The position numbers and the translations under genes are program-made. Source: Roseobacter sp. MED193 (GTDB lineage Bacteria > Pseudomonadota > Alphaproteobacteria > Rhodobacterales > Rhodobacteraceae). From it: a DNA stretch of 64,000 bases. The notes beneath the pieces are model-generated. The model was not told the DNA's origin, did not search any database, and was given only the letters and a program-made list of their open reading frames with translations. Location of the stretch: assembly GCF_000152965.1 (NCBI RefSeq), contig NZ_CH902583.1:1324087-1388086 (forward strand). The letters are read 5' to 3'. Positions 1-64,000 of this stretch are shown here, piece by piece (position 1 is the stretch's first letter; every line of letters starts with the position of its first letter).

Positions 1-33
1 CCCCCAAACAACCTGCAGTGCCCCAAGGAAACA

Positions 34-72
34 AAGAAAAGCCCCAGCAACCTAAAACAGGTTCCTGGGGCT
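34..72 (-). terminator. Rho-independent terminator of ftsH
   Basis: Read on the minus strand, the arms AGCCCCAG and CTGGGGCT (positions 72-65 and 47-40) pair, with an inner AACC/GGTT extension, and are followed by a T-rich stretch (TTTTCTT). It lies just past the ftsH stop, so it most likely ends the long minus-strand run. Confidence 0.7.
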
Positions 73-99
73 CCAGAGTTCGCACTTTGAACTCAAAGC

Positions 100-2022
100 T
101 TAAGAGGACGGTTCAGGTTCCAGTCCGGAATCAGTCTCTCCATCCGTGGCGGGTTTCTTCGGCTTTGCCTTGGGAATGGCTGTCACCGAGGCATTGCCCT
201 CATCCTCATCGGAATCATCACCCTTTTCATGAGGTGGTTCACCCTTCATGACCCGCTTGATCTCATCACCGGTCAGAGTCTCATATTCCAGCAGCCCCTG
301 CGCCAGGCGCTCCCACTCATCCTTGTACTCGGTCAGGATTTCAAAAGCGCGATCATAGCCATTCTGGATGAAGACACGAACCTCTTCCTCAATCAGCTCT
401 TTGGTATGCGCGGAGACCGAGAACCCAGTGGTGTTGCCGCTATAGCCCTCATGGGCCTCAGCATAGTCGATGTTGCCGATCTTATCGGACATACCCCAGC
501 GCATAATCATCGCCCGCGCCAATTGGCTGGCCTGCTGGATATCACCTGCCGGGCCATTCGAGACATGATCCTCACCGTATTTGATGATCTCAGCCGCCTT
601 GCCTGCCATGGTCATGGCCAGCTTCTGATTACACTCATCCTTGTGCCAGTTAAGGCGATCCATTTCTGGTAGGGACACAACCATCCCCAGGGCGCCGCCA
701 CGGGGAATGATCGTCGCCTTATAGACAGGGTCACATTCCGGCAGTTTGAGACCAACAACCGCGTGACCTGCCTCGTGATAGGCCGTTTTTTCTTTCTGGT
801 CCTGCGTCAGCACCATTGAGCGACGTTCGGCGCCCATCATCACCTTATCCTTGGCGGATTCAAAATCCTCCATGGTGACAAAGCGGCGGCCGACGCGTGC
901 AGCCATCAGGGCAGATTCGTTGACCAGATTGGCCAAATCCGCACCCGAGAACCCAGGCGTCCCACGGGCGATGATGCGCAGGTCCACATCCGGTCCCAGC
1001 GGGGTCTTGCGGGCATGCACGCCGAGGATCTTCTCGCGGCCCTTGATGTCGGGGTTGCCGACTGTCACGTTCCGGTCGAAACGACCTGGGCGCAGCAGAG
1101 CAGGGTCCAACACGTCTTTGCGGTTGGTCGCAGCCAGGATGATGACGCCTTCATTGGCTTCAAAACCGTCCATTTCAACCAAGAGCTGGTTCAATGTCTG
1201 TTCGCGCTCATCATTGCCGCCGCCATAACCGGCACCACGGTGGCGGCCAACAGCGTCGATCTCATCGATAAAGACAATACAGGGCGCGTTCTTCTTGGCT
1301 TGCTCGAACATGTCGCGGACACGCGAAGCACCCACCCCAACGAACATTTCAACAAAGTCAGAACCCGAAATGGTAAAGAACGGCACACCCGCCTCACCTG
1401 CGATGGCGCGGGCCAGCAGGGTTTTACCAGTACCAGGAGGGCCAACTAGCAGCGCTCCCTTCGGGATCTTGCCACCAAGACGGGAGAATTTCTGCGGGTT
1501 GCGCAGGAACTCCACGATCTCTTCCAGCTCTTCCTTCGCCTCATCAATGCCCGCGACATCGTCAAAGGTGACGCGGCCATGTTTCTCGGTCAGCATCTTG
1601 GCCTTGGATTTGCCAAAGCCCATGGCGCCACCTTTGCCGCCGCCCTGCATCCGGTTCATGAAATAGATCCAGACACCAATCAGCAGCACAAAGGGAAGCA
1701 GGGTGATCAAGAAGGATTGGAACGTTGACTGCTGCTGCTTTTCAGCGCGCACCGGAATATTGTTCTCAATCAGCAGCGCGGTGACTTCCGCGTCGGATGG
1801 CCGGATGGTGACAAATTTGCTGCCATCGGATGTGGTATATTCTACCCGCTCCCCGTCCAGCACAACGGTGCTGACCTGTCCACCTTCAACCGAAGTGACA
1901 AAATCCGAGAAAGCGCGCTCGTTGCTCTGCATCGTACCGCCTGAGCCACTGAACAGATTGAACAGCGCCAAGATCAAGACGAACAGAACAACCCAGAAGG
2001 CGATGTTACGTGCGTTACCCAA
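100..2022 (-). CDS. ftsH: ATP-dependent zinc metalloprotease FtsH
   Basis: Membrane-anchored AAA+ protease that degrades misassembled membrane proteins and short-lived regulators. Two membrane segments (about residues 6-24 and 104-122) flank a periplasmic loop. The AAA module has Walker A GPPGTGKT (194-201) and Walker B FIDEID (251-256), followed by the zinc site HEAGH (416-420). The acidic, Pro/Lys-rich tail is typical of poor conservation. I chose the TTG at 2022 because an AGGAG lies about 8 bases before it and the protein then begins at the usual GNARNIAFW; the upstream ATG at 2073 would add 17 unusual residues. At 640 residues it matches the family. It is the last gene of the tol-pal-tilS run, 75 bp after tilS. 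Confidence 0.97.
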
Positions 2023-2097
2023 GGAATATCTCCTAATATCCGGGCCTCCTCGCAGGACGCCCTCGTTACGCATAAAATAAGGAACATTCAGGCAGGT

Positions 2098-3378
2098 TCA
2101 ATGCGATAAAAGCGATGCGAAGAACTCTTCTGCACTATTTATCGGTTCTGCACTGCATCCATTGGCGAATCCGGCCAGCGGTGCTGCCATCAGATTGCCG
2201 TCCCGCCACAGCGCCGGGGTGACCTCAAGAATGGGCGCCGGGCAGCCCTGGGCACGCCAGTCAGGGCATAGTTTCAGCCCTTCAGAGCCCAGTGGCCGAA
2301 CCTCGCAAGCCTCTAACTTTCCAGCGAAAATTCTCCAGCGCTGGTCCCATAAATCACCAGGATCGCAAGCCTCCTGTGGAACCATGGCCGCCTCACGACA
2401 GACCCAAATCTTGCCCTGATGGCTCAGGATACGGCAGCCCGCCAGGGTCGCGGACCCGCCCCGTTGCGCAATGGCGACGGCTTCGATCATTGGTTGACGT
2501 CTGGGCGCGTATTGGCCGCCAGAAACCCATAAAATCGCCTGCAACATCAACCGATGCGAGATTTCATCCGGCAGAGTTCGGTATTTTCGCAGCTCAAGAA
2601 CAACGGCACCGGCCTCAATTCGCACCATATCCCGCGCCGACAAAAATGCATACCAGCCCAAAGCCTTTTGCGCTTTGCCCATATTCTGCGCGACAGTCGC
2701 AAGGGCAGGCACAGTCAGTCCCAGATCTTCCAGAACAGCCAGCGCCTTGCGGATCTTAATCCGGTCATAGCTTTCGTCTTCGTTTGACGGGTCCTCAATC
2801 CAGCTTTGGCCAGCCGCATCCAGATACTGCCGCAACTCCACCCGGCGCAGGCCCAAAAGCGGGCGCAGCAATGAAACCCCATCCTGGGTGCGCCGCACCG
2901 GAATGCCTGCCAACCCATTTACGCCTGAAGCCCGCATCAGCCGCATAATCACCGTTTCAGCCTGATCATCCGCTGTATGACCCAGGGCCAGAACCGGAAT
3001 GCCATTTTGCCGTGCCCAGGCGGTCAGCAGCCCATAACGGGCCCGCCGCGCCTGATCCTGAAGGTTGCCGGTTTTCTCTGGCCCCTGCTCCCAGGTCAGA
3101 ATTTCGTGACGCAGACCAAGCTCCCTGGCCATCCGCGCAGTGTCTTCGGCCTCCTGGCGCGATTCGGCACGCAAACCGTGGTCGACTGTGGCCACCATCA
3201 GCTCAACCGGATCATCGCAGAAACATTCCTTGAGCAGATGCATCAGCGCGACAGAATCACCCCCGCCAGAAACAGCAATGCCTATCCGCGCAGGCAAAGG
3301 GGCGGAGAACGTCTGGCGCAGAGACAGGAGGAGATCCTCCCTGCCCGATCCGCCCGTGCCAGGATGGATTAAGGACAT
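2098..3378 (-). CDS. tilS: tRNA(Ile)-lysidine synthase TilS
   Basis: Ligates lysine to C34 of the CAU-anticodon isoleucine tRNA, changing its codon reading from AUG to AUA and its identity from Met to Ile. The N-type ATP pyrophosphatase domain carries the PP-loop SGGGDS at residues 37-42, and the family pattern HTADDQAETVIMR follows in the middle of the domain. The C-terminal part is less conserved. The start overlaps the end of cpoB by 10 bases, so translation of the two is probably coupled. The order cpoB-tilS-ftsH downstream of tol-pal is common in Rhodobacteraceae. Confidence 0.95.
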   Translation of the reverse strand: MSLIHPGTGGSGREDLLLSLRQTFSAPLPARIGIAVSGGGDSVALMHLLKECFCDDPVELMVATVDHGLRAESRQEAEDTARMARELGLRHEILTWEQGPEKTGNLQDQARRARYGLLTAWARQNGIPVLALGHTADDQAETVIMRLMRASGVNGLAGIPVRRTQDGVSLLRPLLGLRRVELRQYLDAAGQSWIEDPSNEDESYDRIKIRKALAVLEDLGLTVPALATVAQNMGKAQKALGWYAFLSARDMVRIEAGAVVLELRKYRTLPDEISHRLMLQAILWVSGGQYAPRRQPMIEAVAIAQRGGSATLAGCRILSHQGKIWVCREAAMVPQEACDPGDLWDQRWRIFAGKLEACEVRPLGSEGLKLCPDWRAQGCPAPILEVTPALWRDGNLMAAPLAGFANGCSAEPINSAEEFFASLLSH

Positions 3379-4211
3379 CCCAACGCAGCCATCTCAACAG
3401 TGGCAGGGGAAACCATGTCACCACCGGGGAAGCGAACGCCGACCTCAGACAGTGTGATGCAGGCCTGATCGACCTGCCCCAAACGTCCCAGGGCAGCCCC
3501 AAGTTCAAACAGCGCCTTTGGCGCGGTCGCGCCATTTGCATCGCCAGTAAAGGAAGCCAGATAGGCCCGCGCCGCTTCGCGGGTGTCGCCAAGCCCATCC
3601 AGCGCTTTGCCACGGTTGAAATCCGCCTCGGGAGCCAGCGGACTGCCTGGATAGGATTGGGTGAAAATGGCAAACTTCTCAGCCGCGAGCTGATAGGCGC
3701 CCTCTTCCAGATCCTGTTGGGCCGTATCAAAGTCGGCCTGTTCTCCAACCGCGAGCTCACCCCCACCAGGACTGACACCCTGATCTCCTACAGGTGCGCC
3801 GCCCGCCGCCAGTGCCTCTTCGCCGCCCAGGGTAGTGGTTTCCCCCAGCGCGCCGATATCGCCGCCTTCCAGCTCGACCAAACGGAATTCCAGATCACCG
3901 ATCCGATTGGTGCCATCGGCAACAATGCGGTTGATGCGATACTCCAACTGTTCCGTCTGCGCCGTGAGTTGCTGCAAACTGGTCTCGATCGCCCCAACCC
4001 GGTCCAGCACCGAACTGCCAACAGTCGCGCTGGAGGAAACGCCCCCCGTGGTCGACAGCTCCCGTTTCAGGCGCTGAATATCCACATAAAGAACCGTCAG
4101 CTCCTGACGAATATCCGCCAGGGTCTGTTGATCCTGCGCCAAGGCTGGCGACACCAGACAGCTGGTTCCCAAAAGAGTCGTGGTCAAAAAGGCCGCTTGC
4201 AGAAACCGCAT
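3369..4211 (-). CDS. cpoB: Tol-Pal system protein CpoB (YbgF)
   Basis: Periplasmic protein that coordinates peptidoglycan synthesis with outer-membrane constriction through TolA in the systems studied. Residues 1-25 form a signal peptide ending in ALAQ. A heptad-like coiled coil follows (about 26-100), then a Gly-rich linker, then C-terminal TPR-type repeats (about 155-275, with the segments YQLAAEKFAIFTQSYPGS and EADFNRGKALDGLGDTREAA). The length of 280 residues is normal. It begins 4 bases after the pal stop, so it is surely cotranscribed with pal. Confidence 0.93.
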   Translation of the reverse strand: MRFLQAAFLTTTLLGTSCLVSPALAQDQQTLADIRQELTVLYVDIQRLKRELSTTGGVSSSATVGSSVLDRVGAIETSLQQLTAQTEQLEYRINRIVADGTNRIGDLEFRLVELEGGDIGALGETTTLGGEEALAAGGAPVGDQGVSPGGGELAVGEQADFDTAQQDLEEGAYQLAAEKFAIFTQSYPGSPLAPEADFNRGKALDGLGDTREAARAYLASFTGDANGATAPKALFELGAALGRLGQVDQACITLSEVGVRFPGGDMVSPATVEMAALGCP

Positions 4212-4215
4212 GATC

Positions 4216-4716
4216 TTACCCCGTCAATCCACCGGCCAAAACGGTCACCGCTCGGCGGTTCTTGGCATAGCAGCTCTCGGCCGAGCAAATCTCCAGCGGA
4301 CGCTCTTTACCGTAGCTGACCACCTGGATTCGTGAGCTGGAAATGCCCTGCGAAATCAAATACTCCCGTGCGGAATTGGCGCGGCGCTCACCCAAGGCAA
4401 GGTTGTAGATCCGTGTGCCCTGTTCATCGGCATGCCCCTGAATGGTCACAGTGTAATCCGGATTGGCCGTCAGCCAGCGCGCCTGGCCTTGCAAAATGGT
4501 TTCGGCGGCCGGGTTCAGGGTGGACTGATCCACCAGGAACAACACGCGATCCCCAATGGTTTCCTGGAAATAGGCCGGGCTGGCCGGATCCAAGTTGGAG
4601 CCAATGTTGCCAAGACCACCGGCCCCGCCTGCGCCAGTATCGTCCCAGGGGCTGTTGCTACAAGCCGCAAGCCCCAAGGTCGCAACCAGCATAAATGCCT
4701 TTTTAAAACCGCTCAT
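4216..4716 (-). CDS. pal: Peptidoglycan-associated lipoprotein Pal
   Basis: Outer-membrane lipoprotein that binds peptidoglycan and TolB. The lipobox LAAC puts the acylated cysteine at residue 19. The OmpA-like domain fills the C-terminal two thirds, with GHADEQGTRIYNLALGERR marking the diaminopimelate-binding helix. The length of 166 residues is typical. It sits between tolB and cpoB, as in most proteobacteria. Confidence 0.97.
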   Translation of the reverse strand: MSGFKKAFMLVATLGLAACSNSPWDDTGAGGAGGLGNIGSNLDPASPAYFQETIGDRVLFLVDQSTLNPAAETILQGQARWLTANPDYTVTIQGHADEQGTRIYNLALGERRANSAREYLISQGISSSRIQVVSYGKERPLEICSAESCYAKNRRAVTVLAGGLTG

Positions 4717-4829
4717 GACAGTGTCTTTTCCTTTGGTTTCTTGGGCCTAGCCTATCACAGTCCAGGGCCCGATTCTATGCAGGTCTTCCAGTCTTGTGTT
4801 TTCATGCCAGTTCAGCCTGGGACTGCCCG

Positions 4830-6170
4830 TTATTTTTGCAGCGGTGACCAGGCCGGGTCCGAGGCCCCGTCTGGTGTCCGCACCGGTTTGAGGTTCCGCC
4901 CCAAGATATCCACCGAATAGAGCAGCGCGCGGCCATTGGCCCCCTGGGTTTCACGGGTGAACATGATCACCCGACCATTGGGCGACCAACTGGGGCCCTC
5001 ATCCAGGAAAGAGGCCGTTAGCAGACGTTCCTCGCTACCATCCAGCCGCATGACGCCAATGTGGAACCGGCCCTTGCTCTGCTTGGTAAAGGCGATGAGA
5101 TCGCCACGTGGCGACCAGACCGGGGTGCCATAGCGCCCCTTGCCAAAGCTGATCCGGCGCGCTTCTCCCCCGGTTGCGGGCATTACATAAAGCTGCGGCG
5201 TGCCGGAGCGGTCGCTCTCAAAAACAATCTGGCTGCCATCTGGCGAATAGGACGGTGCCGTCTCGATTGAGGGCGCCCGAGTCAGACGCTGGCGCGCCCC
5301 CGTGGCAATATCCATGGTGTAGAGGTCGGTATTGCCGCCTTCGGCCTGGGAATAGACCACCGTGTTGCCATCAGGGGCAAAGCGCGGCGCAAAGCTCATG
5401 ATGCCCTTGTCCGCCGACAGAACCCGGCGCTGCACCTTGCCCACATCCAGCACATGGATCTGCGGAAAGCCGCTTTCATAGCTGGTATAAAGTACCCGGT
5501 CGCCGGTGGGCGAAAAGCGCGGCGCCAGCACCAGGGCAGAGCTGTTGGTCAGGTACTGCACCCCGGCACCATCATAGTCCATGATCGCCAGGCGTTTGCG
5601 GCGGTCATTCTTGGGGCCGGTTTCAGAAACAAAAACCACCCGGCTGTCAAAATAGCCGCTTTCACCGGTGATCCGGCTGTAGATGGCATCCGCAACCTTA
5701 TGGGCCATCCGACGCCAGCCATCGGTGGTGCCGCTAAACTGCAAACCTGCGCCCAGCTCGTTGTCGGCAAAGACGTCATACCCACGAAAGCGCACGGTCA
5801 GCTGTTTACCGTTGACCGAAACCGACCCGGTGATCAGCGCCTGGGCGTTCACGGCCTTCCAGTCCGCAAAACGCACCGGCGCGTTAAAATCGCTCACAGT
5901 AGAGATATGTGCGGTGGCAGGGATTTCACGAAACAGCCCCGTGCCACTGAGATCCGCCGCAATCACCCGGGTGATCTGATTGGCCAGCTCTGCCGCCGCC
6001 GGGGTTTCAGCCAGAAAACTCGGCACCGCGTAGGGCAAGGGTTCAATCACACCGTCGGTGATTTCGATCCGCAGCGGCCCATTCTGGGCCTGAGCTGCGC
6101 TGCCAACGTTCAGCAGGGGTGCTGCCGCAACAAGAAGGCTGGCCAAAAGAGCTGTCAGGTTGCGCCTCAT
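4830..6170 (-). CDS. tolB: Tol-Pal periplasmic protein TolB
   Basis: Periplasmic beta-propeller that shuttles between Pal and TolA during energy-dependent outer-membrane constriction. Residues 1-28 form a Sec signal peptide ending at AQAQ. An N-terminal alpha/beta domain precedes a six-bladed WD40-like propeller, whose repeats are visible as [56 protein letters not shown] and [14 protein letters not shown]. The length of 446 residues matches the family. It is followed 113 bp later by pal. Confidence 0.97.
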
Positions 6171-6233
6171 GAGCGTCGCGTCCTTTCCGGAGTGAATGTC
6201 ATTTCAGTATCGGGGCTTTGGGGCTTCAATGCA

Positions 6234-6248
6234 GGGGGAAAATCCCCC
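6234..6248. repeat. G5-AAAAT-C5 inverted repeat between tolA and tolB
   Basis: GGGGG AAAAT CCCCC forms a small perfect hairpin in the 130-bp gap between the tolA stop and the tolB start. It could slow or partly terminate transcription inside the operon. No T-run follows it on either strand, so its role is unknown. Confidence 0.4.
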
Positions 6249-6300
6249 CTCCCCCTGTCATAGACGACCCCTGTGAGCGGCGTTTTCAATTTTTGGTGTG

Positions 6301-7428
6301 TCATTTGATACGCATCTTTTCAGGGTTAAAGGTCATGACGATGTCGCGCCAATGATCATACTTTTCGCTGGGCAGGGAAAAGCCCTTGGCACCACAGCGG
6401 ATGATGGCCCGCCGGGCCGCCTCATAGGCCTGTTTTGCAGCTCCCGCAGAGCCTCCGGTGCTGGACACCATTCGGATAGAGCCGTTTTTGGGCCGTCCGT
6501 CCGCTTCCAAAGAAACCGAAACTTCGACAGTGGTTTTCAACGCCTCAGTGGAGAGCGAACCAACGTTCCAGCACTTGGACACAGAGACCCGCAGCGCATC
6601 TTTTTCCCCCACAGTCAACGGCGGACCAGAGGGTTCAGGGGCTGCAACCTCGCCGCCTCCGCCGATGGCGGCCGCCAGGGCGTCCTCAATGGCCGAGGCC
6701 TGTTCGGTCTGGGGTGTGGAAGGTGGGGTTTCAGCGACCGCACTGGGCGCAGGGCGGCTTGGCCGGGGCTTTGGACGCACCGAAGTGACCGGTGCGGTGA
6801 CTGGTGGCGTCGGCTCCGCCTCTTCGTTTTCATTGGCTTCAGTCACAATCCGATCGCTGGCGGCCTCTGGCGCGGTGGCCTCCTGCACCTCTTGTTCGCT
6901 CAACGCGCCCTCATCTGGGCTCACCTCGGGCTGGACCAGATCATCAATCGCGACTTCCTCCTCAGGGGCCTCAACCGGCACCGGGGCGACGCGATCCGCT
7001 GGGCGCAGCTGCTCTGGGACTGGCAGGCTCGGGATAACCGCCGGACTTTCGGTTGGCGCTTCGGGCACGGGCAAGGTTTCGGCCAGCTCAGGTTCGGGTT
7101 CTGGCTCGGGCGGTGTCGGGACCGGAGCCTCCTCGACCGGAGCGGGCGTCGATTGTGGCGTGGATGTATCTGGGCGCGTTTCCGGGCGTACTGAAACCTC
7201 TGGCGGCTCAGGAGATGTCGCAGGCGCTGTGAGGGGGCTTGGGCTCTCGCTCACCTCTGGCGCCTGGATTTGCTGGCTCAAGCGGGCAAACTCTTCAGCC
7301 GAGATCACCGCGACCTCCTGAACCGGCAGCGGCAAAGGCTCCGAGGGCAGCCAGGCGCCGAAGGCAACCCAACTCACCAACAGGCCGTGCGCCGCAAGAG
7401 AGATTTTGGTTCCGGTTTGCAGGCCCAT
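6301..7428 (-). CDS. tolA: Tol-Pal inner-membrane linker TolA
   Basis: Spans the periplasm between the TolQ/TolR motor and Pal/TolB. One membrane anchor lies near the N-terminus (about residues 8-26). A long low-complexity region rich in Pro, Glu, Ala and Ser (about 45-265) follows in place of the Ala/Lys helix of enteric TolA, a known alphaproteobacterial variation. The C-terminal domain (about 275-375) includes VSVSLEADGRPKNGSIRM and AYEAARRAIIRC, as in TolA/TonB-type C-termini. Identification rests partly on its place between tolR and tolB. Confidence 0.88.
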   Translation of the reverse strand: MGLQTGTKISLAAHGLLVSWVAFGAWLPSEPLPLPVQEVAVISAEEFARLSQQIQAPEVSESPSPLTAPATSPEPPEVSVRPETRPDTSTPQSTPAPVEEAPVPTPPEPEPEPELAETLPVPEAPTESPAVIPSLPVPEQLRPADRVAPVPVEAPEEEVAIDDLVQPEVSPDEGALSEQEVQEATAPEAASDRIVTEANENEEAEPTPPVTAPVTSVRPKPRPSRPAPSAVAETPPSTPQTEQASAIEDALAAAIGGGGEVAAPEPSGPPLTVGEKDALRVSVSKCWNVGSLSTEALKTTVEVSVSLEADGRPKNGSIRMVSSTGGSAGAAKQAYEAARRAIIRCGAKGFSLPSEKYDHWRDIVMTFNPEKMRIK

Positions 7429-7449
7429 ATACTTGCCCCAAGCCCCCGC

Positions 7450-7938
7450 TTATTGATCCGTGCCAGAAACGGAGGCCGCGTCGGGCTCTGGCGCCGCCAG
7501 ATCTGTCACCAGACCGACATTGGCAAAGCCACCGGCATTCAGCGCTCCCATCACCTGCATCACCTCCGCGTAGGAAATCCCGCCATCTGCGCGCAGATAG
7601 ACCCGATCCGAGGTGCGTTCCGCCGCAATGGCGCGCAGCTTTGCCACCAGTTCATCGCGGGCCACAGGGGTGGTCTGGATCTGGATCTCGCCGCCCAGAA
7701 TCATGGTGACGGTCAGCGGCTCTTCCTGCTCGCTTGGCAGCGCGCCAGCTTCGGTCTTTGGCAGATCCACCGGCACGCCGACCGTGGTCAGCGGCGCGGC
7801 AACCATAAAGATGATGAGCAACACCAGCATAACATCGACAAAAGGCGTCACGTTGATTTCGGACATGGGCCGAGCCCGGCCCCGACGCCGACCCCGACGC
7901 CGTTCACTGGAGGAAGAGTTTTGAACCGCGGCCCCCAT
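7450..7938 (-). CDS. tolR: Tol-Pal proton-channel protein TolR
   Basis: ExbD/TolR-family subunit of the proton-driven Tol motor. A basic cytoplasmic N-terminus rich in Arg precedes one membrane helix (about 33-50), which contains the essential aspartate at residue 35 in TPFVDVMLVLLIIFMV. The periplasmic domain follows and ends with a short acidic tail. The 162-residue length is a little long because of the N-terminal extension. It begins 3 bases after the tolQ stop, indicating coupled expression. Confidence 0.95.
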   Translation of the reverse strand: MGAAVQNSSSSERRRGRRRGRARPMSEINVTPFVDVMLVLLIIFMVAAPLTTVGVPVDLPKTEAGALPSEQEEPLTVTMILGGEIQIQTTPVARDELVAKLRAIAAERTSDRVYLRADGGISYAEVMQVMGALNAGGFANVGLVTDLAAPEPDAASVSGTDQ

Positions 7939-7941
7939 GGT

Positions 7942-8637
7942 TCAGGAATCCAATTGACGGCTGAGGATGGTGGCAAATTCGTCGGCAAAGGCTTCGTAAC
8001 CGCCCAAGATACGATCGCTGTCGGCGCTCAGCTTGTTGTAAAAGACCACCGCCGGGATCGCCGCCAGGAGCCCAAGACCCGTGGCCAAAAGCGCTTCCGC
8101 AATGCCGGGAGCGACAACAGCCAGATTGGTGCTTTGCTGTTCGGCGATCTCAATAAAGGCGGTCATAATACCCCAGACGGTGCCAAACAGCCCCACAAAA
8201 GGCGCCGTGGATCCCACGGTTGCCAGCACCGATAGTCCACGTTGCAGATCTTCAGTCTCCTTGGCGATAGCCACATCCATGGACCGGTCAATCCGCGCCT
8301 GCGCACCAGGAATTAATCCGCCATCGCTGCGATGGCTGCGCCGCCATTCCGCCATGCCAGCGGCAAAAATCCGTTCTGAATGGCCCGTTGGCTCTGGCCC
8401 CAATTGATCAAACAGCCCATCCAACGGCTCACCGGACCAGAAGGCCTGGTCAAATTGTGCAGCGCGACGGCGCGCCTGACGGTAGTTGATCAGTTTCTGG
8501 ATGATAATGCCCCAAGACCAGATCGAGGCCGCCGTCAGCATCAGCATCACCAGCTTCACGGTAAAGGTGGCCCGCGCGAAAAGACCCCACATGGAGAAAT
8601 CAATCTCCTGCGCCAGCGCCAGAGTTTCTGCTTCCAT
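7942..8637 (-). CDS. tolQ: Tol-Pal proton-channel protein TolQ
   Basis: MotA/TolQ/ExbB-family membrane protein that forms the proton channel with TolR. Three membrane helices are visible (about 17-45, 135-160, 172-198). The second and third carry the family signature GSTAPFVGLFGTVWGIMTAF and GIAEALLATGLGLLAAIPA. The 231-residue length is standard. It is preceded by ybgC at a distance of 186 bp, a gap without a gene. Confidence 0.96.
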   Translation of the reverse strand: MEAETLALAQEIDFSMWGLFARATFTVKLVMLMLTAASIWSWGIIIQKLINYRQARRRAAQFDQAFWSGEPLDGLFDQLGPEPTGHSERIFAAGMAEWRRSHRSDGGLIPGAQARIDRSMDVAIAKETEDLQRGLSVLATVGSTAPFVGLFGTVWGIMTAFIEIAEQQSTNLAVVAPGIAEALLATGLGLLAAIPAVVFYNKLSADSDRILGGYEAFADEFATILSRQLDS

Positions 8638-8823
8638 TTGCCTGCTCTATCTCTGCCGGATCGCTCCGGTCTTACGTCTTTGCCCCGCGCCCAGAAACCT
8701 GAGCCCGCCGCGTTCTGCTTGTTGCCATCACTCATTTTGGCCGTCTATCGCGGCCTTATTTCCTTGCAGGCTAGCTGAGTTCGTTAGGAAAAGCCAATCA
8801 AACAGTGCGCAGAGCGGCCAATG

Positions 8824-9210
8824 TTACAGCAATGCGCGAATCTCTGCCGGCAGCCGTGTTGGCCGCCCGGTGTCAGATGCGATACAAACAGCCGAGACCT
8901 TGGCACGAAACAGCTCTGTCTCGCCGCGTTTGACAAGCTGCCCCATGATCAGCCGCGCCGGTGACAGCTTGATCACCTCGGTCTCAATCAGCAGCTCATC
9001 GTCGTATTTTGCAGGGGCCAGGTAATCCGCCTCAATCCGCTGTACCACCCAGATGATGCCAGCATCGCGCATGGCATTTTGATCATTGCCAAGGCCACGC
9101 ACCCAATCACTGCGGGCCCGCTCAATAAAGCGCAGATAGTTGGCGTGATAGACTATGCCGCCCATATCGGTGTCCTCGTAGTAGACGCGGACCGGAAAGG
9201 TATGGATCAT
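8824..9210 (-). CDS. ybgC: Tol-Pal associated acyl-CoA thioesterase YbgC
   Basis: Cytoplasmic hot-dog-fold thioesterase of the 4-hydroxybenzoyl-CoA thioesterase family that accompanies tol-pal operons. The signature VRVYYEDTDMGGIVYHANYL contains the catalytic aspartate, and ERARSDWVRGLG follows. I moved the start to the ATG at 9210 (MIHTFPVRV...), which has AGGAG about 9 bases upstream; the longer frame would add 19 residues absent from the family. The product is 128 residues. Confidence 0.93.
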   Translation of the reverse strand: MIHTFPVRVYYEDTDMGGIVYHANYLRFIERARSDWVRGLGNDQNAMRDAGIIWVVQRIEADYLAPAKYDDELLIETEVIKLSPARLIMGQLVKRGETELFRAKVSAVCIASDTGRPTRLPAEIRALL

Positions 9211-9304
9211 TGGCCTGTGCTCCTGTGCTCTGATCGCTAGCCTAAAACCCCGAGAAATCAGCCACAAGCCCTGTGACCTGGCTAAGGTCCTTTCCGTTGC
9301 GCTC

Positions 9305-9859
9305 TCAGGCCGTCTCTGCCCTCAGCGGGTATTGAGCCAGTGCCTCGTAGCGCGCCCCCTCCGGCAGCAGGGTCGATTGGTAGAGCGTGATCTGCTGTAC
9401 CGTAAAGACCGGAGTGGTAAAGCCACCAAAATGCTGCAGCAGCTGGTGGATCTGCTGCAGTTGCCCCGGCTGCAGCCGCTGCCCAAACCGTGCCAGTGTC
9501 ACATGGGGGCGGAACCGGGCCCGCGGCAAGGTAATCCCGCAGGCCTGCGCCTTGGCGCGCAGATGGCGATGCAGTGCTGTCAGCGCCGCATTTGCGGTGA
9601 CTTCGGCGCTCAACACCCTTGGGCTTTTGCCCCCCATGACGCCCAGCCCGCGCAGTTCCAACCGCAGTGGAGCCGCCTCTAGCCTCAGCAGCTCCTGGTG
9701 CAGAGCCTCCAGCCGCGCCTCGGGCTGGTCATCCAGAAAGCTCAGGGTGATATGGAGGTTCTCGCAGGGCACCAGTCGCCCTACCGGGATGTCTTCCTGC
9801 AGGCGCTCCAGCAAGTCCAGAACCCGATCCGGCAGAGCCAGCCCCAGAAAGCAGCGCAT
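9305..9859 (-). CDS. thpR: RNA 2',3'-cyclic phosphodiesterase ThpR
   Basis: 2H phosphoesterase family (LigT/ThpR), which opens 2',3'-cyclic phosphates and in vitro forms 2'-5' RNA links. Both catalytic H-x-T motifs are present: HITLS with His36 and HVTLA with His119. The 184-residue length is typical. It starts 3 bases after the upstream unknown gene, so the two are probably cotranscribed. Confidence 0.93.
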   Translation of the reverse strand: MRCFLGLALPDRVLDLLERLQEDIPVGRLVPCENLHITLSFLDDQPEARLEALHQELLRLEAAPLRLELRGLGVMGGKSPRVLSAEVTANAALTALHRHLRAKAQACGITLPRARFRPHVTLARFGQRLQPGQLQQIHQLLQHFGGFTTPVFTVQQITLYQSTLLPEGARYEALAQYPLRAETA

Positions 9860-9862
9860 GGC

Positions 9863-10510
9863 TCACCCCTCAGTTGGTGCCTGCAATCGTGCGAACAACC
9901 GCAACGCATGAGAGGCATCATTGGCAGAGGGCGGCATCATCCGATCATAGCCCGCAGCAATGATCGCCGCAATTTCCGGCCTCAGAATGGTCGCGCCGGT
10001 TTCTGGCAGGATGGCCAAGGGCGAGGTCTCGGCAAAGGCCTGATCGCCCCAAAGCACTATGATCTGCGCAGCCTGGCTCAGGGCCAGCGTTTCTGCGGGC
10101 AGTTCTGCCATGGCCCCCTGCATGCGCAAAAAGACAAAACTGGCTTGAATAGCGCCGGCATCATCAAAGCGAAACGCCCGGTACTGGCTGGCATTGGCCT
10201 CTTGCAGGCGTACCACCAAAGGCGCCAGATCCGGGATCAGGCGGCCTAGGTCTGGCACCTCCAACAGCTCCGCCCAGTCGCGAAAGAAAAAGAACATCAG
10301 ATTAGAGCCAAGCTCTGGGTCTGTTTCCGCCATCGCCTGCCCCGCAAGGGTTGCAACAGCCTCGATCGCCCCCTTGACCACCTTCAGTGTCTCCTCTTGC
10401 ACCCCAAACACAATAGGCGCGATGGGACGCCCCCAGCGGGCAAACCCATAGGAGCCATCGCTGCGGGTGAACAGGGCTTGGATTTCTTCAGGGGTCAAGT
10501 CTAGCGACAT
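9863..10510 (-). CDS. Conserved-looking protein of unknown function
   Basis: I do not recognise this 215-residue protein. It lacks a signal peptide and membrane helices. It begins MSLDLTPEEIQALF and has the segments DGSYGFARWGRPIAPIVFGVQ and NLMFFFFRDWAELLEVPDL; composition and codon use match its neighbours, so it is a genuine gene. It overlaps nothing and is 3 bases upstream of thpR, suggesting cotranscription. The long stretch upstream (10511-10750) holds a copy of the dispersed multi-hairpin repeat. Confidence 0.8.
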   Translation of the reverse strand: MSLDLTPEEIQALFTRSDGSYGFARWGRPIAPIVFGVQEETLKVVKGAIEAVATLAGQAMAETDPELGSNLMFFFFRDWAELLEVPDLGRLIPDLAPLVVRLQEANASQYRAFRFDDAGAIQASFVFLRMQGAMAELPAETLALSQAAQIIVLWGDQAFAETSPLAILPETGATILRPEIAAIIAAGYDRMMPPSANDASHALRLFARLQAPTEG

Positions 10511-10610
10511 GGTGGCACTCCATCAGCTTTGATACAGGCGGGTTGCCGCTCTATGCCCGCAAGGGCGCAAAACGGCAAGCCCGGGCAGCATCCGCCCAGT
10601 CCCCCGCCGC

Positions 10611-10727
10611 GGGTCAAGGAGGCCGCAAGGCCCCGCGCAGCGGCTTGTCCTTGAGGCGCCTGCCTGAACATAATCGTAGCGGGCCCTTTGCGGGGGCAGA
10701 TCTGCCCCTCAAAGGCCTTCTCAGCAG
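10611..10727 (+). repeat. Composite hairpin repeat, copy 1 (short form)
   Basis: First of four copies of an intergenic element. Module A has an outer stem TCAAGG/CCTTGA around two small hairpins (GGCC-gcaa-GGCC and CCGC-gca-GCGG). Module B is the perfect palindrome GGGGCAGATCTGCCCC (10693-10708), followed by the conserved CTTCTCAGCA. The later modules C and D seen in the other copies are missing; the mazG-like gene end begins 24 bases on. It lies inside a minus-strand operon but has the same orientation as the other three copies. Confidence 0.7.
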
Positions 10728-10750
10728 AATCTGCTCCGCAACCAGACTCC

Positions 10751-11065
10751 TTACAGGTAGGAGCCCCATTTACGCTGCAGGGCTGTTGCGACATCAATCC
10801 CCTGCCAGTCCGCAAAAAGCAGCACAAAGCCAAACAGATTTGCGACCTCATCCTCCAAATCACCGCGCGATCCTTCGCCCCGTCCCTGACCCACGGATTT
10901 TAAGTAGGCCGCATTAACCTCCCCCAGCTCTTCGCTCATCTTACCCAAATACCAGGCAGGGTCTCGATCAATCTGAAACCGCTCTGCATAGAGGTCAGCC
11001 ACCCGGCGCACCAGATCGCTGAGCTGCACAAGAGTAACCGGCTCCTCCGTTGGGTCCTGTGTCAT
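10751..11065 (-). CDS. MazG-like nucleotide pyrophosphohydrolase
   Basis: Small all-alpha NTP pyrophosphatase of the MazG/dUTPase-like fold. The metal-binding motifs EELGE (in KMSEELGEVNAAYL) and EDEVAN (in DLEDEVANLFGFVLL) are both present. The product of 104 residues is a single-domain form. It follows ruvB by 42 bp on the same strand. The substrate cannot be read from the sequence; cleansing of non-canonical nucleotides is the usual guess. Confidence 0.75.
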   Translation of the reverse strand: MTQDPTEEPVTLVQLSDLVRRVADLYAERFQIDRDPAWYLGKMSEELGEVNAAYLKSVGQGRGEGSRGDLEDEVANLFGFVLLFADWQGIDVATALQRKWGSYL

Positions 11066-11107
11066 TGCCGTCTGCTCCGAATCTGTACAAAACGCCGCCT
11101 TGGACCT

Positions 11108-12139
11108 TTAGCCAAACAGATCCGCCGCCCCCTGTGGCGGTGCAATCCCCAGATGGGTCCAGGCCTTTTGCGCCAGCATCCGTCCGCGCGGAGTGCGTTG
11201 GATCAATCCCTGTTGCAACAGGTAGGGCTCGATCACATCTTCCAGTGAGTCGCGGCTTTCACTCAGCGCCGCCGACAGCGTCTCAATCCCCACCGGCCCG
11301 CCGCTGTAGTTTTCGGCAATGAGCCGCAAATAGCGCCTGTCAGCCCCATCGAGTCCCAGCCGATCAACCCCCAGCCGCGTCAAGGCCCCATCCGCCAGGT
11401 CCCGCGTGATGCGCCCATCGCCCTCCACAACCGCAAAGTCCACCACGCGGCGCAGGAGCCGCCCGGCGATCCTAGGGGTGCCGCGTGCGCGCCGCGCTAT
11501 CTCTCGGGCGCCCTCCGCATCCGCAGGCGTTCCCAGTTTGCGGGCATTGCGACTGACGATCTCAAACAGCTCATCCACTGTATAAAATTGCAACCGTGTC
11601 GGAATGCCAAAGCGATCACGCAGTGGCGTGGTCAACAGCCCCATCCGCGTTGTTGCCCCCACCAAAGTAAAGGGTTGCAACTCGATACGCACGGTGCGCG
11701 CTGCCGGCCCCTCCCCGATCACCAGATCCAGTTCAAAATCCTCCAGCGCTGGGTATAGAATCTCCTCTACCACCGGGTTCAGCCGGTGGATCTCATCAAT
11801 GAACAGCACATCGCGGGCTTCCAGATTGGTCAGGATCGCCGCCAGATCACCTGCCTTGGCCAAGACAGGGCCCGAGGTCATGCGGAAATTCACCCCCAAT
11901 TCGCGTGCCACGATCTGCGCCAGGGTGGTCTTGCCCAGGCCAGGGGGGCCGTGAAACAGGGTATGATCCATCGCCTCGCCACGACGGCGCGCGCTTTCAA
12001 TAAAGATGCGCAGGTTAGCGCGGGCCTCAGCCTGGCCAATGAACTCGGAAATCCCTTGTGGGCGCAGGGCGCGATCCCCTTCACCAGAGGCATCTTCGGG
12101 AATTGGGTCCGGGCGCAGGGTTGGGTCAGCGTCGATCAT
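11108..12139 (-). CDS. ruvB: Holliday junction branch-migration helicase RuvB
   Basis: Hexameric AAA+ motor that drives branch migration with RuvA. Walker A GPPGLGKT lies at residues 64-71, Walker B is in [10 protein letters not shown], and the sensor/arginine-finger region includes [18 protein letters not shown]. The winged-helix domain is at the C-terminus. The 343-residue length is normal. Its start codon overlaps the stop of a possible 36-codon frame lying between ruvA and ruvB. Confidence 0.97.
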
Positions 12140-12246
12140 TTCGAGCCCCCCTTACCTGCACGGTCAACCAGTCTCTCCAACGAAAAGGCCGAACAGAACC
12201 CCTCCGCCCAGGGCTGGGCACTGTCCTTGGCTCTCGTCTCAGTCAT
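12136..12246 (-). CDS. Possible small protein between ruvA and ruvB
   Basis: A 36-codon frame starts 5 bases after the ruvA stop and ends in a TGA that shares bases with the ruvB ATG (ATGA arrangement). The peptide begins [17 protein letters not shown]. The exact filling of the ruvA-ruvB gap and the overlapping stop/start favour real, coupled translation. The ribosome-binding site is weak and the peptide matches no family I know. It could equally be a chance frame that carries ribosomes from ruvA to ruvB. Confidence 0.35.
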
Positions 12247-12251
12247 ATCGC

Positions 12252-12941
12252 TCACCCTTTTGGCGCCAAAAGGCGCAGGGCTGCACGGATCAAGGCAGAC
12301 TCGTCAGCATCGGGATTCTCTCCCGCCGCCTCTGCCACAGCTGAGGCCGCATCCGAGGGGCTGTAGCCGAGGTTTCCAAGGGCCGAAAGCGCTCCGGCTG
12401 AGGCTGCCGCTGCGCCGCTGGGCTTCGATGCTGCTTTTCGGGCGGTTTTTTTCGGGGCTGCCGGTTCCACCGGCTCCACCACCGCCTCCAGATCGGCACC
12501 CTCGATGGCATCGGGCAGGCTACCGCCCATCGCCATCACGCCTGGCGCCTTGTCCTTGAGGTCCAGCACAATGCGCTGTGCGGTCTTCGGGCCGACGCCC
12601 TTGGCCGCCTTGACACTGCCCCAATCCCCCAAGGCAATGGCGCGGCTGACACCATCCGGCCCCAGGGTGCCCAGGATCGCCAGCGAGACCTTGGCCCCGA
12701 CGCCCTGAACCGAGGTCAGCAGCCGGTGCCATTCCTTTTCGACCAGCGAAGTAAATCCATAAAGCTGCATCAGATCTTCGCGCACGACCATATCGGTATA
12801 AAGCGTCACCGGCTCGCCCACCCCCGGCAGGGTCATCATGGTACGCTCAGAGCAATAGACCAGATAGCCAACGCCGCGCACATCAATCAGCACATGATCC
12901 GCCGTCCGGTACTCCAGACGTCCTGTGAGCTTGCCAATCAT
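12252..12941 (-). CDS. ruvA: Holliday junction DNA-binding protein RuvA
   Basis: Tetrameric junction-binding partner of RuvB. It begins with the OB-fold segment [31 protein letters not shown]. The helix-hairpin-helix motifs include [13 protein letters not shown] and [19 protein letters not shown]. After an Ala/Lys-rich linker, domain III carries [17 protein letters not shown]. The length of 229 residues is normal. Its ATG overlaps the ruvC stop by 4 bases. Confidence 0.96.
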
Positions 12942-13435
12942 GCCCGCACCTCCCTGAGCTGTCTTTGCTGCGTGCCCCCGTAATAGGCGTGACAGATGGC
13001 AATCGCCAGCGCATCCGCCGCATCGGCCCCCTTAGGCGCACAGCCCGGCAATTGCAGCTTCACCATATGGATAATCTGCTCTTTGCTGGCATGGCCGACG
13101 CCAACCACGGTCTTTTTCACCCGGTTTGGCGCGTATTCCCCGGTTGGCAACCCGGCCTTGGCCAGGGTGAGCAGCGCAACACCGCGCGCCTGCCCCAGTT
13201 TCAAGGTTGCAACACCATCCTTGTTCACAAAGGTCTGTTCAATGGCGGCCTGGGTCGGCGCATAGGCTTCGATCACCTCGGTGACCTGATTGTGTAGCGA
13301 CAACAGCCGCTCCCCCAGATCATCGCCATCAGAGGTGCAGACCCCATTGGCCACATGGCTGAGCCGACTGCCCTGTGATTCGATCACCCCCCACCCAAGG
13401 TTGCGAAGCCCCGGATCAATTCCCAATATGCGCAT
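12938..13435 (-). CDS. ruvC: Holliday junction resolvase RuvC
   Basis: RNase H-fold nuclease that resolves Holliday junctions made by RuvAB. The catalytic acidic residues are visible: Asp7 in MRILGIDPG, the Glu of [11 protein letters not shown] and the Asp pair in [15 protein letters not shown] chose the ATG at 13435 so that the protein begins at MRILGIDPG as in the family; the ATG at 13477 would add 14 unusual residues. The product is 165 residues and heads the ruvCAB operon. Confidence 0.96.
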
Positions 13436-13672
13436 GTTCTGCCCGGCCTCTGCCTGAGTGTTGGTATTATTTTTCAATCAAATAGCACAAAAGGCGAACA
13501 TGTCCAATTGCTTTCCCATCCCCATCTTGGCCACATTTCGCGCGGCTGATTGGCAAGCTTTGGCTCAGACCAGCAAAACCTGTTCCAAAACCGACCCTTT
13601 TCCAGGGAGGCCGCGACATTTCCTGACAGCACCTAAATAGATGTAATTCCGCCTTATTTTTAAGGGCCAAAG

Positions 13673-13691
13673 CTATGCGCAATGCGCATAG
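13673..13691. promoter_or_regulatory. Operator-like inverted repeat before the DUF1127 gene
   Basis: CTATGCGC-AAT-GCGCATAG is a perfect inverted repeat with 8-base arms. It lies in the 369-bp divergent gap between ruvC and the DUF1127 gene (13436-13804), 114 bp before the DUF1127 start. A second hairpin, GCAGCAAC-atccc-GTTGCTGC (13751-13771), lies in the presumed leader. The first resembles a dimeric repressor site. I saw no clear sigma-70 promoter. Confidence 0.5.
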
Positions 13692-13804
13692 GACACATGC
13701 AATTTTCAGCTCTTGTTCCGGCAAAAATTCCACCCTAAATGCGAAAAATCGCAGCAACATCCCGTTGCTGCAAAACAGTTCACTCAGATATGAAGGATGA
13801 GGAT

Positions 13805-14023
13805 ATGGCTGCATTTGACACTACCCGCACCACCTATGGCTCCACCGGCCTGTTTGGCCGTATCGGCATTGCCTTTTACGCCGCGGCAAGCGCTCTCGTA
13901 TCTTGGAATGACGCACGCATGTCCAAGAAAACTCTGAACGCCCTGTCTGATCGGGAACTGGCGGACATCGGCCTGAGCCGTGGCGATATCGAAGACATTT
14001 CTGCTGGCAAGCCAGTTTTTTAG
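13805..14023 (+). CDS. DUF1127 domain small protein
   Basis: Small protein of 72 residues with the C-terminal DUF1127 signature ARMSKKTLNALSDRELADIGLSRGDIE. DUF1127 proteins are common in alphaproteobacteria; some affect phosphate or carbon metabolism and RNA turnover through their arginine-rich helix. I chose ATG 13805 because AAGGATGAGG sits just upstream. The gene stands alone, with its own upstream inverted repeat and a strong downstream terminator. Confidence 0.85.
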   Translation: MAAFDTTRTTYGSTGLFGRIGIAFYAAASALVSWNDARMSKKTLNALSDRELADIGLSRGDIEDISAGKPVF

Positions 14024-14079
14024 GGCCTCTACAGCTTTCGGGTGATCCTGCGTCCTCCCTGCTATGGATCCCCGCACAG

Positions 14080-14111
14080 AACGCCGCGTGCCTCTGGCCG
14101 CGGCGTTTTTG
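14080..14111 (+). terminator. Terminator after the DUF1127 gene
   Basis: Stem AACGCCGCG/CGCGGCGTT (14080-14088, 14099-14107) with a 10-base loop is followed by a run of T. It lies 57 bases past the DUF1127 stop. Confidence 0.8.
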
Positions 14112-14191
14112 TTGGCATCGGTAGACTTGCCCTCTTTGCCCGCAAGCCTGGTTAGGGAACACCATCGCGCTGAAGGGCGCGGCAGAACAGC

Positions 14192-14221
14192 AAAACCGCC
14201 GTGATTGTCCACGGCGGTTTT
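14192..14221 (-). terminator. Symmetrical terminator after the small membrane protein gene
   Basis: A perfect 12-bp stem AAAACCGCCGTG/CACGGCGGTTTT with a 6-base loop works in both directions. It lies about 100 bases past the stop of the minus-strand 114-codon gene and also backs up the plus-strand terminator just before it. Confidence 0.7.
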
Positions 14222-14319
14222 CAGGAATTTGCAGATTTTATGTCAGGCCATCAGCGCCGCCCTGTCAGACTGGCGATTTCCGGGACCAGGCAAGCCAGCC
14301 CGCATATGTATTTGTTGCT

Positions 14320-14664
14320 CTAGCGCAAAATTGGCACGACTTGTTGTGCTGCCCAAATCGAGACAGGATCCGCCTGCATAACCACGGCTCCGACCTGCTC
14401 TATGGCGCTGCCCTCAGCCAGCCTTGCGACGCGCTCGTCGTAGCTGTCAAAGCCGAGCGCGGCCATCAGAAAGGCCTTGAACAACAAAAACGCCACAACA
14501 ATCAGCACAAAGACTTTGCCAGAAATGCTTGAACGGATCTTGCTGGGCTCGATAACGATCAGCCCATCCGATTGAACACGCGCGGTGTAGCCTTGCGAAA
14601 AGCGAGCTTGCTTACTCTGCAAACGAGCCACACGGCCGCGAAACTCTTGATGTTGAACACTCAT
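14320..14664 (-). CDS. Small membrane protein of unknown function
   Basis: A 114-residue protein with one clear membrane helix (about residues 49-70, KVFVLIVVAFLLFKAFLMAAL), a basic N-terminal part and a C-terminal part ending IWAAQQVVPILR. The start is supported by CGGAG 8 bases upstream. I cannot assign it to a family. It stands alone between prmA and the terminator region, on the minus strand. Confidence 0.7.
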   Translation of the reverse strand: MSVQHQEFRGRVARLQSKQARFSQGYTARVQSDGLIVIEPSKIRSSISGKVFVLIVVAFLLFKAFLMAALGFDSYDERVARLAEGSAIEQVGAVVMQADPVSIWAAQQVVPILR

Positions 14665-14768
14665 AAAATTGCTCCGAACTGGCCCCCACCAGCGGATAAA
14701 ATTTTATAGATTCCTACTTCAACGATTCCAAGGCGCTTACATTAAATTAGACTTAAACCTGCGTAAAA

Positions 14769-15641
14769 TCAGGAATCTCGCTGCAAAAGAAGCGTGGTCC
14801 ATTCACCAATAACAGAGCGCTGCACGAGATTGGTTCCATTTTCAGCATAAACGGAAATCACACTATCAGCCTGCTCGTTCAGGATACCGGACAAAATCGC
14901 ATAGCCACCAGGGCGCAGATTCGCGCAAAGATCCGGAGAAAGCGCCACCAGAGGGCCTTTGAGGATATTGGCAAAGATCAGATCATAGGGAGCGCGCTCT
15001 TTCAGGCCAGGATGATCAAAACCAGCGGCCTCCAGGCAGGTCACAGCGCCGGCCATGTCGTTGGCCTTAAGATTGGCCTCCGCCACCTCTACGGCAACCT
15101 CATCGATATCGCTGGCGACAAAATCGCCCTCCCAGACCCGTGCAGCCGCCATGGCCAGCACAGCGGTACCACAACCGATATCCGCCACTTTGGCACCGAC
15201 AAACCCATCTGAAATGAGATGATCCAGCGCCTTTAGGCAGCCCAGCGTTGTTCCATGATGCCCGGTACCAAAAGCCATTGCCGCCTCGATCAGCAGTGGG
15301 ATCCGCCCCGCGGGAACGGTTTCGGCGTCATGGCTGCCGTAGACATAGAACCGACCCGCCTCTACCGGTGCCAGTTCGCGGCGCACATGGGCCACCCAAT
15401 CGGTTTCCGGCAGTTCCGAGACAGCGAATTCCTTGGCTCCATGCAGCGTCGCCAGCAGTGCCAGCCCAGCCTGGTCCGGTGCTTCGGTGAAATAACCGCC
15501 CACTTCCCACAGCCCCGAGCCATCTTCCACCTCAAAAACGCCCACCCCGGTGGGTTCGGGCATCAGTGTCTCCATCGCCTCGCCCAGGGCTTCGGCTTGA
15601 GGTTTGCCAGGCAGGGTGGTCAGGGCGGTAAAGGTGGGCAT
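14769..15641 (-). CDS. prmA: Ribosomal protein L11 methyltransferase PrmA
   Basis: Class I SAM-dependent methyltransferase that trimethylates L11. The SAM-binding motif is VADIGCGTAVLAMAAARVW; the substrate-site segment DLIFANILKGPLVAL is the PrmA form of NPP-like motif IV. I chose ATG 15641, which has GGAG 8 bases upstream and removes 13 implausible residues. The product is 290 residues, normal for the family. Confidence 0.92.
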   Translation of the reverse strand: MPTFTALTTLPGKPQAEALGEAMETLMPEPTGVGVFEVEDGSGLWEVGGYFTEAPDQAGLALLATLHGAKEFAVSELPETDWVAHVRRELAPVEAGRFYVYGSHDAETVPAGRIPLLIEAAMAFGTGHHGTTLGCLKALDHLISDGFVGAKVADIGCGTAVLAMAAARVWEGDFVASDIDEVAVEVAEANLKANDMAGAVTCLEAAGFDHPGLKERAPYDLIFANILKGPLVALSPDLCANLRPGGYAILSGILNEQADSVISVYAENGTNLVQRSVIGEWTTLLLQRDS

Positions 15642-15696
15642 ATCAGATCTCCAGCTGCGGTGCCCAGCGCCTAGGCCCAAGGGGCCCAGAGGTCAA

Positions 15697-15725
15697 GGGG
15701 AGAGCAGATTTTGGCCGCTCTCCCC
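15697..15725 (-). terminator. Hairpin after the MFS gene, weak terminator
   Basis: GGGGAGAGC/GCTCTCCCC (9-bp stem, 11-base loop) lies between the MFS stop and the prmA start. Only two T follow it on the minus strand, so termination would be weak or factor dependent. Confidence 0.45.
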
Positions 15726-15747
15726 CCTGTTTTCCTAGGTTCCGCCC

Positions 15748-16983
15748 CTATTCGGCAGCCGCGCGGCTACGATACTTGGCAAAGATAGTTTCATTCCCAG
15801 GTTCCGGATGGCGCGGGATCAGACAGGACAGCCCCAGAGAAACCAGCGCCATGGTGGCAGCCAGGGCAAAGACCATTGACGGGGAAACGACCCATAGCAA
15901 CCCCAGCAACACAGGCAGGAAAACGGCTGCAATATGGTTGATGGTGAAGGCTACCGCCGCCGTCGGCGCAATATCCGCCGGGTCTGCGATCTTTTGGAAG
16001 TAGGTCTTCAGCGCCAGAGCCAGGGCAAAAAGCACATGGTCCACCACATAAAGGACAGAGGCCAGCAACACGCCCCAGCCAAACCAGTAAATACCGCCGT
16101 AAAGCGCAAAGACCAGCGCCAGACCGGCATATTCGATGATCAGCGTCCGGCGCTCGCCGAAATAGGCCACAAACCGACCCAGCAAGGGCGCCACCAGAAT
16201 ATTGATCACCAGGTTGATCAGGAACAGGCCTGTCACCTCATGCACGTCAAAGCCAAAGCGCTCCACCATCATAAAGCCAGCAAAGACCACAAAGATCTGC
16301 CGCCGCGCACCTGCCATGAATTGCAAAAGGTAATAGAGCCAATAGCGGCGGCGCAGGATCAACTTCTTGTTCTGCGGCGTTGGCGAGTCAAACTGCGGAT
16401 AGACCAGCAAGCACCCCAGCGCGATCAGCGTGGTCACCCCGCCAGCCGTCATAAAGACCGTATTATAGGTTAGGTCGAAATTTTCCCACAGCAGGACGAT
16501 CAGACCATAGACCACCAGCGTTGCCGCCGATCCTGTCGCAATCAGCCAGCCCAGCATCTGCGGCGCCCGGTCCTTGGGAAGCCATTGCAGCTGCAGCGAC
16601 TGGTTGACCGTCTCATAATAGTGAAACCCGATTGAACTCAGCAATGTGATCATCAAGATCCCGCCGAGTGAGGGAAACCAGGCGGTCAGCATGGTGGCCA
16701 CACCTAGCATCACCAAAGAGATCAGCCCCAATACCTGTTCTCGCACAAACAGGATGATGGCAATAACCCCCACCGCCAAAAAGCCCGGTATTTCGCGCAC
16801 CGTATGCAACAGGCCAATGTCGGCCCCATCAAACTGCGCCACTTCGATGACAAAGTTATTGAGCAGTGCAAACCAGGCATTAAAGGCAATAGGCATGCAA
16901 AGCGCCATCACAAACAGCAATGCTGTCGGTCGGCGCCACAGCGGCAGATCACGGGCCGCATCCAGGGGGAGAGGTTTAAACAT
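15748..16983 (-). CDS. Major facilitator superfamily transporter
   Basis: An inner-membrane protein of 411 residues with about twelve hydrophobic helices, short loops and a central cytoplasmic loop around residues 200-215 (QFDSPTPQNKKLILRRR). The pattern fits an MFS permease; no sugar-porter or antibiotic-efflux signature stands out. The C-terminal tail EPGNETIFAKYRSRAAAE is cytoplasmic. The substrate is unknown. It is a single gene between an orphan lipoprotein gene and prmA. Confidence 0.8.
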   Translation of the reverse strand: MFKPLPLDAARDLPLWRRPTALLFVMALCMPIAFNAWFALLNNFVIEVAQFDGADIGLLHTVREIPGFLAVGVIAIILFVREQVLGLISLVMLGVATMLTAWFPSLGGILMITLLSSIGFHYYETVNQSLQLQWLPKDRAPQMLGWLIATGSAATLVVYGLIVLLWENFDLTYNTVFMTAGGVTTLIALGCLLVYPQFDSPTPQNKKLILRRRYWLYYLLQFMAGARRQIFVVFAGFMMVERFGFDVHEVTGLFLINLVINILVAPLLGRFVAYFGERRTLIIEYAGLALVFALYGGIYWFGWGVLLASVLYVVDHVLFALALALKTYFQKIADPADIAPTAAVAFTINHIAAVFLPVLLGLLWVVSPSMVFALAATMALVSLGLSCLIPRHPEPGNETIFAKYRSRAAAE

Positions 16984-17084
16984 GTCCCTCCTCTACGCCT
17001 CTTTTTGCTCTGGCGCGAGGCCAAAGCCTCTCTCGCACATACAGGCCCGCATCTTTGCACAGAAACGGGCCTGACGTATTCGCT

Positions 17085-17621
17085 TTACAACGGCCGCAGC
17101 GCCTTAGGAGCGCTAAAGAACCTCAGGTGGACCTCCCCACCATATGGGATTTTGCCTTGGCTGTTCTTGGTTACGACAATATAGCCTCCACCCACCGCCC
17201 GGTAGTAGGTGTTACAAAGAACCCCCTGTTTGCGCAGAGCGTCACGCACGATCTTCAGCCCCCATTGTGCGCTGGAAGGCGCGCTACCCTTAATCGAGAA
17301 CCGCGCCTTGGCCCCATCCGTACAGATACCTTCAGCCCGTTCTTCAAACGGTATGATCGCCTCGACATAGGATTCAGACATCCCTCTCAAAGCGAGCCGT
17401 CCTGTTTCGATCCCCTTACTCCCCCTCAGGTGATACTGGCTCAGGCCTCCGCAACTATCCGTATCTGACTTATAGATATTGCAGGCAAAGGGCTTATCCC
17501 GATTTTCTGCCAGCATGACCCGCAGGGAGACCTGCTCTCCGCGTTCCGGCACCGGAGCAACACAACCAACCAAAAGCCCAGCAGCAATCACAATCGCTGG
17601 TTTCAACAAAAATCTTGCCAT
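17085..17621 (-). CDS. Putative lipoprotein of unknown function
   Basis: A 178-residue protein with a lipoprotein signal peptide (lipobox LVGC, Cys20). The mature part has several further cysteines (AC, SC, IC, LC) that may form disulfides, and it ends in basic residues. I recognise no domain. A -10-like TATACT (about 17646-17651) and a 17-bp palindrome lie upstream, so it has its own promoter region. Confidence 0.7.
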   Translation of the reverse strand: MARFLLKPAIVIAAGLLVGCVAPVPERGEQVSLRVMLAENRDKPFACNIYKSDTDSCGGLSQYHLRGSKGIETGRLALRGMSESYVEAIIPFEERAEGICTDGAKARFSIKGSAPSSAQWGLKIVRDALRKQGVLCNTYYRAVGGGYIVVTKNSQGKIPYGGEVHLRFFSAPKALRPL

Positions 17622-17674
17622 TAAAATTCCACCTATTCGGGATTAAGTATACAAGACAGTACTTCTGGTTGAAG

Positions 17675-17691
17675 TTTGACAACTTGTCAAA
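17675..17691. promoter_or_regulatory. 17-bp palindrome TTTGACAA-C-TTGTCAAA
   Basis: A perfect palindrome lies 54 bases before the start of the lipoprotein gene and about 150 bases before the YeeE gene. It contains TTGACA on both strands but is too far from the -10-like TATACT to be the core -35, so an activator or repressor site is more likely. Confidence 0.5.
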
Positions 17692-17799
17692 GCGCCAAAT
17701 CTCAACCCTGCATCCCCGCCGCTTGGCGCTGCTTTGAAGAGCCTATGTCTACGGGCCAGCCCGATGACATAGATCAAATCAAAAATACGAATGTGTGTA

Positions 17800-17816
17800 T
17801 ATTATCACCGATAATA
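17800..17816. promoter_or_regulatory. Operator-like inverted repeat before the YeeE gene
   Basis: TATTATC-ACC-GATAATA, perfect 7-base arms in an AT-rich stretch, ends 23 bases before the YeeE start codon. This position suits a repressor that blocks transcription or early elongation. Sulfide or persulfide sensors of the ArsR type often control YeeE genes, but no regulator is encoded next to it here. Confidence 0.55.
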
Positions 17817-17839
17817 GTATCTCGCGGAGGCTAGGGGCA

Positions 17840-18913
17840 ATGGATCTACTCACTCTCATCGAAACCCTAGCCGAACGCTTGGGAGAGGCGCCTCTGGCGG
17901 CACTCTTTGGCCTGTTGACTGGGGTCACCTTCGGCATCGCAGCACAACGCTCTCGATTTTGTCTGCGCGCTGCCACAGTGGAATTCGCTCGCGGCGGTCT
18001 GGGCGACCGGATGGCGGTCTGGTTGCTCACTTTCTCCACTGCCGTAGTCTGGGTCCAGGGCGCCGAACTTCTGGGGCTCATGCGCAGCGCCGATGCGCGG
18101 ATGATGGCGGTGCCTGGCAGCTGGTCTGGCGCCATTATCGGCGGCTTGATCTTTGGGGCAGGCATGGTGCTGGCGCGCGGCTGTTCTGGCCGCTTGCTGG
18201 TCCTGGCCGCAACCGGCAACCTGCGCTCGGTGGTTTCTGGCCTGATCTTTGCCGTCGTGGCGCAGATGAGCCTTTCTGGGATGCTCTCACCGCTACGCGA
18301 CAAAATCGCTGCACTGTGGATCACCTCAGGCGGGCGCAATATGGATCTCCTGGTAGAGGCCGGTCTGCCAAGCTGGGGCGGGCTGGCACTCGGGCTGGCG
18401 ATTGCCATCGTGGCGCTGGTGTTGGCGCGCCGCAGCCAGATCAGCGCGTCCCGGCTGGTCTTTGCCTCCGGCGTTGGCTTTGCCGTGGCTCTGGGCTGGG
18501 TGCTGACCTACGGGCTGTCACAGGTGGCTTTTGACCCGGTGCAGATCGAAAGCGCCACCTTCACTGGCCCCTCGGCCCATACCTTGATGTTCTTCCTCGA
18601 TCGCAATGCCATTCTGGAGTTCGATATCGGATTGGTGCCTGGCGTCTTTATCGGTGCCATGCTGGCCGCTTGGTCCGCAGGCGAGATGAAGCTACAGGCC
18701 TTTGACGATGCCGCAACCATGCGCAAAGCCATGATCGGCGCCGTCCTGATGGGATTTGGCGGAATGCTTGCAGGGGGCTGCGCCATTGGCGCGGGCGTCA
18801 CGGGCGGCTCCATCTTTACCGGCACCGCCTGGCTGGCGCTGTTCTTCATGTGGGTCGGCGCCATGGCGACAGACATGCTGGTGGATCAAAAATCACGCAC
18901 CGCCGCCGCATGA
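17840..18913 (+). CDS. YeeE/YedE family sulfur-compound transporter
   Basis: Polytopic inner-membrane protein of the YeeE/YedE family; the studied member TsuA imports thiosulfate through a relay of cysteines. Three conserved cysteines are present: Cys41 in SRFCLRAA, one in the repeat GAGMVLARGCSGRLL and one in its mirror image GGMLAGGCAIGAGVTGG. Both pseudo-symmetric halves are in one chain of 357 residues. I chose ATG 17840 (GGAGG about 9 bases upstream) over 17795. Its sulfur substrate cannot be read from the sequence. Confidence 0.85.
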   Translation: MDLLTLIETLAERLGEAPLAALFGLLTGVTFGIAAQRSRFCLRAATVEFARGGLGDRMAVWLLTFSTAVVWVQGAELLGLMRSADARMMAVPGSWSGAIIGGLIFGAGMVLARGCSGRLLVLAATGNLRSVVSGLIFAVVAQMSLSGMLSPLRDKIAALWITSGGRNMDLLVEAGLPSWGGLALGLAIAIVALVLARRSQISASRLVFASGVGFAVALGWVLTYGLSQVAFDPVQIESATFTGPSAHTLMFFLDRNAILEFDIGLVPGVFIGAMLAAWSAGEMKLQAFDDAATMRKAMIGAVLMGFGGMLAGGCAIGAGVTGGSIFTGTAWLALFFMWVGAMATDMLVDQKSRTAAA

Positions 18914-19041
18914 TCCCGGCGGCGGGCTGGATGCCCCCTTTGGACATCATCTTTCCATAAATATTCAATTGCACACCGCCTGCCCCGCCACCCGGCCTGC
19001 GCTCTTGCCCTATCACGGGCCTCTCTTGACCGGTTCCCCGC

Positions 19042-21252
19042 TCAAAAGAAATTCTGCGGATCAATGTCAATGCTGAGCCGCAGATCGCCTTTCATGCGAA
19101 AAGGCTGAACCCAGCGGCTCAAAGCATCCTGCAGCGCCACCCCTTTGGCCGCCTTGACCAGTAACCGAACCCGGTGACGGCCACGCACCCGGGCAATCGG
19201 CGCTGGGGCGGGGCCAAAGAGCTGCGCGCCGACCTGGCGCAACGGGCCATCGTTGCGCGCCAAGGCATTGCCCAGATCAAAAACCTGCGCCAGGTCAGAT
19301 CCAGACAGGATGATCCCTGCCATACGGCCAAAGGGCGGCACCCCGGCCTCTCGGCGCTGCGCCGCCTCCGCGCGCCAGAATTCCTCTTCATCGCCGGTCA
19401 AAATGGCGCGAATGACCGGATGCTCCGGCTGGAACGTCTGCAACAGGGCCTCACCGGGGCGCTCTGCACGCCCCGCCCGCCCCGCCACCTGACGCATCAA
19501 CTGGAATGTCCTCTCCCCGGCACGCAGGTCCGATCCCTGCAGGCCCAGATCCGCATCAATCACCCCCACCAAGGTCAGCAGCGGAAAGTTGTGCCCCTTG
19601 GCCACCAGCTGGGTGCCCAAAATGATATCGGCCTCGCCCGCGGCGATCTCCTCGATCCGCGCCTTCAACGCCCGGGCAGAGCCAAACAGATCGGAGCTCA
19701 GCACCGCAATACGGGCCTCAGGAAACAGCGCCGCGGCCTCTTCTCCCAGCCGTTCGATGCCCGGCCCCACCGGCGCCATCTTGCCCTCCACCTGACAGGA
19801 GGGGCAGACCTCAGGCACCGGCTTGGTCTCGCCGCACTGATGGCACATCAGCCGTTTCATAAACCGATGCTCCACCATGCGGGCATCGCAATTGTCGCAG
19901 GCCACCTGGGCGCCGCAGGCCCGGCAGATCGTCACCGGCGCAAAGCCGCGCCGATTGAGAAACAGAAGCGACTGCTCACCGCGTTCCATCCGCAGGGCCA
20001 TGGCCTGTTTCAAGGTCGGAGAGATCCAGGTTGCAGGTGCCAAATCCTCGCCCCGCATATCCACCGCCTTCATGACCGGCAGCACCGCCGTGCCAAAGCG
20101 CGCTGTCAGGTTGACGCGTTTGTATTTGCCTGCCTCGGCATTGCTCCAGGTCTCTAAACTGGGCGTCGCTGAGGCCAGAACCACCTGGGCTGAACACATG
20201 GCCGCGCGCAGAACCGCCATATCGCGGGCATTATACAGCACGCCCTCTTCCTGCTTATAGGCGGAGTCATGTTCTTCATCGACGATGATAAGTCCAAGAT
20301 CGCGAAACGGCAAAAACAGCGCCGAGCGCGCGCCAATCACCAGCTGCGCATTGCCCTGCCCAAGCATCCGCCAGACCCGACGCCGCTCGGTCATGGTGGC
20401 GCCAGAATGCCACTCCGCCGGGGTCGCGCCAAAGCGCTGCTCAACCCGTTTCAGGAATTCCGCCGTCAGGGCGATTTCCGGCAACAACACCAGGGCCTGT
20501 CGCCCCTTGCGCAGACAGGATGCAACCGCTTCCAAATAGACCTCGGTCTTGCCGGAGCCTGTGACGCCCTTTAGCAGCGTCGTGCCGTAGCTGCCACTTT
20601 CCACCCCCGCTGCCAAAGCCGCCGCCGCTGTGGCTTGGTCCGCAGTTAAGGTCTTGCCCGGCCGCAGCGGATCGAGCACCGGATAGGGTTGATCCCGTGG
20701 GGTCTCCTCTTCGCGCAGCGCCCCCTGACCCACCAACCCCTTGATCACCGAAGGCGTCACCCCGGCCATATCGGCCAGTTCCTTGGGGGTGAAGGCCATG
20801 GAGCTGAATTCGTCCATCACCGCCAGCACCTTGCTGCGCGCCGGGGTCATCCGGTCCGGCTCCCGCTCCCCCAGCCGCAGCACTTTGCGCATCGAGGGCG
20901 GATCCGACAGGCCCGGCGCCCGTGTCGCAAGGCGCAGCATCAGTGACATCGGCGTGAGGGTGTAATCCCCAGCCTTGCTCAGGAACTGGCGCATCTCATC
21001 GCGCATGGGCGCCACATCCAGTACCCGGATGACACTGCGCAGCTTGGCCGAATCAAAATTACCGCTCCCCGCGCCCCAGATCACCCCCAGAACTTTGCGT
21101 GGCCCCAGTGGCACCTCGACATAGGCACCACGAAAACACCCGCCCTCAGGCGCACGATAATCCAAAAGCCGATCAAGAGGTTGCGCGGTCAAAACCGCGA
21201 CCCTGTCGCCTTGATGGAAAAAATCCTGCCCGCTCACCTGTGCCGCCTCCAA
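19042..21252 (-). CDS. priA: Primosomal protein PriA (replication restart helicase)
   Basis: Superfamily 2 3'-5' DNA helicase that rebuilds the replisome at stalled forks. The N-terminal 3'-end-binding domain is followed by Walker A GVTGSGKT, the DEEH box in IIVDEEHDSAYKQ and motif VI in LMRQVAGRAGRAERPG. The zinc-binding insertion with eight cysteines (CRACGAQVACDNC, CHQCGE, CPSC) is intact. The length of 736 residues is normal. It converges on the YeeE gene and diverges from the transaldolase-like gene. Confidence 0.96.
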   Translation of the reverse strand: MEAAQVSGQDFFHQGDRVAVLTAQPLDRLLDYRAPEGGCFRGAYVEVPLGPRKVLGVIWGAGSGNFDSAKLRSVIRVLDVAPMRDEMRQFLSKAGDYTLTPMSLMLRLATRAPGLSDPPSMRKVLRLGEREPDRMTPARSKVLAVMDEFSSMAFTPKELADMAGVTPSVIKGLVGQGALREEETPRDQPYPVLDPLRPGKTLTADQATAAAALAAGVESGSYGTTLLKGVTGSGKTEVYLEAVASCLRKGRQALVLLPEIALTAEFLKRVEQRFGATPAEWHSGATMTERRRVWRMLGQGNAQLVIGARSALFLPFRDLGLIIVDEEHDSAYKQEEGVLYNARDMAVLRAAMCSAQVVLASATPSLETWSNAEAGKYKRVNLTARFGTAVLPVMKAVDMRGEDLAPATWISPTLKQAMALRMERGEQSLLFLNRRGFAPVTICRACGAQVACDNCDARMVEHRFMKRLMCHQCGETKPVPEVCPSCQVEGKMAPVGPGIERLGEEAAALFPEARIAVLSSDLFGSARALKARIEEIAAGEADIILGTQLVAKGHNFPLLTLVGVIDADLGLQGSDLRAGERTFQLMRQVAGRAGRAERPGEALLQTFQPEHPVIRAILTGDEEEFWRAEAAQRREAGVPPFGRMAGIILSGSDLAQVFDLGNALARNDGPLRQVGAQLFGPAPAPIARVRGRHRVRLLVKAAKGVALQDALSRWVQPFRMKGDLRLSIDIDPQNFF

Positions 21253-21334
21253 ACCTCGGGGCTTTTTAATGCCCGCGCCATGCGCTAAAGGCTAGCGCAA
21301 TCAAGGCCAAACTTTCCCAAAAGGATCCCCGCCG

Positions 21335-21988
21335 ATGAAATTCTTTGTAGATACCGCCGAAATCGACGCCATTGCCGAACTGAACGACCTTGGCATGGTG
21401 GATGGTGTGACAACCAACCCCTCGCTGATCAAGAAATCTGGCCGCGACATTATTGAGGTCACCAAAGAGATTTGCGCCATGGTGAGCGGCCCGGTCTCTG
21501 CCGAGGTCACTGCGACAGATGCCGAAACCATGATCGCTGAGGGCCGCAAGCTGGTCGAGATCGCCGAAAACATCGCCGTCAAAGTGCCGCTGACCTGGGA
21601 TGGCCTTAAAGCCTGCAAAACCCTGTCGGATGACGGCCACATGGTCAATGTCACGCTCTGCTTCTCCGCCAATCAGGCGCTGATCGCCGCCAAAGCCGGT
21701 GCCACCTTTATCTCGCCCTTCATTGGCCGCCTGGATGATATCAATCTCGACGGTATGGAGCTGATCGAGGATATCCGCACCATCTACGACAACTATGGTT
21801 TCAACACCGAGATCCTGGCCGCGTCGATCCGCACCGTGAACCACGTGCTCGACAGCGCCCGTATCGGTGCCGATGTGATCACCGCCCCCCCAGCTGTGAT
21901 CAAATCACTGGCCAATCACCCACTGACCGACAAGGGCCTGGCGACCTTCCTTGACGACATCAAAGCCGCAGACATCAAAATCCTGTAA
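21335..21988 (+). CDS. fsa: Fructose-6-phosphate aldolase / transaldolase-like protein
   Basis: Short (217-residue) class I aldolase of the transaldolase/FSA family. It begins [10 protein letters not shown] and contains VTTNPSLI and the Schiff-base lysine Lys83 in VKVPLT. Proteins of this length are annotated either as transaldolase (pentose phosphate pathway) or as fructose-6-phosphate aldolase; sequence reading alone does not decide. It is a single gene with a good terminator after it. Confidence 0.92.
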
Positions 21989-22037
21989 GGCAATACCCTA
22001 CAGGCTATGGGCGAAGTTGCGCACAAAACAGGAAGAG

Positions 22038-22063
22038 GGGCGCCCATTGGGGCGTCCTTTTTT
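22038..22063 (+). terminator. Terminator after fsa
   Basis: GGGCGCCC/GGGCGTCC (8 bp with one G-U pair, loop ATTG) followed by six T. It lies 50 bases after the stop and before the composite repeat, so the repeat would not be read from the fsa promoter unless termination fails. Confidence 0.8.
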
Positions 22064-22125
22064 ACTGCTGAATTCCATGCCCGAACAGGCCGATAACCCA
22101 GTCGCCTTCGTGTCGGGGTTTTGCC

Positions 22126-22340
22126 GGGTCAAGGGGCGCAGATCTGCGCCCGCGCCACAGGCGCGGCTTGCCCTTGAGGCTGCCCCCCCCACTTCAGACT
22201 AGTTGCCGTGCGTTTGAGGGCAAACCTGCCCTTAAGCCGCATCTCAGCCGCCTTTTTTCTACAGCGCCGGGCGCCAGCCCGGCGCTGGGCCCAACGGGGG
22301 CAAGGGATCTTTGATCCTGCGGCCCCGGGCGGGAGCCCCC
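22126..22340 (+). repeat. Composite hairpin repeat, copy 2 (full form)
   Basis: Fills most of the 475-bp gap between fsa and the DUF484 gene. Module A: TCAAGG/CCTTGA enclosing GGCGCAGATCTGCGCC and CGCGCC-aca-GGCGCG. Module B: AGGGCA/TGCCCT, then CATCTCAGC. Module C: a 10-bp stem AGCGCCGGGC/GCCCGGCGCT (22263-22286), then GGGCCCAACGG. Next come GGATC-ttt-GATCC (22305-22317) and the terminal GGGCGGGAGCCCCC (module D). Stem sequences differ from the other copies while pairing is kept. Confidence 0.75.
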
Positions 22341-22463
22341 ACTTTGCGGTAACAGCTTCGGCCTTTTCCTGCCCGTAAGACATTTTTAGCCACATTGCGT
22401 CAAAACCCGTGTTATAACCCGGGCGCAAAGCCCAAAGAGGTTCAAGCCCACAAAGGTTCAAGA

Positions 22464-23186
22464 ATGAGCAGCACCACAGCCAAACTAGACACTCCCCTGC
22501 GCGAAGCGATTCTGGCCAAGCCAGACGCAATCCTCGAAGATCAGGGCCTGATGAATGCGCTGGTTTCGGCCAGTGAGCGCGCCATGGGGTCCAATATCGT
22601 CGATATGCGTGGCATCGCCATGGAACGTATGGAGGCGCGCCTGGACCGGCTGGAAGACACCCATCGGTCGGTGATTGCCGCAGCCTATGAAAACCTGGCT
22701 GGGACGAATCAGATCCACCGTGCTGTGCTTCGATTGTTGGATCCCACAGACTTTGCGGACTTCTTGCAGGCCCTAAACGGTGATCTGGCCGAAATCATGC
22801 GGGTCGATTCGATCTCCCTGGTGCTGGAAACCCTGCAAGACGATGGCGGTGCCGCCGCCGCGCGCATGGGCCAGATCCTCAAGGTGGCAAGCCCCGGCTT
22901 TATCGATGCCTATGTCGGCGCAGCCCGTGGCACAGGCCAGGGCGGGCAACCAAGGCAGGTTACATTGCGCCAATTGCAGGGCGGCACCACAAAGATATAT
23001 GGCGACAAGGCCGATTGGGTCCGTTCGGAGGCCTGTCTGCGCCTAAATCTTGGCGCCGGGCGCCTGCCGGGTCTTTTGGTGCTCGGGTCAGAGGATCCGC
23101 ATCAATTCACCCCACAGCATGGTACCGATCTCTTGACCTTCTTTGCCGGTGTGTTTGAACGTGCCATGTGCCGCTGGCTGGCATGA
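22464..23186 (+). CDS. DUF484 family protein
   Basis: A 240-residue GAF-like protein of the DUF484 family, which almost always precedes xerC. The N-terminal helical region (LREAILAKPDAILEDQGLMNAL) and ASERAMGSNIVDMRGIAMERM are typical, and a GAF-type domain follows (about 110-238). I chose ATG 22464, supported by AAAGG upstream. The biochemical role is unknown. xerC follows 115 bp downstream on the same strand. Confidence 0.85.
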   Translation: MSSTTAKLDTPLREAILAKPDAILEDQGLMNALVSASERAMGSNIVDMRGIAMERMEARLDRLEDTHRSVIAAAYENLAGTNQIHRAVLRLLDPTDFADFLQALNGDLAEIMRVDSISLVLETLQDDGGAAAARMGQILKVASPGFIDAYVGAARGTGQGGQPRQVTLRQLQGGTTKIYGDKADWVRSEACLRLNLGAGRLPGLLVLGSEDPHQFTPQHGTDLLTFFAGVFERAMCRWLA

Positions 23187-23301
23187 GCCTGCGAGACACA
23201 GGCGGGGCATCTCAACGCCCTGCATATGCCTGCCTGCGCCACACCAGACGCACCACGTCTGAGAGACGCGCGCAGGTTGCCCCCAGTTGGTGGCGAAGAA
23301 A

Positions 23302-24240
23302 ATGAGCGCCACTGAGGCCCAGATGTTCATCTCGCCAGCCTGTCGCAATGCGCTACAGCTTTGGTTGCAGGGGCTGCGGGCGCTGGATGGGGCCAGCGAC
23401 AATACCATCAACGCCTATCAGGGCGATATCAGCAGTTTTCTCGCCTTTATGACCCAACATAGCGGCGCCCCCCAGGGCTTGGGCGCGCTGGCGCGCATCA
23501 CCACCTCGGATATGCGGTCCTGGATGGCGCAGGAGCGCAACGCAGGCACCGGCGCGCGTTCCCTGGCGCGCAGGCTGTCCGCCGTCAAAAGTTTCTATCG
23601 CTGGCTGGCAGAGCGCGAGGGTTTTGAACTCACAGCCGTCTTGGCAGCACGGGCACCCAAGTTCCAAAAGAAACTGCCGCGCCCCCTGGACGAGGATGCC
23701 GCGCGGGCGGTGATTGAAACCGTTGAGCTGCAATCAAATACTGACTGGATTGCCGCGCGGGATGTCGCCGTGGTGACACTGCTATACGGCTGCGGCCTGC
23801 GTATTTCTGAAGCCTTGGCCCTGACTGGCAAAACCGCCCCGCTGCCATCCAGTCTGCGCATTCTAGGCAAGGGGGGCAAAGAACGGCTGGTGCCGGTGAT
23901 TGCCGCCGCCCGCGAGGCCGTTGCGCGCTACATTGCGCTGTCCCCCTACCCTAACGAAGCCGATGGCCCTTTGTTTCGCGGCGCCCGAGGGGGGGCGCTG
24001 AACCCGCGCCAGATCCAAGGCGCCATGGCACAGGCGCGAGCGCAGCTGGGGCTGCCTGCCAGTGCCACGCCCCATGCCCTGCGTCACAGTTTTGCCACCC
24101 ATCTGCTGGAGGCGGGCGGCGATCTGCGGGCCATTCAAGAACTGTTGGGTCATGCCTCGCTCTCAACCACCCAGGCCTATACGGCCGTGGATACGGCGCA
24201 TCTGATGGCCGTCTACAACCGCAGCCACCCAAAGGCATGA
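23302..24240 (+). CDS. xerC: Site-specific tyrosine recombinase XerC
   Basis: Resolves chromosome dimers at dif with XerD. The SAM-like core-binding domain (about residues 15-100) includes NTINAYQGDISSFLAFM and RRLSAVKSFYRWL. The catalytic domain has the Arg of GLRISEAL, Lys of GKGGKERLVP, HALRH and LGHASLSTTQAY, so the R-K-H-R-H-Y set is complete. I chose ATG 23302; a TTG at 23287 in the same frame is possible. The product is 312 residues. It is housekeeping rather than a mobile-element integrase. Confidence 0.95.
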   Translation: MSATEAQMFISPACRNALQLWLQGLRALDGASDNTINAYQGDISSFLAFMTQHSGAPQGLGALARITTSDMRSWMAQERNAGTGARSLARRLSAVKSFYRWLAEREGFELTAVLAARAPKFQKKLPRPLDEDAARAVIETVELQSNTDWIAARDVAVVTLLYGCGLRISEALALTGKTAPLPSSLRILGKGGKERLVPVIAAAREAVARYIALSPYPNEADGPLFRGARGGALNPRQIQGAMAQARAQLGLPASATPHALRHSFATHLLEAGGDLRAIQELLGHASLSTTQAYTAVDTAHLMAVYNRSHPKA

Positions 24241-24261
24241 CCCACCTGCCTGCGCCTGGTC

Positions 24262-24273
24262 GCAAACGTTTGC
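24262..24273. promoter_or_regulatory. LacI-type operator-like palindrome GCAAACGTTTGC
   Basis: A perfect 12-bp palindrome with a central CG pair, the pattern of many LacI-family operators. It lies 22 bases after the xerC stop, within the 409-bp gap before pcs (24241-24649). No LacI-family gene is in the window. Besides this site and the weak frame at 24386, I see nothing in the gap. Confidence 0.35.
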
Positions 24274-24385
24274 AAGCCAAGCGAAGCCTCTAAAATTCGA
24301 GACAATTTTTCCGACCCTTTGCATCTGTGGTTAAGAGCTTGGCGCTTATCTTGAGGCTCCAATTGCTCCAGAAAGGATGCCTCAA

Positions 24386-24610
24386 ATGACATCAGCACCC
24401 GCCCTTGCCTTTCATCCCGCCCCTGCCGCGCCGACACCGGCCCCCTCGCAGATTCGCTTTCCCCGCCAGCCAGACCGCAAACCCCGCACAGATCTGCCGC
24501 ATCCAGGTGCGCCGGACGCAAAAATGGTCCTGTTTTCGGCTCTGGAGGCTTTGCCCCTTCTGGAGGCTCAAAGTCAGCATCGTCAGGAATACCCGACCTG
24601 GTTGCACTGA
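24386..24610 (+). CDS. Doubtful small open frame upstream of pcs
   Basis: A 74-codon frame with GAAAGG about 9 bases before its ATG. The peptide is rich in Pro and Ala in its first half (MTSAPALAFHPAPAAPTPAP) and has no recognisable domain. It could be a small gene or chance. I record it because it has a plausible ribosome-binding site and fills the gap before pcs. Confidence 0.22.
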   Translation: MTSAPALAFHPAPAAPTPAPSQIRFPRQPDRKPRTDLPHPGAPDAKMVLFSALEALPLLEAQSQHRQEYPTWLH

Positions 24611-24649
24611 GCCCTTGCGGGCGCGGGTGAAATTCGCCATCACAGGGGT

Positions 24650-25342
24650 ATGACACCTCAGATCCGCGCCCTCTCCGTTCACCTGCTCACCGCCACCGGT
24701 GCTGTTTTTGCAATGCTCGCCATGCTCGCCGCGGTGGAGGCCAAATGGAGCTTAATGTTCGTTTGGCTTGTCGTGGCCTTTGCTGTCGATGGGATTGATG
24801 GGCCGCTGGCCCGGCACTATCAGGTCGGCCGCTACGCGCCACAGTTTGATGGTGTTTTGCTGGATCTGATCATTGATTACCTCACCTATGTCTTTATCCC
24901 CGCCTTTGCCCTGTTCAAATCAGGGCTGATGGCGGGCTGGACCGGCTGGGTGGCAATTATTGTCATCACCTTTGCCAGTGCGATGTATTTTGCAGACACC
25001 CGGATGAAGACAAAGGACAACTCCTTTTCCGGCTTTCCCGGTTGCTGGAACATGCTGGTGTTGGTGATTTTTGCCCTGGAACCCAACCATTGGACCATTC
25101 TGCTGCTGGTCACATTGCTGTCGATTGCCATGTTCCTGCCGTTGAAGTTCATTCATCCAGTGCGCACCGAACGCTGGCGCCGGCTGTCTTTGCCTATGGC
25201 GCTGGCCTGGACATTTTTTGCCGGCTGGGCAGCCTGGGTTGATTTCCACCCTGAAAGCTGGGCGCATTGGGGGCTGGTCATCACCTCGATCTATCTGGTC
25301 TTCGTTGGGATCGCGCAGCAGATCCTGCCACAGCGCAGCTAA
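24650..25342 (+). CDS. pcs: Phosphatidylcholine synthase Pcs
   Basis: Condenses CDP-diacylglycerol with choline to make phosphatidylcholine in one step, a pathway typical of alphaproteobacteria that meet eukaryotes or use choline. The CDP-alcohol phosphotransferase signature is complete in the Pcs form: DG at 49-50 and AR two residues later, then twelve residues, G, three residues, D, three residues, D (in FDGVLLDLIID). About six to eight membrane helices follow. The 230-residue length is normal. Confidence 0.93.
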   Translation: MTPQIRALSVHLLTATGAVFAMLAMLAAVEAKWSLMFVWLVVAFAVDGIDGPLARHYQVGRYAPQFDGVLLDLIIDYLTYVFIPAFALFKSGLMAGWTGWVAIIVITFASAMYFADTRMKTKDNSFSGFPGCWNMLVLVIFALEPNHWTILLLVTLLSIAMFLPLKFIHPVRTERWRRLSLPMALAWTFFAGWAAWVDFHPESWAHWGLVITSIYLVFVGIAQQILPQRS

Positions 25343-25400
25343 AACCGCACCGTCTTTGGGGGAATACCCTCTAGTCGGCCCAAGAGGTGGCGAGAGGCAA

Positions 25401-25471
25401 AGGGGCCGGCCCCTCTGCACCCTGACCGAGGTCAGGATGCATTCACCCCGGAATATTTCAGGAAAGGTGAA
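25401..25471 (+). repeat. Three-hairpin intergenic element after pcs
   Basis: Three inverted repeats stand in a row: the 14-bp palindrome AGGGGCCGGCCCCT (25401-25414), CCTGACC-ga-GGTCAGG (25421-25436), and TTCACC/GGTGAA bracketing CCCGGAATATTTCAGG. They lie 58 bases after the pcs stop. No T-run follows, so it is not a simple terminator. It differs from the composite repeat. The remaining part of the pcs-ogt gap (25343-25608) shows nothing else. Confidence 0.5.
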
Positions 25472-25608
25472 ATCCAGACTGTTCAAATGTCAGGGGCCAT
25501 GTCCTGCAGTTTGGCAGCGCGTTTCACACGTAGCGGCTTCACTTACCTCGCAGCGCCAAAGAACTCGGCGCTTTTCATGGGCATTGCCCCGCTTGGAAGC
25601 GGCAGGGA

Positions 25609-26064
25609 TCAGATCAGCAGGCTGGCGGCGCCTTCGTGTTTGAGCAGGGTAATTTTGCTCTCGATCCCGGTCCCGCCTGAAAACCCACCAAGACCATTCG
25701 CGCCCAGCACCCGGTGGCAGGGGATGATAACCGGGATCGGATTCGCCCCACAGGCATTGCCCACCGGCTGAGGCGGCATATTGAGCTCTTTTGCGATGTC
25801 GCCATAGGTGCGGGTATGCCCGAAGGGAATCGCCAGCATCGCATCACATACAGCCCGCTGGAAGGGTGACCCCTCCACATACAGGGGCAGGTCAAAGGCC
25901 TGTTGTAACTCCCCCGCGAAATAGGCACTGAGCTGTTCCAGCGCACGATCAAGCAGCCCAGTTCTGTCGTTTCCAAGCGCTGCCCAGGTCAAAGCGGTTA
26001 TCGCCCCTTCGCTCTCTGTTACGCTCAGGGGGCCGACAATTGTGTCTATTTGGGCAGAGGGCAT
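25609..26064 (-). CDS. ogt: Methylated-DNA-protein-cysteine methyltransferase
   Basis: Suicide repair protein that takes the alkyl group from O6-alkylguanine onto its own cysteine. The active site IPCHRV is present in PVIIPCHRVLG, with the helix-turn-helix segment IPFGHTRTYGDIAKEL and the Asn hinge region before it. The 151-residue length fits Ogt-type proteins without the Ada regulatory domain. It converges on pcs. Confidence 0.93.
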   Translation of the reverse strand: MPSAQIDTIVGPLSVTESEGAITALTWAALGNDRTGLLDRALEQLSAYFAGELQQAFDLPLYVEGSPFQRAVCDAMLAIPFGHTRTYGDIAKELNMPPQPVGNACGANPIPVIIPCHRVLGANGLGGFSGGTGIESKITLLKHEGAASLLI

Positions 26065-26235
26065 ATGTGGCGTGCTCCGTCAGGGTGGCTCCGGCAAGCC
26101 TGCGGCAAACCGCGGACATGCCATATGCGGATCTGCGCCTTTCGTATAGGTCACTGCCCTATTTTGCAAAGGCCATGACCGAAGGTGTCCGCAGGGATTG
26201 TTAAAATTCTGTTAAAAACACCTCAGGAAGAACAA

Positions 26236-26340
26236 ATGGAATATGCCTATGATCTCTGCAACTGGTACAAGCACCGCCCACAGCACTCTTGCCTGTTCTT
26301 ACAAGGCTGGGGTTTCTGCGATGGATGCCAGTCTGAATGA
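26236..26340 (+). CDS. Possible 34-residue small protein
   Basis: A 34-codon frame with AGGAAG six bases before its ATG, a better ribosome-binding site than the longer overlapping frame has. The peptide (MEYAYDLCNWYKHRPQHS...) is rich in aromatic residues and Cys. It ends just after an inner ATG (26321) of the longer frame, which would allow coupled translation. It matches no family I know and may be chance. Confidence 0.3.
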   Translation: MEYAYDLCNWYKHRPQHSCLFLQGWGFCDGCQSE

Positions 26341-26638
26341 AGGCAAAAGTCAAGGAATGGACCGTGCTGTTCAGAGGGAGCGTGCCCTGAAGCAGGCGGA
26401 AGCCGTTGTGGCCTCACCCTTGGCTGACACCCAATCCCTGGGCCCCGCGCTGGAAGCAGCCAGAGATAAGGCCCTTGGGCGGGGCATTTACGGTGAACAG
26501 AGCCTGATCGCACAGTTTCTGGTTCTTGCCTCGAGCCATGCGCCTGGACCAAAATCCGTGAGCAGCATGATGGCAGAAGAGAATTTCCGCGCAGCGCGCA
26601 GCCAGGCTGTGGCTGCGGTAGCTGGCGCAACCTTGTAA
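26243..26638 (+). CDS. Small protein of unknown function
   Basis: A frame of up to 131 residues whose C-terminal 100 residues look protein-like: Ala-rich helices, no signal peptide or membrane helix. The start is uncertain. ATG 26243 has AGGAAG 12 bases upstream; ATG 26321 (106 residues, MDASLNEGKSQG) has GGGG eight bases upstream and would follow the possible 34-codon frame. I recognise no family. It stands alone and is closed by a strong terminator. Confidence 0.55.
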   Translation: MPMISATGTSTAHSTLACSYKAGVSAMDASLNEGKSQGMDRAVQRERALKQAEAVVASPLADTQSLGPALEAARDKALGRGIYGEQSLIAQFLVLASSHAPGPKSVSSMMAEENFRAARSQAVAAVAGATL

Positions 26639-26668
26639 ATCTCTGGGCAATAGACTGTTAGATAAAAC

Positions 26669-26699
26669 AAAACCTGCCGCGGTGACCGCGGCAGGTTTT
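26669..26699 (+). terminator. Two-way terminator between the small gene and ileS
   Basis: A perfect 14-bp stem AAAACCTGCCGCGG/CCGCGGCAGGTTTT with a 3-base loop, with A-run and T-run on the two sides. It serves the plus-strand small gene and the minus-strand ileS, which converge here. Confidence 0.85.
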
Positions 26700-26772
26700 A
26701 TCTGTGCTGCAACCTTTCTGGCCCCCTCCTGCTCTACACAGGGCAAGGCGGCTCAGCGAAGGTGCCAAGTCT

Positions 26773-29688
26773 TTAGGCCAGGGCTGTTTCGCAGCGGCCG
26801 CAGACGCCAGCATGGCTATGGCTGCCAACATCCGGCAGGATTTTCCAACACCGCTGGCACTTATCGCCCTCGGCCTTTTCAAAGACCACCGATATCCCGT
26901 CGACCTCAGGCATGCGGAAGGCTTCGGCTGGGGCCGGGTCATTGGTGAGGGAGATATCCGAGGTGATGCAGATATCGGCAAAATTCACCGATTTCAGCAG
27001 TTCCAGCACCTCAGCATCGCGCACATGCACCACCGGATGGGCCTCAAGCGAAGCGCCGATCACCTTATCCACACGCTGCACTTCCAGCGCGGCTGTCACC
27101 ACCCGACGGGCCTGACGGATCTTCGCCCATTTGCCCGAGAGGGGCTCGTTCAGCCAATCCGCTGGCGTGTCGGGAATATCCGTGAGGTGCACCGAGCTGT
27201 CGTCATCAGGGAAACGCTCCAGCCAGACCTCTTCCATGGTGAAGACCAGGATCGGTGCCAACCAGGTGGTGAGACGGTGGAACAGGATATCAAGCACCGT
27301 GCGCGCCGCGCGGGCGTTCAATGTGTCGCCATCGCAATAGAGCGCGTCCTTGCGTACATCAAAGTAGAAGGCCGACAGATCAACGGTGGCAAAGGTAAAG
27401 ATCGCCTGCCAGACACCATTGAAATCAAAGCTCTGGTAGCCGGTGCGGACCTGATGATCCAGTTCTGCCAGACGATGCAGCACCCATTGCTCCAACTCCG
27501 GCATGTCCGCAGGCGCCACCCGCTGATCCTCGTTAAAATCATGCAGCGAGCCCAGCATATAGCGCATGGTATTGCGCAGGCGGCGATAGCTGTCGGCGGT
27601 GCCTTTCAGGATCTCAGGCCCGATGCGCTGGTCAGAGGTATAATCCGTCTGCGCCACCCAAAGGCGCAGGATATCGGCGCCATATTGTTTGACGATTTCC
27701 TCGGGCACGATGGTATTGCCCAGGGATTTGGACATCTTGTTGCCCTTGCCGTCCAGGGTAAAGCCATGGGTCACAACATTTTTGTAAGGCGCACGCCCCT
27801 TTGTGCCGCAGGCCTGTAGCAGGGAGGAATGGAACCAGCCGCGGTGCTGGTCGGTGCCTTCCATGTAGACATCAGCAATGCCATCGGGGCTGCCATCTTC
27901 ACGGTCGCGCAGCACAAAGGCATGGGTCGAGCCAGAATCAAACCAGACGTCGAGCACGTCAAAGACCTGCTCCCAGTCATCAACCTTGTAGCCATCCCCA
28001 AGGAACCGCTCTTTGGCGCCATCCGCGTACCAGGCATCTGCGCCCTCGGCCTCAAAGGCCGCGACGATGCGGGCATTCACCGCTTCGTCCCGCAGAATGA
28101 AACCCTCATCCGTGGGCAGCAGACCCTTTTTGACAAAACAGGTCAGCGGCACGCCCCAGGCGCGCTGGCGTGACAGCACCCAGTCCGGGCGGGCTTCGAT
28201 CATGGAATAGAGTCGATTACGACCCTTTTGCGGGGTCCATTTCACCAGCTCATCAATCGAGCGCAGGGCGCGTTCGCGGATGGTTGTGCCCATCTCGTCC
28301 TGACCGTCGCCAACCGCGCGGTCTACACTGGCAAACCACTGCGGCGTGTTGCGATAGATGATCGGCGCCTTGGAGCGCCAGCTATGCGGGTAGCTGTGCT
28401 TGATCTTGCCACGCGCCAGCAAACCGCCAACCTCGACCAGTTTGTCGATCACACACTTGTTGGCATCGCCTTCGCCGCCCTTGCGGTTGAGGATATACTT
28501 GCCGCCAAAGAAGGGCAGATCAGCGCGGAAGCCGCCATCGTCCATCACGTTGTAGGTGATGACATCTTCCAGCATGCCAAGGTCACGATAGAGCTCGAAT
28601 TCCTCCATACCGTGGCTTGGCGCGCAGTGAACAAACCCGGTGCCCTCTTCGTCGGTCACAAAAGGTGCGGCGCGGAAATCGCGGGGCGCATCCCATTCGC
28701 CGTTGGAGCCTTCGGCCCCAGCCAGCGGGTGGCTCAGCTGCAGGGTTGCCAGCTCATCCGCAGGCACGGCGCGGACACGGGTGTATTGCCCCTCTTCCAA
28801 GCGCGCGCGCTTGAAAACGTCACCGGCCAGCTTGTCGGCCAGCAGGAAGCGGTCGCCCTTGGCGGCCCAGCATTCTTCTGGTGTGTCGGTGACCTCGTAA
28901 AGCCCGTAGTCAAAGCTGTCGCCATAGACCACTGCTTTGTTCGAGGGGATGGTCCATGGGGTTGTGGTCCAGATCACCACGCTCGCGCCCGCCAGTTCGT
29001 CCGAGCCAGCGGTGACAGAAAATTTCACCCAGATGGTAAAGCTGTCTTTATCTTTGTATTCCACCTCAGCCTCAGCCAGGGCGGTTTTTTCCACCGGCGA
29101 CCACATCACAGGCTTGGAGCCCTGATACAGCGTGCCGTTCATCAGGAACTTTTGGAATTCACCAGCGATCACCGCCTCAGCGTGGTAATCCATCGTCAGA
29201 TAGGGATCGGCCCAGTTGCCGGTGATCCCAAGGCGCTTGAACTCTTCGCGCTGGATATCGACCCACTTGTCAGCGAAGGCGCGGCATTCCTGGCGGAACT
29301 CAACCACATCCACCGCGTCCTTGTTCTTGCCCTTCTTGCGGTACTGCTCTTCGATCTTCCACTCGATCGGCAGACCGTGGCAGTCCCAGCCCGGCACATA
29401 GCGGCTGTCAAAACCCATCATCTGATGCGAGCGCACGATCATGTCCTTGATGGTCTTGTTCAGAGCATGACCGATGTGCAGATGGCCGTTGGCGTAGGGC
29501 GGGCCGTCGTGCAGCACAAAGGGGGTGCGGCCTTCCTTTTCGCGCAGACGGTCGTAGACGCCAATCTTTTCCCAGCGCTCCAGCCAACTTGGCTCACGCT
29601 TAGGCAGGCCAGCACGCATGGGAAAGTCGGTTTGGGGCAGGTTCAAAGTCTGTTTGTAGTCAGGGGTATCAGCAGTATCGGCGCACAT
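26773..29688 (-). CDS. ileS: Isoleucyl-tRNA synthetase IleS
   Basis: Class I aminoacyl-tRNA synthetase that charges tRNA-Ile and edits misactivated valine. The HIGH motif is at residues 71-74 (PYANGHLHIGHALN) and KMSKS lies in GKGNKMSKSLGN. The CP1 editing domain is between them. The C-terminal zinc finger is present (CQRCWKILPDVG and CGRCETAL), as in type I bacterial IleRS. I chose ATG 29688 (AAAGGA about 9 bases upstream), giving 971 residues. The 322-bp region upstream (29689-30010) holds an inverted repeat CCCGGCG/CGCCGGG (29761-29790) but no T-box. Confidence 0.97.
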   Translation of the reverse strand: MCADTADTPDYKQTLNLPQTDFPMRAGLPKREPSWLERWEKIGVYDRLREKEGRTPFVLHDGPPYANGHLHIGHALNKTIKDMIVRSHQMMGFDSRYVPGWDCHGLPIEWKIEEQYRKKGKNKDAVDVVEFRQECRAFADKWVDIQREEFKRLGITGNWADPYLTMDYHAEAVIAGEFQKFLMNGTLYQGSKPVMWSPVEKTALAEAEVEYKDKDSFTIWVKFSVTAGSDELAGASVVIWTTTPWTIPSNKAVVYGDSFDYGLYEVTDTPEECWAAKGDRFLLADKLAGDVFKRARLEEGQYTRVRAVPADELATLQLSHPLAGAEGSNGEWDAPRDFRAAPFVTDEEGTGFVHCAPSHGMEEFELYRDLGMLEDVITYNVMDDGGFRADLPFFGGKYILNRKGGEGDANKCVIDKLVEVGGLLARGKIKHSYPHSWRSKAPIIYRNTPQWFASVDRAVGDGQDEMGTTIRERALRSIDELVKWTPQKGRNRLYSMIEARPDWVLSRQRAWGVPLTCFVKKGLLPTDEGFILRDEAVNARIVAAFEAEGADAWYADGAKERFLGDGYKVDDWEQVFDVLDVWFDSGSTHAFVLRDREDGSPDGIADVYMEGTDQHRGWFHSSLLQACGTKGRAPYKNVVTHGFTLDGKGNKMSKSLGNTIVPEEIVKQYGADILRLWVAQTDYTSDQRIGPEILKGTADSYRRLRNTMRYMLGSLHDFNEDQRVAPADMPELEQWVLHRLAELDHQVRTGYQSFDFNGVWQAIFTFATVDLSAFYFDVRKDALYCDGDTLNARAARTVLDILFHRLTTWLAPILVFTMEEVWLERFPDDDSSVHLTDIPDTPADWLNEPLSGKWAKIRQARRVVTAALEVQRVDKVIGASLEAHPVVHVRDAEVLELLKSVNFADICITSDISLTNDPAPAEAFRMPEVDGISVVFEKAEGDKCQRCWKILPDVGSHSHAGVCGRCETALA

Positions 29689-30010
29689 GGGTGGCGTCCT
29701 TTGGATGTTCGGTTCGCAAATCAAGGTGTTCGGTGCGGCGCGATGGCTCAAGCGCCTTTGCCCGGCGTCTCATGAGGTCAGAGCGCCGGGGATATAATTC
29801 GAATAATGATGGCCAGAGTATAGGACATGAGGGCGTTATAGGCCGACTATGGTCCGGGGTAAAGCCGGGTTGTAGCCTGGCCCAGTGTCGCAGCCTGACA
29901 ACAAAATTCCCGCTTCACGTCCAAAAACTTGCAAGCCAAAAGCAACATTCTTATTCAGACCCCGGCTTCCGTAGTTCAGGCCTTCTTTACAAAAATTGGG
30001 GATTTCACTG

Positions 30011-30532
30011 TTGTCTAAGCTCTCTTTTGTTTTTGCCGCCTCGATGCTCACCCTGCCCCTCCTGGGGTGCACTGAGCCAGGTAGCAGCCAAACCGGGCCT
30101 CTCACCGTTTCAAAGAATGTCAAACTGACCGCCACCGGCATGCGGACGCCCGCAGTTTCCGTGACCCCGGTAAAACTGACCTTTCCTGACAGCAGATCCT
30201 ATTCAGCTGTGCCCTACTCCTTTCAGCCCGAGAGCTGCAGCCTAATCAGTTCCCATTTCACTGCCGAAGTCCCGATCCCCTCCCAGGTCAACCTGCCTGC
30301 CTACGGCCCCAATACACCGCCCCTGCGTGTCTTATGTGACTCCGAGAACTTCACCTTTGACAAGAGTTTCAAACGGGTCAACCTAACTCAGCAAGCCATC
30401 GCAACGGCCTCGGTTGCACATGTCCTGATTGGCTACGGGCTGATTGGAGCCGCGGTGACCGCCAGTGCTGGCAGCCAGCGCGATACCAGCCAGGATACCT
30501 ATGGCTACCCGCTCAAGATCGAGCTGCAGTGA
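30011..30532 (+). CDS. Putative lipoprotein of unknown function
   Basis: A 173-residue protein if translation starts at TTG 30011, which gives the signal peptide MSKLSFVFAASMLTLPLLGC with a lipobox; an in-frame TTG at 29996 is also possible, and no ATG gives a complete signal. GGGGA lies about 8 bases before 30011. The mature part is Ser/Pro/Thr-rich with three cysteines. A hydrophobic, Gly/Ala-rich stretch lies near residue 135-155 (HVLIGYGLIGAAVTAS). No known domain. Confidence 0.6.
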   Translation: MSKLSFVFAASMLTLPLLGCTEPGSSQTGPLTVSKNVKLTATGMRTPAVSVTPVKLTFPDSRSYSAVPYSFQPESCSLISSHFTAEVPIPSQVNLPAYGPNTPPLRVLCDSENFTFDKSFKRVNLTQQAIATASVAHVLIGYGLIGAAVTASAGSQRDTSQDTYGYPLKIELQ

Positions 30533-30623
30533 TATAGCCGCAAAGCCCTAACCGCAGATAGCGAGCGGTACTGGGCACGCCCCCCAAAGATGTTCTTAGG
30601 AAAGGTTGCCGGACCCCTAATGC

Positions 30624-30639
30624 GTTTCGCATGCGAAAC
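30624..30639. repeat. 16-bp palindrome GTTTCGCATGCGAAAC
   Basis: A perfect palindrome in the 118-bp convergent gap between the lipoprotein and VIT genes. Flanking AAAGGTT/AACCTTT (30601-30607, 30637-30643) can extend a larger imperfect stem. No T-run follows, so it may be a factor-independent stop of low strength or a protein site. Confidence 0.45.
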
Positions 30640-30650
30640 CTTTAGCCCGG

Positions 30651-31361
30651 TTAGATCTGAAACAGGCTGCCGACACCGTAGGCCATCAGGGCTGCAGCGC
30701 CGCCAATTGCCAGGGTCTCCCCCCCAGAGCGCCACCAGGGCGTCAGCGCCCAATGGCTTTTCATTGCGCCGATGCAAAAAAAGGTGATCAATGTCAGCCA
30801 GACCGAAACTGAAAAGGCCGAAGCAAGGCCAAACAGAAACGGCAACAGGGGCACCATACCAGCCACCAGAAAGGCTGCGAAGGTGGCAAGAGCTGCTCGC
30901 ATAGGCTCCGGATCCACCGGGCTAGCACCGTATTCGCCCTCCATCATCAGGTTGATCCAGGCCTCTTTGTCGGCGCAAATCGCATCCGTGGCCGCTTCCA
31001 GGACGGGTCCGGACAAACCCTTGAGCCGGAGAATTTCCCGCGCCTCGGCGCGCTCCCCTTCTGGGTAGTGCTGAATGTGGCATTCCTCGACCTGGCGCAG
31101 GCGTTTGAGGTTGTCCAGCTCTGCCTTGGTACCGGAGTAATTCCCCGCGGCCATGGAGAACCCATCCGCCAGCACATTGGCCAGCCCCAAGGCCACAATG
31201 ATAAACGGCGATAGCCCTGCTCCGGCAACACCGGCGACAATGGCAAATGTGGTGACAGATCCGTCAATGGCCCCATAGATCACATCGCGCAGAACGCCGC
31301 GCCCTGGTGGGGCTCCGATACGTGCGGTGATTTCCTGCGGGCTGTGACCGTGATCGACCAT
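30651..31361 (-). CDS. VIT1/CCC1 family metal transporter
   Basis: Membrane protein of the vacuolar iron transporter family, which moves Fe2+ or Mn2+ out of the cytoplasm. The N-terminal signature LRDVIYGAIDGSVTTFAIVAGVAGAGLS is clear. The cytoplasmic metal-binding region between helices 2 and 3 is Glu-rich (EECHIQHYPEGERAEAREIL). Three hydrophobic helices follow. The length of 236 residues fits. It is divergent from the truncated hemoglobin gene across 164 bp. Confidence 0.85.
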   Translation of the reverse strand: MVDHGHSPQEITARIGAPPGRGVLRDVIYGAIDGSVTTFAIVAGVAGAGLSPFIIVALGLANVLADGFSMAAGNYSGTKAELDNLKRLRQVEECHIQHYPEGERAEAREILRLKGLSGPVLEAATDAICADKEAWINLMMEGEYGASPVDPEPMRAALATFAAFLVAGMVPLLPFLFGLASAFSVSVWLTLITFFCIGAMKSHWALTPWWRSGGETLAIGGAAALMAYGVGSLFQI

Positions 31362-31417
31362 GGCGGGCTTCCCTTCTCTTGTACCCTAGACATCTAAGCA
31401 ATCTCCATTCCTTTGCC

Positions 31418-31431
31418 TTGCGACAGATCAA
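31418..31431. promoter_or_regulatory. CRP/FNR-family box TTGCG-ACAG-ATCAA
   Basis: One half (ATCAA) matches the FnrL/FixK consensus and the other (TTGCG) matches the NnrR/Dnr half-site, with the usual four-base spacing. It lies 95 bp before the truncated hemoglobin start and 57 bp before the VIT start, in the shared divergent promoter region. Control by oxygen or nitric oxide would fit a hemoglobin. Assignment is by eye only. Confidence 0.5.
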
Positions 31432-31525
31432 CGCCGGCCCTATCCAAGACCCGTCCGCCCCCGTATGTGAGAGCAGCGGAAACACAGATGCAGACAACCT
31501 GCGTTATTCCCATGCGAGATAAACC

Positions 31526-31960
31526 ATGACCCAGGACTCCCAGACCGCCAACCATCCGATGAAACGCTTTGATATCACCGGGCCAGAGATCGACCGGGTG
31601 GTGACCCGGTTCTATGTTCGCATCCGCGCCCACGCCGAGCTGGGACCCATTTTTGCCCGCTACGTGGCGGACAGAGACTGGCCCGAGCATGAGGCCAAGA
31701 TTGCCCGCTTTTGGCGCAATGCAATCCTGCGCGAGAAAAGTTACAGCGGCAATCCCATGCGCGTGCATGTCTCGCGACCTGAAATCCAGGCTGAGCACTT
31801 CCCGCAATGGCTCGGCCTGTTTCACGAGGTCTTGCGGACTGAATTACCGACACCGATTGCTCTGCAATGGGGGGCCCTAGCAGATCGCATCGGTGAGGGA
31901 TTTCGCACCGGGATCGTCGCCATGCGTCAGCCCAAGAACGCACCGCCCAAATTGTTCTAA
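31526..31960 (+). CDS. Group III truncated hemoglobin
   Basis: Small (144-residue) heme protein of the trHb3 class. The pattern VVTRFYVRIRAHAELGPIF, then DWPEHEAKIARFWRNAIL and HVSRPEIQAEHFPQWLGLF, is characteristic; the proximal histidine is likely in EHFPQW. Group III members bind O2 and NO, with proposed roles in nitrosative stress. It has a possible FNR/NnrR site upstream and no operon partner. Confidence 0.88.
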   Translation: MTQDSQTANHPMKRFDITGPEIDRVVTRFYVRIRAHAELGPIFARYVADRDWPEHEAKIARFWRNAILREKSYSGNPMRVHVSRPEIQAEHFPQWLGLFHEVLRTELPTPIALQWGALADRIGEGFRTGIVAMRQPKNAPPKLF

Positions 31961-32508
31961 AGCGCCCCCTCATCTTGGGGACCAAATTTCACTGACGGAT
32001 TTTCATCTTCGCATTGGCCGGAGATGAAAATCCGAGAGCTGAAATCAGAAAATGTATAAAAAAGACAAAAATTTACGGCCCGGAATCTCAGAATAGCCAA
32101 AAAAGGTTCAAAAAAGGATTTCCAATGGAACGACAGCACACACGTAAAAACAGCATGATCTGACAGGCCTTCTGTGTAGGAACCCGCTCCTCTTGGGGAA
32201 AACTGCACCTCCCTTGTGGAAAACTCCCTATGCAAGGCGTTAACTTCTCAGGGTCTTTCTCCCCTGCGGATTGTGCATCACCGCTGATCGAATGCCAGCC
32301 CCACAGAAGCGCTCAGGTATGAGCCATAACCTGCTGAAACGGTTGGTGACATCAAATGATCCACAGATTTGCACACAGGTTTTCCCACAGGCTCCCTCAC
32401 GCGCCTCCTAGCCGCCATTGACCTTGGAGGCGCTTTTGCAAAAGGCCCTGAAAGAAATCATTGATAAATCAATAACTCTCCTGGCAAAGATCACCTAGCG
32501 AGCCCGAC
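31961..32508. other. 548-bp gene-free convergent gap with DnaA-box-like sites
   Basis: No convincing gene; only a 12-codon frame (32125-32163) with a good ribosome-binding site. Contents: a long inverted repeat CGGATTTTCATC/GATGAAAATCCG (31996-32034), an AT-rich stretch (32041-32075), and sites resembling TTWTNCACA: TTTTCCACA on the minus strand (32215-32223, exact), TGATCCACA (32357-32365), ATTTGCACA (32367-32375) and TTTCCCACA (32381-32389), each with one mismatch. The AT-rich palindrome ATTGAT-AA-ATCAAT is near 32459. Confidence 0.5.
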
Positions 32509-33537
32509 TTAGGAGGCCGTGCTCCCAGAGGCCTGATCGCGGCGAAACAGCCCGGCCAGGGCTCCTTTGATCACCCTGCGGGTGGCAGGGCGATGCGCCG
32601 GAGAAAAGGGCAAGGGACGACAAACCTCCATTGCAGCAATGCCAACGCGGGCTGACAGCGCACCGTTCACCACACCTTCGCCAAAGCGGCGTGACAGTTT
32701 CGACAGGACCGATCCCCCGAGGACGGATTCCAAGATATCATCCCCGGCAGCGACCGCCCCTGTGGCAGCCAGATGCGCCAGCACAGCGCGGGTCAGACGC
32801 CAGGAGCTGAACAGCCCTGAACGCCCGCCGTAGATCTGCGCCACCTGTCGGATCATACGCACTGAGGTCAGCAGCGCCACGGCAACATCTGCCAGCGCCA
32901 GCGGCACCAGCGCCGTAACGGTCGCGACCTGACGGGCAGCGGCCTCGACCTCTTGCAAGGCGCGGGTATCCAGCGGCAACAGCAGCTCTTCTTCGGCCAA
33001 CATCATCAGGGCATCCGCATCCAGCACCTCGCTCCGGCGCTCGTTGAACCGCGCCAATTGCCAGGCCATATCCGCGCGTCCGGAATAAAAGCTCTCCAGC
33101 TTGACAACATGCGCCTTGGCAGCTGCCAGATCAGAGCCGGCCTCTGCTGCCCCCTGTCGCAACCCGTCCACCCGCTTCAACCGGGCCAGAGCCGCCAGCT
33201 CCCGCAGCAGCATGATCAAGGCCAGGACCAGCGCCAAGATAAGCGCGGCGCTGACAGCCCAACCCAGGACCGGCAGGCGCGCCACCAACCCGACGGCAAA
33301 ATCCCAGGCTGCCAGAGAGACCACGGCCCCAAAGAGAGCCAGTACCAGACCCCAGAACCAGCGGCTCAGCCGCGAGGGCGAACGCGCCGCCATTCGCGCG
33401 GCCTGCTCCATCGCCGCAGGCGGGGCCATCTCTGCCAGTTCTGGCAGCGGGTCAGGAACAGGGGGAGCAGCAGCCACATCAGGCAGCTGCTCCAGTTCTT
33501 CCTGCTCCAGATCGAACACAACCGGTTTCTGGCTCAT
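32509..33537 (-). CDS. TIGR01620/YcjF-type DUF697 membrane protein
   Basis: Inner-membrane protein of the family that pairs with YcjX ATPases. An acidic Pro-rich N-terminus (about 1-55) precedes two membrane helices (about 60-82 and 88-112). A cytoplasmic helical region and the DUF697 region with hydrophobic segments (about 205-290) follow. The length is 342 residues. Its ATG overlaps the end of the GNAT gene by 4 bases, so ycjX, GNAT and this gene form a tightly coupled operon. Confidence 0.8.
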   Translation of the reverse strand: MSQKPVVFDLEQEELEQLPDVAAAPPVPDPLPELAEMAPPAAMEQAARMAARSPSRLSRWFWGLVLALFGAVVSLAAWDFAVGLVARLPVLGWAVSAALILALVLALIMLLRELAALARLKRVDGLRQGAAEAGSDLAAAKAHVVKLESFYSGRADMAWQLARFNERRSEVLDADALMMLAEEELLLPLDTRALQEVEAAARQVATVTALVPLALADVAVALLTSVRMIRQVAQIYGGRSGLFSSWRLTRAVLAHLAATGAVAAGDDILESVLGGSVLSKLSRRFGEGVVNGALSARVGIAAMEVCRPLPFSPAHRPATRRVIKGALAGLFRRDQASGSTAS

Positions 33538-34007
33538 TCCTCGGTCTCCTGCTTGGTATCATCCACCCAGTCCAACCGGATATCAGGCAGACCTTCTTCG
33601 TTGTCCTGCCCAGTGCCGCGCGCCCCTTGTTGGAACCCTTCGCGCTGATAAAACCGCCGCGCGCTGGTATTGGCCTCAAAGACATTCAACCACAGCTCCG
33701 GCTGAGCAGCCTTGGCCTGCCGCAGCAGCGCCTTACCGATACCCTGCCCGCAGCTTCCCGGAGCCAGATACAGGCTGCAAATTTCTGCCCCGTCACGGGC
33801 AAGAAAGCCAACGACGCGTCCTTCCTGCTCGGCCACGGTGACCCAGCCACGATCAATCATGACACCACAAAAGGAAATCGTCTCAGCCTCGGAATACAGC
33901 ACCGGCATCCAGGGCGTATCCAGGGCAAAGCGATGCAGGATCCAACCGGTACGGCCGGCATCCAGAGCATTTGCTGGGCGGAGACGACATCTTACAGGAG
34001 CTGTCAC
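33534..34007 (-). CDS. GNAT family N-acetyltransferase
   Basis: Acetyl-CoA-dependent acetyltransferase of 157 residues. The acetyl-CoA site is in LYLAPGSCGQGIGKALLRQAK (motif A, Q-x-x-G-x-G/A), and the C-terminal NTSARRFYQREGF is the usual motif B. I chose the GTG at 34007 because it overlaps the ycjX stop as GTGA and gives the typical start MTAPVRCRLRPA. The substrate is unknown. It is sandwiched between ycjX and the DUF697 gene. Confidence 0.8.
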   Translation of the reverse strand: MTAPVRCRLRPANALDAGRTGWILHRFALDTPWMPVLYSEAETISFCGVMIDRGWVTVAEQEGRVVGFLARDGAEICSLYLAPGSCGQGIGKALLRQAKAAQPELWLNVFEANTSARRFYQREGFQQGARGTGQDNEEGLPDIRLDWVDDTKQETEE

Positions 34008-35452
34008 AGGGCATCTCCGATCAGGAATTCCGCTGCCCGGTCCAGCCGGACATGGGGCGGACCATCTCCGGGCTTCAGGTTGAGCGCAGCCGGGGCGAAC
34101 TGCATGGCCTGGTAGTCGCCTTCCAGCCAATCAGTCGCCCCCTGCCGCGCTGGCGCCAGCAACTGTGCAGGATCCATTGGCAAAGCACCGGGGTAAAAGG
34201 CCGCTTGCTTGCCCGTTTCCAAAAGCCGCCCACGCACACAGGGCAGTTCAGTGCCGTTATGAGCGCGCATCTCCTCGGTGGTGGCCCGCAAAGAGGCCAA
34301 GGAGAGAGCAGCGGTTTCGGCCCCGGCAAACTGGGCGCGGTCTCGTGCATCGCTGGTCAGTGCCTCAATGATGGCGGTCAATTGCCCGTGCTGCTGATGA
34401 TGCAGATGGTCGGCCTTGGTGGCCGCGAATAGGATCTTTTCCACCCGCTTGCCGCGCAACAAAGAGGACAAGAACCCGTTGCGACCGGGCCGAAAGGCTG
34501 AGAGCACATCCCCCATGGCAAGACGCAGGTCCTCCACTGCCTGCGGCCCCGAGTGAATGGCACTGAGCGCATCCACCAGCACCACCTGACGGTCGATACG
34601 GGTAAAGTGATCGCGAAAGAATGGCTGGACCACCTTGGACTTATAGGCCTCATAGCGGCGTTCCATCTCGCGCCAAAGGCTCCGGCGCGGCGCTGCCTCT
34701 TCCGGTGGCAAGGGCCCAAAGGTCAGCACCGGTGATCCCGCAAGATCGCCTGGCAGCAAGAACCGTCCTGGCGAACAGTCATAAAAACCAGCCCGACGCG
34801 CCGCGTTCAAATAAATGGTGAACTGCGTCGCCAACATCTGTGCTTGGGGTTCATCGTGGGGATCAGCCGCTGTCACCGAAGTCAGAGATTGCAGAAAATC
34901 CCGTGCAACCTCACGGGCGGGCAGCCGGTCCAGAACCTCGGCGGACCACTCAGCATAAGACTTATCCAAGAGCGCCAGATCCAACAGCCATTCACCGGGG
35001 TAATCCACGATATCCAGATGCAGTCGGCGCGGTCCCTGAAAGCCGGACAATAGCCCCGAGGGGCGTAGGCTGAGGCTCAGACGCAACTCGGATACGGCCC
35101 GGGTGCTGGCGGGCCATTGGGGCTGCGGCCCGGTGAGCGCCGCCAGGTGATCTTCGTAGGCAAAGCGCGGAACGGTATCATCCGGCTGGGGTTGCAGATA
35201 GGCGCTGTCGATCCGCCCTGCCCGCGCTGCTTGCAGCTGCAGCATACGCCCCCGGTTCAACAGATTTGCCACCAGCGAGGTGATGAACACCGTCTTGCCC
35301 GCCCGCGCCAATCCGGTGACGCCAAGGCGCAGTGAGGGCTCAAAAAAACGCGAAGAGACCGTACTGCCAAGCGTGTCGAACCCGCGCGCGGCGCCCTCGG
35401 TCAATGTCGATAATACCACCCGGCTCACCTGCTGTTTGTTCTCTCTCCCCAA
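34004..35452 (-). CDS. YcjX family P-loop protein
   Basis: Predicted GTPase/ATPase of the YcjX/COG3106 family (482 residues), often linked to membrane stress. The P-loop is GLARAGKTVFITSLV near residue 50-64. Further family segments are LHLDIVDYPGEWLLDLALL (with the switch-like DYPGEW) and VVLVDALSAIH. Its partner in many genomes is the DUF697 protein encoded two genes downstream. It diverges from truA across 77 bp. Confidence 0.85.
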   Translation of the reverse strand: MGRENKQQVSRVVLSTLTEGAARGFDTLGSTVSSRFFEPSLRLGVTGLARAGKTVFITSLVANLLNRGRMLQLQAARAGRIDSAYLQPQPDDTVPRFAYEDHLAALTGPQPQWPASTRAVSELRLSLSLRPSGLLSGFQGPRRLHLDIVDYPGEWLLDLALLDKSYAEWSAEVLDRLPAREVARDFLQSLTSVTAADPHDEPQAQMLATQFTIYLNAARRAGFYDCSPGRFLLPGDLAGSPVLTFGPLPPEEAAPRRSLWREMERRYEAYKSKVVQPFFRDHFTRIDRQVVLVDALSAIHSGPQAVEDLRLAMGDVLSAFRPGRNGFLSSLLRGKRVEKILFAATKADHLHHQQHGQLTAIIEALTSDARDRAQFAGAETAALSLASLRATTEEMRAHNGTELPCVRGRLLETGKQAAFYPGALPMDPAQLLAPARQGATDWLEGDYQAMQFAPAALNLKPGDGPPHVRLDRAAEFLIGDAL

Positions 35453-35529
35453 GATAGGCAGGCGCCCGGTGGGTTTCCAGTATGCCTGAGCACTTGCCTC
35501 AGCCCTGTTGCCGGGTTACTTGCCCGACC

Positions 35530-36306
35530 ATGCCTCGTTTTGCTCTCAAAGTTGAATACCACGGAAAGCCCTTTGCCGGATGGCAGCGGCAAAAAGATCA
35601 GCCCTCGGTGCAGGGCGCGATTGAGGAGGCCCTGGCAAAGCTGGAACCCGGCCCCCATACCATTGCCGCCGCCGGTCGCACAGATACTGGGGTGCACGGC
35701 CTGGGACAGGTCGCCCATTGTGATCTGCAAAAACCCTGGAGCCCCTTTAGACTCTCTGAGGCATTGAACTTTCACCTGAAGCCTGCGCCCGTGGCCATTG
35801 TCGACTGCGCCGTGGTCGACCCGGAGTGGCACGCAAGGTTTTCAGCCATCGAGCGCCAGTATCTGTTTCGCATCCTGATCCGCCGCGCCCCCGCTACCCA
35901 TGACGCGGGCCAGGTCTGGCAGATCAACAATGACCTGGATGTGGAAAGGATGCAGCAGGGGGCCAACCATCTGCTAGGCAACCATGATTTCACCACCTTC
36001 CGCTCCTCGATCTGTCAGGCACAGAGCCCACAAAAGACCCTGGATGAGCTCCGGATTGAGCGGGTGCAGGGGCTTTCTGGTCCTGAGGTGCATTTCCATG
36101 TGCGGGCCCGATCCTTCCTGCACAATCAAGTGCGCAGCTTCGTCGGCACATTGGAACGGGTGGGCGCCGACGCTTGGACGCCGCAGGATGTGAAGTCAGC
36201 GCTTGAAGCCTGCGACCGCGCCGCCTGCGGCCCGGTCTGCCCCGGCCATGGTCTGTATCTGGCACGCGTTGGCTATCCGACAGATCCCTTCACGAAGCAG
36301 AGCTGA
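35530..36306 (+). CDS. truA: tRNA pseudouridine(38-40) synthase TruA
   Basis: Makes pseudouridine at positions 38-40 of tRNA anticodon arms. The catalytic aspartate is Asp52 in [17 protein letters not shown]; the family segments [12 protein letters not shown] and [17 protein letters not shown] are present. I chose ATG 35530 so the protein starts [12 protein letters not shown]; the ribosome-binding site is weak. At 258 residues it is normal. It converges on the thioesterase gene. Confidence 0.95.
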
Positions 36307-36327
36307 AGCGGATCGCGGGTCCTAAGT

Positions 36328-37134
36328 TTAAGCTTTGGCGGGATGCAAAACCAGGGTTTGCAGGGCAGTGGCCACCGGCCCCTTCTCGTCCTGCAAAACC
36401 GATTGAGACATGCCAATTCCGGTTCCATGCCAATGGGAAACAGAATCTGAGGCGTGCCAGTCGCCCTCGGGTTCCCGGTGCACATTGAGGGTAAGATCAG
36501 TATTCATAAAGCCCATTTCCGCGGGGCGCGCGTTCCAGGAAATCCCATTGCCACAATCCGCCAGGGCACAGAGCGACTGGATCGCAGATTGCTCTTCGCC
36601 CTCCACCAAGGTCGTGGTGCGCATCCATAGGGTTTTTGGTCCAGGGTTCAGGCCGAACTCCGGTGGGTAGGCCACATCCAGAAACTGGCCAAAATAGGGT
36701 TTGTCGTGCAGACCTGCGCCTATGGAAAACGGCCCGGACACAGCATCCGCCCGGCGCAGAGGCGTGACCGGCGCAGTTGGAACCACACCCAGATCCTTGC
36801 GCACCAGATGCATCGAGGTGCCCAGCGCGCAGAGCGTATTGTCGAGATCATGCACGGTAATCTGCGTGGTGGCCAAGGTGCGGGTGTGTCGCGTGGTCTC
36901 GGCTGCAACCCGCAGCCCCGCCAAAGGCAGTGGGCGCAGGATGTCCAAGGTCAGACGGCACAGCATCTTTTCCGCGCCGACCGCGATCTCGGCGGCACGG
37001 GCTGCCAGGCCGGTGACTGGCCCGGCATGACAGTGATCCGCAGACCAGGGCCCCCGCGCCGGATCATTGCCCACAAAGACTCCATCGGAGTTTTGTGAGA
37101 AAAACGGCGGTGCCTCTAGGGCCCTGGAGGTCAT
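36328..37134 (-). CDS. Acyl-CoA thioesterase (TesB-like double hot-dog)
   Basis: A 268-residue protein with the tandem hot-dog layout of the TesB-like/4HBT_3 thioesterases. Recognisable segments are GPWSADHCHAGPVTGLAARAAE in the first half and WNARPAEMGFMNTDLTLNVHREP with SDSVSHWHGTGIGMSQSVLQDEKG near the end. It begins 4 bases after the acyl-CoA dehydrogenase stop, so the two are cotranscribed. The pair suggests turnover of a particular acyl-CoA, not identified. Confidence 0.8.
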   Translation of the reverse strand: MTSRALEAPPFFSQNSDGVFVGNDPARGPWSADHCHAGPVTGLAARAAEIAVGAEKMLCRLTLDILRPLPLAGLRVAAETTRHTRTLATTQITVHDLDNTLCALGTSMHLVRKDLGVVPTAPVTPLRRADAVSGPFSIGAGLHDKPYFGQFLDVAYPPEFGLNPGPKTLWMRTTTLVEGEEQSAIQSLCALADCGNGISWNARPAEMGFMNTDLTLNVHREPEGDWHASDSVSHWHGTGIGMSQSVLQDEKGPVATALQTLVLHPAKA

Positions 37135-37138
37135 GTGA

Positions 37139-38374
37139 TCAGACCTTTTCCTGAGTATATTTTTTCAGCTCGACCCGTGCCACCTGGCGACGGTGCACCG
37201 CATCCGGGCCATCGGCCAGACGCAGAGTGCGCACATGGGTCCAGGCAATCGCCAGCGGTGTATCCTGGCTGACACCTTGACCACCAAACATCTGAACGGC
37301 CTCGTCGATCACCTTGAGCGCAACCCGCGGTGCGACCACCTTAATCTGGCTGATCCAAGGTGCAGCGGCGCGCCCATCGCCCTGATCCATATACCAGGCG
37401 GCCTTTAGGCAGAGCAGACGCGCCATTTCGATCTCCATGCGGCATTCGGCAACGATGTCATAGTTGGCACCAAGATGGGCCAGCTTCTTGCCAAAGGCTT
37501 CGCGCTGCAGCGAGCGTTTACACATTTGCTCGAGTGCGGACTCTGCCTGACCGATAGCGCGCATGCAGTGATGGATGCGTCCAGGCCCAAGGCGGCCTTG
37601 GGCAATTTCAAATCCCCGGCCTTCGCCCAGCAGCAGGTTTTCGGCGGGCACGCGTACATTGGTGAAACGGATATGCATATGGCCATGGGGCGCATCGTCG
37701 TGTCCATAGACTTCCATCGGGCGCAGCACTTCGATACCCGGCGTATCGGCAGGCACCACGATCATTGACTGGCGCTGGTGCTTGGGCAGGTCTTCACCAC
37801 CGGTTTTCACCATGACGATATAGACCTTGCAACGCGGATCCCCCGCGCCCGAGGCCCACCATTTTTCGCCGTTCAGCACATAGTCATCGCCATCGCGCAC
37901 ACAGGCCATCGACACATTGGTGGCATCCGACGAGGCCACGTCGGGCTCGGTCATCAGATAGGCGGAGCGGATCTTGCCCTCCAACAGCGGCGCCAGCCAC
38001 TCTTCCTTCATCTTATCGGTGCCGTAGCGCTCAAACACTTCCATATTTCCGGTATCAGGCGCGGCGCAGTTAAAGACCTCAGCCCCCAGCGGCGTCTTGC
38101 CCATTTCCTCGGCGAAATAGGCGTATTCCACGGTGGAAAGGCCAAAACCCTTGTCACTGTCGGTGAGCCAAAAATTCCACAGCCCCTGCTCTTTTGCCTT
38201 GGCCTTCAGCCCTTCGAGGATCTCTGCCTGGCGGGCGGTATACTGCCAGCGATCTTCCTTGCCGATTTCGGCCTGATATTCGGCCTCCAACGGCATGATC
38301 TCGTCGCGCACCATGGTGGCAACCCGGTCCAACAGCTTGCGGTTCTCTGCCCGCATTCCAAAATTCATATCCAT
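37139..38374 (-). CDS. Acyl-CoA dehydrogenase family protein
   Basis: FAD enzyme of 411 residues that introduces a double bond into acyl-CoA. N-terminal helices (ENRKLLDRVATMVRDEIMPLEAEY), the FAD-contact strand AYLMTEPDVASSDATNV, the helical C-terminal region and the segment QMFGGQGVSQDTPLA are all present. It resembles the ACAD11-like or FadE family more than short-chain enzymes. I chose ATG 38374 (GGAGGAG about 8 bases upstream). It is followed by the thioesterase gene and diverges from the GhrA-like gene. Confidence 0.9.
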   Translation of the reverse strand: MDMNFGMRAENRKLLDRVATMVRDEIMPLEAEYQAEIGKEDRWQYTARQAEILEGLKAKAKEQGLWNFWLTDSDKGFGLSTVEYAYFAEEMGKTPLGAEVFNCAAPDTGNMEVFERYGTDKMKEEWLAPLLEGKIRSAYLMTEPDVASSDATNVSMACVRDGDDYVLNGEKWWASGAGDPRCKVYIVMVKTGGEDLPKHQRQSMIVVPADTPGIEVLRPMEVYGHDDAPHGHMHIRFTNVRVPAENLLLGEGRGFEIAQGRLGPGRIHHCMRAIGQAESALEQMCKRSLQREAFGKKLAHLGANYDIVAECRMEIEMARLLCLKAAWYMDQGDGRAAAPWISQIKVVAPRVALKVIDEAVQMFGGQGVSQDTPLAIAWTHVRTLRLADGPDAVHRRQVARVELKKYTQEKV

Positions 38375-38499
38375 CTCAAATTCTCCTCCACTGCCGCTTT
38401 CGCTCTTGCAAAAACCATGGCTTAGTCGCTTGATAACTGTCCAGCACAATGACGGAACGTCATGGGCCGACAATGGAAAATAGACGGAAGGGAACGGGC

Positions 38500-39435
38500 A
38501 TGGCGCTATTGGTCAATATTGGTCACAACGGATGGTATCGCGACACGGAATTGGCTGCTGAGCTGCGCGCCCTGATGCCCGAGGCGGATATTCGCACACT
38601 GGATGCGCCCGGCGACATGTCGGAAATCACCATGCTGGCGGTCTCTGGCCTGGCCCCAAATCTCCCCGCCCAATTGCCTAATCTGGCCCTGGTGCAGAAA
38701 CTTGGTGCTGGCGTCGAAACCATCGTCGCCCACCCGGCCCTGCCGCCCCATGTGCAGGTGACCCGACTGAAACCGCTCGAGCCCGCACGCGAGATTGCTC
38801 AATACTGCCTGACCTATGTCCTTATGGGGCAACGCAATGTTGCAGCTCATGCCGAAAGCCAAGCCCGCGCTGCCTGGGAGTCACTGGAGCCGAAGCAAAA
38901 CCACAAGACCCGCGTTGGCGTGCTCGGTATGGGACATATTGGCGGCGAGACTGCTCGGCTGATGCGTGACCTCGGATTTGAGGTGCACGGCTGGAGCCGC
39001 TCCCCCAAAGACATGGAAGGCGTCACCTGCCACCACGGGGCGGAAACGCTGGAGCCGATGCTGGGCATCTGTGACTACATCTGCGCCATCCTGCCCTCCA
39101 CCGAAGAAACCCGCAGGCTGATCAATGCGCAGACATTGGCCGCGATGAAGCCTGGCGCCACATTCATCAATGCCGGACGTGGTGATCTGGTGGATGAGGC
39201 CGCATTGATTGCCGATCTGGATCGCGGCCACCTAGGCCATGCGGTGCTGGATGTGCTCTGCACCGAACCCCTCCCCGAGACAGATCCGCTGTGGTCCCAC
39301 CCCAGGGTCACCATCACGCCGCATGTTTCGGGCTGGCACCTGGGCGAGGCCCTGGCGGATGTGGTGGAAAACTTCCGCCGGCTAAGCGCCGGCGAAGATC
39401 TACTGCATGCGGTAGACCGCCAGCGGGGCTACTGA
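38500..39435 (+). CDS. GhrA-like glyoxylate/hydroxypyruvate reductase
   Basis: D-2-hydroxyacid dehydrogenase of 311 residues. The NAD(P) site is LGMGHIGGETARLMRDLGFEVHGWSRSP; an Arg there suits NADPH. Catalytic segments are INAGRGDLVDEAAL (Arg) and TPHVSGWHLGEAL (His). The family includes GhrA, which reduces glyoxylate to glycolate. I chose ATG 38500 (AAGGGA about 8 bases upstream). Glyoxylate from the purine genes at 49-58 kb is a possible substrate, but this link is inference. Confidence 0.82.
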   Translation: MALLVNIGHNGWYRDTELAAELRALMPEADIRTLDAPGDMSEITMLAVSGLAPNLPAQLPNLALVQKLGAGVETIVAHPALPPHVQVTRLKPLEPAREIAQYCLTYVLMGQRNVAAHAESQARAAWESLEPKQNHKTRVGVLGMGHIGGETARLMRDLGFEVHGWSRSPKDMEGVTCHHGAETLEPMLGICDYICAILPSTEETRRLINAQTLAAMKPGATFINAGRGDLVDEAALIADLDRGHLGHAVLDVLCTEPLPETDPLWSHPRVTITPHVSGWHLGEALADVVENFRRLSAGEDLLHAVDRQRGY

Positions 39436-39456
39436 CCCCGCCTGCCGCCATCGGCT

Positions 39457-41190
39457 TCAGAACAATATGGATCTGATCGCTGCAAACGCAGGTCCAAATC
39501 GGAGCCAGCCTCCCAGCCCAGTCTGGGTTGGCTGGCCATCTTTCCAGGTTGCCGCCACTGACAGTGCCTGCCAGTCCGTCGTCAACGGGTTGCCGTTGAA
39601 CAGGGTAAAATCTGCCCTCTTTCCAACCTCAATCGAGCCGATCAGATCCTGCTGCCCCAGCTGTTGCGCCGCCTGCAATGTCATCGCCGACAGAGCCTCG
39701 TAGCGGGTGATTGCCTGGTCCGGTGCGGTGATCGTGTCACCCGAAACCGAGTGACGGTCCACCGCCGTACGCAGGGTGCGCAGCGCATCAATCGGCGAGG
39801 CAGGGTGATCCCCATGCAGCGTCGTCACCACCCCCGCACGCATCGCCGCCCCCACCGGCATATAACGATCTGCGCGATCCCCAACGATATCGGGCAGCGC
39901 ATCGCCATAGTAGTAGATATGATCGACAAAGAAGCCGAGGCTGATGCCCAGGGCCTTGGCCCGCTGAATCTGCGCCGGCGTGATCAGCGCATTATGCTCC
40001 AGCCTATGGGCCAGACCGGGGTTGGGCGCTGCCGCCTCAAAAGCGTCCAGAACCTGATCAATGGCGCGCTCCCCCTGGGCATGTACCGCGATCTGATGCC
40101 CCTGCGCCTGCAGGTCTGCCACGGTGGCGCTGAAATCGCCGGGCTCATGGTTCACCGGCCCCAGATGACCATGGGGGATATGCATCCGCTCTGAAGTGAG
40201 ATCGCTGTGCTCATAGGCCTCGGCAAAGGCGGCGCCGCCGGTAAAGGGAGAACCATCCATCCAGTATTTGGTGCCAAGCACCCGGAAATCATCGTTGCCT
40301 CCCAGATCTTTGCCCTGATGTGGCAAGAGGTAGAGAAAGGCCCGCAGCGGCGCATCCCTGGCGCCGATATGGCGCAGCAATCCCACCGGATCGGGATGTT
40401 TGCCCACTGCCCCGGTGATGCCGATCGTGGTATAGCCTGCCTTGGCATAAGAAACATATGCGCGGCGCACCAACAGCTCTACCACCGCGGGATCTGCTGC
40501 GGGCATTGCACCAAGCACCGCATTTACCGCCTCCAGCTCGCGAAAGGCACCCGTCGCGCGCCCCTGCGCATCGCGGATGATGCCGTGGGGCTCACCAGAC
40601 TCCGGGGTAGCCAGCGAAATGCCAGAGGCCCGCATCGCGGCGGTATTGGCAAAGACCTCGTGTAGCATCTGGGTGATCACCACCAGCGGCCGCTCTGGCG
40701 CAATCTCATCCAGCTCCCCCAAGGTGGGGGCGGAAAGATCCGCGATTGCCACCGGATCCCATCCATAGGCGACCAACCAGGGGGTGAGTGCAGTGGCATC
40801 TGCGGCCTGCTCCAAGCTCTGCATCACCTCCGCCCGGCTGGTGTGGCGAAAGCCGCTGACGTCCACCACCGCCCCCAGCAGCGCGGTTGCAATTGGGTGG
40901 GTATGGGGTTCGATCAAGCCCGGAGTCAGCACCCGGCCCGTGAGGTCATGCACTGGCGCGCCACTTTCTTGCAGCTGTGCCAAGGTGCCAACAGCGGTGA
41001 TCACGCCATCCTGAACCAAAATCGCCTCGGGACCTGGCACCTCGGTCGCTGTGGACATGGGAAGGATCTGCCCTCCGGTCAGGATCAGCTGGGATGCAAC
41101 GCGCTCGGGGCGCAGAAGATACCAGATCAGCCCCGCCGCTAGCAGCCCCAACACTAGCAACCCTTTGAATACGCGTCCCAGCCATTTCAT
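39457..41190 (-). CDS. YtcJ-like amidohydrolase, membrane-anchored
   Basis: Metal-dependent amidohydrolase of family 3 (577 residues). An N-terminal membrane helix (about 8-26) suggests export or anchoring. The metal-binding H-x-H is in GLIEPHTHPIATAL; later residues are the His of HAQGERAIDQVLDAF, HRLEHNALI and TTLHGDHPASPIDALRT. Substrates of this family include N-acyl amino acids and hydantoin-like compounds; the actual one is unknown. I chose ATG 41190 (GGGGAG about 9 bases upstream). The 302-bp region before it (41191-41492) has the gcvP terminator and nothing else. Confidence 0.82.
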   Translation of the reverse strand: MKWLGRVFKGLLVLGLLAAGLIWYLLRPERVASQLILTGGQILPMSTATEVPGPEAILVQDGVITAVGTLAQLQESGAPVHDLTGRVLTPGLIEPHTHPIATALLGAVVDVSGFRHTSRAEVMQSLEQAADATALTPWLVAYGWDPVAIADLSAPTLGELDEIAPERPLVVITQMLHEVFANTAAMRASGISLATPESGEPHGIIRDAQGRATGAFRELEAVNAVLGAMPAADPAVVELLVRRAYVSYAKAGYTTIGITGAVGKHPDPVGLLRHIGARDAPLRAFLYLLPHQGKDLGGNDDFRVLGTKYWMDGSPFTGGAAFAEAYEHSDLTSERMHIPHGHLGPVNHEPGDFSATVADLQAQGHQIAVHAQGERAIDQVLDAFEAAAPNPGLAHRLEHNALITPAQIQRAKALGISLGFFVDHIYYYGDALPDIVGDRADRYMPVGAAMRAGVVTTLHGDHPASPIDALRTLRTAVDRHSVSGDTITAPDQAITRYEALSAMTLQAAQQLGQQDLIGSIEVGKRADFTLFNGNPLTTDWQALSVAATWKDGQPTQTGLGGWLRFGPAFAAIRSILF

Positions 41191-41445
41191 CGCACGTATC
41201 TCCCCCGTACCGTTGCTCGGCAGGATTGTCTTCGCGATGGTTCCAAACAAGGCTGACGTTGCGGGAGGGTGCAAACTTAAGGAGAATTTACAGATTTCAG
41301 TCACAACCTCTGCGCTTACAAAGCAGAGATCGTATCAGCCTGCTGAGCAGTGGCTGCTGTCGCCGCAAAAAGAAAACCGCGCCTGGCCCCACCGTCGCCC
41401 GCGCCGTGCCTCAAAGCCTTCGCCGGACCACCCCAACAAACGAGA

Positions 41446-41465
41446 ACGGGCCCCACAGGGCCCGT
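41446..41465 (-). terminator. Hairpin after gcvP
   Basis: ACGGGCCC/GGGCCCGT with a 4-base loop lies 27 bases after the gcvP stop. The following sequence on the minus strand (TCTCGTTTGTT) is T-rich but interrupted, so termination is probable but not certain. Confidence 0.5.
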
Positions 41466-41492
41466 CGATTTTGATAATATTGCACCCAAGGC

Positions 41493-44345
41493 TTACTCTG
41501 CCGCCTCGACGTAGTCTTCCAATGGCGGGCAGGTGCAGATCAGGTTGCGGTCACCATAGGCATTGTCGACGCGGTTAACCGGCGGCCAGTATTTGTCGAC
41601 GCGGAAGGCGCCGGGAGGAAAGCAGCCCTGCTCGCGGCTGTAGGGGCGATCCCAATCCTTCACCAGATCCTCCATGGTATGGGGCGCATGTTTCAGCGGG
41701 TTATTCTCCGGATCAATCACGCCCTCCTCAATGGCCTGCACCTCGGCACGGATCGACAGCATGGCATCGACAAAGCGGTCCAGCTCGGCCTTGGTTTCTG
41801 ACTCGGTGGGTTCCACCATCAGTGTCCCCGCCACAGGCCAGCTCATGGTGGGGGCGTGAAAGCCACTGTCGATCAGCCGTTTCGCCACATCATCCACCGT
41901 CACGCCAGCGCTCTCGTCAAAGGGACGGGTGTCCAGGATACACTCATGCGCCACCCGGCCTGTCGGCCCCTTGTATAAGACGCCATAGGCGCCCTCCAAC
42001 CGCTTTGCGATATAGTTGGCGTTGAGAATGGCCACCTTGGTGGCCTGGGTCAAACCCTCGCCCCCCATCATCAGACAATAGGCCCAGGAAATGGTCAGGA
42101 TCGAGGCCGACCCATAGGGCGCTGCCGAGACCGGCCCTTGGGCGCCACCCAGTTCAGGGTGGCCCGGCAGATGCGCCACCAGATGTGCCTTAACGCCAAT
42201 CGGCCCCATGCCGGGGCCACCGCCGCCATGGGGAATGGCAAAGGTCTTGTGCAGGTTCAGGTGGCTCACATCACCGCCCAGATCGCCGGGGCGGCTGAGC
42301 CCAACCATGGCGTTCATATTGGCACCATCAATATAGACCTGGCCGCCGTGATCATGGGTGATCTGGCAGACCTCGTGCACGGTTTCCTCAAACACCCCAT
42401 GGGTGGAGGGGTAGGTGATCATGCAGCCCGCCAGATGTGTCGCGTGTTTCTCAGCCTTGGCGCGGAAATCATCCAGATCGATATCGCCATTCTCAGCGGA
42501 TTTCACCACCACAACCTTCCAGCCCACCATCTGGGCCGAGGCCGGGTTGGTGCCATGGGCTGACATCGGGATCAGACAGATATTGCGGTGCGCCTCCCCT
42601 CTCGCCTGGTGATAGGAAGCAATGGTCAAGAGCCCGGCATATTCGCCCTGCGCACCCGAGTTGGGCTGCATCGAGATCGCATCATATCCAGTGATCTGGC
42701 ACAGTTTCGCCGACAGGTCCGTGAGCATCTCACCATAGCCCGCCTGCTGCGCTGCGGGGGCGAAGGGGTGGATATGGGCAAATTCCGGCCAGCTCAGCGG
42801 CATCATCTCGGCCGCGGCGTTCAGTTTCATGGTGCAGGACCCCAACGGGATCATCGCCCGGTCAAGGGCCAGATCACGGTCCGCAAGGCGGCGCATATAG
42901 CGCATCATCTCGGTTTCGGCCCGGTTCATGTGGAAAATCGGATGGCTGAGGTAGTCAGACGTGCGGTGCATATTTTGCGGCACGCGGTACTCTGGCACCA
43001 GCGCATCATCCGTGCGGGTAATGCCAAAGGCGCGCCAGACGGCCTCGGTGGTGTCGCGGCGGGTGGTTTCATCCAGGGTAATGCCAACGCGGGTCTCGCC
43101 AACGCGGCGCAGGTTAATGCCCTCGTCCAGGGCCGACTTCATCACCGCCGCCTGCAAAGGCCCCACATCCACGGTGATGGTGTCAAAAAAGCTCTTGGGA
43201 TCGACCTTGAAGCCCGCCTCTTCCAGCCCACGGGCCAGACGCACAGTTTTGCGATGAATGCGCTGCGCGATGGCCTTCAGCCCCTTGGGACCGTGGAACA
43301 CCGCATACATGGAGGCCATCACCGCCAGCAGCGCCTGCGCGGTGCAGACGTTCGAGGTGGCCTTTTCGCGGCGGATATGCTGCTCGCGGGTTTGCAGCGA
43401 CAGCCGGTAGGCCTTGTTGCCCTGGGCATCAATCGACACGCCGACAATGCGCCCCGGCATTGCTCGTTTGTAGGCATCGCGCGTGGCCATATAGGCCGCA
43501 TGGGGACCGCCCGCCCCCATCGGCACGCCAAAGCGCTGGGTCGAGCCCACCGCAATATCGACCCCCATGGCGCCCGGCTCTTTTAGCAGGGTCAGCGCCA
43601 GGGGATCCGCCGCCACCACACCAATCGCACGGGCCCCGTGCAGCGCCTCCATCTGCGGGGTGAAATCACGCACATGACCATAGGTGCCAGGGTACTGAAA
43701 AAGCGCGCCAAAGACTTGATCCGCCTGCAGCTTGTCCGGATTGCCAACAATCACCTCAATATCCAGCGGCTGCGCGCGGGTTTGCACCACGGCGATGGTC
43801 TGCGGATGGCAGTCGCGATCGACAAAAAACGCCTTTGCCTTGGATTTTGCCAACCGCTGCGCCATGGTCATCGCCTCAGCCGCTGCGGTGCCCTCGTCCA
43901 GCAAGGAAGCATTGGCGACTTCCAATCCGGTAAGGTCTGATATCATCGTCTGAAAGTTCAGCAAGGCCTCAAGCCGCCCCTGGGAGATCTCTGGCTGGTA
44001 AGGCGTATAGGCGGTGTACCAGGCGGGGTTTTCCAGAATATTGCGCTGGATCGCCGGGGGCGTCACCGTGCCGTGGTAGCCCTGACCAATCAGCGAGGTC
44101 ATCACTTGGTTCTTATCCGCCACTTGGCGCATGTGAAACAGCAGCTCACGCTCCGACAAGGGGCGGCCGAACTCCAACGCCGCAGACTGCCGGATCGAGG
44201 CCGGAACTGTGTCGTCGATCAGTGCCTCCAGGCTCTCGGCGCCAACCACCGCAAGCATCTCCTCCATTTCTTCTGGGGAGGGGCCGATATGACGGCGGTT
44301 GGCAAAATCATAGGGCAGATAATCGGTCGGGGTGAAAGACATCAC
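41493..44345 (-). CDS. gcvP: Glycine dehydrogenase (decarboxylating) GcvP
   Basis: P-protein of the glycine cleavage system, a PLP enzyme that decarboxylates glycine and passes the aminomethyl group to the lipoyl arm of GcvH. The PLP-binding lysine is in [18 protein letters not shown]. The two aminotransferase-like halves are in one chain of 950 residues, as in most proteobacteria. It lies 158 bp after gcvH and shares its riboswitch-controlled leader. Confidence 0.97.
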
Positions 44346-44503
44346 ATGGGTCCTGTTGATCTAGACATATTGCAAGCAGAGCGGGGCAGCGAAACGCAGG
44401 ACGCAGAAATCTGATCGGGCAAACCCGGTATCATACACTGCTGGCCTGAAGGCGACGCTGGTAAAAGAAATCCCGCCGAACCAGGGGCGCGGCGGGGGCG
44501 GAG

Positions 44504-44863
44504 TTAACCGATGAAGGCCTTGTAGGCGGCTTCTTCCATATAGTCGTCCATGGGGGACATGTCTTCAACCTTAAGCTTGAAGAACCAGGCATCGCCTTGC
44601 GGGTCTTCATTCACCTTGCCGGGGGTCTCGGTCAGGGCGGCGTTGACCTCAACAACTTCGCCGTCCAGCGGCGACAGGATGTCCGACGCGGCCTTGACGG
44701 ACTCAATCACCACAATTTCGTCGTCCTTGGCAAATTCGTCACCAACCTCGGGCAGCTCAATAAAGACCACATCGCCCAGCTGCTCGGCGGCATGGGCCGT
44801 GATCCCCACGGTCACAATTTCGCCGTCCACGTCCAGCCATTCGTGTTCTTCGGTAAATTTCAT
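44504..44863 (-). CDS. gcvH: Glycine cleavage system protein GcvH
   Basis: Lipoyl-carrier protein of the glycine cleavage system, 119 residues. The lipoylated lysine is in [16 protein letters not shown]. The start is at [10 protein letters not shown] (44863); an in-frame ATG at 44872 (MKT) is equally possible, with GGGG 10-11 bases upstream. gcvT is not beside it. A tandem glycine riboswitch (45033-45216) precedes it on the same strand. Confidence 0.95.
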
Positions 44864-45032
44864 CGTCTTCATCCCGTTATGCTTGCCCCGGAGCGCCTTG
44901 CCCGGTGGTTGATCTGGCCTTGCGGCGCCCCAATGAGACACCTGAAATCTGGGGCCGGCTTGATCAGTGGGATCTGGTCAAGTCACTCCGGCATCCCCGC
45001 GCGAGCAGTCCGCCTGCGCGGTTCGATGCCCC

Positions 45033-45216
45033 CTCTGTCCCGGTGCCTGAGATCGTTATCCCTTCGGCGGCTCGAGTTCCCTCGAGCTCTCTCCAGAGTC
45101 TTTCGTGTATAAGGTCCCTTCTGCCTGAGAGTTTCCGGGGCGGTTGCTCCTTCGGCACCGAGCTTGCGGGGCAGGCCAAAGGCCCGACATCACAGCGACG
45201 GTTCTCCCATATACAC
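45033..45216 (-). promoter_or_regulatory. Tandem glycine riboswitch
   Basis: Two glycine aptamers in a row ahead of gcvH-gcvP. Aptamer 1 has P1 arms GTGTATA/TATACAC (45210-45216 with 45105-45111) and the conserved core GCCGAAGGAGCAA and ACTCTCAGGCA. Aptamer 2 has P1 arms CTCTG/CAGAG (45094-45098 with 45033-45037) and GCCGAAGGGATAAC with ATCTCAGGCA. The linker is six bases. A further hairpin, GGCATC/GATGCC with an inner CCGCGC/GCGCGG, lies just after aptamer 2 and may be part of the switch, without a T-run. Upstream is a palindrome GACGCA-AA-TGCGTC (45253-45266). The rest of the gcvH-GS gap (44864-45032) shows nothing else. Confidence 0.93.
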
Positions 45217-45316
45217 AGGGGCACAATTACCAGCGCGCAGGAAACCGTTCAAGACGCAAATGCGTCCCGCTCTGTCGCTTTTGCTCATAACTATCTTGAG
45301 CGTCCCGCAAGCCGGG

Positions 45317-46771
45317 TCAGAAAAGGTTGAAGTACTCCGCCTGCTCCCACTCGCTAACTGTATTCAGGTAGCGATCCCATTCAAACCGCTTCAACTGCGA
45401 CAAGTAGCTGACGAACTCCGCCCCAAGGGTGGCGGCAAAAAGTTCTGACCCCGCAAATCCCTCTAGCGCCTGACCAAGGGAACGCGGCAGCCGGGCAGCG
45501 CCGGCATCATAGGGCGAATAGGTCGGTGCTGGCGCAGCCAGCCCCGCCGCCATCCCGGCAGATCCCGCAAGGATCTGGGAAGCGAGAGCATAATAGGGGT
45601 TGGCCGAACTGTCCGGTGCGCGGTTTTCAATCCGCGAGGCGGCATCCTGGGGCTTCATCAGGGCGCGCAGCATGGCACCACGGTTGTCCTGCCCCCACTG
45701 AATGCGATCCGGCGCCAATTGATAGGGCTGATAGCGTTTGTAGCTGTTCACCGTTGGCGCGATCATCAGCGAGCATTCCGCCGCGTGCTGCAGCAACCCG
45801 GCAATCCAGCCAGAGGCCTGCGCACTCAGATTGCCATCCTCGGCGGGCTGAAACAGGTTGCGCCCGCTGCTGCGCTCCACCAGGGATTGATGTAGGTGCC
45901 AGCCATTGGCCATGGCATTTTCCAGCCGCGGCTTGGCCATGAAACTGGCGTGCAACCCGGCGCGGGCGCAGACCTCCTTGACCATGGTGCGGAACATGAC
46001 CATGGCATCGGCCTGCTCCAGCGCGGGCAGCGGCGCAAAGGTGAATTCAAACTGGCTTGGCCCCATCTCGATCTCAACCGAGCGAAGTTGCAGGCCCAGC
46101 GCCTGGGCATTGCGGCGGATGTCATCCAGCACAGCTTCGCAGTCGCTATAGCGGGTTTCCGTCAGATATTGGTGTCCCTGGGTCAGATTTCGGGTCTGCA
46201 CCGGTGCCCCTGGCATGGTGCATTGGCCATGCTCCAGCTCCGGGTTCAGGCGCTCAAAGATCTGAAACTCCACCTCCAAACCAAAAATCGCCTCCAGCCC
46301 CTGCGCCTGCACACCGCCCATGGCACGGCGCAACACCTGCGTTGAGGAGAAACTGATAGCGCTGCCATCGGTCTGTACCGGATCGCAGAGAATCCAGGCG
46401 GACTGTGGCGACCAGGGCAGCACCCGAAAGGTCTCTGGGCGCGGCACCAACAGCACATCCCCGGCGCCGCGCATCGGCACAAAGGCGTCCTGGCCGCGAC
46501 CTTCGTCCCAGACCGGAAAGGCCGTACGATGTGAGGTGTCTTTCAGCAGCAGGGTTGAGGGCACATTCAGCCCAGTACGGAACAGCCCGGCAAAGGCCTC
46601 TGCCACCAGGGTCTTTCCCCGCAAAATACCATGCTGATCGGCAAACAGAACCCGCAGCGTTTCCACCCTGGCCGCTTGAAGCTGGGCCAATAGCTCATCT
46701 GCCTGGGTCAGCGCCTCAGAGCTGAGCAATCCGTCGCGCGCCAATCGTCCTGTTGCCAGATCATATGCCAT
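45317..46771 (-). CDS. Glutamine synthetase-like amide/amine ligase
   Basis: A 484-residue protein of the glutamine synthetase fold, but not GlnA. N-domain and catalytic residues remain: the metal Glu of FGLEVEFQIF, EIEMGPSQFEF, the His of NGWHLHQSL, WGQDNRGAMLR and RIENRAPDSSANPYY. The adenylylation tyrosine loop of GlnA is not apparent. The family includes gamma-glutamylamine synthetases such as PuuA and the anilide synthases that precede Rieske dioxygenases. A Rieske oxygenase gene lies 175 bp upstream on the same strand, so the two probably act together. The substrate is unknown. Confidence 0.82.
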   Translation of the reverse strand: MAYDLATGRLARDGLLSSEALTQADELLAQLQAARVETLRVLFADQHGILRGKTLVAEAFAGLFRTGLNVPSTLLLKDTSHRTAFPVWDEGRGQDAFVPMRGAGDVLLVPRPETFRVLPWSPQSAWILCDPVQTDGSAISFSSTQVLRRAMGGVQAQGLEAIFGLEVEFQIFERLNPELEHGQCTMPGAPVQTRNLTQGHQYLTETRYSDCEAVLDDIRRNAQALGLQLRSVEIEMGPSQFEFTFAPLPALEQADAMVMFRTMVKEVCARAGLHASFMAKPRLENAMANGWHLHQSLVERSSGRNLFQPAEDGNLSAQASGWIAGLLQHAAECSLMIAPTVNSYKRYQPYQLAPDRIQWGQDNRGAMLRALMKPQDAASRIENRAPDSSANPYYALASQILAGSAGMAAGLAAPAPTYSPYDAGAARLPRSLGQALEGFAGSELFAATLGAEFVSYLSQLKRFEWDRYLNTVSEWEQAEYFNLF

Positions 46772-46946
46772 TTGCGTCTATTCGTCCCTCTGCCGCTGCC
46801 AAATCCTGCAGCCCAATCTCACAGCCAAGCCGCGCCGCATCCTGCCGCTGTGCAGATCCTGCGTCACTCCCAAAAGCTACACCTCAGGGCAGATCCGTTG
46901 ATCTGCCGTCAGGTAATCCCAAATTTTACTCAAAAAACAATGTTGA

Positions 46947-48296
46947 TTAGGGGGCAACCTTGGCCAATGCGTGTTCCGCTGCGACATCAGCATCCCAGGA
47001 ACAACCGCCGCGCCGCTCCTGGTCGGCCAGCAGTGCCGCGCTCTGCCAATCGCCGTCCTGCGCAATGGAATCATTAGAGATTGGCCCATAGACAGTAGAC
47101 AGGTCCAGATCCCCCCACATCGGCAGGTCTTGATCCCGCCCCTCCTTGACCGCATCAATCGCTGCGCGCAGCTGCCGACGGTAACGAATGATGGCCACAT
47201 CCGTCTTACCCAAATGCTCCTGAGTGCGGTCCTGAATAGCACCCATGCTTTCGACCGCCCATTGGTCATGCACGTTGATGTCCAGCCCCATGCCGGTATA
47301 GGTCTCGCGCTCTTGCTCTTTGGGGTCGAAACCATAGTTATTGTGGCGTCCTTTCAGCGGCGCATAGTCTGGCAGCCTATGCTCTTTCAGGCGCTGTTCG
47401 CGCATCAGATCCTTGTTTACGGGCTGATCAAAGCTGGTAAACATGGAGTACCAATAGCAGTTTTCATCATCAATCGGCACGTGCCATTGGGTGATGGTCA
47501 TCTCGCGTGACATCGGAATGCAGATCGCCTCGGGGAAGATCTGATTGGTGATCCGGACATGGGTGCGCCCATCGCCCAGATGGCGCAGGGCAGTGATCTT
47601 GAGCCCGTGATCTGCCTCTTCAGCGGTGATTTCAGGACGGGGGAAATCGCGCAACAGTTTGGTCATCGGGATTTCCGTATTGCCAGCCGTATCGCGGAAC
47701 TGTTTGCCATAGGCCTCTGCCGGGTCTTCGTCCTGCAGGAACCGATGCAAAAACGAAGCATGGGCTGGGTCGATCCCCACCTCCATGGCCTGCAGCCAGT
47801 TGCATTGCCAGAGGCCCTTAAAGGCAAAAACATGGGTGGTGGGCGCACGAAAGCAATCCAGCGCTGGGAAGTCTGGGGGCTCGCCCGGCCCCATATAGGC
47901 CCAGATGATGCCGTTCCTCTCGACCACCGGATAGGCGGTGGTTTGGATCTGTTCGTGCATCCGACTGCCGGCCGGTTCTCCCGGCTGTTCAACACATTGA
48001 CCGGCGCGGTTGAAATGCCAGCCATGGAAGGGGCAGCGCAGCCCGTTGTCCTCTAGGCGACCAAAGCACATATCCGCACCGCGATGCGGGCAATGGCGCC
48101 CGATCAGGCCCAAAGCGCCCTCGCTGTCGCGAAATAGCACCAGATCCTCGCCCAGCAGCCGCACTGGCACCACAGGGCGCCCGCCCTCCAACTCATCCAA
48201 GAGCGCGGCGGGTTGCCAATAGCGCCGCAGCACCTCGCCGGCATCGCTGCCCTTACCTGTGCGGGTGAGGCCGTCGTTCAGTCCCTGGCTGATCAT
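46947..48296 (-). CDS. Rieske non-heme iron oxygenase
   Basis: A 449-residue oxygenase subunit. The Rieske cluster ligands are Cys69, His71, Cys88 and His91 (CPHRGADM and CPFHGWHF). The mononuclear iron site is in MEVGIDPAHASFLHRF, with the bridging Asp176 and His179 and His184. It most resembles the phthalate 4,5-dioxygenase/LigX type, which includes demethylases and ring hydroxylases. No ferredoxin or reductase is encoded nearby, so it must borrow one. It is cotranscribed with the GS-like ligase and divergent from the IclR gene. Whether the substrate is a purine, an aromatic amine or something else is open. Confidence 0.88.
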   Translation of the reverse strand: MISQGLNDGLTRTGKGSDAGEVLRRYWQPAALLDELEGGRPVVPVRLLGEDLVLFRDSEGALGLIGRHCPHRGADMCFGRLEDNGLRCPFHGWHFNRAGQCVEQPGEPAGSRMHEQIQTTAYPVVERNGIIWAYMGPGEPPDFPALDCFRAPTTHVFAFKGLWQCNWLQAMEVGIDPAHASFLHRFLQDEDPAEAYGKQFRDTAGNTEIPMTKLLRDFPRPEITAEEADHGLKITALRHLGDGRTHVRITNQIFPEAICIPMSREMTITQWHVPIDDENCYWYSMFTSFDQPVNKDLMREQRLKEHRLPDYAPLKGRHNNYGFDPKEQERETYTGMGLDINVHDQWAVESMGAIQDRTQEHLGKTDVAIIRYRRQLRAAIDAVKEGRDQDLPMWGDLDLSTVYGPISNDSIAQDGDWQSAALLADQERRGGCSWDADVAAEHALAKVAP

Positions 48297-48463
48297 GGCT
48301 GGCTCTTTCTCTGGCAGTCAACGTGGAAGAGGTAGGCGACTTAACGGCCTTGACATAGTTCGAAATACGTACTTATAGTGTTGAATACGGTCATTTTTTG
48401 CAGTATGTTCCGGCCATTGTCAAGGTCACGACCAGAATTCAATTTTGACAAGCGACGGTTTCC

Positions 48464-49240
48464 ATGACCAAATCAGAACAAGACCGAAATATTTCCTCAA
48501 GTTTTGCCAAGGGCCTAGCCGTGCTGGCCGTCTTTGATGCCGCAACGCCCAGCATGACCCTGGCCGAAATAGCCCGGCGCACAAAGCAAGACCGCGCCAC
48601 CGCCCGGCGCGGGGCCTTGACGCTGGTTCAGGCTGGCTATCTGCGCCAACAGGGGCGCATGCTTTCGCTCACACCTCGGGTCCTGGCACTGGCTGGGGGA
48701 TTTTTGCAGGCAAATCAATTTGGGCGCAGGGTGCAGCCGGTCTTGAATCAACATGCCACCAGACTGCAAACAGAGCTCAGCCTGGCGATTCTTGATCAGG
48801 GGCGGGTTTTATTGCTGGCGCAGTCTACGACTGAGCGCGGGCCTGTCACCTATGGCTTTACCGCTGGTGCCCATATCCCGCTGGTCCATACCAGCCTAGG
48901 CAGGATGCTGATGGCCTGCCTCTCCCAGGAAGAGGCCGCCGGTTTGCTGGATCGTTCGGAAATCCCGCGGCACACCGAACATTCGCTCCAGGATCAGGAC
49001 GAGATCTTGCACCAGATCGCAGCAGCGCGCAGTCAGGGATATTGCATCACGGACAGCGAATTTGAACCTGGTATCATCGGCTATGCTGTCCCCCTGTCGC
49101 GTCCCGGGACGACGCCAGTGGTCCTGGGCAGTTCCACCCCCGGCGGCCTCGCGGCCGACCACAAAGCGGAACAGTTGCTGCAGGGGCTGCAGGTTTGCGC
49201 CGCTGAGCTGCGTCAGACCCATGCCGTTGAGGACCTCTGA
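48464..49240 (+). CDS. IclR family transcriptional regulator
   Basis: A 258-residue regulator with an N-terminal winged helix (SFAKGLAVLAVFDAATPSMTLAEIARRTKQDRATARRGALTLVQAGYL) and a GAF-like IclR ligand domain. It is transcribed away from the Rieske/GS pair and towards the urate genes. The 167-bp divergent gap (48297-48463) contains direct repeats AGTTCGAAATACG and TGTTGAATACGG, about two helical turns apart, which are candidates for its binding site. It probably controls one or both of these gene sets. Confidence 0.9.
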   Translation: MTKSEQDRNISSSFAKGLAVLAVFDAATPSMTLAEIARRTKQDRATARRGALTLVQAGYLRQQGRMLSLTPRVLALAGGFLQANQFGRRVQPVLNQHATRLQTELSLAILDQGRVLLLAQSTTERGPVTYGFTAGAHIPLVHTSLGRMLMACLSQEEAAGLLDRSEIPRHTEHSLQDQDEILHQIAAARSQGYCITDSEFEPGIIGYAVPLSRPGTTPVVLGSSTPGGLAADHKAEQLLQGLQVCAAELRQTHAVEDL

Positions 49241-49341
49241 CCCCGGCCTGACCCTTGGCCTGACCCTGAGGGGGGGATCTCGGAACAGCCCAAGCATCCA
49301 AGCTCTGCGTTCGTTTTCAAAAAAACACGAAGATAGTTATC

Positions 49342-49372
49342 CCCCTTGCGCCGCTAGGAGTGGCGCAAGGGG
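49342..49372 (+). promoter_or_regulatory. Strong hairpin ahead of the ureidoglycine aminohydrolase gene
   Basis: CCCCTTGCGCC/GGCGCAAGGGG, a perfect 11-bp stem with a 9-base loop, lies 62 bases before the start codon. It has no T-run. The gap between the IclR gene and this gene (49241-49433) also contains a direct repeat of GGCCTGACCC (49245-49254 and 49257-49266). Confidence 0.45.
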
Positions 49373-49433
49373 AGGCGCATATTGCCCTTGGCATGCCCCA
49401 GCGGCAGCCCAGATTGAGCAATAGGGACACACC

Positions 49434-50258
49434 ATGAGCCAAAGCAGCTATTTCACCCCCAAAGGCGGCCTACCCGGTCAGGATCAGCTGCTCACCGGGC
49501 GCGCGGTTTTCACTGAGGCCTACGCAGTACTCCCTGGCGGCACCATGCGCGATATCACCACCTCATTCCTGCCGGGCTGGAGGGGCATGCGCATGTGGGT
49601 CATTGCCCGGCCCATGACTGGTTTCTCTGAGACCTTCTCGCAGTATATTGTTGAACTTCAACCTGGTGGTGGATCTGACACTCCCGAAAGCGATGCCACT
49701 GCCCAAAGCAGTTTGTTTGTCACCGAAGGCAGCCTCCAGATCTGCATCGATGGCGAGGTCCAGGACCTCAGCCCCGGCAGCTTTGCCTATCTGCCAGCGG
49801 GCAGCAATTGGACCCTGCACAATCACAGCGCAGCCAGCGCCAGCTTCCACTGGATCCGCAAACGCTGGCAATCCGCCCCAGGGATCGACAGGCCTCAGGC
49901 TTTTACCTGCAATGAGCAGGACATCGCCCCCAATGCGATGCCCGACACAGAGGGACGCTGGGCCACCACCCGGTTCATGGACCCCGAAGACATGTCCCAC
50001 GACATGCATGTCACCATTGTTACCTTCCAGCCCGGCGGCGTTATCCCCTTTGAGGAAACTCATGTCATGGAGCACGGGCTTTTTGTGCTTGAGGGCAAGG
50101 CGGTCTATTTGCTGAACAAGGATTGGGTTGAGGTCGAAGCAGGCGACTTTATGTGGCTTCGCGCCTTTTGCCCACAGGCCTGTTATTCTGCCGGCCCAGG
50201 GCCATTCCGCTACCTGCTATATAAGGATGTGAATCGCCACATGCCCCTGTCCCTCTAG
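49434..50258 (+). CDS. allE: (S)-ureidoglycine aminohydrolase (bicupin)
   Basis: Manganese enzyme that converts ureidoglycine to ureidoglycolate and ammonia. Two cupin domains span 274 residues. The C-terminal cupin has the metal ligands in EETHVMEHGLF and the Gln of FCPQACYSAG, followed by a tail (RYLLYKDVNRHM) typical of YlbA/UGHY. It lies between the IclR gene and a small secreted protein gene and belongs functionally with the allA, puuE and uraH genes further on. Confidence 0.9.
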   Translation: MSQSSYFTPKGGLPGQDQLLTGRAVFTEAYAVLPGGTMRDITTSFLPGWRGMRMWVIARPMTGFSETFSQYIVELQPGGGSDTPESDATAQSSLFVTEGSLQICIDGEVQDLSPGSFAYLPAGSNWTLHNHSAASASFHWIRKRWQSAPGIDRPQAFTCNEQDIAPNAMPDTEGRWATTRFMDPEDMSHDMHVTIVTFQPGGVIPFEETHVMEHGLFVLEGKAVYLLNKDWVEVEAGDFMWLRAFCPQACYSAGPGPFRYLLYKDVNRHMPLSL

Positions 50259-50431
50259 CCCGGACTGGAGACGGGACGGGGCTCTGGAAAAGACCTCGTG
50301 CAGCGCCTTGGCTCCGGTGGCCCTCCTCCTGTGCCGCTTTCTTTACCGCAGCTGGTGGAGAAGCCCATTGCAAAGCCCGGTCGCGGCGCTAGGCTGGCGG
50401 CAAGTGCTTTTGACTACCGGAGCTTTTCGCA

Positions 50432-50812
50432 ATGATCACCAGCCCCCCGTCCTCGAAACTGTCTGCAACATGGCCCGCAAAACTGCCCTCAAAGCTGGCT
50501 GCTGCCCTGTGCCTTTCGGTCGCTTCTGGTTTGATGCCCATCACCACGCAGGCCAAAGACTTAGAAGCCGACAAGCAGGTCACGGTTTTGGGACGCAGCT
50601 GGGTTGTCGCCCCGACAGAAGAGGTGCCTGGATTTTATAGCGCCACCCGGCTCAATACCGAATTGCGCCCCAAACGCCCGCCCGCTGTGCTCAGCGCGCG
50701 ACAGGCAGTGCGCGCCTTTCATAGGGCAACAGGGTGTAGCACCAATCTCGACACGCTGTATCGTGACATCACCGGCACCTATTTTTCCGCTCTGATCTGC
50801 CCACATCAGTAA
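50432..50812 (+). CDS. Secreted protein of unknown function
   Basis: A 126-residue protein. A basic stretch and hydrophobic core (about residues 17-41) end in TTQAKD, so a signal peptide is likely. The mature part contains SWVVAPTEEVPGFYSATR and two cysteines that could form a disulfide. I know no family. The start has GGAG about 9 bases upstream. It stands between the aminohydrolase gene and gap on the same strand; the 173-bp gap before it has no gene. Confidence 0.65.
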   Translation: MITSPPSSKLSATWPAKLPSKLAAALCLSVASGLMPITTQAKDLEADKQVTVLGRSWVVAPTEEVPGFYSATRLNTELRPKRPPAVLSARQAVRAFHRATGCSTNLDTLYRDITGTYFSALICPHQ

Positions 50813-50930
50813 CCCCTCAAGACCACCGCCCGCGCAGGTTAGAGTTTAACCCGCCAAGGCAGATTTGCTGAACAGATCCCCGGTCCTTTGCCCCTCGCAA
50901 GACCATCCGGATCGCAGGAGAGTTGCGCAT

Positions 50931-51917
50931 ATGAAAATTGCCATCAATGGGTTTGGCCGTATCGGTCGCGCTATTTTGCGCCAGATCCTCACGACGACGC
51001 GCGGCGAGGGGGTCGAGATCGCCCTGATCAATGACATCGCCCCACTGGAGATGTGCGCCTATCTATTTCAATACGACAGCACCTTTGGCCCCTTCCCCCA
51101 TGCGGTAACCCATGGAGACCGCATGCTCCGGGTTCTGGACAAATCCGTCCCGATGTCCCACGAGGCCGATCTCACCCAGGTCGATCTTTCCGGTGTTGAT
51201 GTGGTGCTGGAATGCACCGGCATTGCCCGCAGTTCCGACGTGGCACAACGCGGCCTGGCGGCCGGGGCCGGCAAGGTCTTGATTTCCGGCCCCTCTCCTG
51301 CCGCCGAGCAAACAGTGGTCTTTGGGGTCAACGAGAAGCGACTGGGAGGAGCGCGGATTGTCTCCAACGCCTCCTGCACCACCAATGGGCTGGCCCCTTT
51401 GGTCAAGCTGGTCGACGAAATCGGTGGAATTGAGAGCGCTCATATGACCACCATCCATTGCTACACCAACTCGCAGCCTATGGTGGACGCCCCGCGCGGT
51501 GACTTTGCCCGCTCACGCGCAGGCGCTTTGTCGATGGTGCCAACAACCAGTTCAGCAACCTATCTGATTGATGAGGTCCTACCACATCTCAAGGGCCGGA
51601 TCAGCGGTGCCGCCCTGCGGGTACCGACTGCCAGCGTTTCCGCGGTGGACCTGGTCGCCCGGCTGCAAAAACCGATGGATGAGCCCAGCTTCGTCGCCGC
51701 ACTCAAAACTGGTAGCGAGGCTGCTGAGGTCTTGGGCTGGACCGAAATGCCGCTGGTTTCGTCAGACCTACGCGCCCGCCCGGAATCCCTCATCCTCGCA
51801 GCACCGGAAATTCGGATGGTGGACCCGCAGCAGGTCCGCGTCTTTGGCTGGTATGATAATGAGTGGGGCTTTTCCGCGCGGATGCTGGACGTCGCGCGCC
51901 TGATGGCCAGGTCATAA
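50931..51917 (+). CDS. Glyceraldehyde-3-phosphate dehydrogenase, divergent
   Basis: NAD(P)-dependent dehydrogenase of 328 residues. It starts MKIAINGFGRIGRAILRQIL. The catalytic Cys is in SNASCTTNGLAPL, where the usual second cysteine is Gly. The His is in TTIHCYTNSQ, where most enzymes have HAYT. Phosphate-binding SMVPTTSSAT and the C-terminal WYDNEWGFSARM are intact. It is probably active, but it is a paralogue and may differ in substrate. I chose ATG 50931 (AGGAGAG about 8 bases upstream). Confidence 0.9.
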   Translation: MKIAINGFGRIGRAILRQILTTTRGEGVEIALINDIAPLEMCAYLFQYDSTFGPFPHAVTHGDRMLRVLDKSVPMSHEADLTQVDLSGVDVVLECTGIARSSDVAQRGLAAGAGKVLISGPSPAAEQTVVFGVNEKRLGGARIVSNASCTTNGLAPLVKLVDEIGGIESAHMTTIHCYTNSQPMVDAPRGDFARSRAGALSMVPTTSSATYLIDEVLPHLKGRISGAALRVPTASVSAVDLVARLQKPMDEPSFVAALKTGSEAAEVLGWTEMPLVSSDLRARPESLILAAPEIRMVDPQQVRVFGWYDNEWGFSARMLDVARLMARS

Positions 51918-52043
51918 GAGACCAAAGCCAGACGTACCCGACCGTCGCCACAGCCGCAAAGCCGCCGCGCTCCCCTTGGGCCAGGCGCTGCGCTGTCGCG
52001 CGGCGAGCATAAGACCTCCCCGCCACCTCCTCTGCCGAACACG

Positions 52044-52250
52044 GGGTCAAGGGCAGCCCTGGCTGCCGCGCGGCAGCGCGGTTCACCCTTGAGGCCGGGG
52101 TCGGCGTGGCACACTCAATAACGCCTCTGAGGGGCAGACCTGCTCCTCAGAGGCTTCTCAGCAAAAAAATGCGCCGCGCGAAGCGCGGCGCTGGGCCCAA
52201 CGGATCTTGGCCAATCTTTGATTGTCCTGGATCGGGCGGGAGCCCTCCCC
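52044..52250 (+). repeat. Composite hairpin repeat, copy 3 (full form)
   Basis: Fills most of the 358-bp convergent gap between gap and the permease gene. Module A: TCAAGG/CCTTGA around GGCAGCC-ct-GGCTGCC and CGCGC-ggca-GCGCG. Module B: CCTCTGAGG/CCTCAGAGG (52124-52153), then GGCTTCTCAGC. Module C: GCGCCGCGC-gaa-GCGCGGCGC (52171-52191), then GGGCCCAACGG. Then CAATC-ttt-GATTG (52212-52224) and terminal GGGCGGGAGCCC. Pairing is kept relative to copy 2 with different bases. Confidence 0.75.
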
Positions 52251-52275
52251 TTTCTCAGCTAGGCCCCGCAGAAGG

Positions 52276-53694
52276 TTACAGGCTGCCCTCACCATTCCCG
52301 GCCATACCGCCAGAGACTTCTTCGGTGGCTTCATCCGCCAATTCTGCAGGCAAGATCAGGTTGAGCACAATTGCAATCAACGCGGCGGGCAACAGGCCAC
52401 TGGTCATCAGCACCTTCAGCGTGCCTGGCAGATATTGCACCGCCCCCGGCTCCAGCTGCAGCCCCAAACCAACCGACAGAGAAATCGCAAAGATCACCAT
52501 ATTGCGCCGGTTCCAGTCCACATCGGACAGCATCGAAATACCGGCGGCCACAACCATGCCAAACATCACAATGACACCGCCCCCAAGCACCTCAATCGGA
52601 ATAGTGCGGATGATCGCGCCAACCTTGGGCACCAAGCCACAGAGGATCAGGAACAGCGCCCCGATGGTGACCACATGGCGGCTCATCACTCCGGTCATGG
52701 CGATCAAGCCAACGTTCTGGCTGAACGAGGTATTAGGCAGCCCGCCGAAGATGCCGGCAACAGCCGAGCCCAGACCATCAGCATAGGTTGCCCCGGCGAT
52801 TTCCTTGTCCGTCGCCTCACGCTTGGCCCCACCGCGGGTGATGCCGCTGACATCGCCCACAGTCTCGACCGCCGAAACAAAAGCCATCAGACAGAAGCCG
52901 AGAATGGCAGCAAAGGAGAACTCAAACCCGTATTTGAACGGCACCGGCAGAGCAAAAGAGGCCGCGCGCGACCAGCTGGTGCCAATGGCGTCAAAGGTCA
53001 CCATGCCCATCATCAGAGCATAAATATAGCCGATAATCAGACCCAAAAGCACGGCTGAGACCGACAGCATACCACGTGCAAAAAACTTGAGCCCCAGTGT
53101 GGCAAAGATCACCACCAGAGCCGCCGACCAATTCAACAAAGAGCCATATTCAGGCGTGCCAATCGCAGGCACCCCGCCAGCCGCATATTGAATGCCCACC
53201 TTGACAAGGGCTAGGCCGATCATGGTCACAACCAGCCCGGTTACCAATGGCGGCAGGGCAAAACGGATCTTGCCAATCACCAGCCCCAGAAGCCCATGAA
53301 AGATGCCACCAATCAGCACCCCACCATAAAGCGCCGCCAGGCCATCCACGCCTTTGCCTGCCACCAGTGGGATCATGATCGGCAAAAAGGCAAAGCTTGT
53401 CCCCTGCACGATTGGCAGCGCTGCCCCAACAGGCCCCAGTGTCACAGTCTGCAACAGGGTGGCCACCCCAGCAAAGAGCATCGACATCTGGATCAGATAG
53501 AGCAGCTCTGGGAAGTCCGGTGAGTTGGAGCCAAAGCCAAATCCCGCAGCCCCCGCGACAATGATCGCCGGTGTCACGTTAGAGACAAACATTGCCAGCA
53601 CATGCTGGATGCCCAGCGGCACCGCACGGGCCAGGGGTGGAGTATAATTCGGATCCCGCAATTGCGCGGGCGTTCCTATTGCGCCGTCAGCCAT
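52276..53694 (-). CDS. NCS2 family purine (urate/xanthine) permease
   Basis: Nucleobase:cation symporter-2 family, 472 residues, with about fourteen membrane segments. The family motifs are GIQHVLAMFVSNVTPAIIVAGAAGFG, the central SFSQNVGLIAMTGVMSRHVVTIGA and the preceding GLPNTS. Its place downstream of allA and puuE suggests uptake of urate or xanthine. It follows allA by 84 bp; the gap contains a 15-bp tandem duplication GTCACTCTSGTCAGT (53748-53777). Confidence 0.88.
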   Translation of the reverse strand: MADGAIGTPAQLRDPNYTPPLARAVPLGIQHVLAMFVSNVTPAIIVAGAAGFGFGSNSPDFPELLYLIQMSMLFAGVATLLQTVTLGPVGAALPIVQGTSFAFLPIMIPLVAGKGVDGLAALYGGVLIGGIFHGLLGLVIGKIRFALPPLVTGLVVTMIGLALVKVGIQYAAGGVPAIGTPEYGSLLNWSAALVVIFATLGLKFFARGMLSVSAVLLGLIIGYIYALMMGMVTFDAIGTSWSRAASFALPVPFKYGFEFSFAAILGFCLMAFVSAVETVGDVSGITRGGAKREATDKEIAGATYADGLGSAVAGIFGGLPNTSFSQNVGLIAMTGVMSRHVVTIGALFLILCGLVPKVGAIIRTIPIEVLGGGVIVMFGMVVAAGISMLSDVDWNRRNMVIFAISLSVGLGLQLEPGAVQYLPGTLKVLMTSGLLPAALIAIVLNLILPAELADEATEEVSGGMAGNGEGSL

Positions 53695-53778
53695 TCTTTT
53701 ATTCCCTCGTTCTGTTGGTTATCACGAGCGCCACCTTCTATTGGGGGGTCACTCTGGTCAGTGTCACTCTCGTCAGTG

Positions 53779-54276
53779 TCAGGGTCGCGCCACCACAAAT
53801 GGCGTCTCGAACCAATACTCCTGCAAATTGTCGCCTGCACCGATCCGGTCCACGACCGCAAACAGCCCTGGCGCCTGCAAAGGCGTGAGCACCCCATGCC
53901 AGGTGCCACGATGAAAATTCACCGCCTGCCCCGGCTGGGTTTCAAAGGCCAGTGGCAGTCCCGGCTTGCCACCCTCATCCGGAGCGACGATGACCAAGAA
54001 CCCATGTTCGCTCATCGGGATGAAAGCCTGACTGCCCTCGGGGTGGCGCTCCATCATCGCCAGCGGCATCGGCAAAGCGCGGGGCTCGGCATTGAACAGG
54101 CTCAATCCCGCCCGGCCTTCAAAAAACTCCATCTGCGCCCGGTCATGGTATCGACCACAGAGCCCTTGATTGATGATCTTGTCCGGCTGGCCGGAGTCAT
54201 CCAAGAGATCGCCAAAAGACGCAAAACTCTCAGCGCTCATCGGCTGAATCAGGATCCGGTTCTCAGAGGCGCTCAT
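53779..54276 (-). CDS. allA: Ureidoglycolate lyase AllA
   Basis: Splits ureidoglycolate to glyoxylate and urea. The 165-residue cupin-like protein has FMPM-type segments typical of AllA: ERHPEGSQAFIPMSEHGFLVIVAP and FHRGTWHGVLTPL with the metal-site His residues. Its start overlaps the puuE-uraD stop by 4 bases, so the two are coupled. Together with the aminohydrolase at 49434 it makes glyoxylate from ureidoglycine. Confidence 0.93.
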   Translation of the reverse strand: MSASENRILIQPMSAESFASFGDLLDDSGQPDKIINQGLCGRYHDRAQMEFFEGRAGLSLFNAEPRALPMPLAMMERHPEGSQAFIPMSEHGFLVIVAPDEGGKPGLPLAFETQPGQAVNFHRGTWHGVLTPLQAPGLFAVVDRIGAGDNLQEYWFETPFVVARP

Positions 54277-55691
54277 GCGGGCACCAGATCGCGCAGGCGG
54301 AGTTCAGCTATGCGTTCCACCTGGTTGCAAGCCTCGGCAAATTCCACCACGCGGTCATTGCCGATACGGCGCTCAAAGGCCGCCAGGATCGACGCCTTAT
54401 CATAGTCGCGCACTGCTATGATAAAGGGGAAACCGTGCTTTTCCACGTAGGCGCTGTTGAGTTCGCTAAACCGCGCCCGTTCCGCATCTGTCAGCGCATT
54501 TAGGCCCGCACTGGCCTGCTCTGATGTGCTTTCTGCCGTCAACCGCTTGGCCGCAGCCAATTTGCCCGCCAGATCCGGGTGGGCGGTCAAAACGCCAAGG
54601 CGTTCCTCCTCGCTGGCGGAGCGGAACATACGACACAGCGCACTATGCACACCCCCTGCGGTGTCATGGGCCGGTCCCAATTCCAACCCATGAGCACGTT
54701 CGGCAATCCAGGGAGAATGCTCAAAGATACCCCCAAAAACCTCGACAAAACGCCCGCGCTCCATCTGGCTGGCACGCTCCCGGCGCTGGTGCGGATGCTG
54801 CTTGACCCAGTGGTCGGCAATATCGATGCGGCGCGGACACCAAACATGATCAAAGCCCTGGATATACTCCAAGAACTTCTTCAGCCCCGCCGCCTTGCCA
54901 GGGCGTCCGATCAGACGGCAATGCAAACCGATGTTCATCATCTTGGGCCTGCCCGCCTCTCCTTCGGCATAAAGCAAATCAAAGGCGTCTTTCAGATACT
55001 GAAAGAACTGCTCGCCGGTGATATAGCCGGGCGCTGTGGCAAAGCGCATGTCATTGGCCTCCAGCGTATAGGGGATCACCAGTTGGTCGCGCTCTCCGAC
55101 CTCCAGCCAATAGGGCAGATCATCATCATAGGTGTCTGACACATAGTCAAAACCACCCTCCTCTGCCACCAGGCGAACGGTATTGCTGCTGCAGCGGCCA
55201 GTGTACCAGCCTCTGGGACGTTCACCCACAACCTCTGTATGCAGACGCACGGCCTCAGCAATGGCAGCGCGCTCTTCCGCTTCGGCCATGTCCTTGTGCT
55301 CAACCCATTTCAGCCCATGGCTGGCAATTTCCCAACCCGCCGCCTTCATCGCCGCGACCTGATCAGGCGAGCGTGCAAGGGCGGTAGCAACGCCATAAAT
55401 TGTCAGCGCAATACCGGCTGAGGTAAACATGTCGTGCAGCCGCCAGAACCCCGCCCGCGCACCATATTCATAGATCGATTCCATATTCCAATGCCGCTGC
55501 CCTTCCCAGGGCGCGGCGCCGGCAATATCAGACAAGAAGGCCTCAGACCCAGCATCGCCATGCAGGGTGCAGTTCTCACCGCCCTCTTCATAGTTCAGCA
55601 CGAATTGCACTGCGACGCGCGCGCCTCCCGGCCAGGCGGCATCCGGTGCCTGCGCCCCGTAGCCAATCATATTGCGCGGATATCTGTTCAT
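54273..55691 (-). CDS. PuuE allantoinase fused to OHCU decarboxylase
   Basis: A 472-residue fusion. The first part (about 1-305) is the cofactor-free polysaccharide-deacetylase-like allantoinase PuuE, with QFVLNYEEGGENC, WEIASHGLKWVEHKDM and RPRGWYTGRCSSNT. The second part (about 315-472) is 2-oxo-4-hydroxy-4-carboxy-5-ureidoimidazoline (OHCU) decarboxylase, with the catalytic His in LTAHPDLAGKL and the following STSEQASAGL. It covers OHCU to allantoin and allantoin to allantoate in one chain. I chose ATG 55691 (MNRYPRNMIGYG). Such fusions occur in other proteobacteria. Confidence 0.92.
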   Translation of the reverse strand: MNRYPRNMIGYGAQAPDAAWPGGARVAVQFVLNYEEGGENCTLHGDAGSEAFLSDIAGAAPWEGQRHWNMESIYEYGARAGFWRLHDMFTSAGIALTIYGVATALARSPDQVAAMKAAGWEIASHGLKWVEHKDMAEAEERAAIAEAVRLHTEVVGERPRGWYTGRCSSNTVRLVAEEGGFDYVSDTYDDDLPYWLEVGERDQLVIPYTLEANDMRFATAPGYITGEQFFQYLKDAFDLLYAEGEAGRPKMMNIGLHCRLIGRPGKAAGLKKFLEYIQGFDHVWCPRRIDIADHWVKQHPHQRRERASQMERGRFVEVFGGIFEHSPWIAERAHGLELGPAHDTAGGVHSALCRMFRSASEEERLGVLTAHPDLAGKLAAAKRLTAESTSEQASAGLNALTDAERARFSELNSAYVEKHGFPFIIAVRDYDKASILAAFERRIGNDRVVEFAEACNQVERIAELRLRDLVPA

Positions 55692-55889
55692 GCCTTGTGT
55701 CTCTTTCCTGGTCTCCCAGCCGCTGCCTCTGATCAAAGCTGCAAAAACGGCCTATTCTCTCTTGCTATTGTAAAAGACGCGGCTTCTTTTTCAAATATTC
55801 CCGAATGCACTGTCAAAGCACGGATGTTTGCAGCAAAATCCATAGTCATGCAGGAAAATGCAGCACACATCTGAGGGAGCGCCGCTAAA

Positions 55890-56246
55890 ATGACCGGATA
55901 TCTGACCACCCATGTTCTGGACACCGCCCTAGGCAGCCCTGCTGCCAACCTGCCCATCACACTCTACCGCCTCGAAGGTGAGACTCGCCACAAATTAGCT
56001 CAGATGACCACCAATGCAGATGGGCGCACCGATAGCCCTATCCTGCCTCAGGCAGAGTTCGCCACAGGCAGCTACGAACTGGTCTTTGAGGCTGGCACCT
56101 ACCTCCGGGCCACTGGGCAGGCCGCAAGGGAGCCGCTGTTTCTCGATCAGGTGCCCATCCGCTTTGGCATCAATGACGCCACGGCCCATTACCACGTACC
56201 GCTGCTGCTCTCTCCCTATGGGTATTCCACCTATCGCGGCAGCTGA
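55890..56246 (+). CDS. uraH: 5-Hydroxyisourate hydrolase (transthyretin-related)
   Basis: Hydrolyses 5-hydroxyisourate to OHCU after urate oxidation. It is a 118-residue transthyretin-like protein with the family ends: [12 protein letters not shown] near the N-terminus and the C-terminal YRGS. The catalytic His residues (THVLD and [15 protein letters not shown]) are intact. It is divergent from the puuE-uraD gene across 198 bp. Confidence 0.96.
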
Positions 56247-56303
56247 CCTTATCTCAAGGCCCTCTCCGCTTCCGCCAACCTCCCCACCAGCGGGGATTGA
56301 GCC

Positions 56304-56560
56304 GGGTCAAGGGCGGCAAAGCCGCCGGGCGCAGCCCGGCTTGCCCTTGAGGCGGGGCAATCACCGATACAATCGACAGGGCGTCTTCAGGAGGCAGAAA
56401 ACCTCCTGAAGCGCTTCTCAGCAGTTCATCTTTCCTGTCTCCGCCCGCCGCCTGCCCTTAAAGCCACCGCTCCTAGGCGGCGCAACCGCACCGCGACAGC
56501 GGTGCCGGGCCCAAGGCCGGGGCAGGCCCGCCAGGGCCTGTTTCGGGGGCGGGAGCCCCC
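56304..56560 (+). repeat. Composite hairpin repeat, copy 4 (full form)
   Basis: Fills most of the 333-bp convergent gap between uraH and the LysR gene. Module A: TCAAGGG/CCCTTGA (56307-56313, 56344-56350) around GGCGGC-aaa-GCCGCC and GGGC-gca-GCCC. Module B: CTTCAGGAGG/CCTCCTGAAG (56385-56411), then CGCTTCTCAGC. Module C: GCACCGC-gaca-GCGGTGC (56488-56505), then GGGCCCAAGG. Then CAGGCCC-gcca-GGGCCTG (56523-56540) and GGGGGC-ggga-GCCCCC (56545-56560). Confidence 0.75.
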
Positions 56561-56579
56561 TCCTTTTAAACTGAAATAC

Positions 56580-57524
56580 TCAGGTCTCTGTTGTGGCCAA
56601 AGATCCGACCAGAGTTTCCGCCGCACGCACCGAAGCCCCCATACGCTGGGTCATGAAATCCATAAACAATCGCGTTTTTGGGTCCTGGTGCCGACGATGG
56701 GTATACAGACAGGCCATCTGGACCGGCACCGGTGGTGTCTGCTGCGCCACTGCAACCAATGCCCCAGAGGTGAGATGCTCCGCCACTTCAAACACCGGTT
56801 TCAGCGCGATGCCCTCCCCAGCCAAGGCCCAATCCGTGAGCACATCACCGTCGTCGCATTCATAGCGCCCAGAAACCGCATAGCGCTTTGGCCCCTGCTC
56901 ACTTTGTAACATCCACTGGAACTCGCTGGCACCGGGATAACGCAGGTTCAGGCAGTTATGCGCCCCATTCACCAAATCCTCGCCGCAAGCGGGTGCACCA
57001 TGGCGGGAAATGTAATCCGGCGCAGCGCAGAGCACCCGCTGACACTCGGCAATTTTGCGAATGCGCAGGTTGCTATCTGCAGGCTGACCGAGAAAAAACG
57101 CCAGATCCAAGCCCTCGGTGGTTAAATCCACTGTACGGTCCGACAGTCTAAGCCGGATGTTGATCTGCGGGTAGTCGGCCAGAAACGATGGAACGTCGGG
57201 CGCGACCAGACGTCGGCCCACCCCCAAAGGTGCGGCCACGAACAGGGTGCCGCGCGGTGTGTCCGTCAGGTGCATCACCTGCGCCTCGGCCTGATCCACC
57301 GCCTCCAGCACCGAAACCGCGCCAGAATAAAACGCCTGCCCCTGCTCAGTTGCGGTCAGGTTGCGGGTGGTGCGCTGGAACAGGCGCACCCCGAGGTAAT
57401 CCTCCAGCTGCGAAATCCGTGCCGAGGTCACCGCCGGAGAGACCCGAAGATCCCGCCCCGCCGCCGACATAGAGCCCAATTCATAAACCCGAACAAATGT
57501 TCGGATATTGTCGAGATAAGACAT
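56580..57524 (-). CDS. LysR family transcriptional regulator
   Basis: A 314-residue regulator of the CrgA-like LysR branch. The winged helix is MSYLDNIRTFVRVYELGSMSAAGRDLRVSPAVTSARISQLEDYLG, followed by the FQRTTRNLTATEQG linker. Its gene is divergent from puuD across 193 bp, a typical arrangement for LysR control of urate oxidation. A candidate site CAGT-N10-ACTG lies at 57572-57589. Its inducer is unknown; urate or a breakdown product is likely. Confidence 0.9.
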   Translation of the reverse strand: MSYLDNIRTFVRVYELGSMSAAGRDLRVSPAVTSARISQLEDYLGVRLFQRTTRNLTATEQGQAFYSGAVSVLEAVDQAEAQVMHLTDTPRGTLFVAAPLGVGRRLVAPDVPSFLADYPQINIRLRLSDRTVDLTTEGLDLAFFLGQPADSNLRIRKIAECQRVLCAAPDYISRHGAPACGEDLVNGAHNCLNLRYPGASEFQWMLQSEQGPKRYAVSGRYECDDGDVLTDWALAGEGIALKPVFEVAEHLTSGALVAVAQQTPPVPVQMACLYTHRRHQDPKTRLFMDFMTQRMGASVRAAETLVGSLATTET

Positions 57525-57717
57525 CAGCCCCCCCTGGGTCGCCTCGCAGCATTCTTCTTGTTTTTTTGATACAGTTTGGAAGTTTACTGGAATACCGAAT
57601 AAAGAAGCGTTTGCCTAGGGTGGCCACGGGGGAAACTGTCAGGAACTCCTGGGCAAACCCGTCCAAATCGCAGCACAATACCACGACGACACCACACAGA
57701 CGATATGAGGGCACGGC

Positions 57718-58950
57718 ATGTATGAGATTCTAATGATGTGGGATTGGCTCGGCTTTGCCATTCGCTGGCTGCATGTGATCACCGCCATGGCTTGGATTGG
57801 CTCCTCCTTCTATTTCATCGCTCTGGATCTGGGGCTGCGCAAAGCCCCGAACCTGCCTCTTGGCGCCCATGGGGAAGAGTGGCAGGTGCACGGCGGCGGC
57901 TTTTATCACATCCGCAAATATTTGGTGGCCCCAGCCGAGATGCCCGAACATCTGATCTGGTTCAAATGGGAAAGCTACACCACTTGGCTCTCGGGCTTTG
58001 CCCTGTTGATGGTGGTCTATTGGGTCGGTGGGGAACTGTACCTGATAGACCAGACCAAGGCCGAGCTCACCCTTTGGCAAGGCATCGCCATTTCCGCCGC
58101 CTCCCTCTCTATCGGCTGGTTGATCTATGATCGCCTATGCAAATCCGGCCTGGCGGCGCGGCCCACCCTGTTGATGGTGTTGTTGTTTTGCCTGCTGGTC
58201 GCCATGGGATATGGGCTAAACCAGGTCTTTACCGGCCGCGCCATGATGCTGCACCTGGGCGCATTTACCGCAACTATCATGACCGCAAACGTGTTTTTCA
58301 TCATCATGCCGAACCAGCGCATCGTGGTGGCGGATCTGCAAGCCGGGCGGACCCCGGACGCAAAATACGGCAAGATCGCCAAGCTCCGCTCGACCCATAA
58401 CAACTACCTCACTCTGCCGGTGATCTTTTTGATGCTGTCGAACCACTACCCGCTGGCCTTTGCCTCTGAATACAACTGGTTGATCGCTGCACTGGTGTTT
58501 CTGATGGGCGTCACCATCCGGCATTATTTCAATACCAAACATGCGGGCACCGGTAATCCAACCTGGACCTGGCTGGCCACCGCGTTGTTGTTCCTTGGCG
58601 TGATTTCTCTCTCGACCCTGGGTCTGGAACAGGATGGCGAGGCTGATGAGGACAGTGCCGCACTCACCGGCACGGCCTTGATCATGGCCCAGGCCGAGGG
58701 TTTCGAAGAGGTACATGAAATCGTTCTGGGGCGCTGCAGCATGTGCCATGCCCGAGAGCCCTTCTGGGATGGCATCCGCACAGCCCCCAAGGCTGTGTTG
58801 CTGGAAACCGAAAGCGATCTGGCCCGTCAGGCCGAAGCAGTGTTCCTGCATGCAGGCCTGACGGATGCCATGCCCCCTGCAAATGTCACCTTTATGGAGC
58901 CCGAGGATCGCGCCGCAATCCGCCGCTGGTTCAAAAACGCTCAGATGTAG
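57718..58950 (+). CDS. puuD: Membrane urate hydroxylase PuuD with cytochrome c domain
   Basis: Oxidises urate to 5-hydroxyisourate and passes the electrons to a fused c-type cytochrome. Residues 1-300 contain about eight membrane helices of the PuuD/urate hydroxylase fold (RWLHVITAMAWIGSSFYFIALD and NVFFIIMPNQRIVVADL). The C-terminal heme motif is Cys340, Cys343 and His344 (CSMCH). The length is 410 residues. It replaces cofactor-free uricase or FAD urate oxidases; electrons should reach the respiratory chain. Confidence 0.93.
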   Translation: MYEILMMWDWLGFAIRWLHVITAMAWIGSSFYFIALDLGLRKAPNLPLGAHGEEWQVHGGGFYHIRKYLVAPAEMPEHLIWFKWESYTTWLSGFALLMVVYWVGGELYLIDQTKAELTLWQGIAISAASLSIGWLIYDRLCKSGLAARPTLLMVLLFCLLVAMGYGLNQVFTGRAMMLHLGAFTATIMTANVFFIIMPNQRIVVADLQAGRTPDAKYGKIAKLRSTHNNYLTLPVIFLMLSNHYPLAFASEYNWLIAALVFLMGVTIRHYFNTKHAGTGNPTWTWLATALLFLGVISLSTLGLEQDGEADEDSAALTGTALIMAQAEGFEEVHEIVLGRCSMCHAREPFWDGIRTAPKAVLLETESDLARQAEAVFLHAGLTDAMPPANVTFMEPEDRAAIRRWFKNAQM

Positions 58951-59131
58951 CCTGGCTGCGCGGCTTCCTGCCCGATCGGGACAACTGCGCTCAAATCCTC
59001 CTTGAGGCCACTTTACCTCGCGCCGCTCTGTGCTAGGGTCACAGCGACGTCCCAAGAGGCTGTTCTGCCTGCAGCCATGTGATCGGGACAGCCAATCTGC
59101 GCCCGATTTCTGCACGCTGCCCGGAGTGCCC

Positions 59132-60931
59132 ATGTTTTTCAGATCCCCCCTGCGTGCAGTGGTGTTTTGCCTGAGTTTAACCGGGGCAATGCTGCCTGGT
59201 TCTGGCCATTCCGCAGAGACCGCACTGTTCGTTCCCGGTGGTCCCGAGAGCTTGTCCGAGCGCCTGCGCGGTGCCTCCAGTGTGCTGGCGGCAGGACAAC
59301 AAGTTGACGCGCAGGAATTGCTGGCTGCCGCTCTGTCGGATTACAGAACATTGGTGCAGGTTCTCTATGATGCAGGGCATTTTGCGCCGCAGGTGAATAT
59401 TCGTCTCGATGGGCAAGAGGCGGCGAGTATTCAGCCGCTCAATGCACCGCGCCAGATAAATCAGGTGCGGATCACCGTTGTTCCTGGCCCCAGCTTCCGC
59501 TTTACCCGTGCCGAAGTTACGCCCTGGCCGCCCCATAGCGACGTTGAACGCCCCGAGGGCTTTGTCGCGGGGCAACCAGCCACAACCGGGGTGCTGCGCG
59601 ATGCCGGGGCGGCCGGGCTGCTGGCCTGGCGGCGCGCGGGCTACCCTAAGGCCCGGCTGGCAGGGCAGGCCATCACCGCCAACCATCGCAACAATACGCT
59701 GGATGCCCGGCTGACCATGGCCCCTGGGGCACAGCTGCGCTTTGGCACTCTTCAACTGGAAACTCCCAGTGCCGTACGCGCCGAGGCGGTGCAACGCATC
59801 GCAGGCCTACCAACGGGTGAGATCTACCACCCTGATCTGTTGTCCAAATCCGCCACCCGCCTGCGCCGCACTGGGGCTTTTTCCACGGTCACGCTAGGCG
59901 CCAAGGAGCAGTCCAATCCGGACGGAACTCTGGATTACATTGTCAGAGTCGAAGATATGCCGCCGCGACGTTTGACCTTTGGCGCCGAACTCAGTTCGTC
60001 TGACGGGGTGGAGCTTACCGCCACCTGGATGCATCGCAATCTGTTTGGTGGCGCCGAAAAACTGCGCTTTGAAACCCGGCTCAGCGGGCTGGGCAGCAGC
60101 AATGACCTTGACGGCCGCATCGCGTTGCGCCTGGATCAACCCGCGACCCTGGGGCCCGACGACAATCTGTTTTACATGGTTGAGGCCGAACGGCTGGACG
60201 AAGAACACTACACCGCTACTCAGGGGCTGGGTGGTATCGGTGTGCGGCGGGTCTATTCTGAACATCTGTTTGCAGAAGCGGGCATCGGCTTTAACTCAAT
60301 CCTGGCAACGGACGCCTTTGGCAAACGGCGTTTCAAATATATCGCAGGTGTCTTGCGGGCCGAATACGACAAACGCAACAGCCGGGTCGATGCCACCCAA
60401 GGCTATTTCCTCAACGCCCGTGTGTCTCCCTTTCTGGGGTTGGACAACACCGATGACGGGCTACAAGTCAAACTGGACGGACGGATTTATCATGGTTTAG
60501 GCGGCAGTGATCGCCTGGTTCTTGCCGGCCGGGCCCAATTGGGATCGGTCATCGGTCCCTCTCTCAGCAACACGGCCCCTACGATGCTGTTTTTCTCTGG
60601 GGGTGCTGGATCTGTGCGAGGACATGAATACCAATCCCTGGGCATTCCAGTGGGCAGCAACTCCGCTGGCGGGCGCGGCTATCTGGCGCTCTCAGGAGAG
60701 CTGCGCGGCAAGATTACAGATAAGCTCTCTTTGGTTGGCTTTTTCGACATCGGATATGTGGATAGCGATGCCTTTGTCTCCAGCCGATCCCAGAGCCATT
60801 CAGGTGCTGGGTTTGGTCTGCGCTATGACGTCGCCGGGATTGGGCCGCTGCGGGTGGATTTTGCCTATCCGGTGGATGGTGGTACTGAGGATGGATTGCA
60901 GTTTTACATCGGCATAGGACAGGCGTTTTGA
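59132..60931 (+). CDS. tamA: Translocation and assembly module protein TamA
   Basis: Omp85-family outer-membrane protein that works with TamB to insert some outer-membrane proteins. A signal peptide (about 1-27) is followed by POTRA domains (about 35-250) and a C-terminal 16-strand barrel with GHEYQSLGIPVGSNSAGGRGY and the final GPLRVDFAYPVD and FYIGIGQAF. I chose ATG 59132 (GGAG six bases upstream). It is 599 residues. Its TGA shares one base with the tamB ATG. Confidence 0.93.
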   Translation: MFFRSPLRAVVFCLSLTGAMLPGSGHSAETALFVPGGPESLSERLRGASSVLAAGQQVDAQELLAAALSDYRTLVQVLYDAGHFAPQVNIRLDGQEAASIQPLNAPRQINQVRITVVPGPSFRFTRAEVTPWPPHSDVERPEGFVAGQPATTGVLRDAGAAGLLAWRRAGYPKARLAGQAITANHRNNTLDARLTMAPGAQLRFGTLQLETPSAVRAEAVQRIAGLPTGEIYHPDLLSKSATRLRRTGAFSTVTLGAKEQSNPDGTLDYIVRVEDMPPRRLTFGAELSSSDGVELTATWMHRNLFGGAEKLRFETRLSGLGSSNDLDGRIALRLDQPATLGPDDNLFYMVEAERLDEEHYTATQGLGGIGVRRVYSEHLFAEAGIGFNSILATDAFGKRRFKYIAGVLRAEYDKRNSRVDATQGYFLNARVSPFLGLDNTDDGLQVKLDGRIYHGLGGSDRLVLAGRAQLGSVIGPSLSNTAPTMLFFSGGAGSVRGHEYQSLGIPVGSNSAGGRGYLALSGELRGKITDKLSLVGFFDIGYVDSDAFVSSRSQSHSGAGFGLRYDVAGIGPLRVDFAYPVDGGTEDGLQFYIGIGQAF

Positions 60932-63900
60932 TGAAGTCTCGATCTGCTGTCCTGGCCACTGTGCTGGCCTGTTCCGGGCTTCCAGTGCTTGCACAGGAAG
61001 ATGTTCAGGAACCGAGTTACCTCGAAAGTTTCCTTGAAGAGACACTCTCGGCAGAGAACCAGTTCATCACGGTAACGGGCCTTTCTGGTGCCTTCTCTTC
61101 CCAGGCCCAGATCGACCAGATCACTGTGGCTGATGCAAGTGGCGTCTGGCTACAGCTGCGCGGCGCTGAACTGGACTGGAACCGGTTGGCGCTACTGCGC
61201 GGCAATTTGTCGATCAATCACCTGAAGGCTGCCGAAATCACTCTGTTGCGACAGCCCGAGCCCTTGCCTGCGGATCCCAGCCTGCCCCTCCCCGAGGCCA
61301 CGCCATTTCAATTGCCGGAGTTGCCGGTCTCGGTGGCGCTGGGCGAGATCAGCGTTGCCCGTATCCATCTGGATGAGTCGCTTTTGGGCTTTGCCGCCAC
61401 ATTAAACCTGCAAGGGGATCTGAAACTGGCGGAGGGCAGCCTGGCAACCCAACTCAAAGTGGACCGGCTGGACAGGCCCGGTGATCGCCTGGAGCTGACG
61501 GCCGGATACGCCAATGAAAACCGCCAGATCACCCTGGATCTGGCCCTCCAAGAGGCAGCCGGTGGTCTGATCTCCACCGCGCTGGCCCTGCCTGCCGCCC
61601 CCAGCCTCGAGCTGACAGTCGCGGGCACCGGCCCGGTAGAGGATTTTACCGCCCAGATGGCCCTTGCCTCCAACGGCGATCAAAGGCTGTCAGGCCGGGT
61701 TGAACTGACTGCGCTTTCTGCCCCCGTACAGAGCGCCCCTCCTCAAGGCCAAACACCTGTGGACGCAGACACGGGCATTGGGTTCAGCGCAGACCTTGGC
61801 GGCGATATCGACGCATTACTGCTGCCGGACTACCGCCCCTTCTTTGGGCCTGACCTCAAAATGACCCTGCGGGGCAGTACTACGGCTGAGGCCGGGTTCG
61901 TGCTGGACAGTTTTGCCCTGCGCAGCCAGGCCCTGCGCCTAACCGGAGCGCTGGCTTTAACCCCCGCGGGTCAACTGGACACCGCCAATATCCGTGCTGC
62001 CATCACCCCCCCAGAAGGTCAAGCTGCAGTAATCCTGCCCTTACCTGGCGCAGATACCACATTGGCTGGCACTGAAATTTCGGCGCAAAAAACCAGTGAT
62101 GGCCCTTGGACCGTGCACGCTGACCTACGCCAGCTCAGCCATCCTGAGGCGCTGATTGAAACCGGTGTCATCACAGCCGAGGGCCTACTGGGGCCCGACA
62201 ACACTGGGGCACAATGGTTGGACGGAGCCTTTACCGCCAAACTTCAAGGTGTGAAACTGCGCAATCCTGACCTTGCAGAGGCGGTTGGTAGCGAGATTTC
62301 CCTAAGCAGCGATCTCACCACCCAAGGGGAAGCATCAGCCTTCTCCTTGCAAAACCTGCTGCTGCAGGGGGAAGACTATCAGGCCAGCGGCGATCTAGGG
62401 TTTGAGGGACTCGACAGCGGGCTAAAGGTCACAGCAGATCTGCGCATCGGCGCCGGGAATTTGCAGCGGTTCTCCGCCCTGAGCGGCCAGCCCCTATCCG
62501 GGGCAGCCCAAAGCCAACTCACCGGGTCGATCACACCGCTTTCAGGCGCTTTTGACGCAGAGCTCGCACTTCAGGGGCAAGGTGTTTCTGCTGGGATCTC
62601 CATCGTTGATGAGTTGACCGAGGGCACTCTCGCGCTGACCTTCAAAGGGGCACGTGGGGCCAATGGGGTGAACATCGAGAAATTTGAACTGCGCGGCGGC
62701 CAAATTTCTGCCGAGGCCAGCGGCACCTTGAACAGCCGCGCCGGACAGTTGAGTCTGCGGGCGAACCTGAAAGAGCTCAACCTGTTGGTTCCACAGGTGT
62801 CTGGCGCTTTGACGCTGGAAGGCGATATCTCGCGCGCAGGCGACAAGGTGACAGGGCAGCTACAGCTCAAAGGCCCACATGCCTCCTTTGCTCAGGTCGC
62901 TGGCAGCGCCCAATTGGGTGGTGCCGCAGATCTCACCTTTGAGGCCACATTGGCTGAAGTGCAGCGCTTTGTGCCCGAGTTGCCAGGGAAATTGACTGCA
63001 CTGGGTACAGCACAGCGCCGAAATGGGCGCTGGCAGATCAGCAGTGATGCCAAAGCCCCCTCAGGTGCGGAAGCGAGACTTGCTGGCAGTTTTGACGAGA
63101 CCAGCGGTCTGGCGGATATGACCGCCAAGGGTCAGCTGCGCTTAGAAGGCGCCAATCCCTTTATCACGCCAAACCTGCTGAAAGGCACTGCCCGCTTTGA
63201 TCTTGCCCTCAAAGGCGCCCCCTCCTTGCAGGCGATCAATGGCAGCATCACCACCAACGGTGCAGCTCTGGCGCTGCCCGCAGCCGCCCAGCGGATCGAG
63301 GATATCTCCGCCACCGCCACCTTACAGGAGGCCCGCGCACAGATTGAGCTTACTGCGCGCCCGCGCGACGGCGGCCAGCTGCGCCTCTCCGGCCCGGTTG
63401 CGCTCAGTGCCCCTTTTGATGGGGCGCTCAAAATAGGCATCAAGGATATCACCGTCACCGACCACCTAAGCTATGAAACCCTGTTAAACGGCGATCTCAG
63501 CTTTACCGGTCCGCTGGCCGGTAATAGTCGCCTCAGCGGACGGATTGATGTGGGCGAGAGCAACATCAACCTCAACACTGCAGGTGGGGCGATTTCTGCC
63601 GCGCCGATCCCGCCGATCCTCCACATTGGCGAGTCGGGCCCCGTGCGGCAAACCCGCAGCCGTGCCGGTCTGACCCAGACTGTGGCCAGCGGCGGCTCCA
63701 GCTCCAAGATCGGCTTGGATCTGTTGATCGACGCCCCAGACCGTATCTTTGCGCGCGGCCGTGGGCTGAATGCCGAACTGGGCGGCCGCATCCATCTGCG
63801 CGGCAGCACTGCGGCACTGGCGCCTTCCGGGCAAATCAGCCTCAAACGGGGTACATTTGACATCCTGGGACGGCGACTGGAACTGGACGAGGGCCGCATC

Positions 63901-64000
63901 ACCCTGCTGGGCGATCTGAAACCCTATCTTGAGTTCCGCTCTTCTGCCGCTACCGCAACCGGGACGGCCACCCTTGAAATCGAAGGTAACGTAGATGCCC
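60931..64000 (+). CDS. tamB: Translocation and assembly module protein TamB (partial)
   Basis: Long beta-helical inner-membrane-anchored protein partnering TamA. The first 1023 residues are in the window, open to the edge. It starts MKSRSAVLATVLACSGLP with a signal/anchor, then beta-rich repeats throughout. The last part in the window (GTFDILGRRLELDEGRITLLGDL) belongs to the DUF490/TamB C-terminal domain, so perhaps 100 to 200 residues remain beyond. It is coupled to tamA by overlapping stop/start codons. Confidence 0.92.
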   Translation, partial: MKSRSAVLATVLACSGLPVLAQEDVQEPSYLESFLEETLSAENQFITVTGLSGAFSSQAQIDQITVADASGVWLQLRGAELDWNRLALLRGNLSINHLKAAEITLLRQPEPLPADPSLPLPEATPFQLPELPVSVALGEISVARIHLDESLLGFAATLNLQGDLKLAEGSLATQLKVDRLDRPGDRLELTAGYANENRQITLDLALQEAAGGLISTALALPAAPSLELTVAGTGPVEDFTAQMALASNGDQRLSGRVELTALSAPVQSAPPQGQTPVDADTGIGFSADLGGDIDALLLPDYRPFFGPDLKMTLRGSTTAEAGFVLDSFALRSQALRLTGALALTPAGQLDTANIRAAITPPEGQAAVILPLPGADTTLAGTEISAQKTSDGPWTVHADLRQLSHPEALIETGVITAEGLLGPDNTGAQWLDGAFTAKLQGVKLRNPDLAEAVGSEISLSSDLTTQGEASAFSLQNLLLQGEDYQASGDLGFEGLDSGLKVTADLRIGAGNLQRFSALSGQPLSGAAQSQLTGSITPLSGAFDAELALQGQGVSAGISIVDELTEGTLALTFKGARGANGVNIEKFELRGGQISAEASGTLNSRAGQLSLRANLKELNLLVPQVSGALTLEGDISRAGDKVTGQLQLKGPHASFAQVAGSAQLGGAADLTFEATLAEVQRFVPELPGKLTALGTAQRRNGRWQISSDAKAPSGAEARLAGSFDETSGLADMTAKGQLRLEGANPFITPNLLKGTARFDLALKGAPSLQAINGSITTNGAALALPAAAQRIEDISATATLQEARAQIELTARPRDGGQLRLSGPVALSAPFDGALKIGIKDITVTDHLSYETLLNGDLSFTGPLAGNSRLSGRIDVGESNINLNTAGGAISAAPIPPILHIGESGPVRQTRSRAGLTQTVASGGSSSKIGLDLLIDAPDRIFARGRGLNAELGGRIHLRGSTAALAPSGQISLKRGTFDILGRRLELDEGRITLLGDLKPYLEFRSSAATATGTATLEIEGNVDA

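Follow-up and report, generated by a model that had tools for sequence, protein, structure and literature searches.

The window analysed here, a stretch of 64,000 nucleotides from the chromosome of Roseobacter sp. MED193, carries copies of a widespread, strongly structured, unnamed intergenic element of a marine bacterial family. This element, termed AB, is about 160 nt long and is separate from a second repeat, CDE, that often stands behind it. The near-constant polarity of AB relative to chromosome copying points tentatively to a function connected with the replication fork or the cell cycle. We tentatively favor the reading that AB is a replication- or cell-cycle-linked structured chromosomal element and that it is read, at least in part, in the form of DNA.

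Two separate repeats, AB and CDE

A preliminary description of the window had reported a four-copy element. The placement was reproduced: GGGTCAAGG starts at 10611, 22126, 52044, and 56304, with a common order and orientation, and the GC hairpin, GGGCCCAA, further hairpin, and GGGCGGGAGCCC are found in copies 2 to 4 and are missing from copy 1. The element itself had to be redefined, since there are 14 chromosomal copies of AB and two repeats rather than one. The features in the window are as follows.

10610..10726, + strand: AB copy 1 (own-genome match G000:C1:1334696-1334812); three-way junction A, linker, hairpin B, TCTCAGCA; no CDE behind it; basal helix weak
22125..22249, + strand: AB copy 2 (G000:C1:1346211-1346335)
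22262..22341, + strand: CDE behind copy 2; C hairpin, GGGCCCAA, D stem, GGGCGGGAGCCCCC; GGCCCAA at 22288, GCGGGAGC ends at 22336
52043..52163, + strand: AB copy 3 (G000:C1:1376129-1376249); predicted basal helix with flanks at ~52028-52046 and ~52092-52110
52170..52248, + strand: CDE behind copy 3; GGCCCAA at 52194, GCGGGAGC ends at 52243
56303..56423, + strand: AB copy 4 (G000:C1:1380389-1380509); predicted basal helix with flanks at ~56288-56306 and ~56351-56367
56486..56561, + strand: CDE behind copy 4, after a spacer of ~60 nt; GGCCCAA at 56508, GCGGGAGC ends at 56556

The 14 copies (E ≤ 2.1e-13) were obtained by building a model from copies and searching the genome with it. The model was built from the 10 copies that match GGTCAAGGN{20,50}CCTTGAGGC, a pattern with 10 matches in the genome against 0 for its reverse; a 15th model match (E of 0.35, antisense to one of the 14) was discarded. 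AB is present in at least 12 genomes of the genus (12 of 12 examined) and in at least 60 of 394 sampled genomes of the family. In the scan of named genomes, chance hits predominate among the matches listed, and the query against phages and plasmids was a single copy (52030-52260). The 103 copies used for comparison come from the 14 own-genome loci and from 80 stretches around better-scoring matches listed in 16 other genomes. This set covers part of the genomes with AB matches, and weak or degraded copies are under-represented in it because of the sampling around better-scoring matches. Single copies are dispensable: at glyS, the one site compared, AB is degraded in 4 of 12 cases and absent in 1, and the sites are degraded rather than cleanly empty.

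AB matches no Rfam family, and the preliminary description, too, had recognized no named family. A search of the whole window with Rfam 15 at gathering scores gave no match to AB, only a glycine riboswitch elsewhere, and a search of 51950-56600 with a lax threshold gave weak, chance-like matches, none of them credible.

CDE, which runs from GGGCCCAA to GGGCGGGAGCCC, is commoner than AB. It stands without AB at 29 chromosomal places in the genome of MED193 (by position), and its pattern has up to at least 135 matches in one genome. The pattern lies behind 43 of the 103 aligned AB copies; the 60 copies “without” it are an upper bound, because some of those listed carry CDE variants ending in GGGAGT or GGGAGA. 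CDE folds as + strand RNA (D stem, 111 of 121), with the hairpin followed by about six C and then TTT. One locus inside a coding frame (L086) was left out of alignment A5 and kept in the counts of CDE without AB and of CDE tails. CDE is a separate element that behaves like + strand RNA and may end transcripts.

Covariation and the strand that folds

In AB, a basal helix bears a three-way junction, after which come a linker that is conserved, hairpin B, and TCTCAGCA. The four modelled helices and the basal helix have stem letters that vary between copies. The proposal that folding is under selection was supported by strong covariation in the alignment of 103 copies, by changes between species at orthologous sites (126 compensatory versus 45 broken), and by the basal helix, where 7.54 of 10 positions are paired versus 3.27 after shuffling. 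Three poorly paired pairs of the 29 (columns 12-36, 140-176, and 151-167) were omitted from the orthologous-site count and from the mismatch count for reversed upstream genes, and the same three fell below the cut in the mismatch count of well-paired columns. Window copies 2 to 4, the ones folded for this comparison, surpass their dinucleotide shuffles (z scores of -4.2, -4.0, and -4.7), and none of 200 shuffles equalled them. The TCAAGG/CCTTGA outer stem is present as described but is nearly invariant and does not covary; beneath it, beyond a conserved internal loop, is a basal helix that does covary and whose arms vary from copy to copy.

The core of the AB alignment is almost purely Watson-Crick, with 25 G-T and 14 A-C in well-paired columns; among comparison RNAs in these genomes, G-U pairs amount to 10.6% in tRNA and 8.9% in RNase P. 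When entire AB copies are compared, neither strand is favored (the + strand is better in 48 of 103 copies), and the predicted folds of whole AB contain 7.2% G-U on the - strand versus 4.2% on the + strand. Counting helix by helix altered this picture in part. Read on the + strand, the basal helix (P1) has 29 G-T mismatches versus 2 A-C, counted in those helices (77 of 103) where 7 or more of the 10 pairs form, and the ratio is 7:0 where the upstream gene runs the opposite way, whereas the mismatches of P2 lean in the other direction (21:43). Since G-T far exceeds A-C in the basal helix, folding of the + strand, which is the leading-strand template, seems to be selected. This excess is compatible with RNA as well as with single-stranded DNA. 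Folding of the lagging-strand template as single-stranded DNA is disfavored by it.

Orientation relative to replication and to genes

KOPS are polar along both replichores in E. coli, and this polarity is also seen here. AB is opposite to the local KOPS polarity, that is, head-on to the fork, in 79 cases out of the 83 loci from 16 genomes that were informative (ties, 6). When loci are grouped by independent flanks, the count is 59 of 61 (ties, 5); judged by GC skew, it is 74 of 89. Genes in the same loci, used as a control, divide 604:607. The polarity of AB is found in every arrangement of flanking genes (37:3 for +/-, 21:0 for -/-, 16:1 for +/+, and 4:0 for -/+).

For 74 of 102 copies the upstream gene is on the AB strand, and in many of these cases the gene stops 8 to 30 nt before the element; for the other 28 it is on the opposite strand. 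Convergent gene pairs hold 52 of 102 copies, versus 240 of 1,135 background pairs, and divergent intergenic regions hold 5 of 102, versus 242 of 1,135; genes were called by ORF length and codon-position GC, with a stricter cut for the background pairs than for the genes flanking AB. The neighbors are diverse, and from their protein sequences we take them to include a P450, an Lrp-type regulator, betA/betB, glyS, glpK, and ilvD. A cis-regulatory leader, such as a riboswitch, was rejected because AB lies mostly at gene 3′ ends and has these diverse neighbors. One gene pair carries AB in opposite gene-relative orientations, depending on the genus.

The convergent context at first favored a 3′-UTR structure that would protect or end the upstream mRNA, CDE acting as terminator, and the frequent same-strand stop codons just upstream and the C6-TTT tail of CDE would agree with this. 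We now consider this role improbable, since polarity and strand signature are independent of gene direction, both being unchanged where the upstream gene is reversed. Moreover, the + strand is not better folded in the +/+ context (mean, +1.32 kcal/mol; se, 1.21).

It is also unlikely, though less so, that AB (and likewise CDE) is a non-autonomous mobile repeat that spreads by replication-strand-specific insertion, with the help of an enzyme in trans, and is mostly tolerated at gene 3′ ends. This would account for the dispersal of the copies, their gains and losses, a polarity independent of genes, the avoidance of divergent regions, the gene pair with AB in opposite orientations across genera, and the abundance of CDE matches. 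Compensatory evolution at orthologous sites is, however, unexpected for resting copies, and terminal inverted repeats of shared sequence, as in a MITE, are absent, the basal arms differing among copies. IS200/IS605 elements use the lagging-strand template, unlike the leading-strand template indicated by the G-T/A-C signature. The suggested mobilization by a RAYT transposase found no backing: Y1_Tnp (PF01797) was not found in the genome of MED193 (E ≤ 0.001), and it occurs in 9 of the 60 AB-positive genomes listed versus 5.8 expected by chance, with no clear association. A REP/RAYT identity was rejected on the same grounds.

Candidate cell-cycle motif, possible mechanism, and known systems

In seven other genera, chosen after seeing where GANTC occurs, a GANTC at a fixed position within the basal helix fits YGAKTCK in 31 of 33 AB copies. 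Elsewhere, a full GANTC is found at that position in 2 of 70 copies, and the window's own genus lacks the site (1 of 36 copies with GANTC in both arms). Among copies with a GANTC in this part of AB, 34 of 36 have it ending 4 to 7 nt before a −10-like hexamer. YGAKTCK is given as the CcrM/GcrA motif in the accessible part of PMC7987155.

These signals could alternatively belong to a multicopy small-RNA gene, a reading that we regard as possible but doubtful. CCTTGA(C/G) would be the −35 and YANMMT the −10 element, +1 would be the G on which hairpin B rests, TCTCAGCA would form a single-stranded tail, CDE or another 3′ module would be the terminator, and in the seven genera YGAKTCK in the spacer would provide GcrA/CcrM timing. 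The A and T of the hexamer are conserved at 94 to 97% at a constant distance from B, a G occupies the expected start in 72 to 85%, TTGANN and the hexamer are 15 to 17 nt apart in 52 of the 67 copies from other genera, and the RNA-like fold and tail of CDE would suit a terminator. On the other hand, the spacing is 11 to 14 nt in 15 of 36 genus copies, too short for a usual promoter; P1 and A would fall outside the RNA although they covary and P1 bears the strand signature; and a trans-acting RNA does not need a fixed fork polarity. If AB were a small RNA, it would be a multicopy family with possible cell-cycle timing.

Two facts about AB demand a mechanism, namely its near-absolute polarity against the fork and its compensatory evolution in place. 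The options in the preliminary description included a structured RNA and a chromosome-organizing DNA site. Either may hold; the fixed replication polarity and the GANTC of the seven genera tilt the balance towards a DNA role for AB, while CDE has the character of a + strand RNA. In the replication- or cell-cycle-linked reading, the fork would expose or strain the site and the + strand would fold. A protein could then bind the invariant parts, i.e., the GG loop with TCAAGG/CCTTGA, the linker YANMMTnGA, and TCTCAGCA, and AB would function, or be tolerated, only when facing the fork, so that polarity would be retained. The most likely effect would be a fork paused, re-primed, or marked at gene ends; where GANTC occurs, its methylation would signal recent replication. 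AB might even represent a new class of element, although we hold this with considerable reserve: a self-complementary site (~160 nt) that has to face the fork and fold on the leading-strand template, undergoes compensatory evolution at many gene ends, is tied to the CcrM/GcrA methylation clock in part of the family, and pauses, re-primes, or marks the fork.

REP elements are interspersed, intergenic, and self-complementary and lie mostly at gene 3′ ends. AB resembles REP/BIME with RAYT in being interspersed and self-complementary, with many intergenic copies mostly at gene 3′ ends. Where REP has a single short palindrome built on a conserved sequence core, AB extends over ~160 nt and combines several helices with a junction. 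AB further differs in its occurrence in a genome where the search above found no RAYT, in compensatory change at orthologous sites, and in fork polarity.

With HRC-8-4 and uORFC-8-2, AB has in common that it is a structured intergenic motif of the same bacterial order, Rhodobacterales. As far as the available descriptions go (PMC8632094, in part), these are tied to cco/hvrB and cysS, respectively, each to one kind of locus, whereas AB is dispersed among unrelated neighbors. The likeness to GcrA/CcrM-controlled promoters, as presented in the accessible part of PMC7987155, lies in the fixed YGAKTCK-like site beside a putative −10 hexamer in seven genera; in contrast to them, the AB site is inside a long covarying helix, is repeated at many gene ends, and is missing from the window's genus.

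Like KOPS and Chi, AB has a fixed polarity relative to replication, seen at 79 of 83 loci and in 59 of 61 groups. KOPS and Chi are short duplex sites of fixed sequence, whereas AB is folded and covarying and is opposite in direction to KOPS. If AB does act at the fork, it would be the folded equivalent of such sites, and what happens to forks at the ends of bacterial genes would become directly testable.

Copies of AB in the window and beyond

The four AB copies of the window, each comprising a three-way junction (A), a linker and a hairpin (B), stand where the preliminary description placed them (10611, 22126, 52044 and 56304), as confirmed by inspection of the sequence. The predicted folding of copies 2 to 4 is better than that of 200/200 shuffles each. 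The description of a four-copy element did not hold: AB and CDE (a C hairpin, then a D stem and terminal motif) are two repeats, and a search with the AB model (R1), built from 10 copies of modules A and B, found 14 AB copies in the genome, every one on the chromosome contig. The expected additional copies are therefore present genome-wide.

G000:C1:1324087-1388086: the window within its own genome (4.67 Mb)
Window 45025-45106, minus strand: glycine riboswitch RF00504 (46.1 bits)
Window 44504-44941 and 41493-44345, minus strand: ORFs preceded by this riboswitch, which by size would fit glycine-cleavage genes

The named contigs most similar to this genome, among the matches listed, belong to Pseudophaeobacter and Phaeobacter, with ~79-88% identity over the longer matches. 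The model search found AB in 12/12 genomes of the genus (6-18 copies per genome) and in at least 60 of 394 family genomes, these counts being lower bounds since a strict filter was used and nine candidates were scored per genome. Outside the family, a class-wide sample of 385 genomes gave matches in two genomes of other families (E 1.3e-6 and 1.5e-5), both with an A-like junction atop a long basal helix. One window copy (52030-52260) had no match among 50,697 phage records and matched six plasmid records, five from Leisingera and one from Phaeobacter; CP104104.1, a plasmid of Phaeobacter sp. G2, carries an AB match whose position is shared by the match on a contig of the genus member G009. In line with the preliminary description, which recognised no named family, Rfam 15 gave no AB match, and no description was met there or in the largely open-access literature searched. 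Among the records retrieved, 8,000 bases (L141/L299) of one titled Nocardioides marinus DP1N28-1 are 100% identical to contig G249:C11 of the window's family; either that record or its title seems to be in error.

Pairing and its maintenance in place

The alignment of 103 AB copies from 17 genomes has 94.1% of cells paired, against 76.8 when shuffled, and 426 two-sided changes, against 109 when shuffled and at most 76 in slid controls. Because the copies were aligned by fitting them to the model, these figures lean in its favor. The covariation supports the proposal that folding is under selection. The basal helix P1 (~10-15 bp), whose sequence differs in almost every copy, is absent from the model, which makes its pairing test independent: 7.54 of 10 in-register positions pair, versus 3.27 with shuffled partners (1,000 shuffles, maximum 3.78). 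The signal is weaker in the window's own genome (5.43 versus 3.20, maximum 4.57). Above P1, an internal loop has GG on its 5′ side in 98/103 copies, and GG (61) or CG (37) on its 3′ side. The nearly invariant TCAAGG/CCTTGA stem bears two covarying hairpins. The linker, Y-A-N-M-M-T-n-G-A, keeps its A at 96-97% and its T at 94-96%, at constant distance from hairpin B, whose commonest loop is AGACCT (36/103 copies) and which is followed by TCTCAGCA.

By flanking genes the 103 copies fall into 67 groups, and one gene pair may hold AB in up to four genera. At one such pair, which we take from the protein sequences to be P450-like and Lrp-like genes, the stop codon on one side precedes AB by 8-23 nt and that on the other follows it by 95-97 nt. 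In 46 comparisons of orthologous copies from 16 groups, which are not mutually independent, we counted 126 compensatory, 26 one-sided but still pairing and 45 pair-breaking changes, with 12 gapped cells. At the glyS site a strong model match is kept in 7/12 genus genomes, with P1 differing in sequence and predicted to pair despite some mismatches in strict register; by eye, AB is degraded in four (G001, G006, G009, G010) and absent in G003. Given the compensatory changes and these lost copies, AB structure is under selection wherever kept, while single copies are dispensable. The glyS locus (L380-L391) offers a natural series for tracing decay.

Polarity along the replicon

Both neighbouring genes were called for 102 copies, of which 52 have convergent and 5 have divergent neighbours, whereas the same loci have 240 convergent and 242 divergent among 1,135 gene pairs (Fisher p = 5e-10 and 1e-5, respectively). 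GC skew places the origin of the own chromosome at ~2.2-2.36 Mb and the terminus at ~0.2-0.4 Mb; the best DnaA match is at 2.18 Mb, and GGGNAGGG, called KOPS in E. coli, is polar accordingly. AB lies on the plus strand in 11/11 left-arm copies and on the minus strand in 2/3 right-arm copies. Across 16 other genomes it opposes the local KOPS majority at 79/83 informative loci (6 ties), or 59/61 independent groups (5 ties), in each gene context, while genes in those loci are unbiased (604:607). Skew alone gives 74/89. Judged by KOPS, four loci (L275, L283, L300 and L303) run the other way. One gene pair holds AB in opposite gene-relative orientation in the genus (L012, L268, L283) and in G249 (L300); the case is not clear-cut because the genus copies are themselves exceptions by position or skew, and L300 is negative by skew and weakly exceptional by KOPS. 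At G240:C4 ~1581594-1582253, AB (plus) directly adjoins the RNase P RNA gene (minus).

This gene-independent polarity makes it less likely that AB serves one of its neighbouring genes, and we regard a 3′-UTR structure as improbable. It suits either strand-biased insertion or a DNA role linked to the fork or the cell cycle. Compensatory evolution in place speaks against a mere mobile relic, and a mobile repeat appears unlikely. We tentatively favor a replication- or cell-cycle-linked element. Polarity regardless of gene direction also speaks against a trans-acting RNA, but the promoter-like AB core keeps a small-RNA gene a strong rival, if a somewhat doubtful one.

Strand signatures, CDE and GANTC sites

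In controls from these genomes the sense strand folds better for tRNA (22/22) and RNase P (17/17), with G-U shares of predicted pairs of 10.6% and 8.9%. Whole AB has no strand preference (48/103); its well-paired core columns hold 25 G-T and 14 A-C, and G-U makes up 7.2% of predicted pairs on the minus strand versus 4.2% on the plus strand. P1 favors the plus strand (G-T 29, A-C 2), also where the upstream gene runs the opposite way (7:0), as do B (69:31) and P3 (32:6), but not P2 (21:43). We infer that the strand under selection for folding is the plus strand, the leading-strand template, and that Watson-Crick pairing in the core is unusually strict.

CDE (GGCCCAA...GCGGGAGC) has 38 exact-pattern occurrences in the own genome, mostly without AB, versus 1 for the reversed pattern. 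Its orientation is biased at 31/37 chromosomal places, or 24/29 with AB-linked places and L086 left out; in fetched stretches the ratio reaches 33:8 for CDE near AB but only 18:10 for CDE alone. The plus strand folds better for the whole (92:29) and the D stem (111:10), and roughly six C followed by TTT form the tail. Since this strand behavior resembles that of tRNA and RNase P, CDE probably represents a plus-strand RNA element. The family member G084 is CDE-rich (135 pattern matches, 56 forward and 79 reverse; control 2 and 2) and is not among the genomes listed with AB. At L019 (G000:C1 ~2600900-2601160) a minus-strand AB and a plus-strand CDE are near neighbours and face opposite ways. Behind AB at L307 and L326, CDE gives way to G-rich tracts containing four runs of GGG (such as GGGCGGGCGGGTGGG) between long inverted arms, possibly a G-quadruplex in a hairpin loop. 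Several CDE-less copies (L022, L024, L281, L305, L320, L322) finish in GTGCGCGGTAGCGCTCCTTTT variants that look like a terminator.

The GANTC methylation site, where present in the linker, ends 4-7 nt before the -10-like hexamer in 34/36 copies. In P1, GANTC occupies a fixed place in 31/33 copies of seven genera (G029, G061, G195, G240, G344, G374, G388), chosen after seeing where GANTC occurs; the remaining ten genomes have the full site there in 2/70 copies. The window's genus lacks the site (1/36 copies in both arms). Across the 33 copies, position -1 is C/T in 33, N is G/T in 33 and +5 is G in 27. Judged by sequence, this P1 site fits the GcrA motif, YGAKTCK, as published in PMC7987155.
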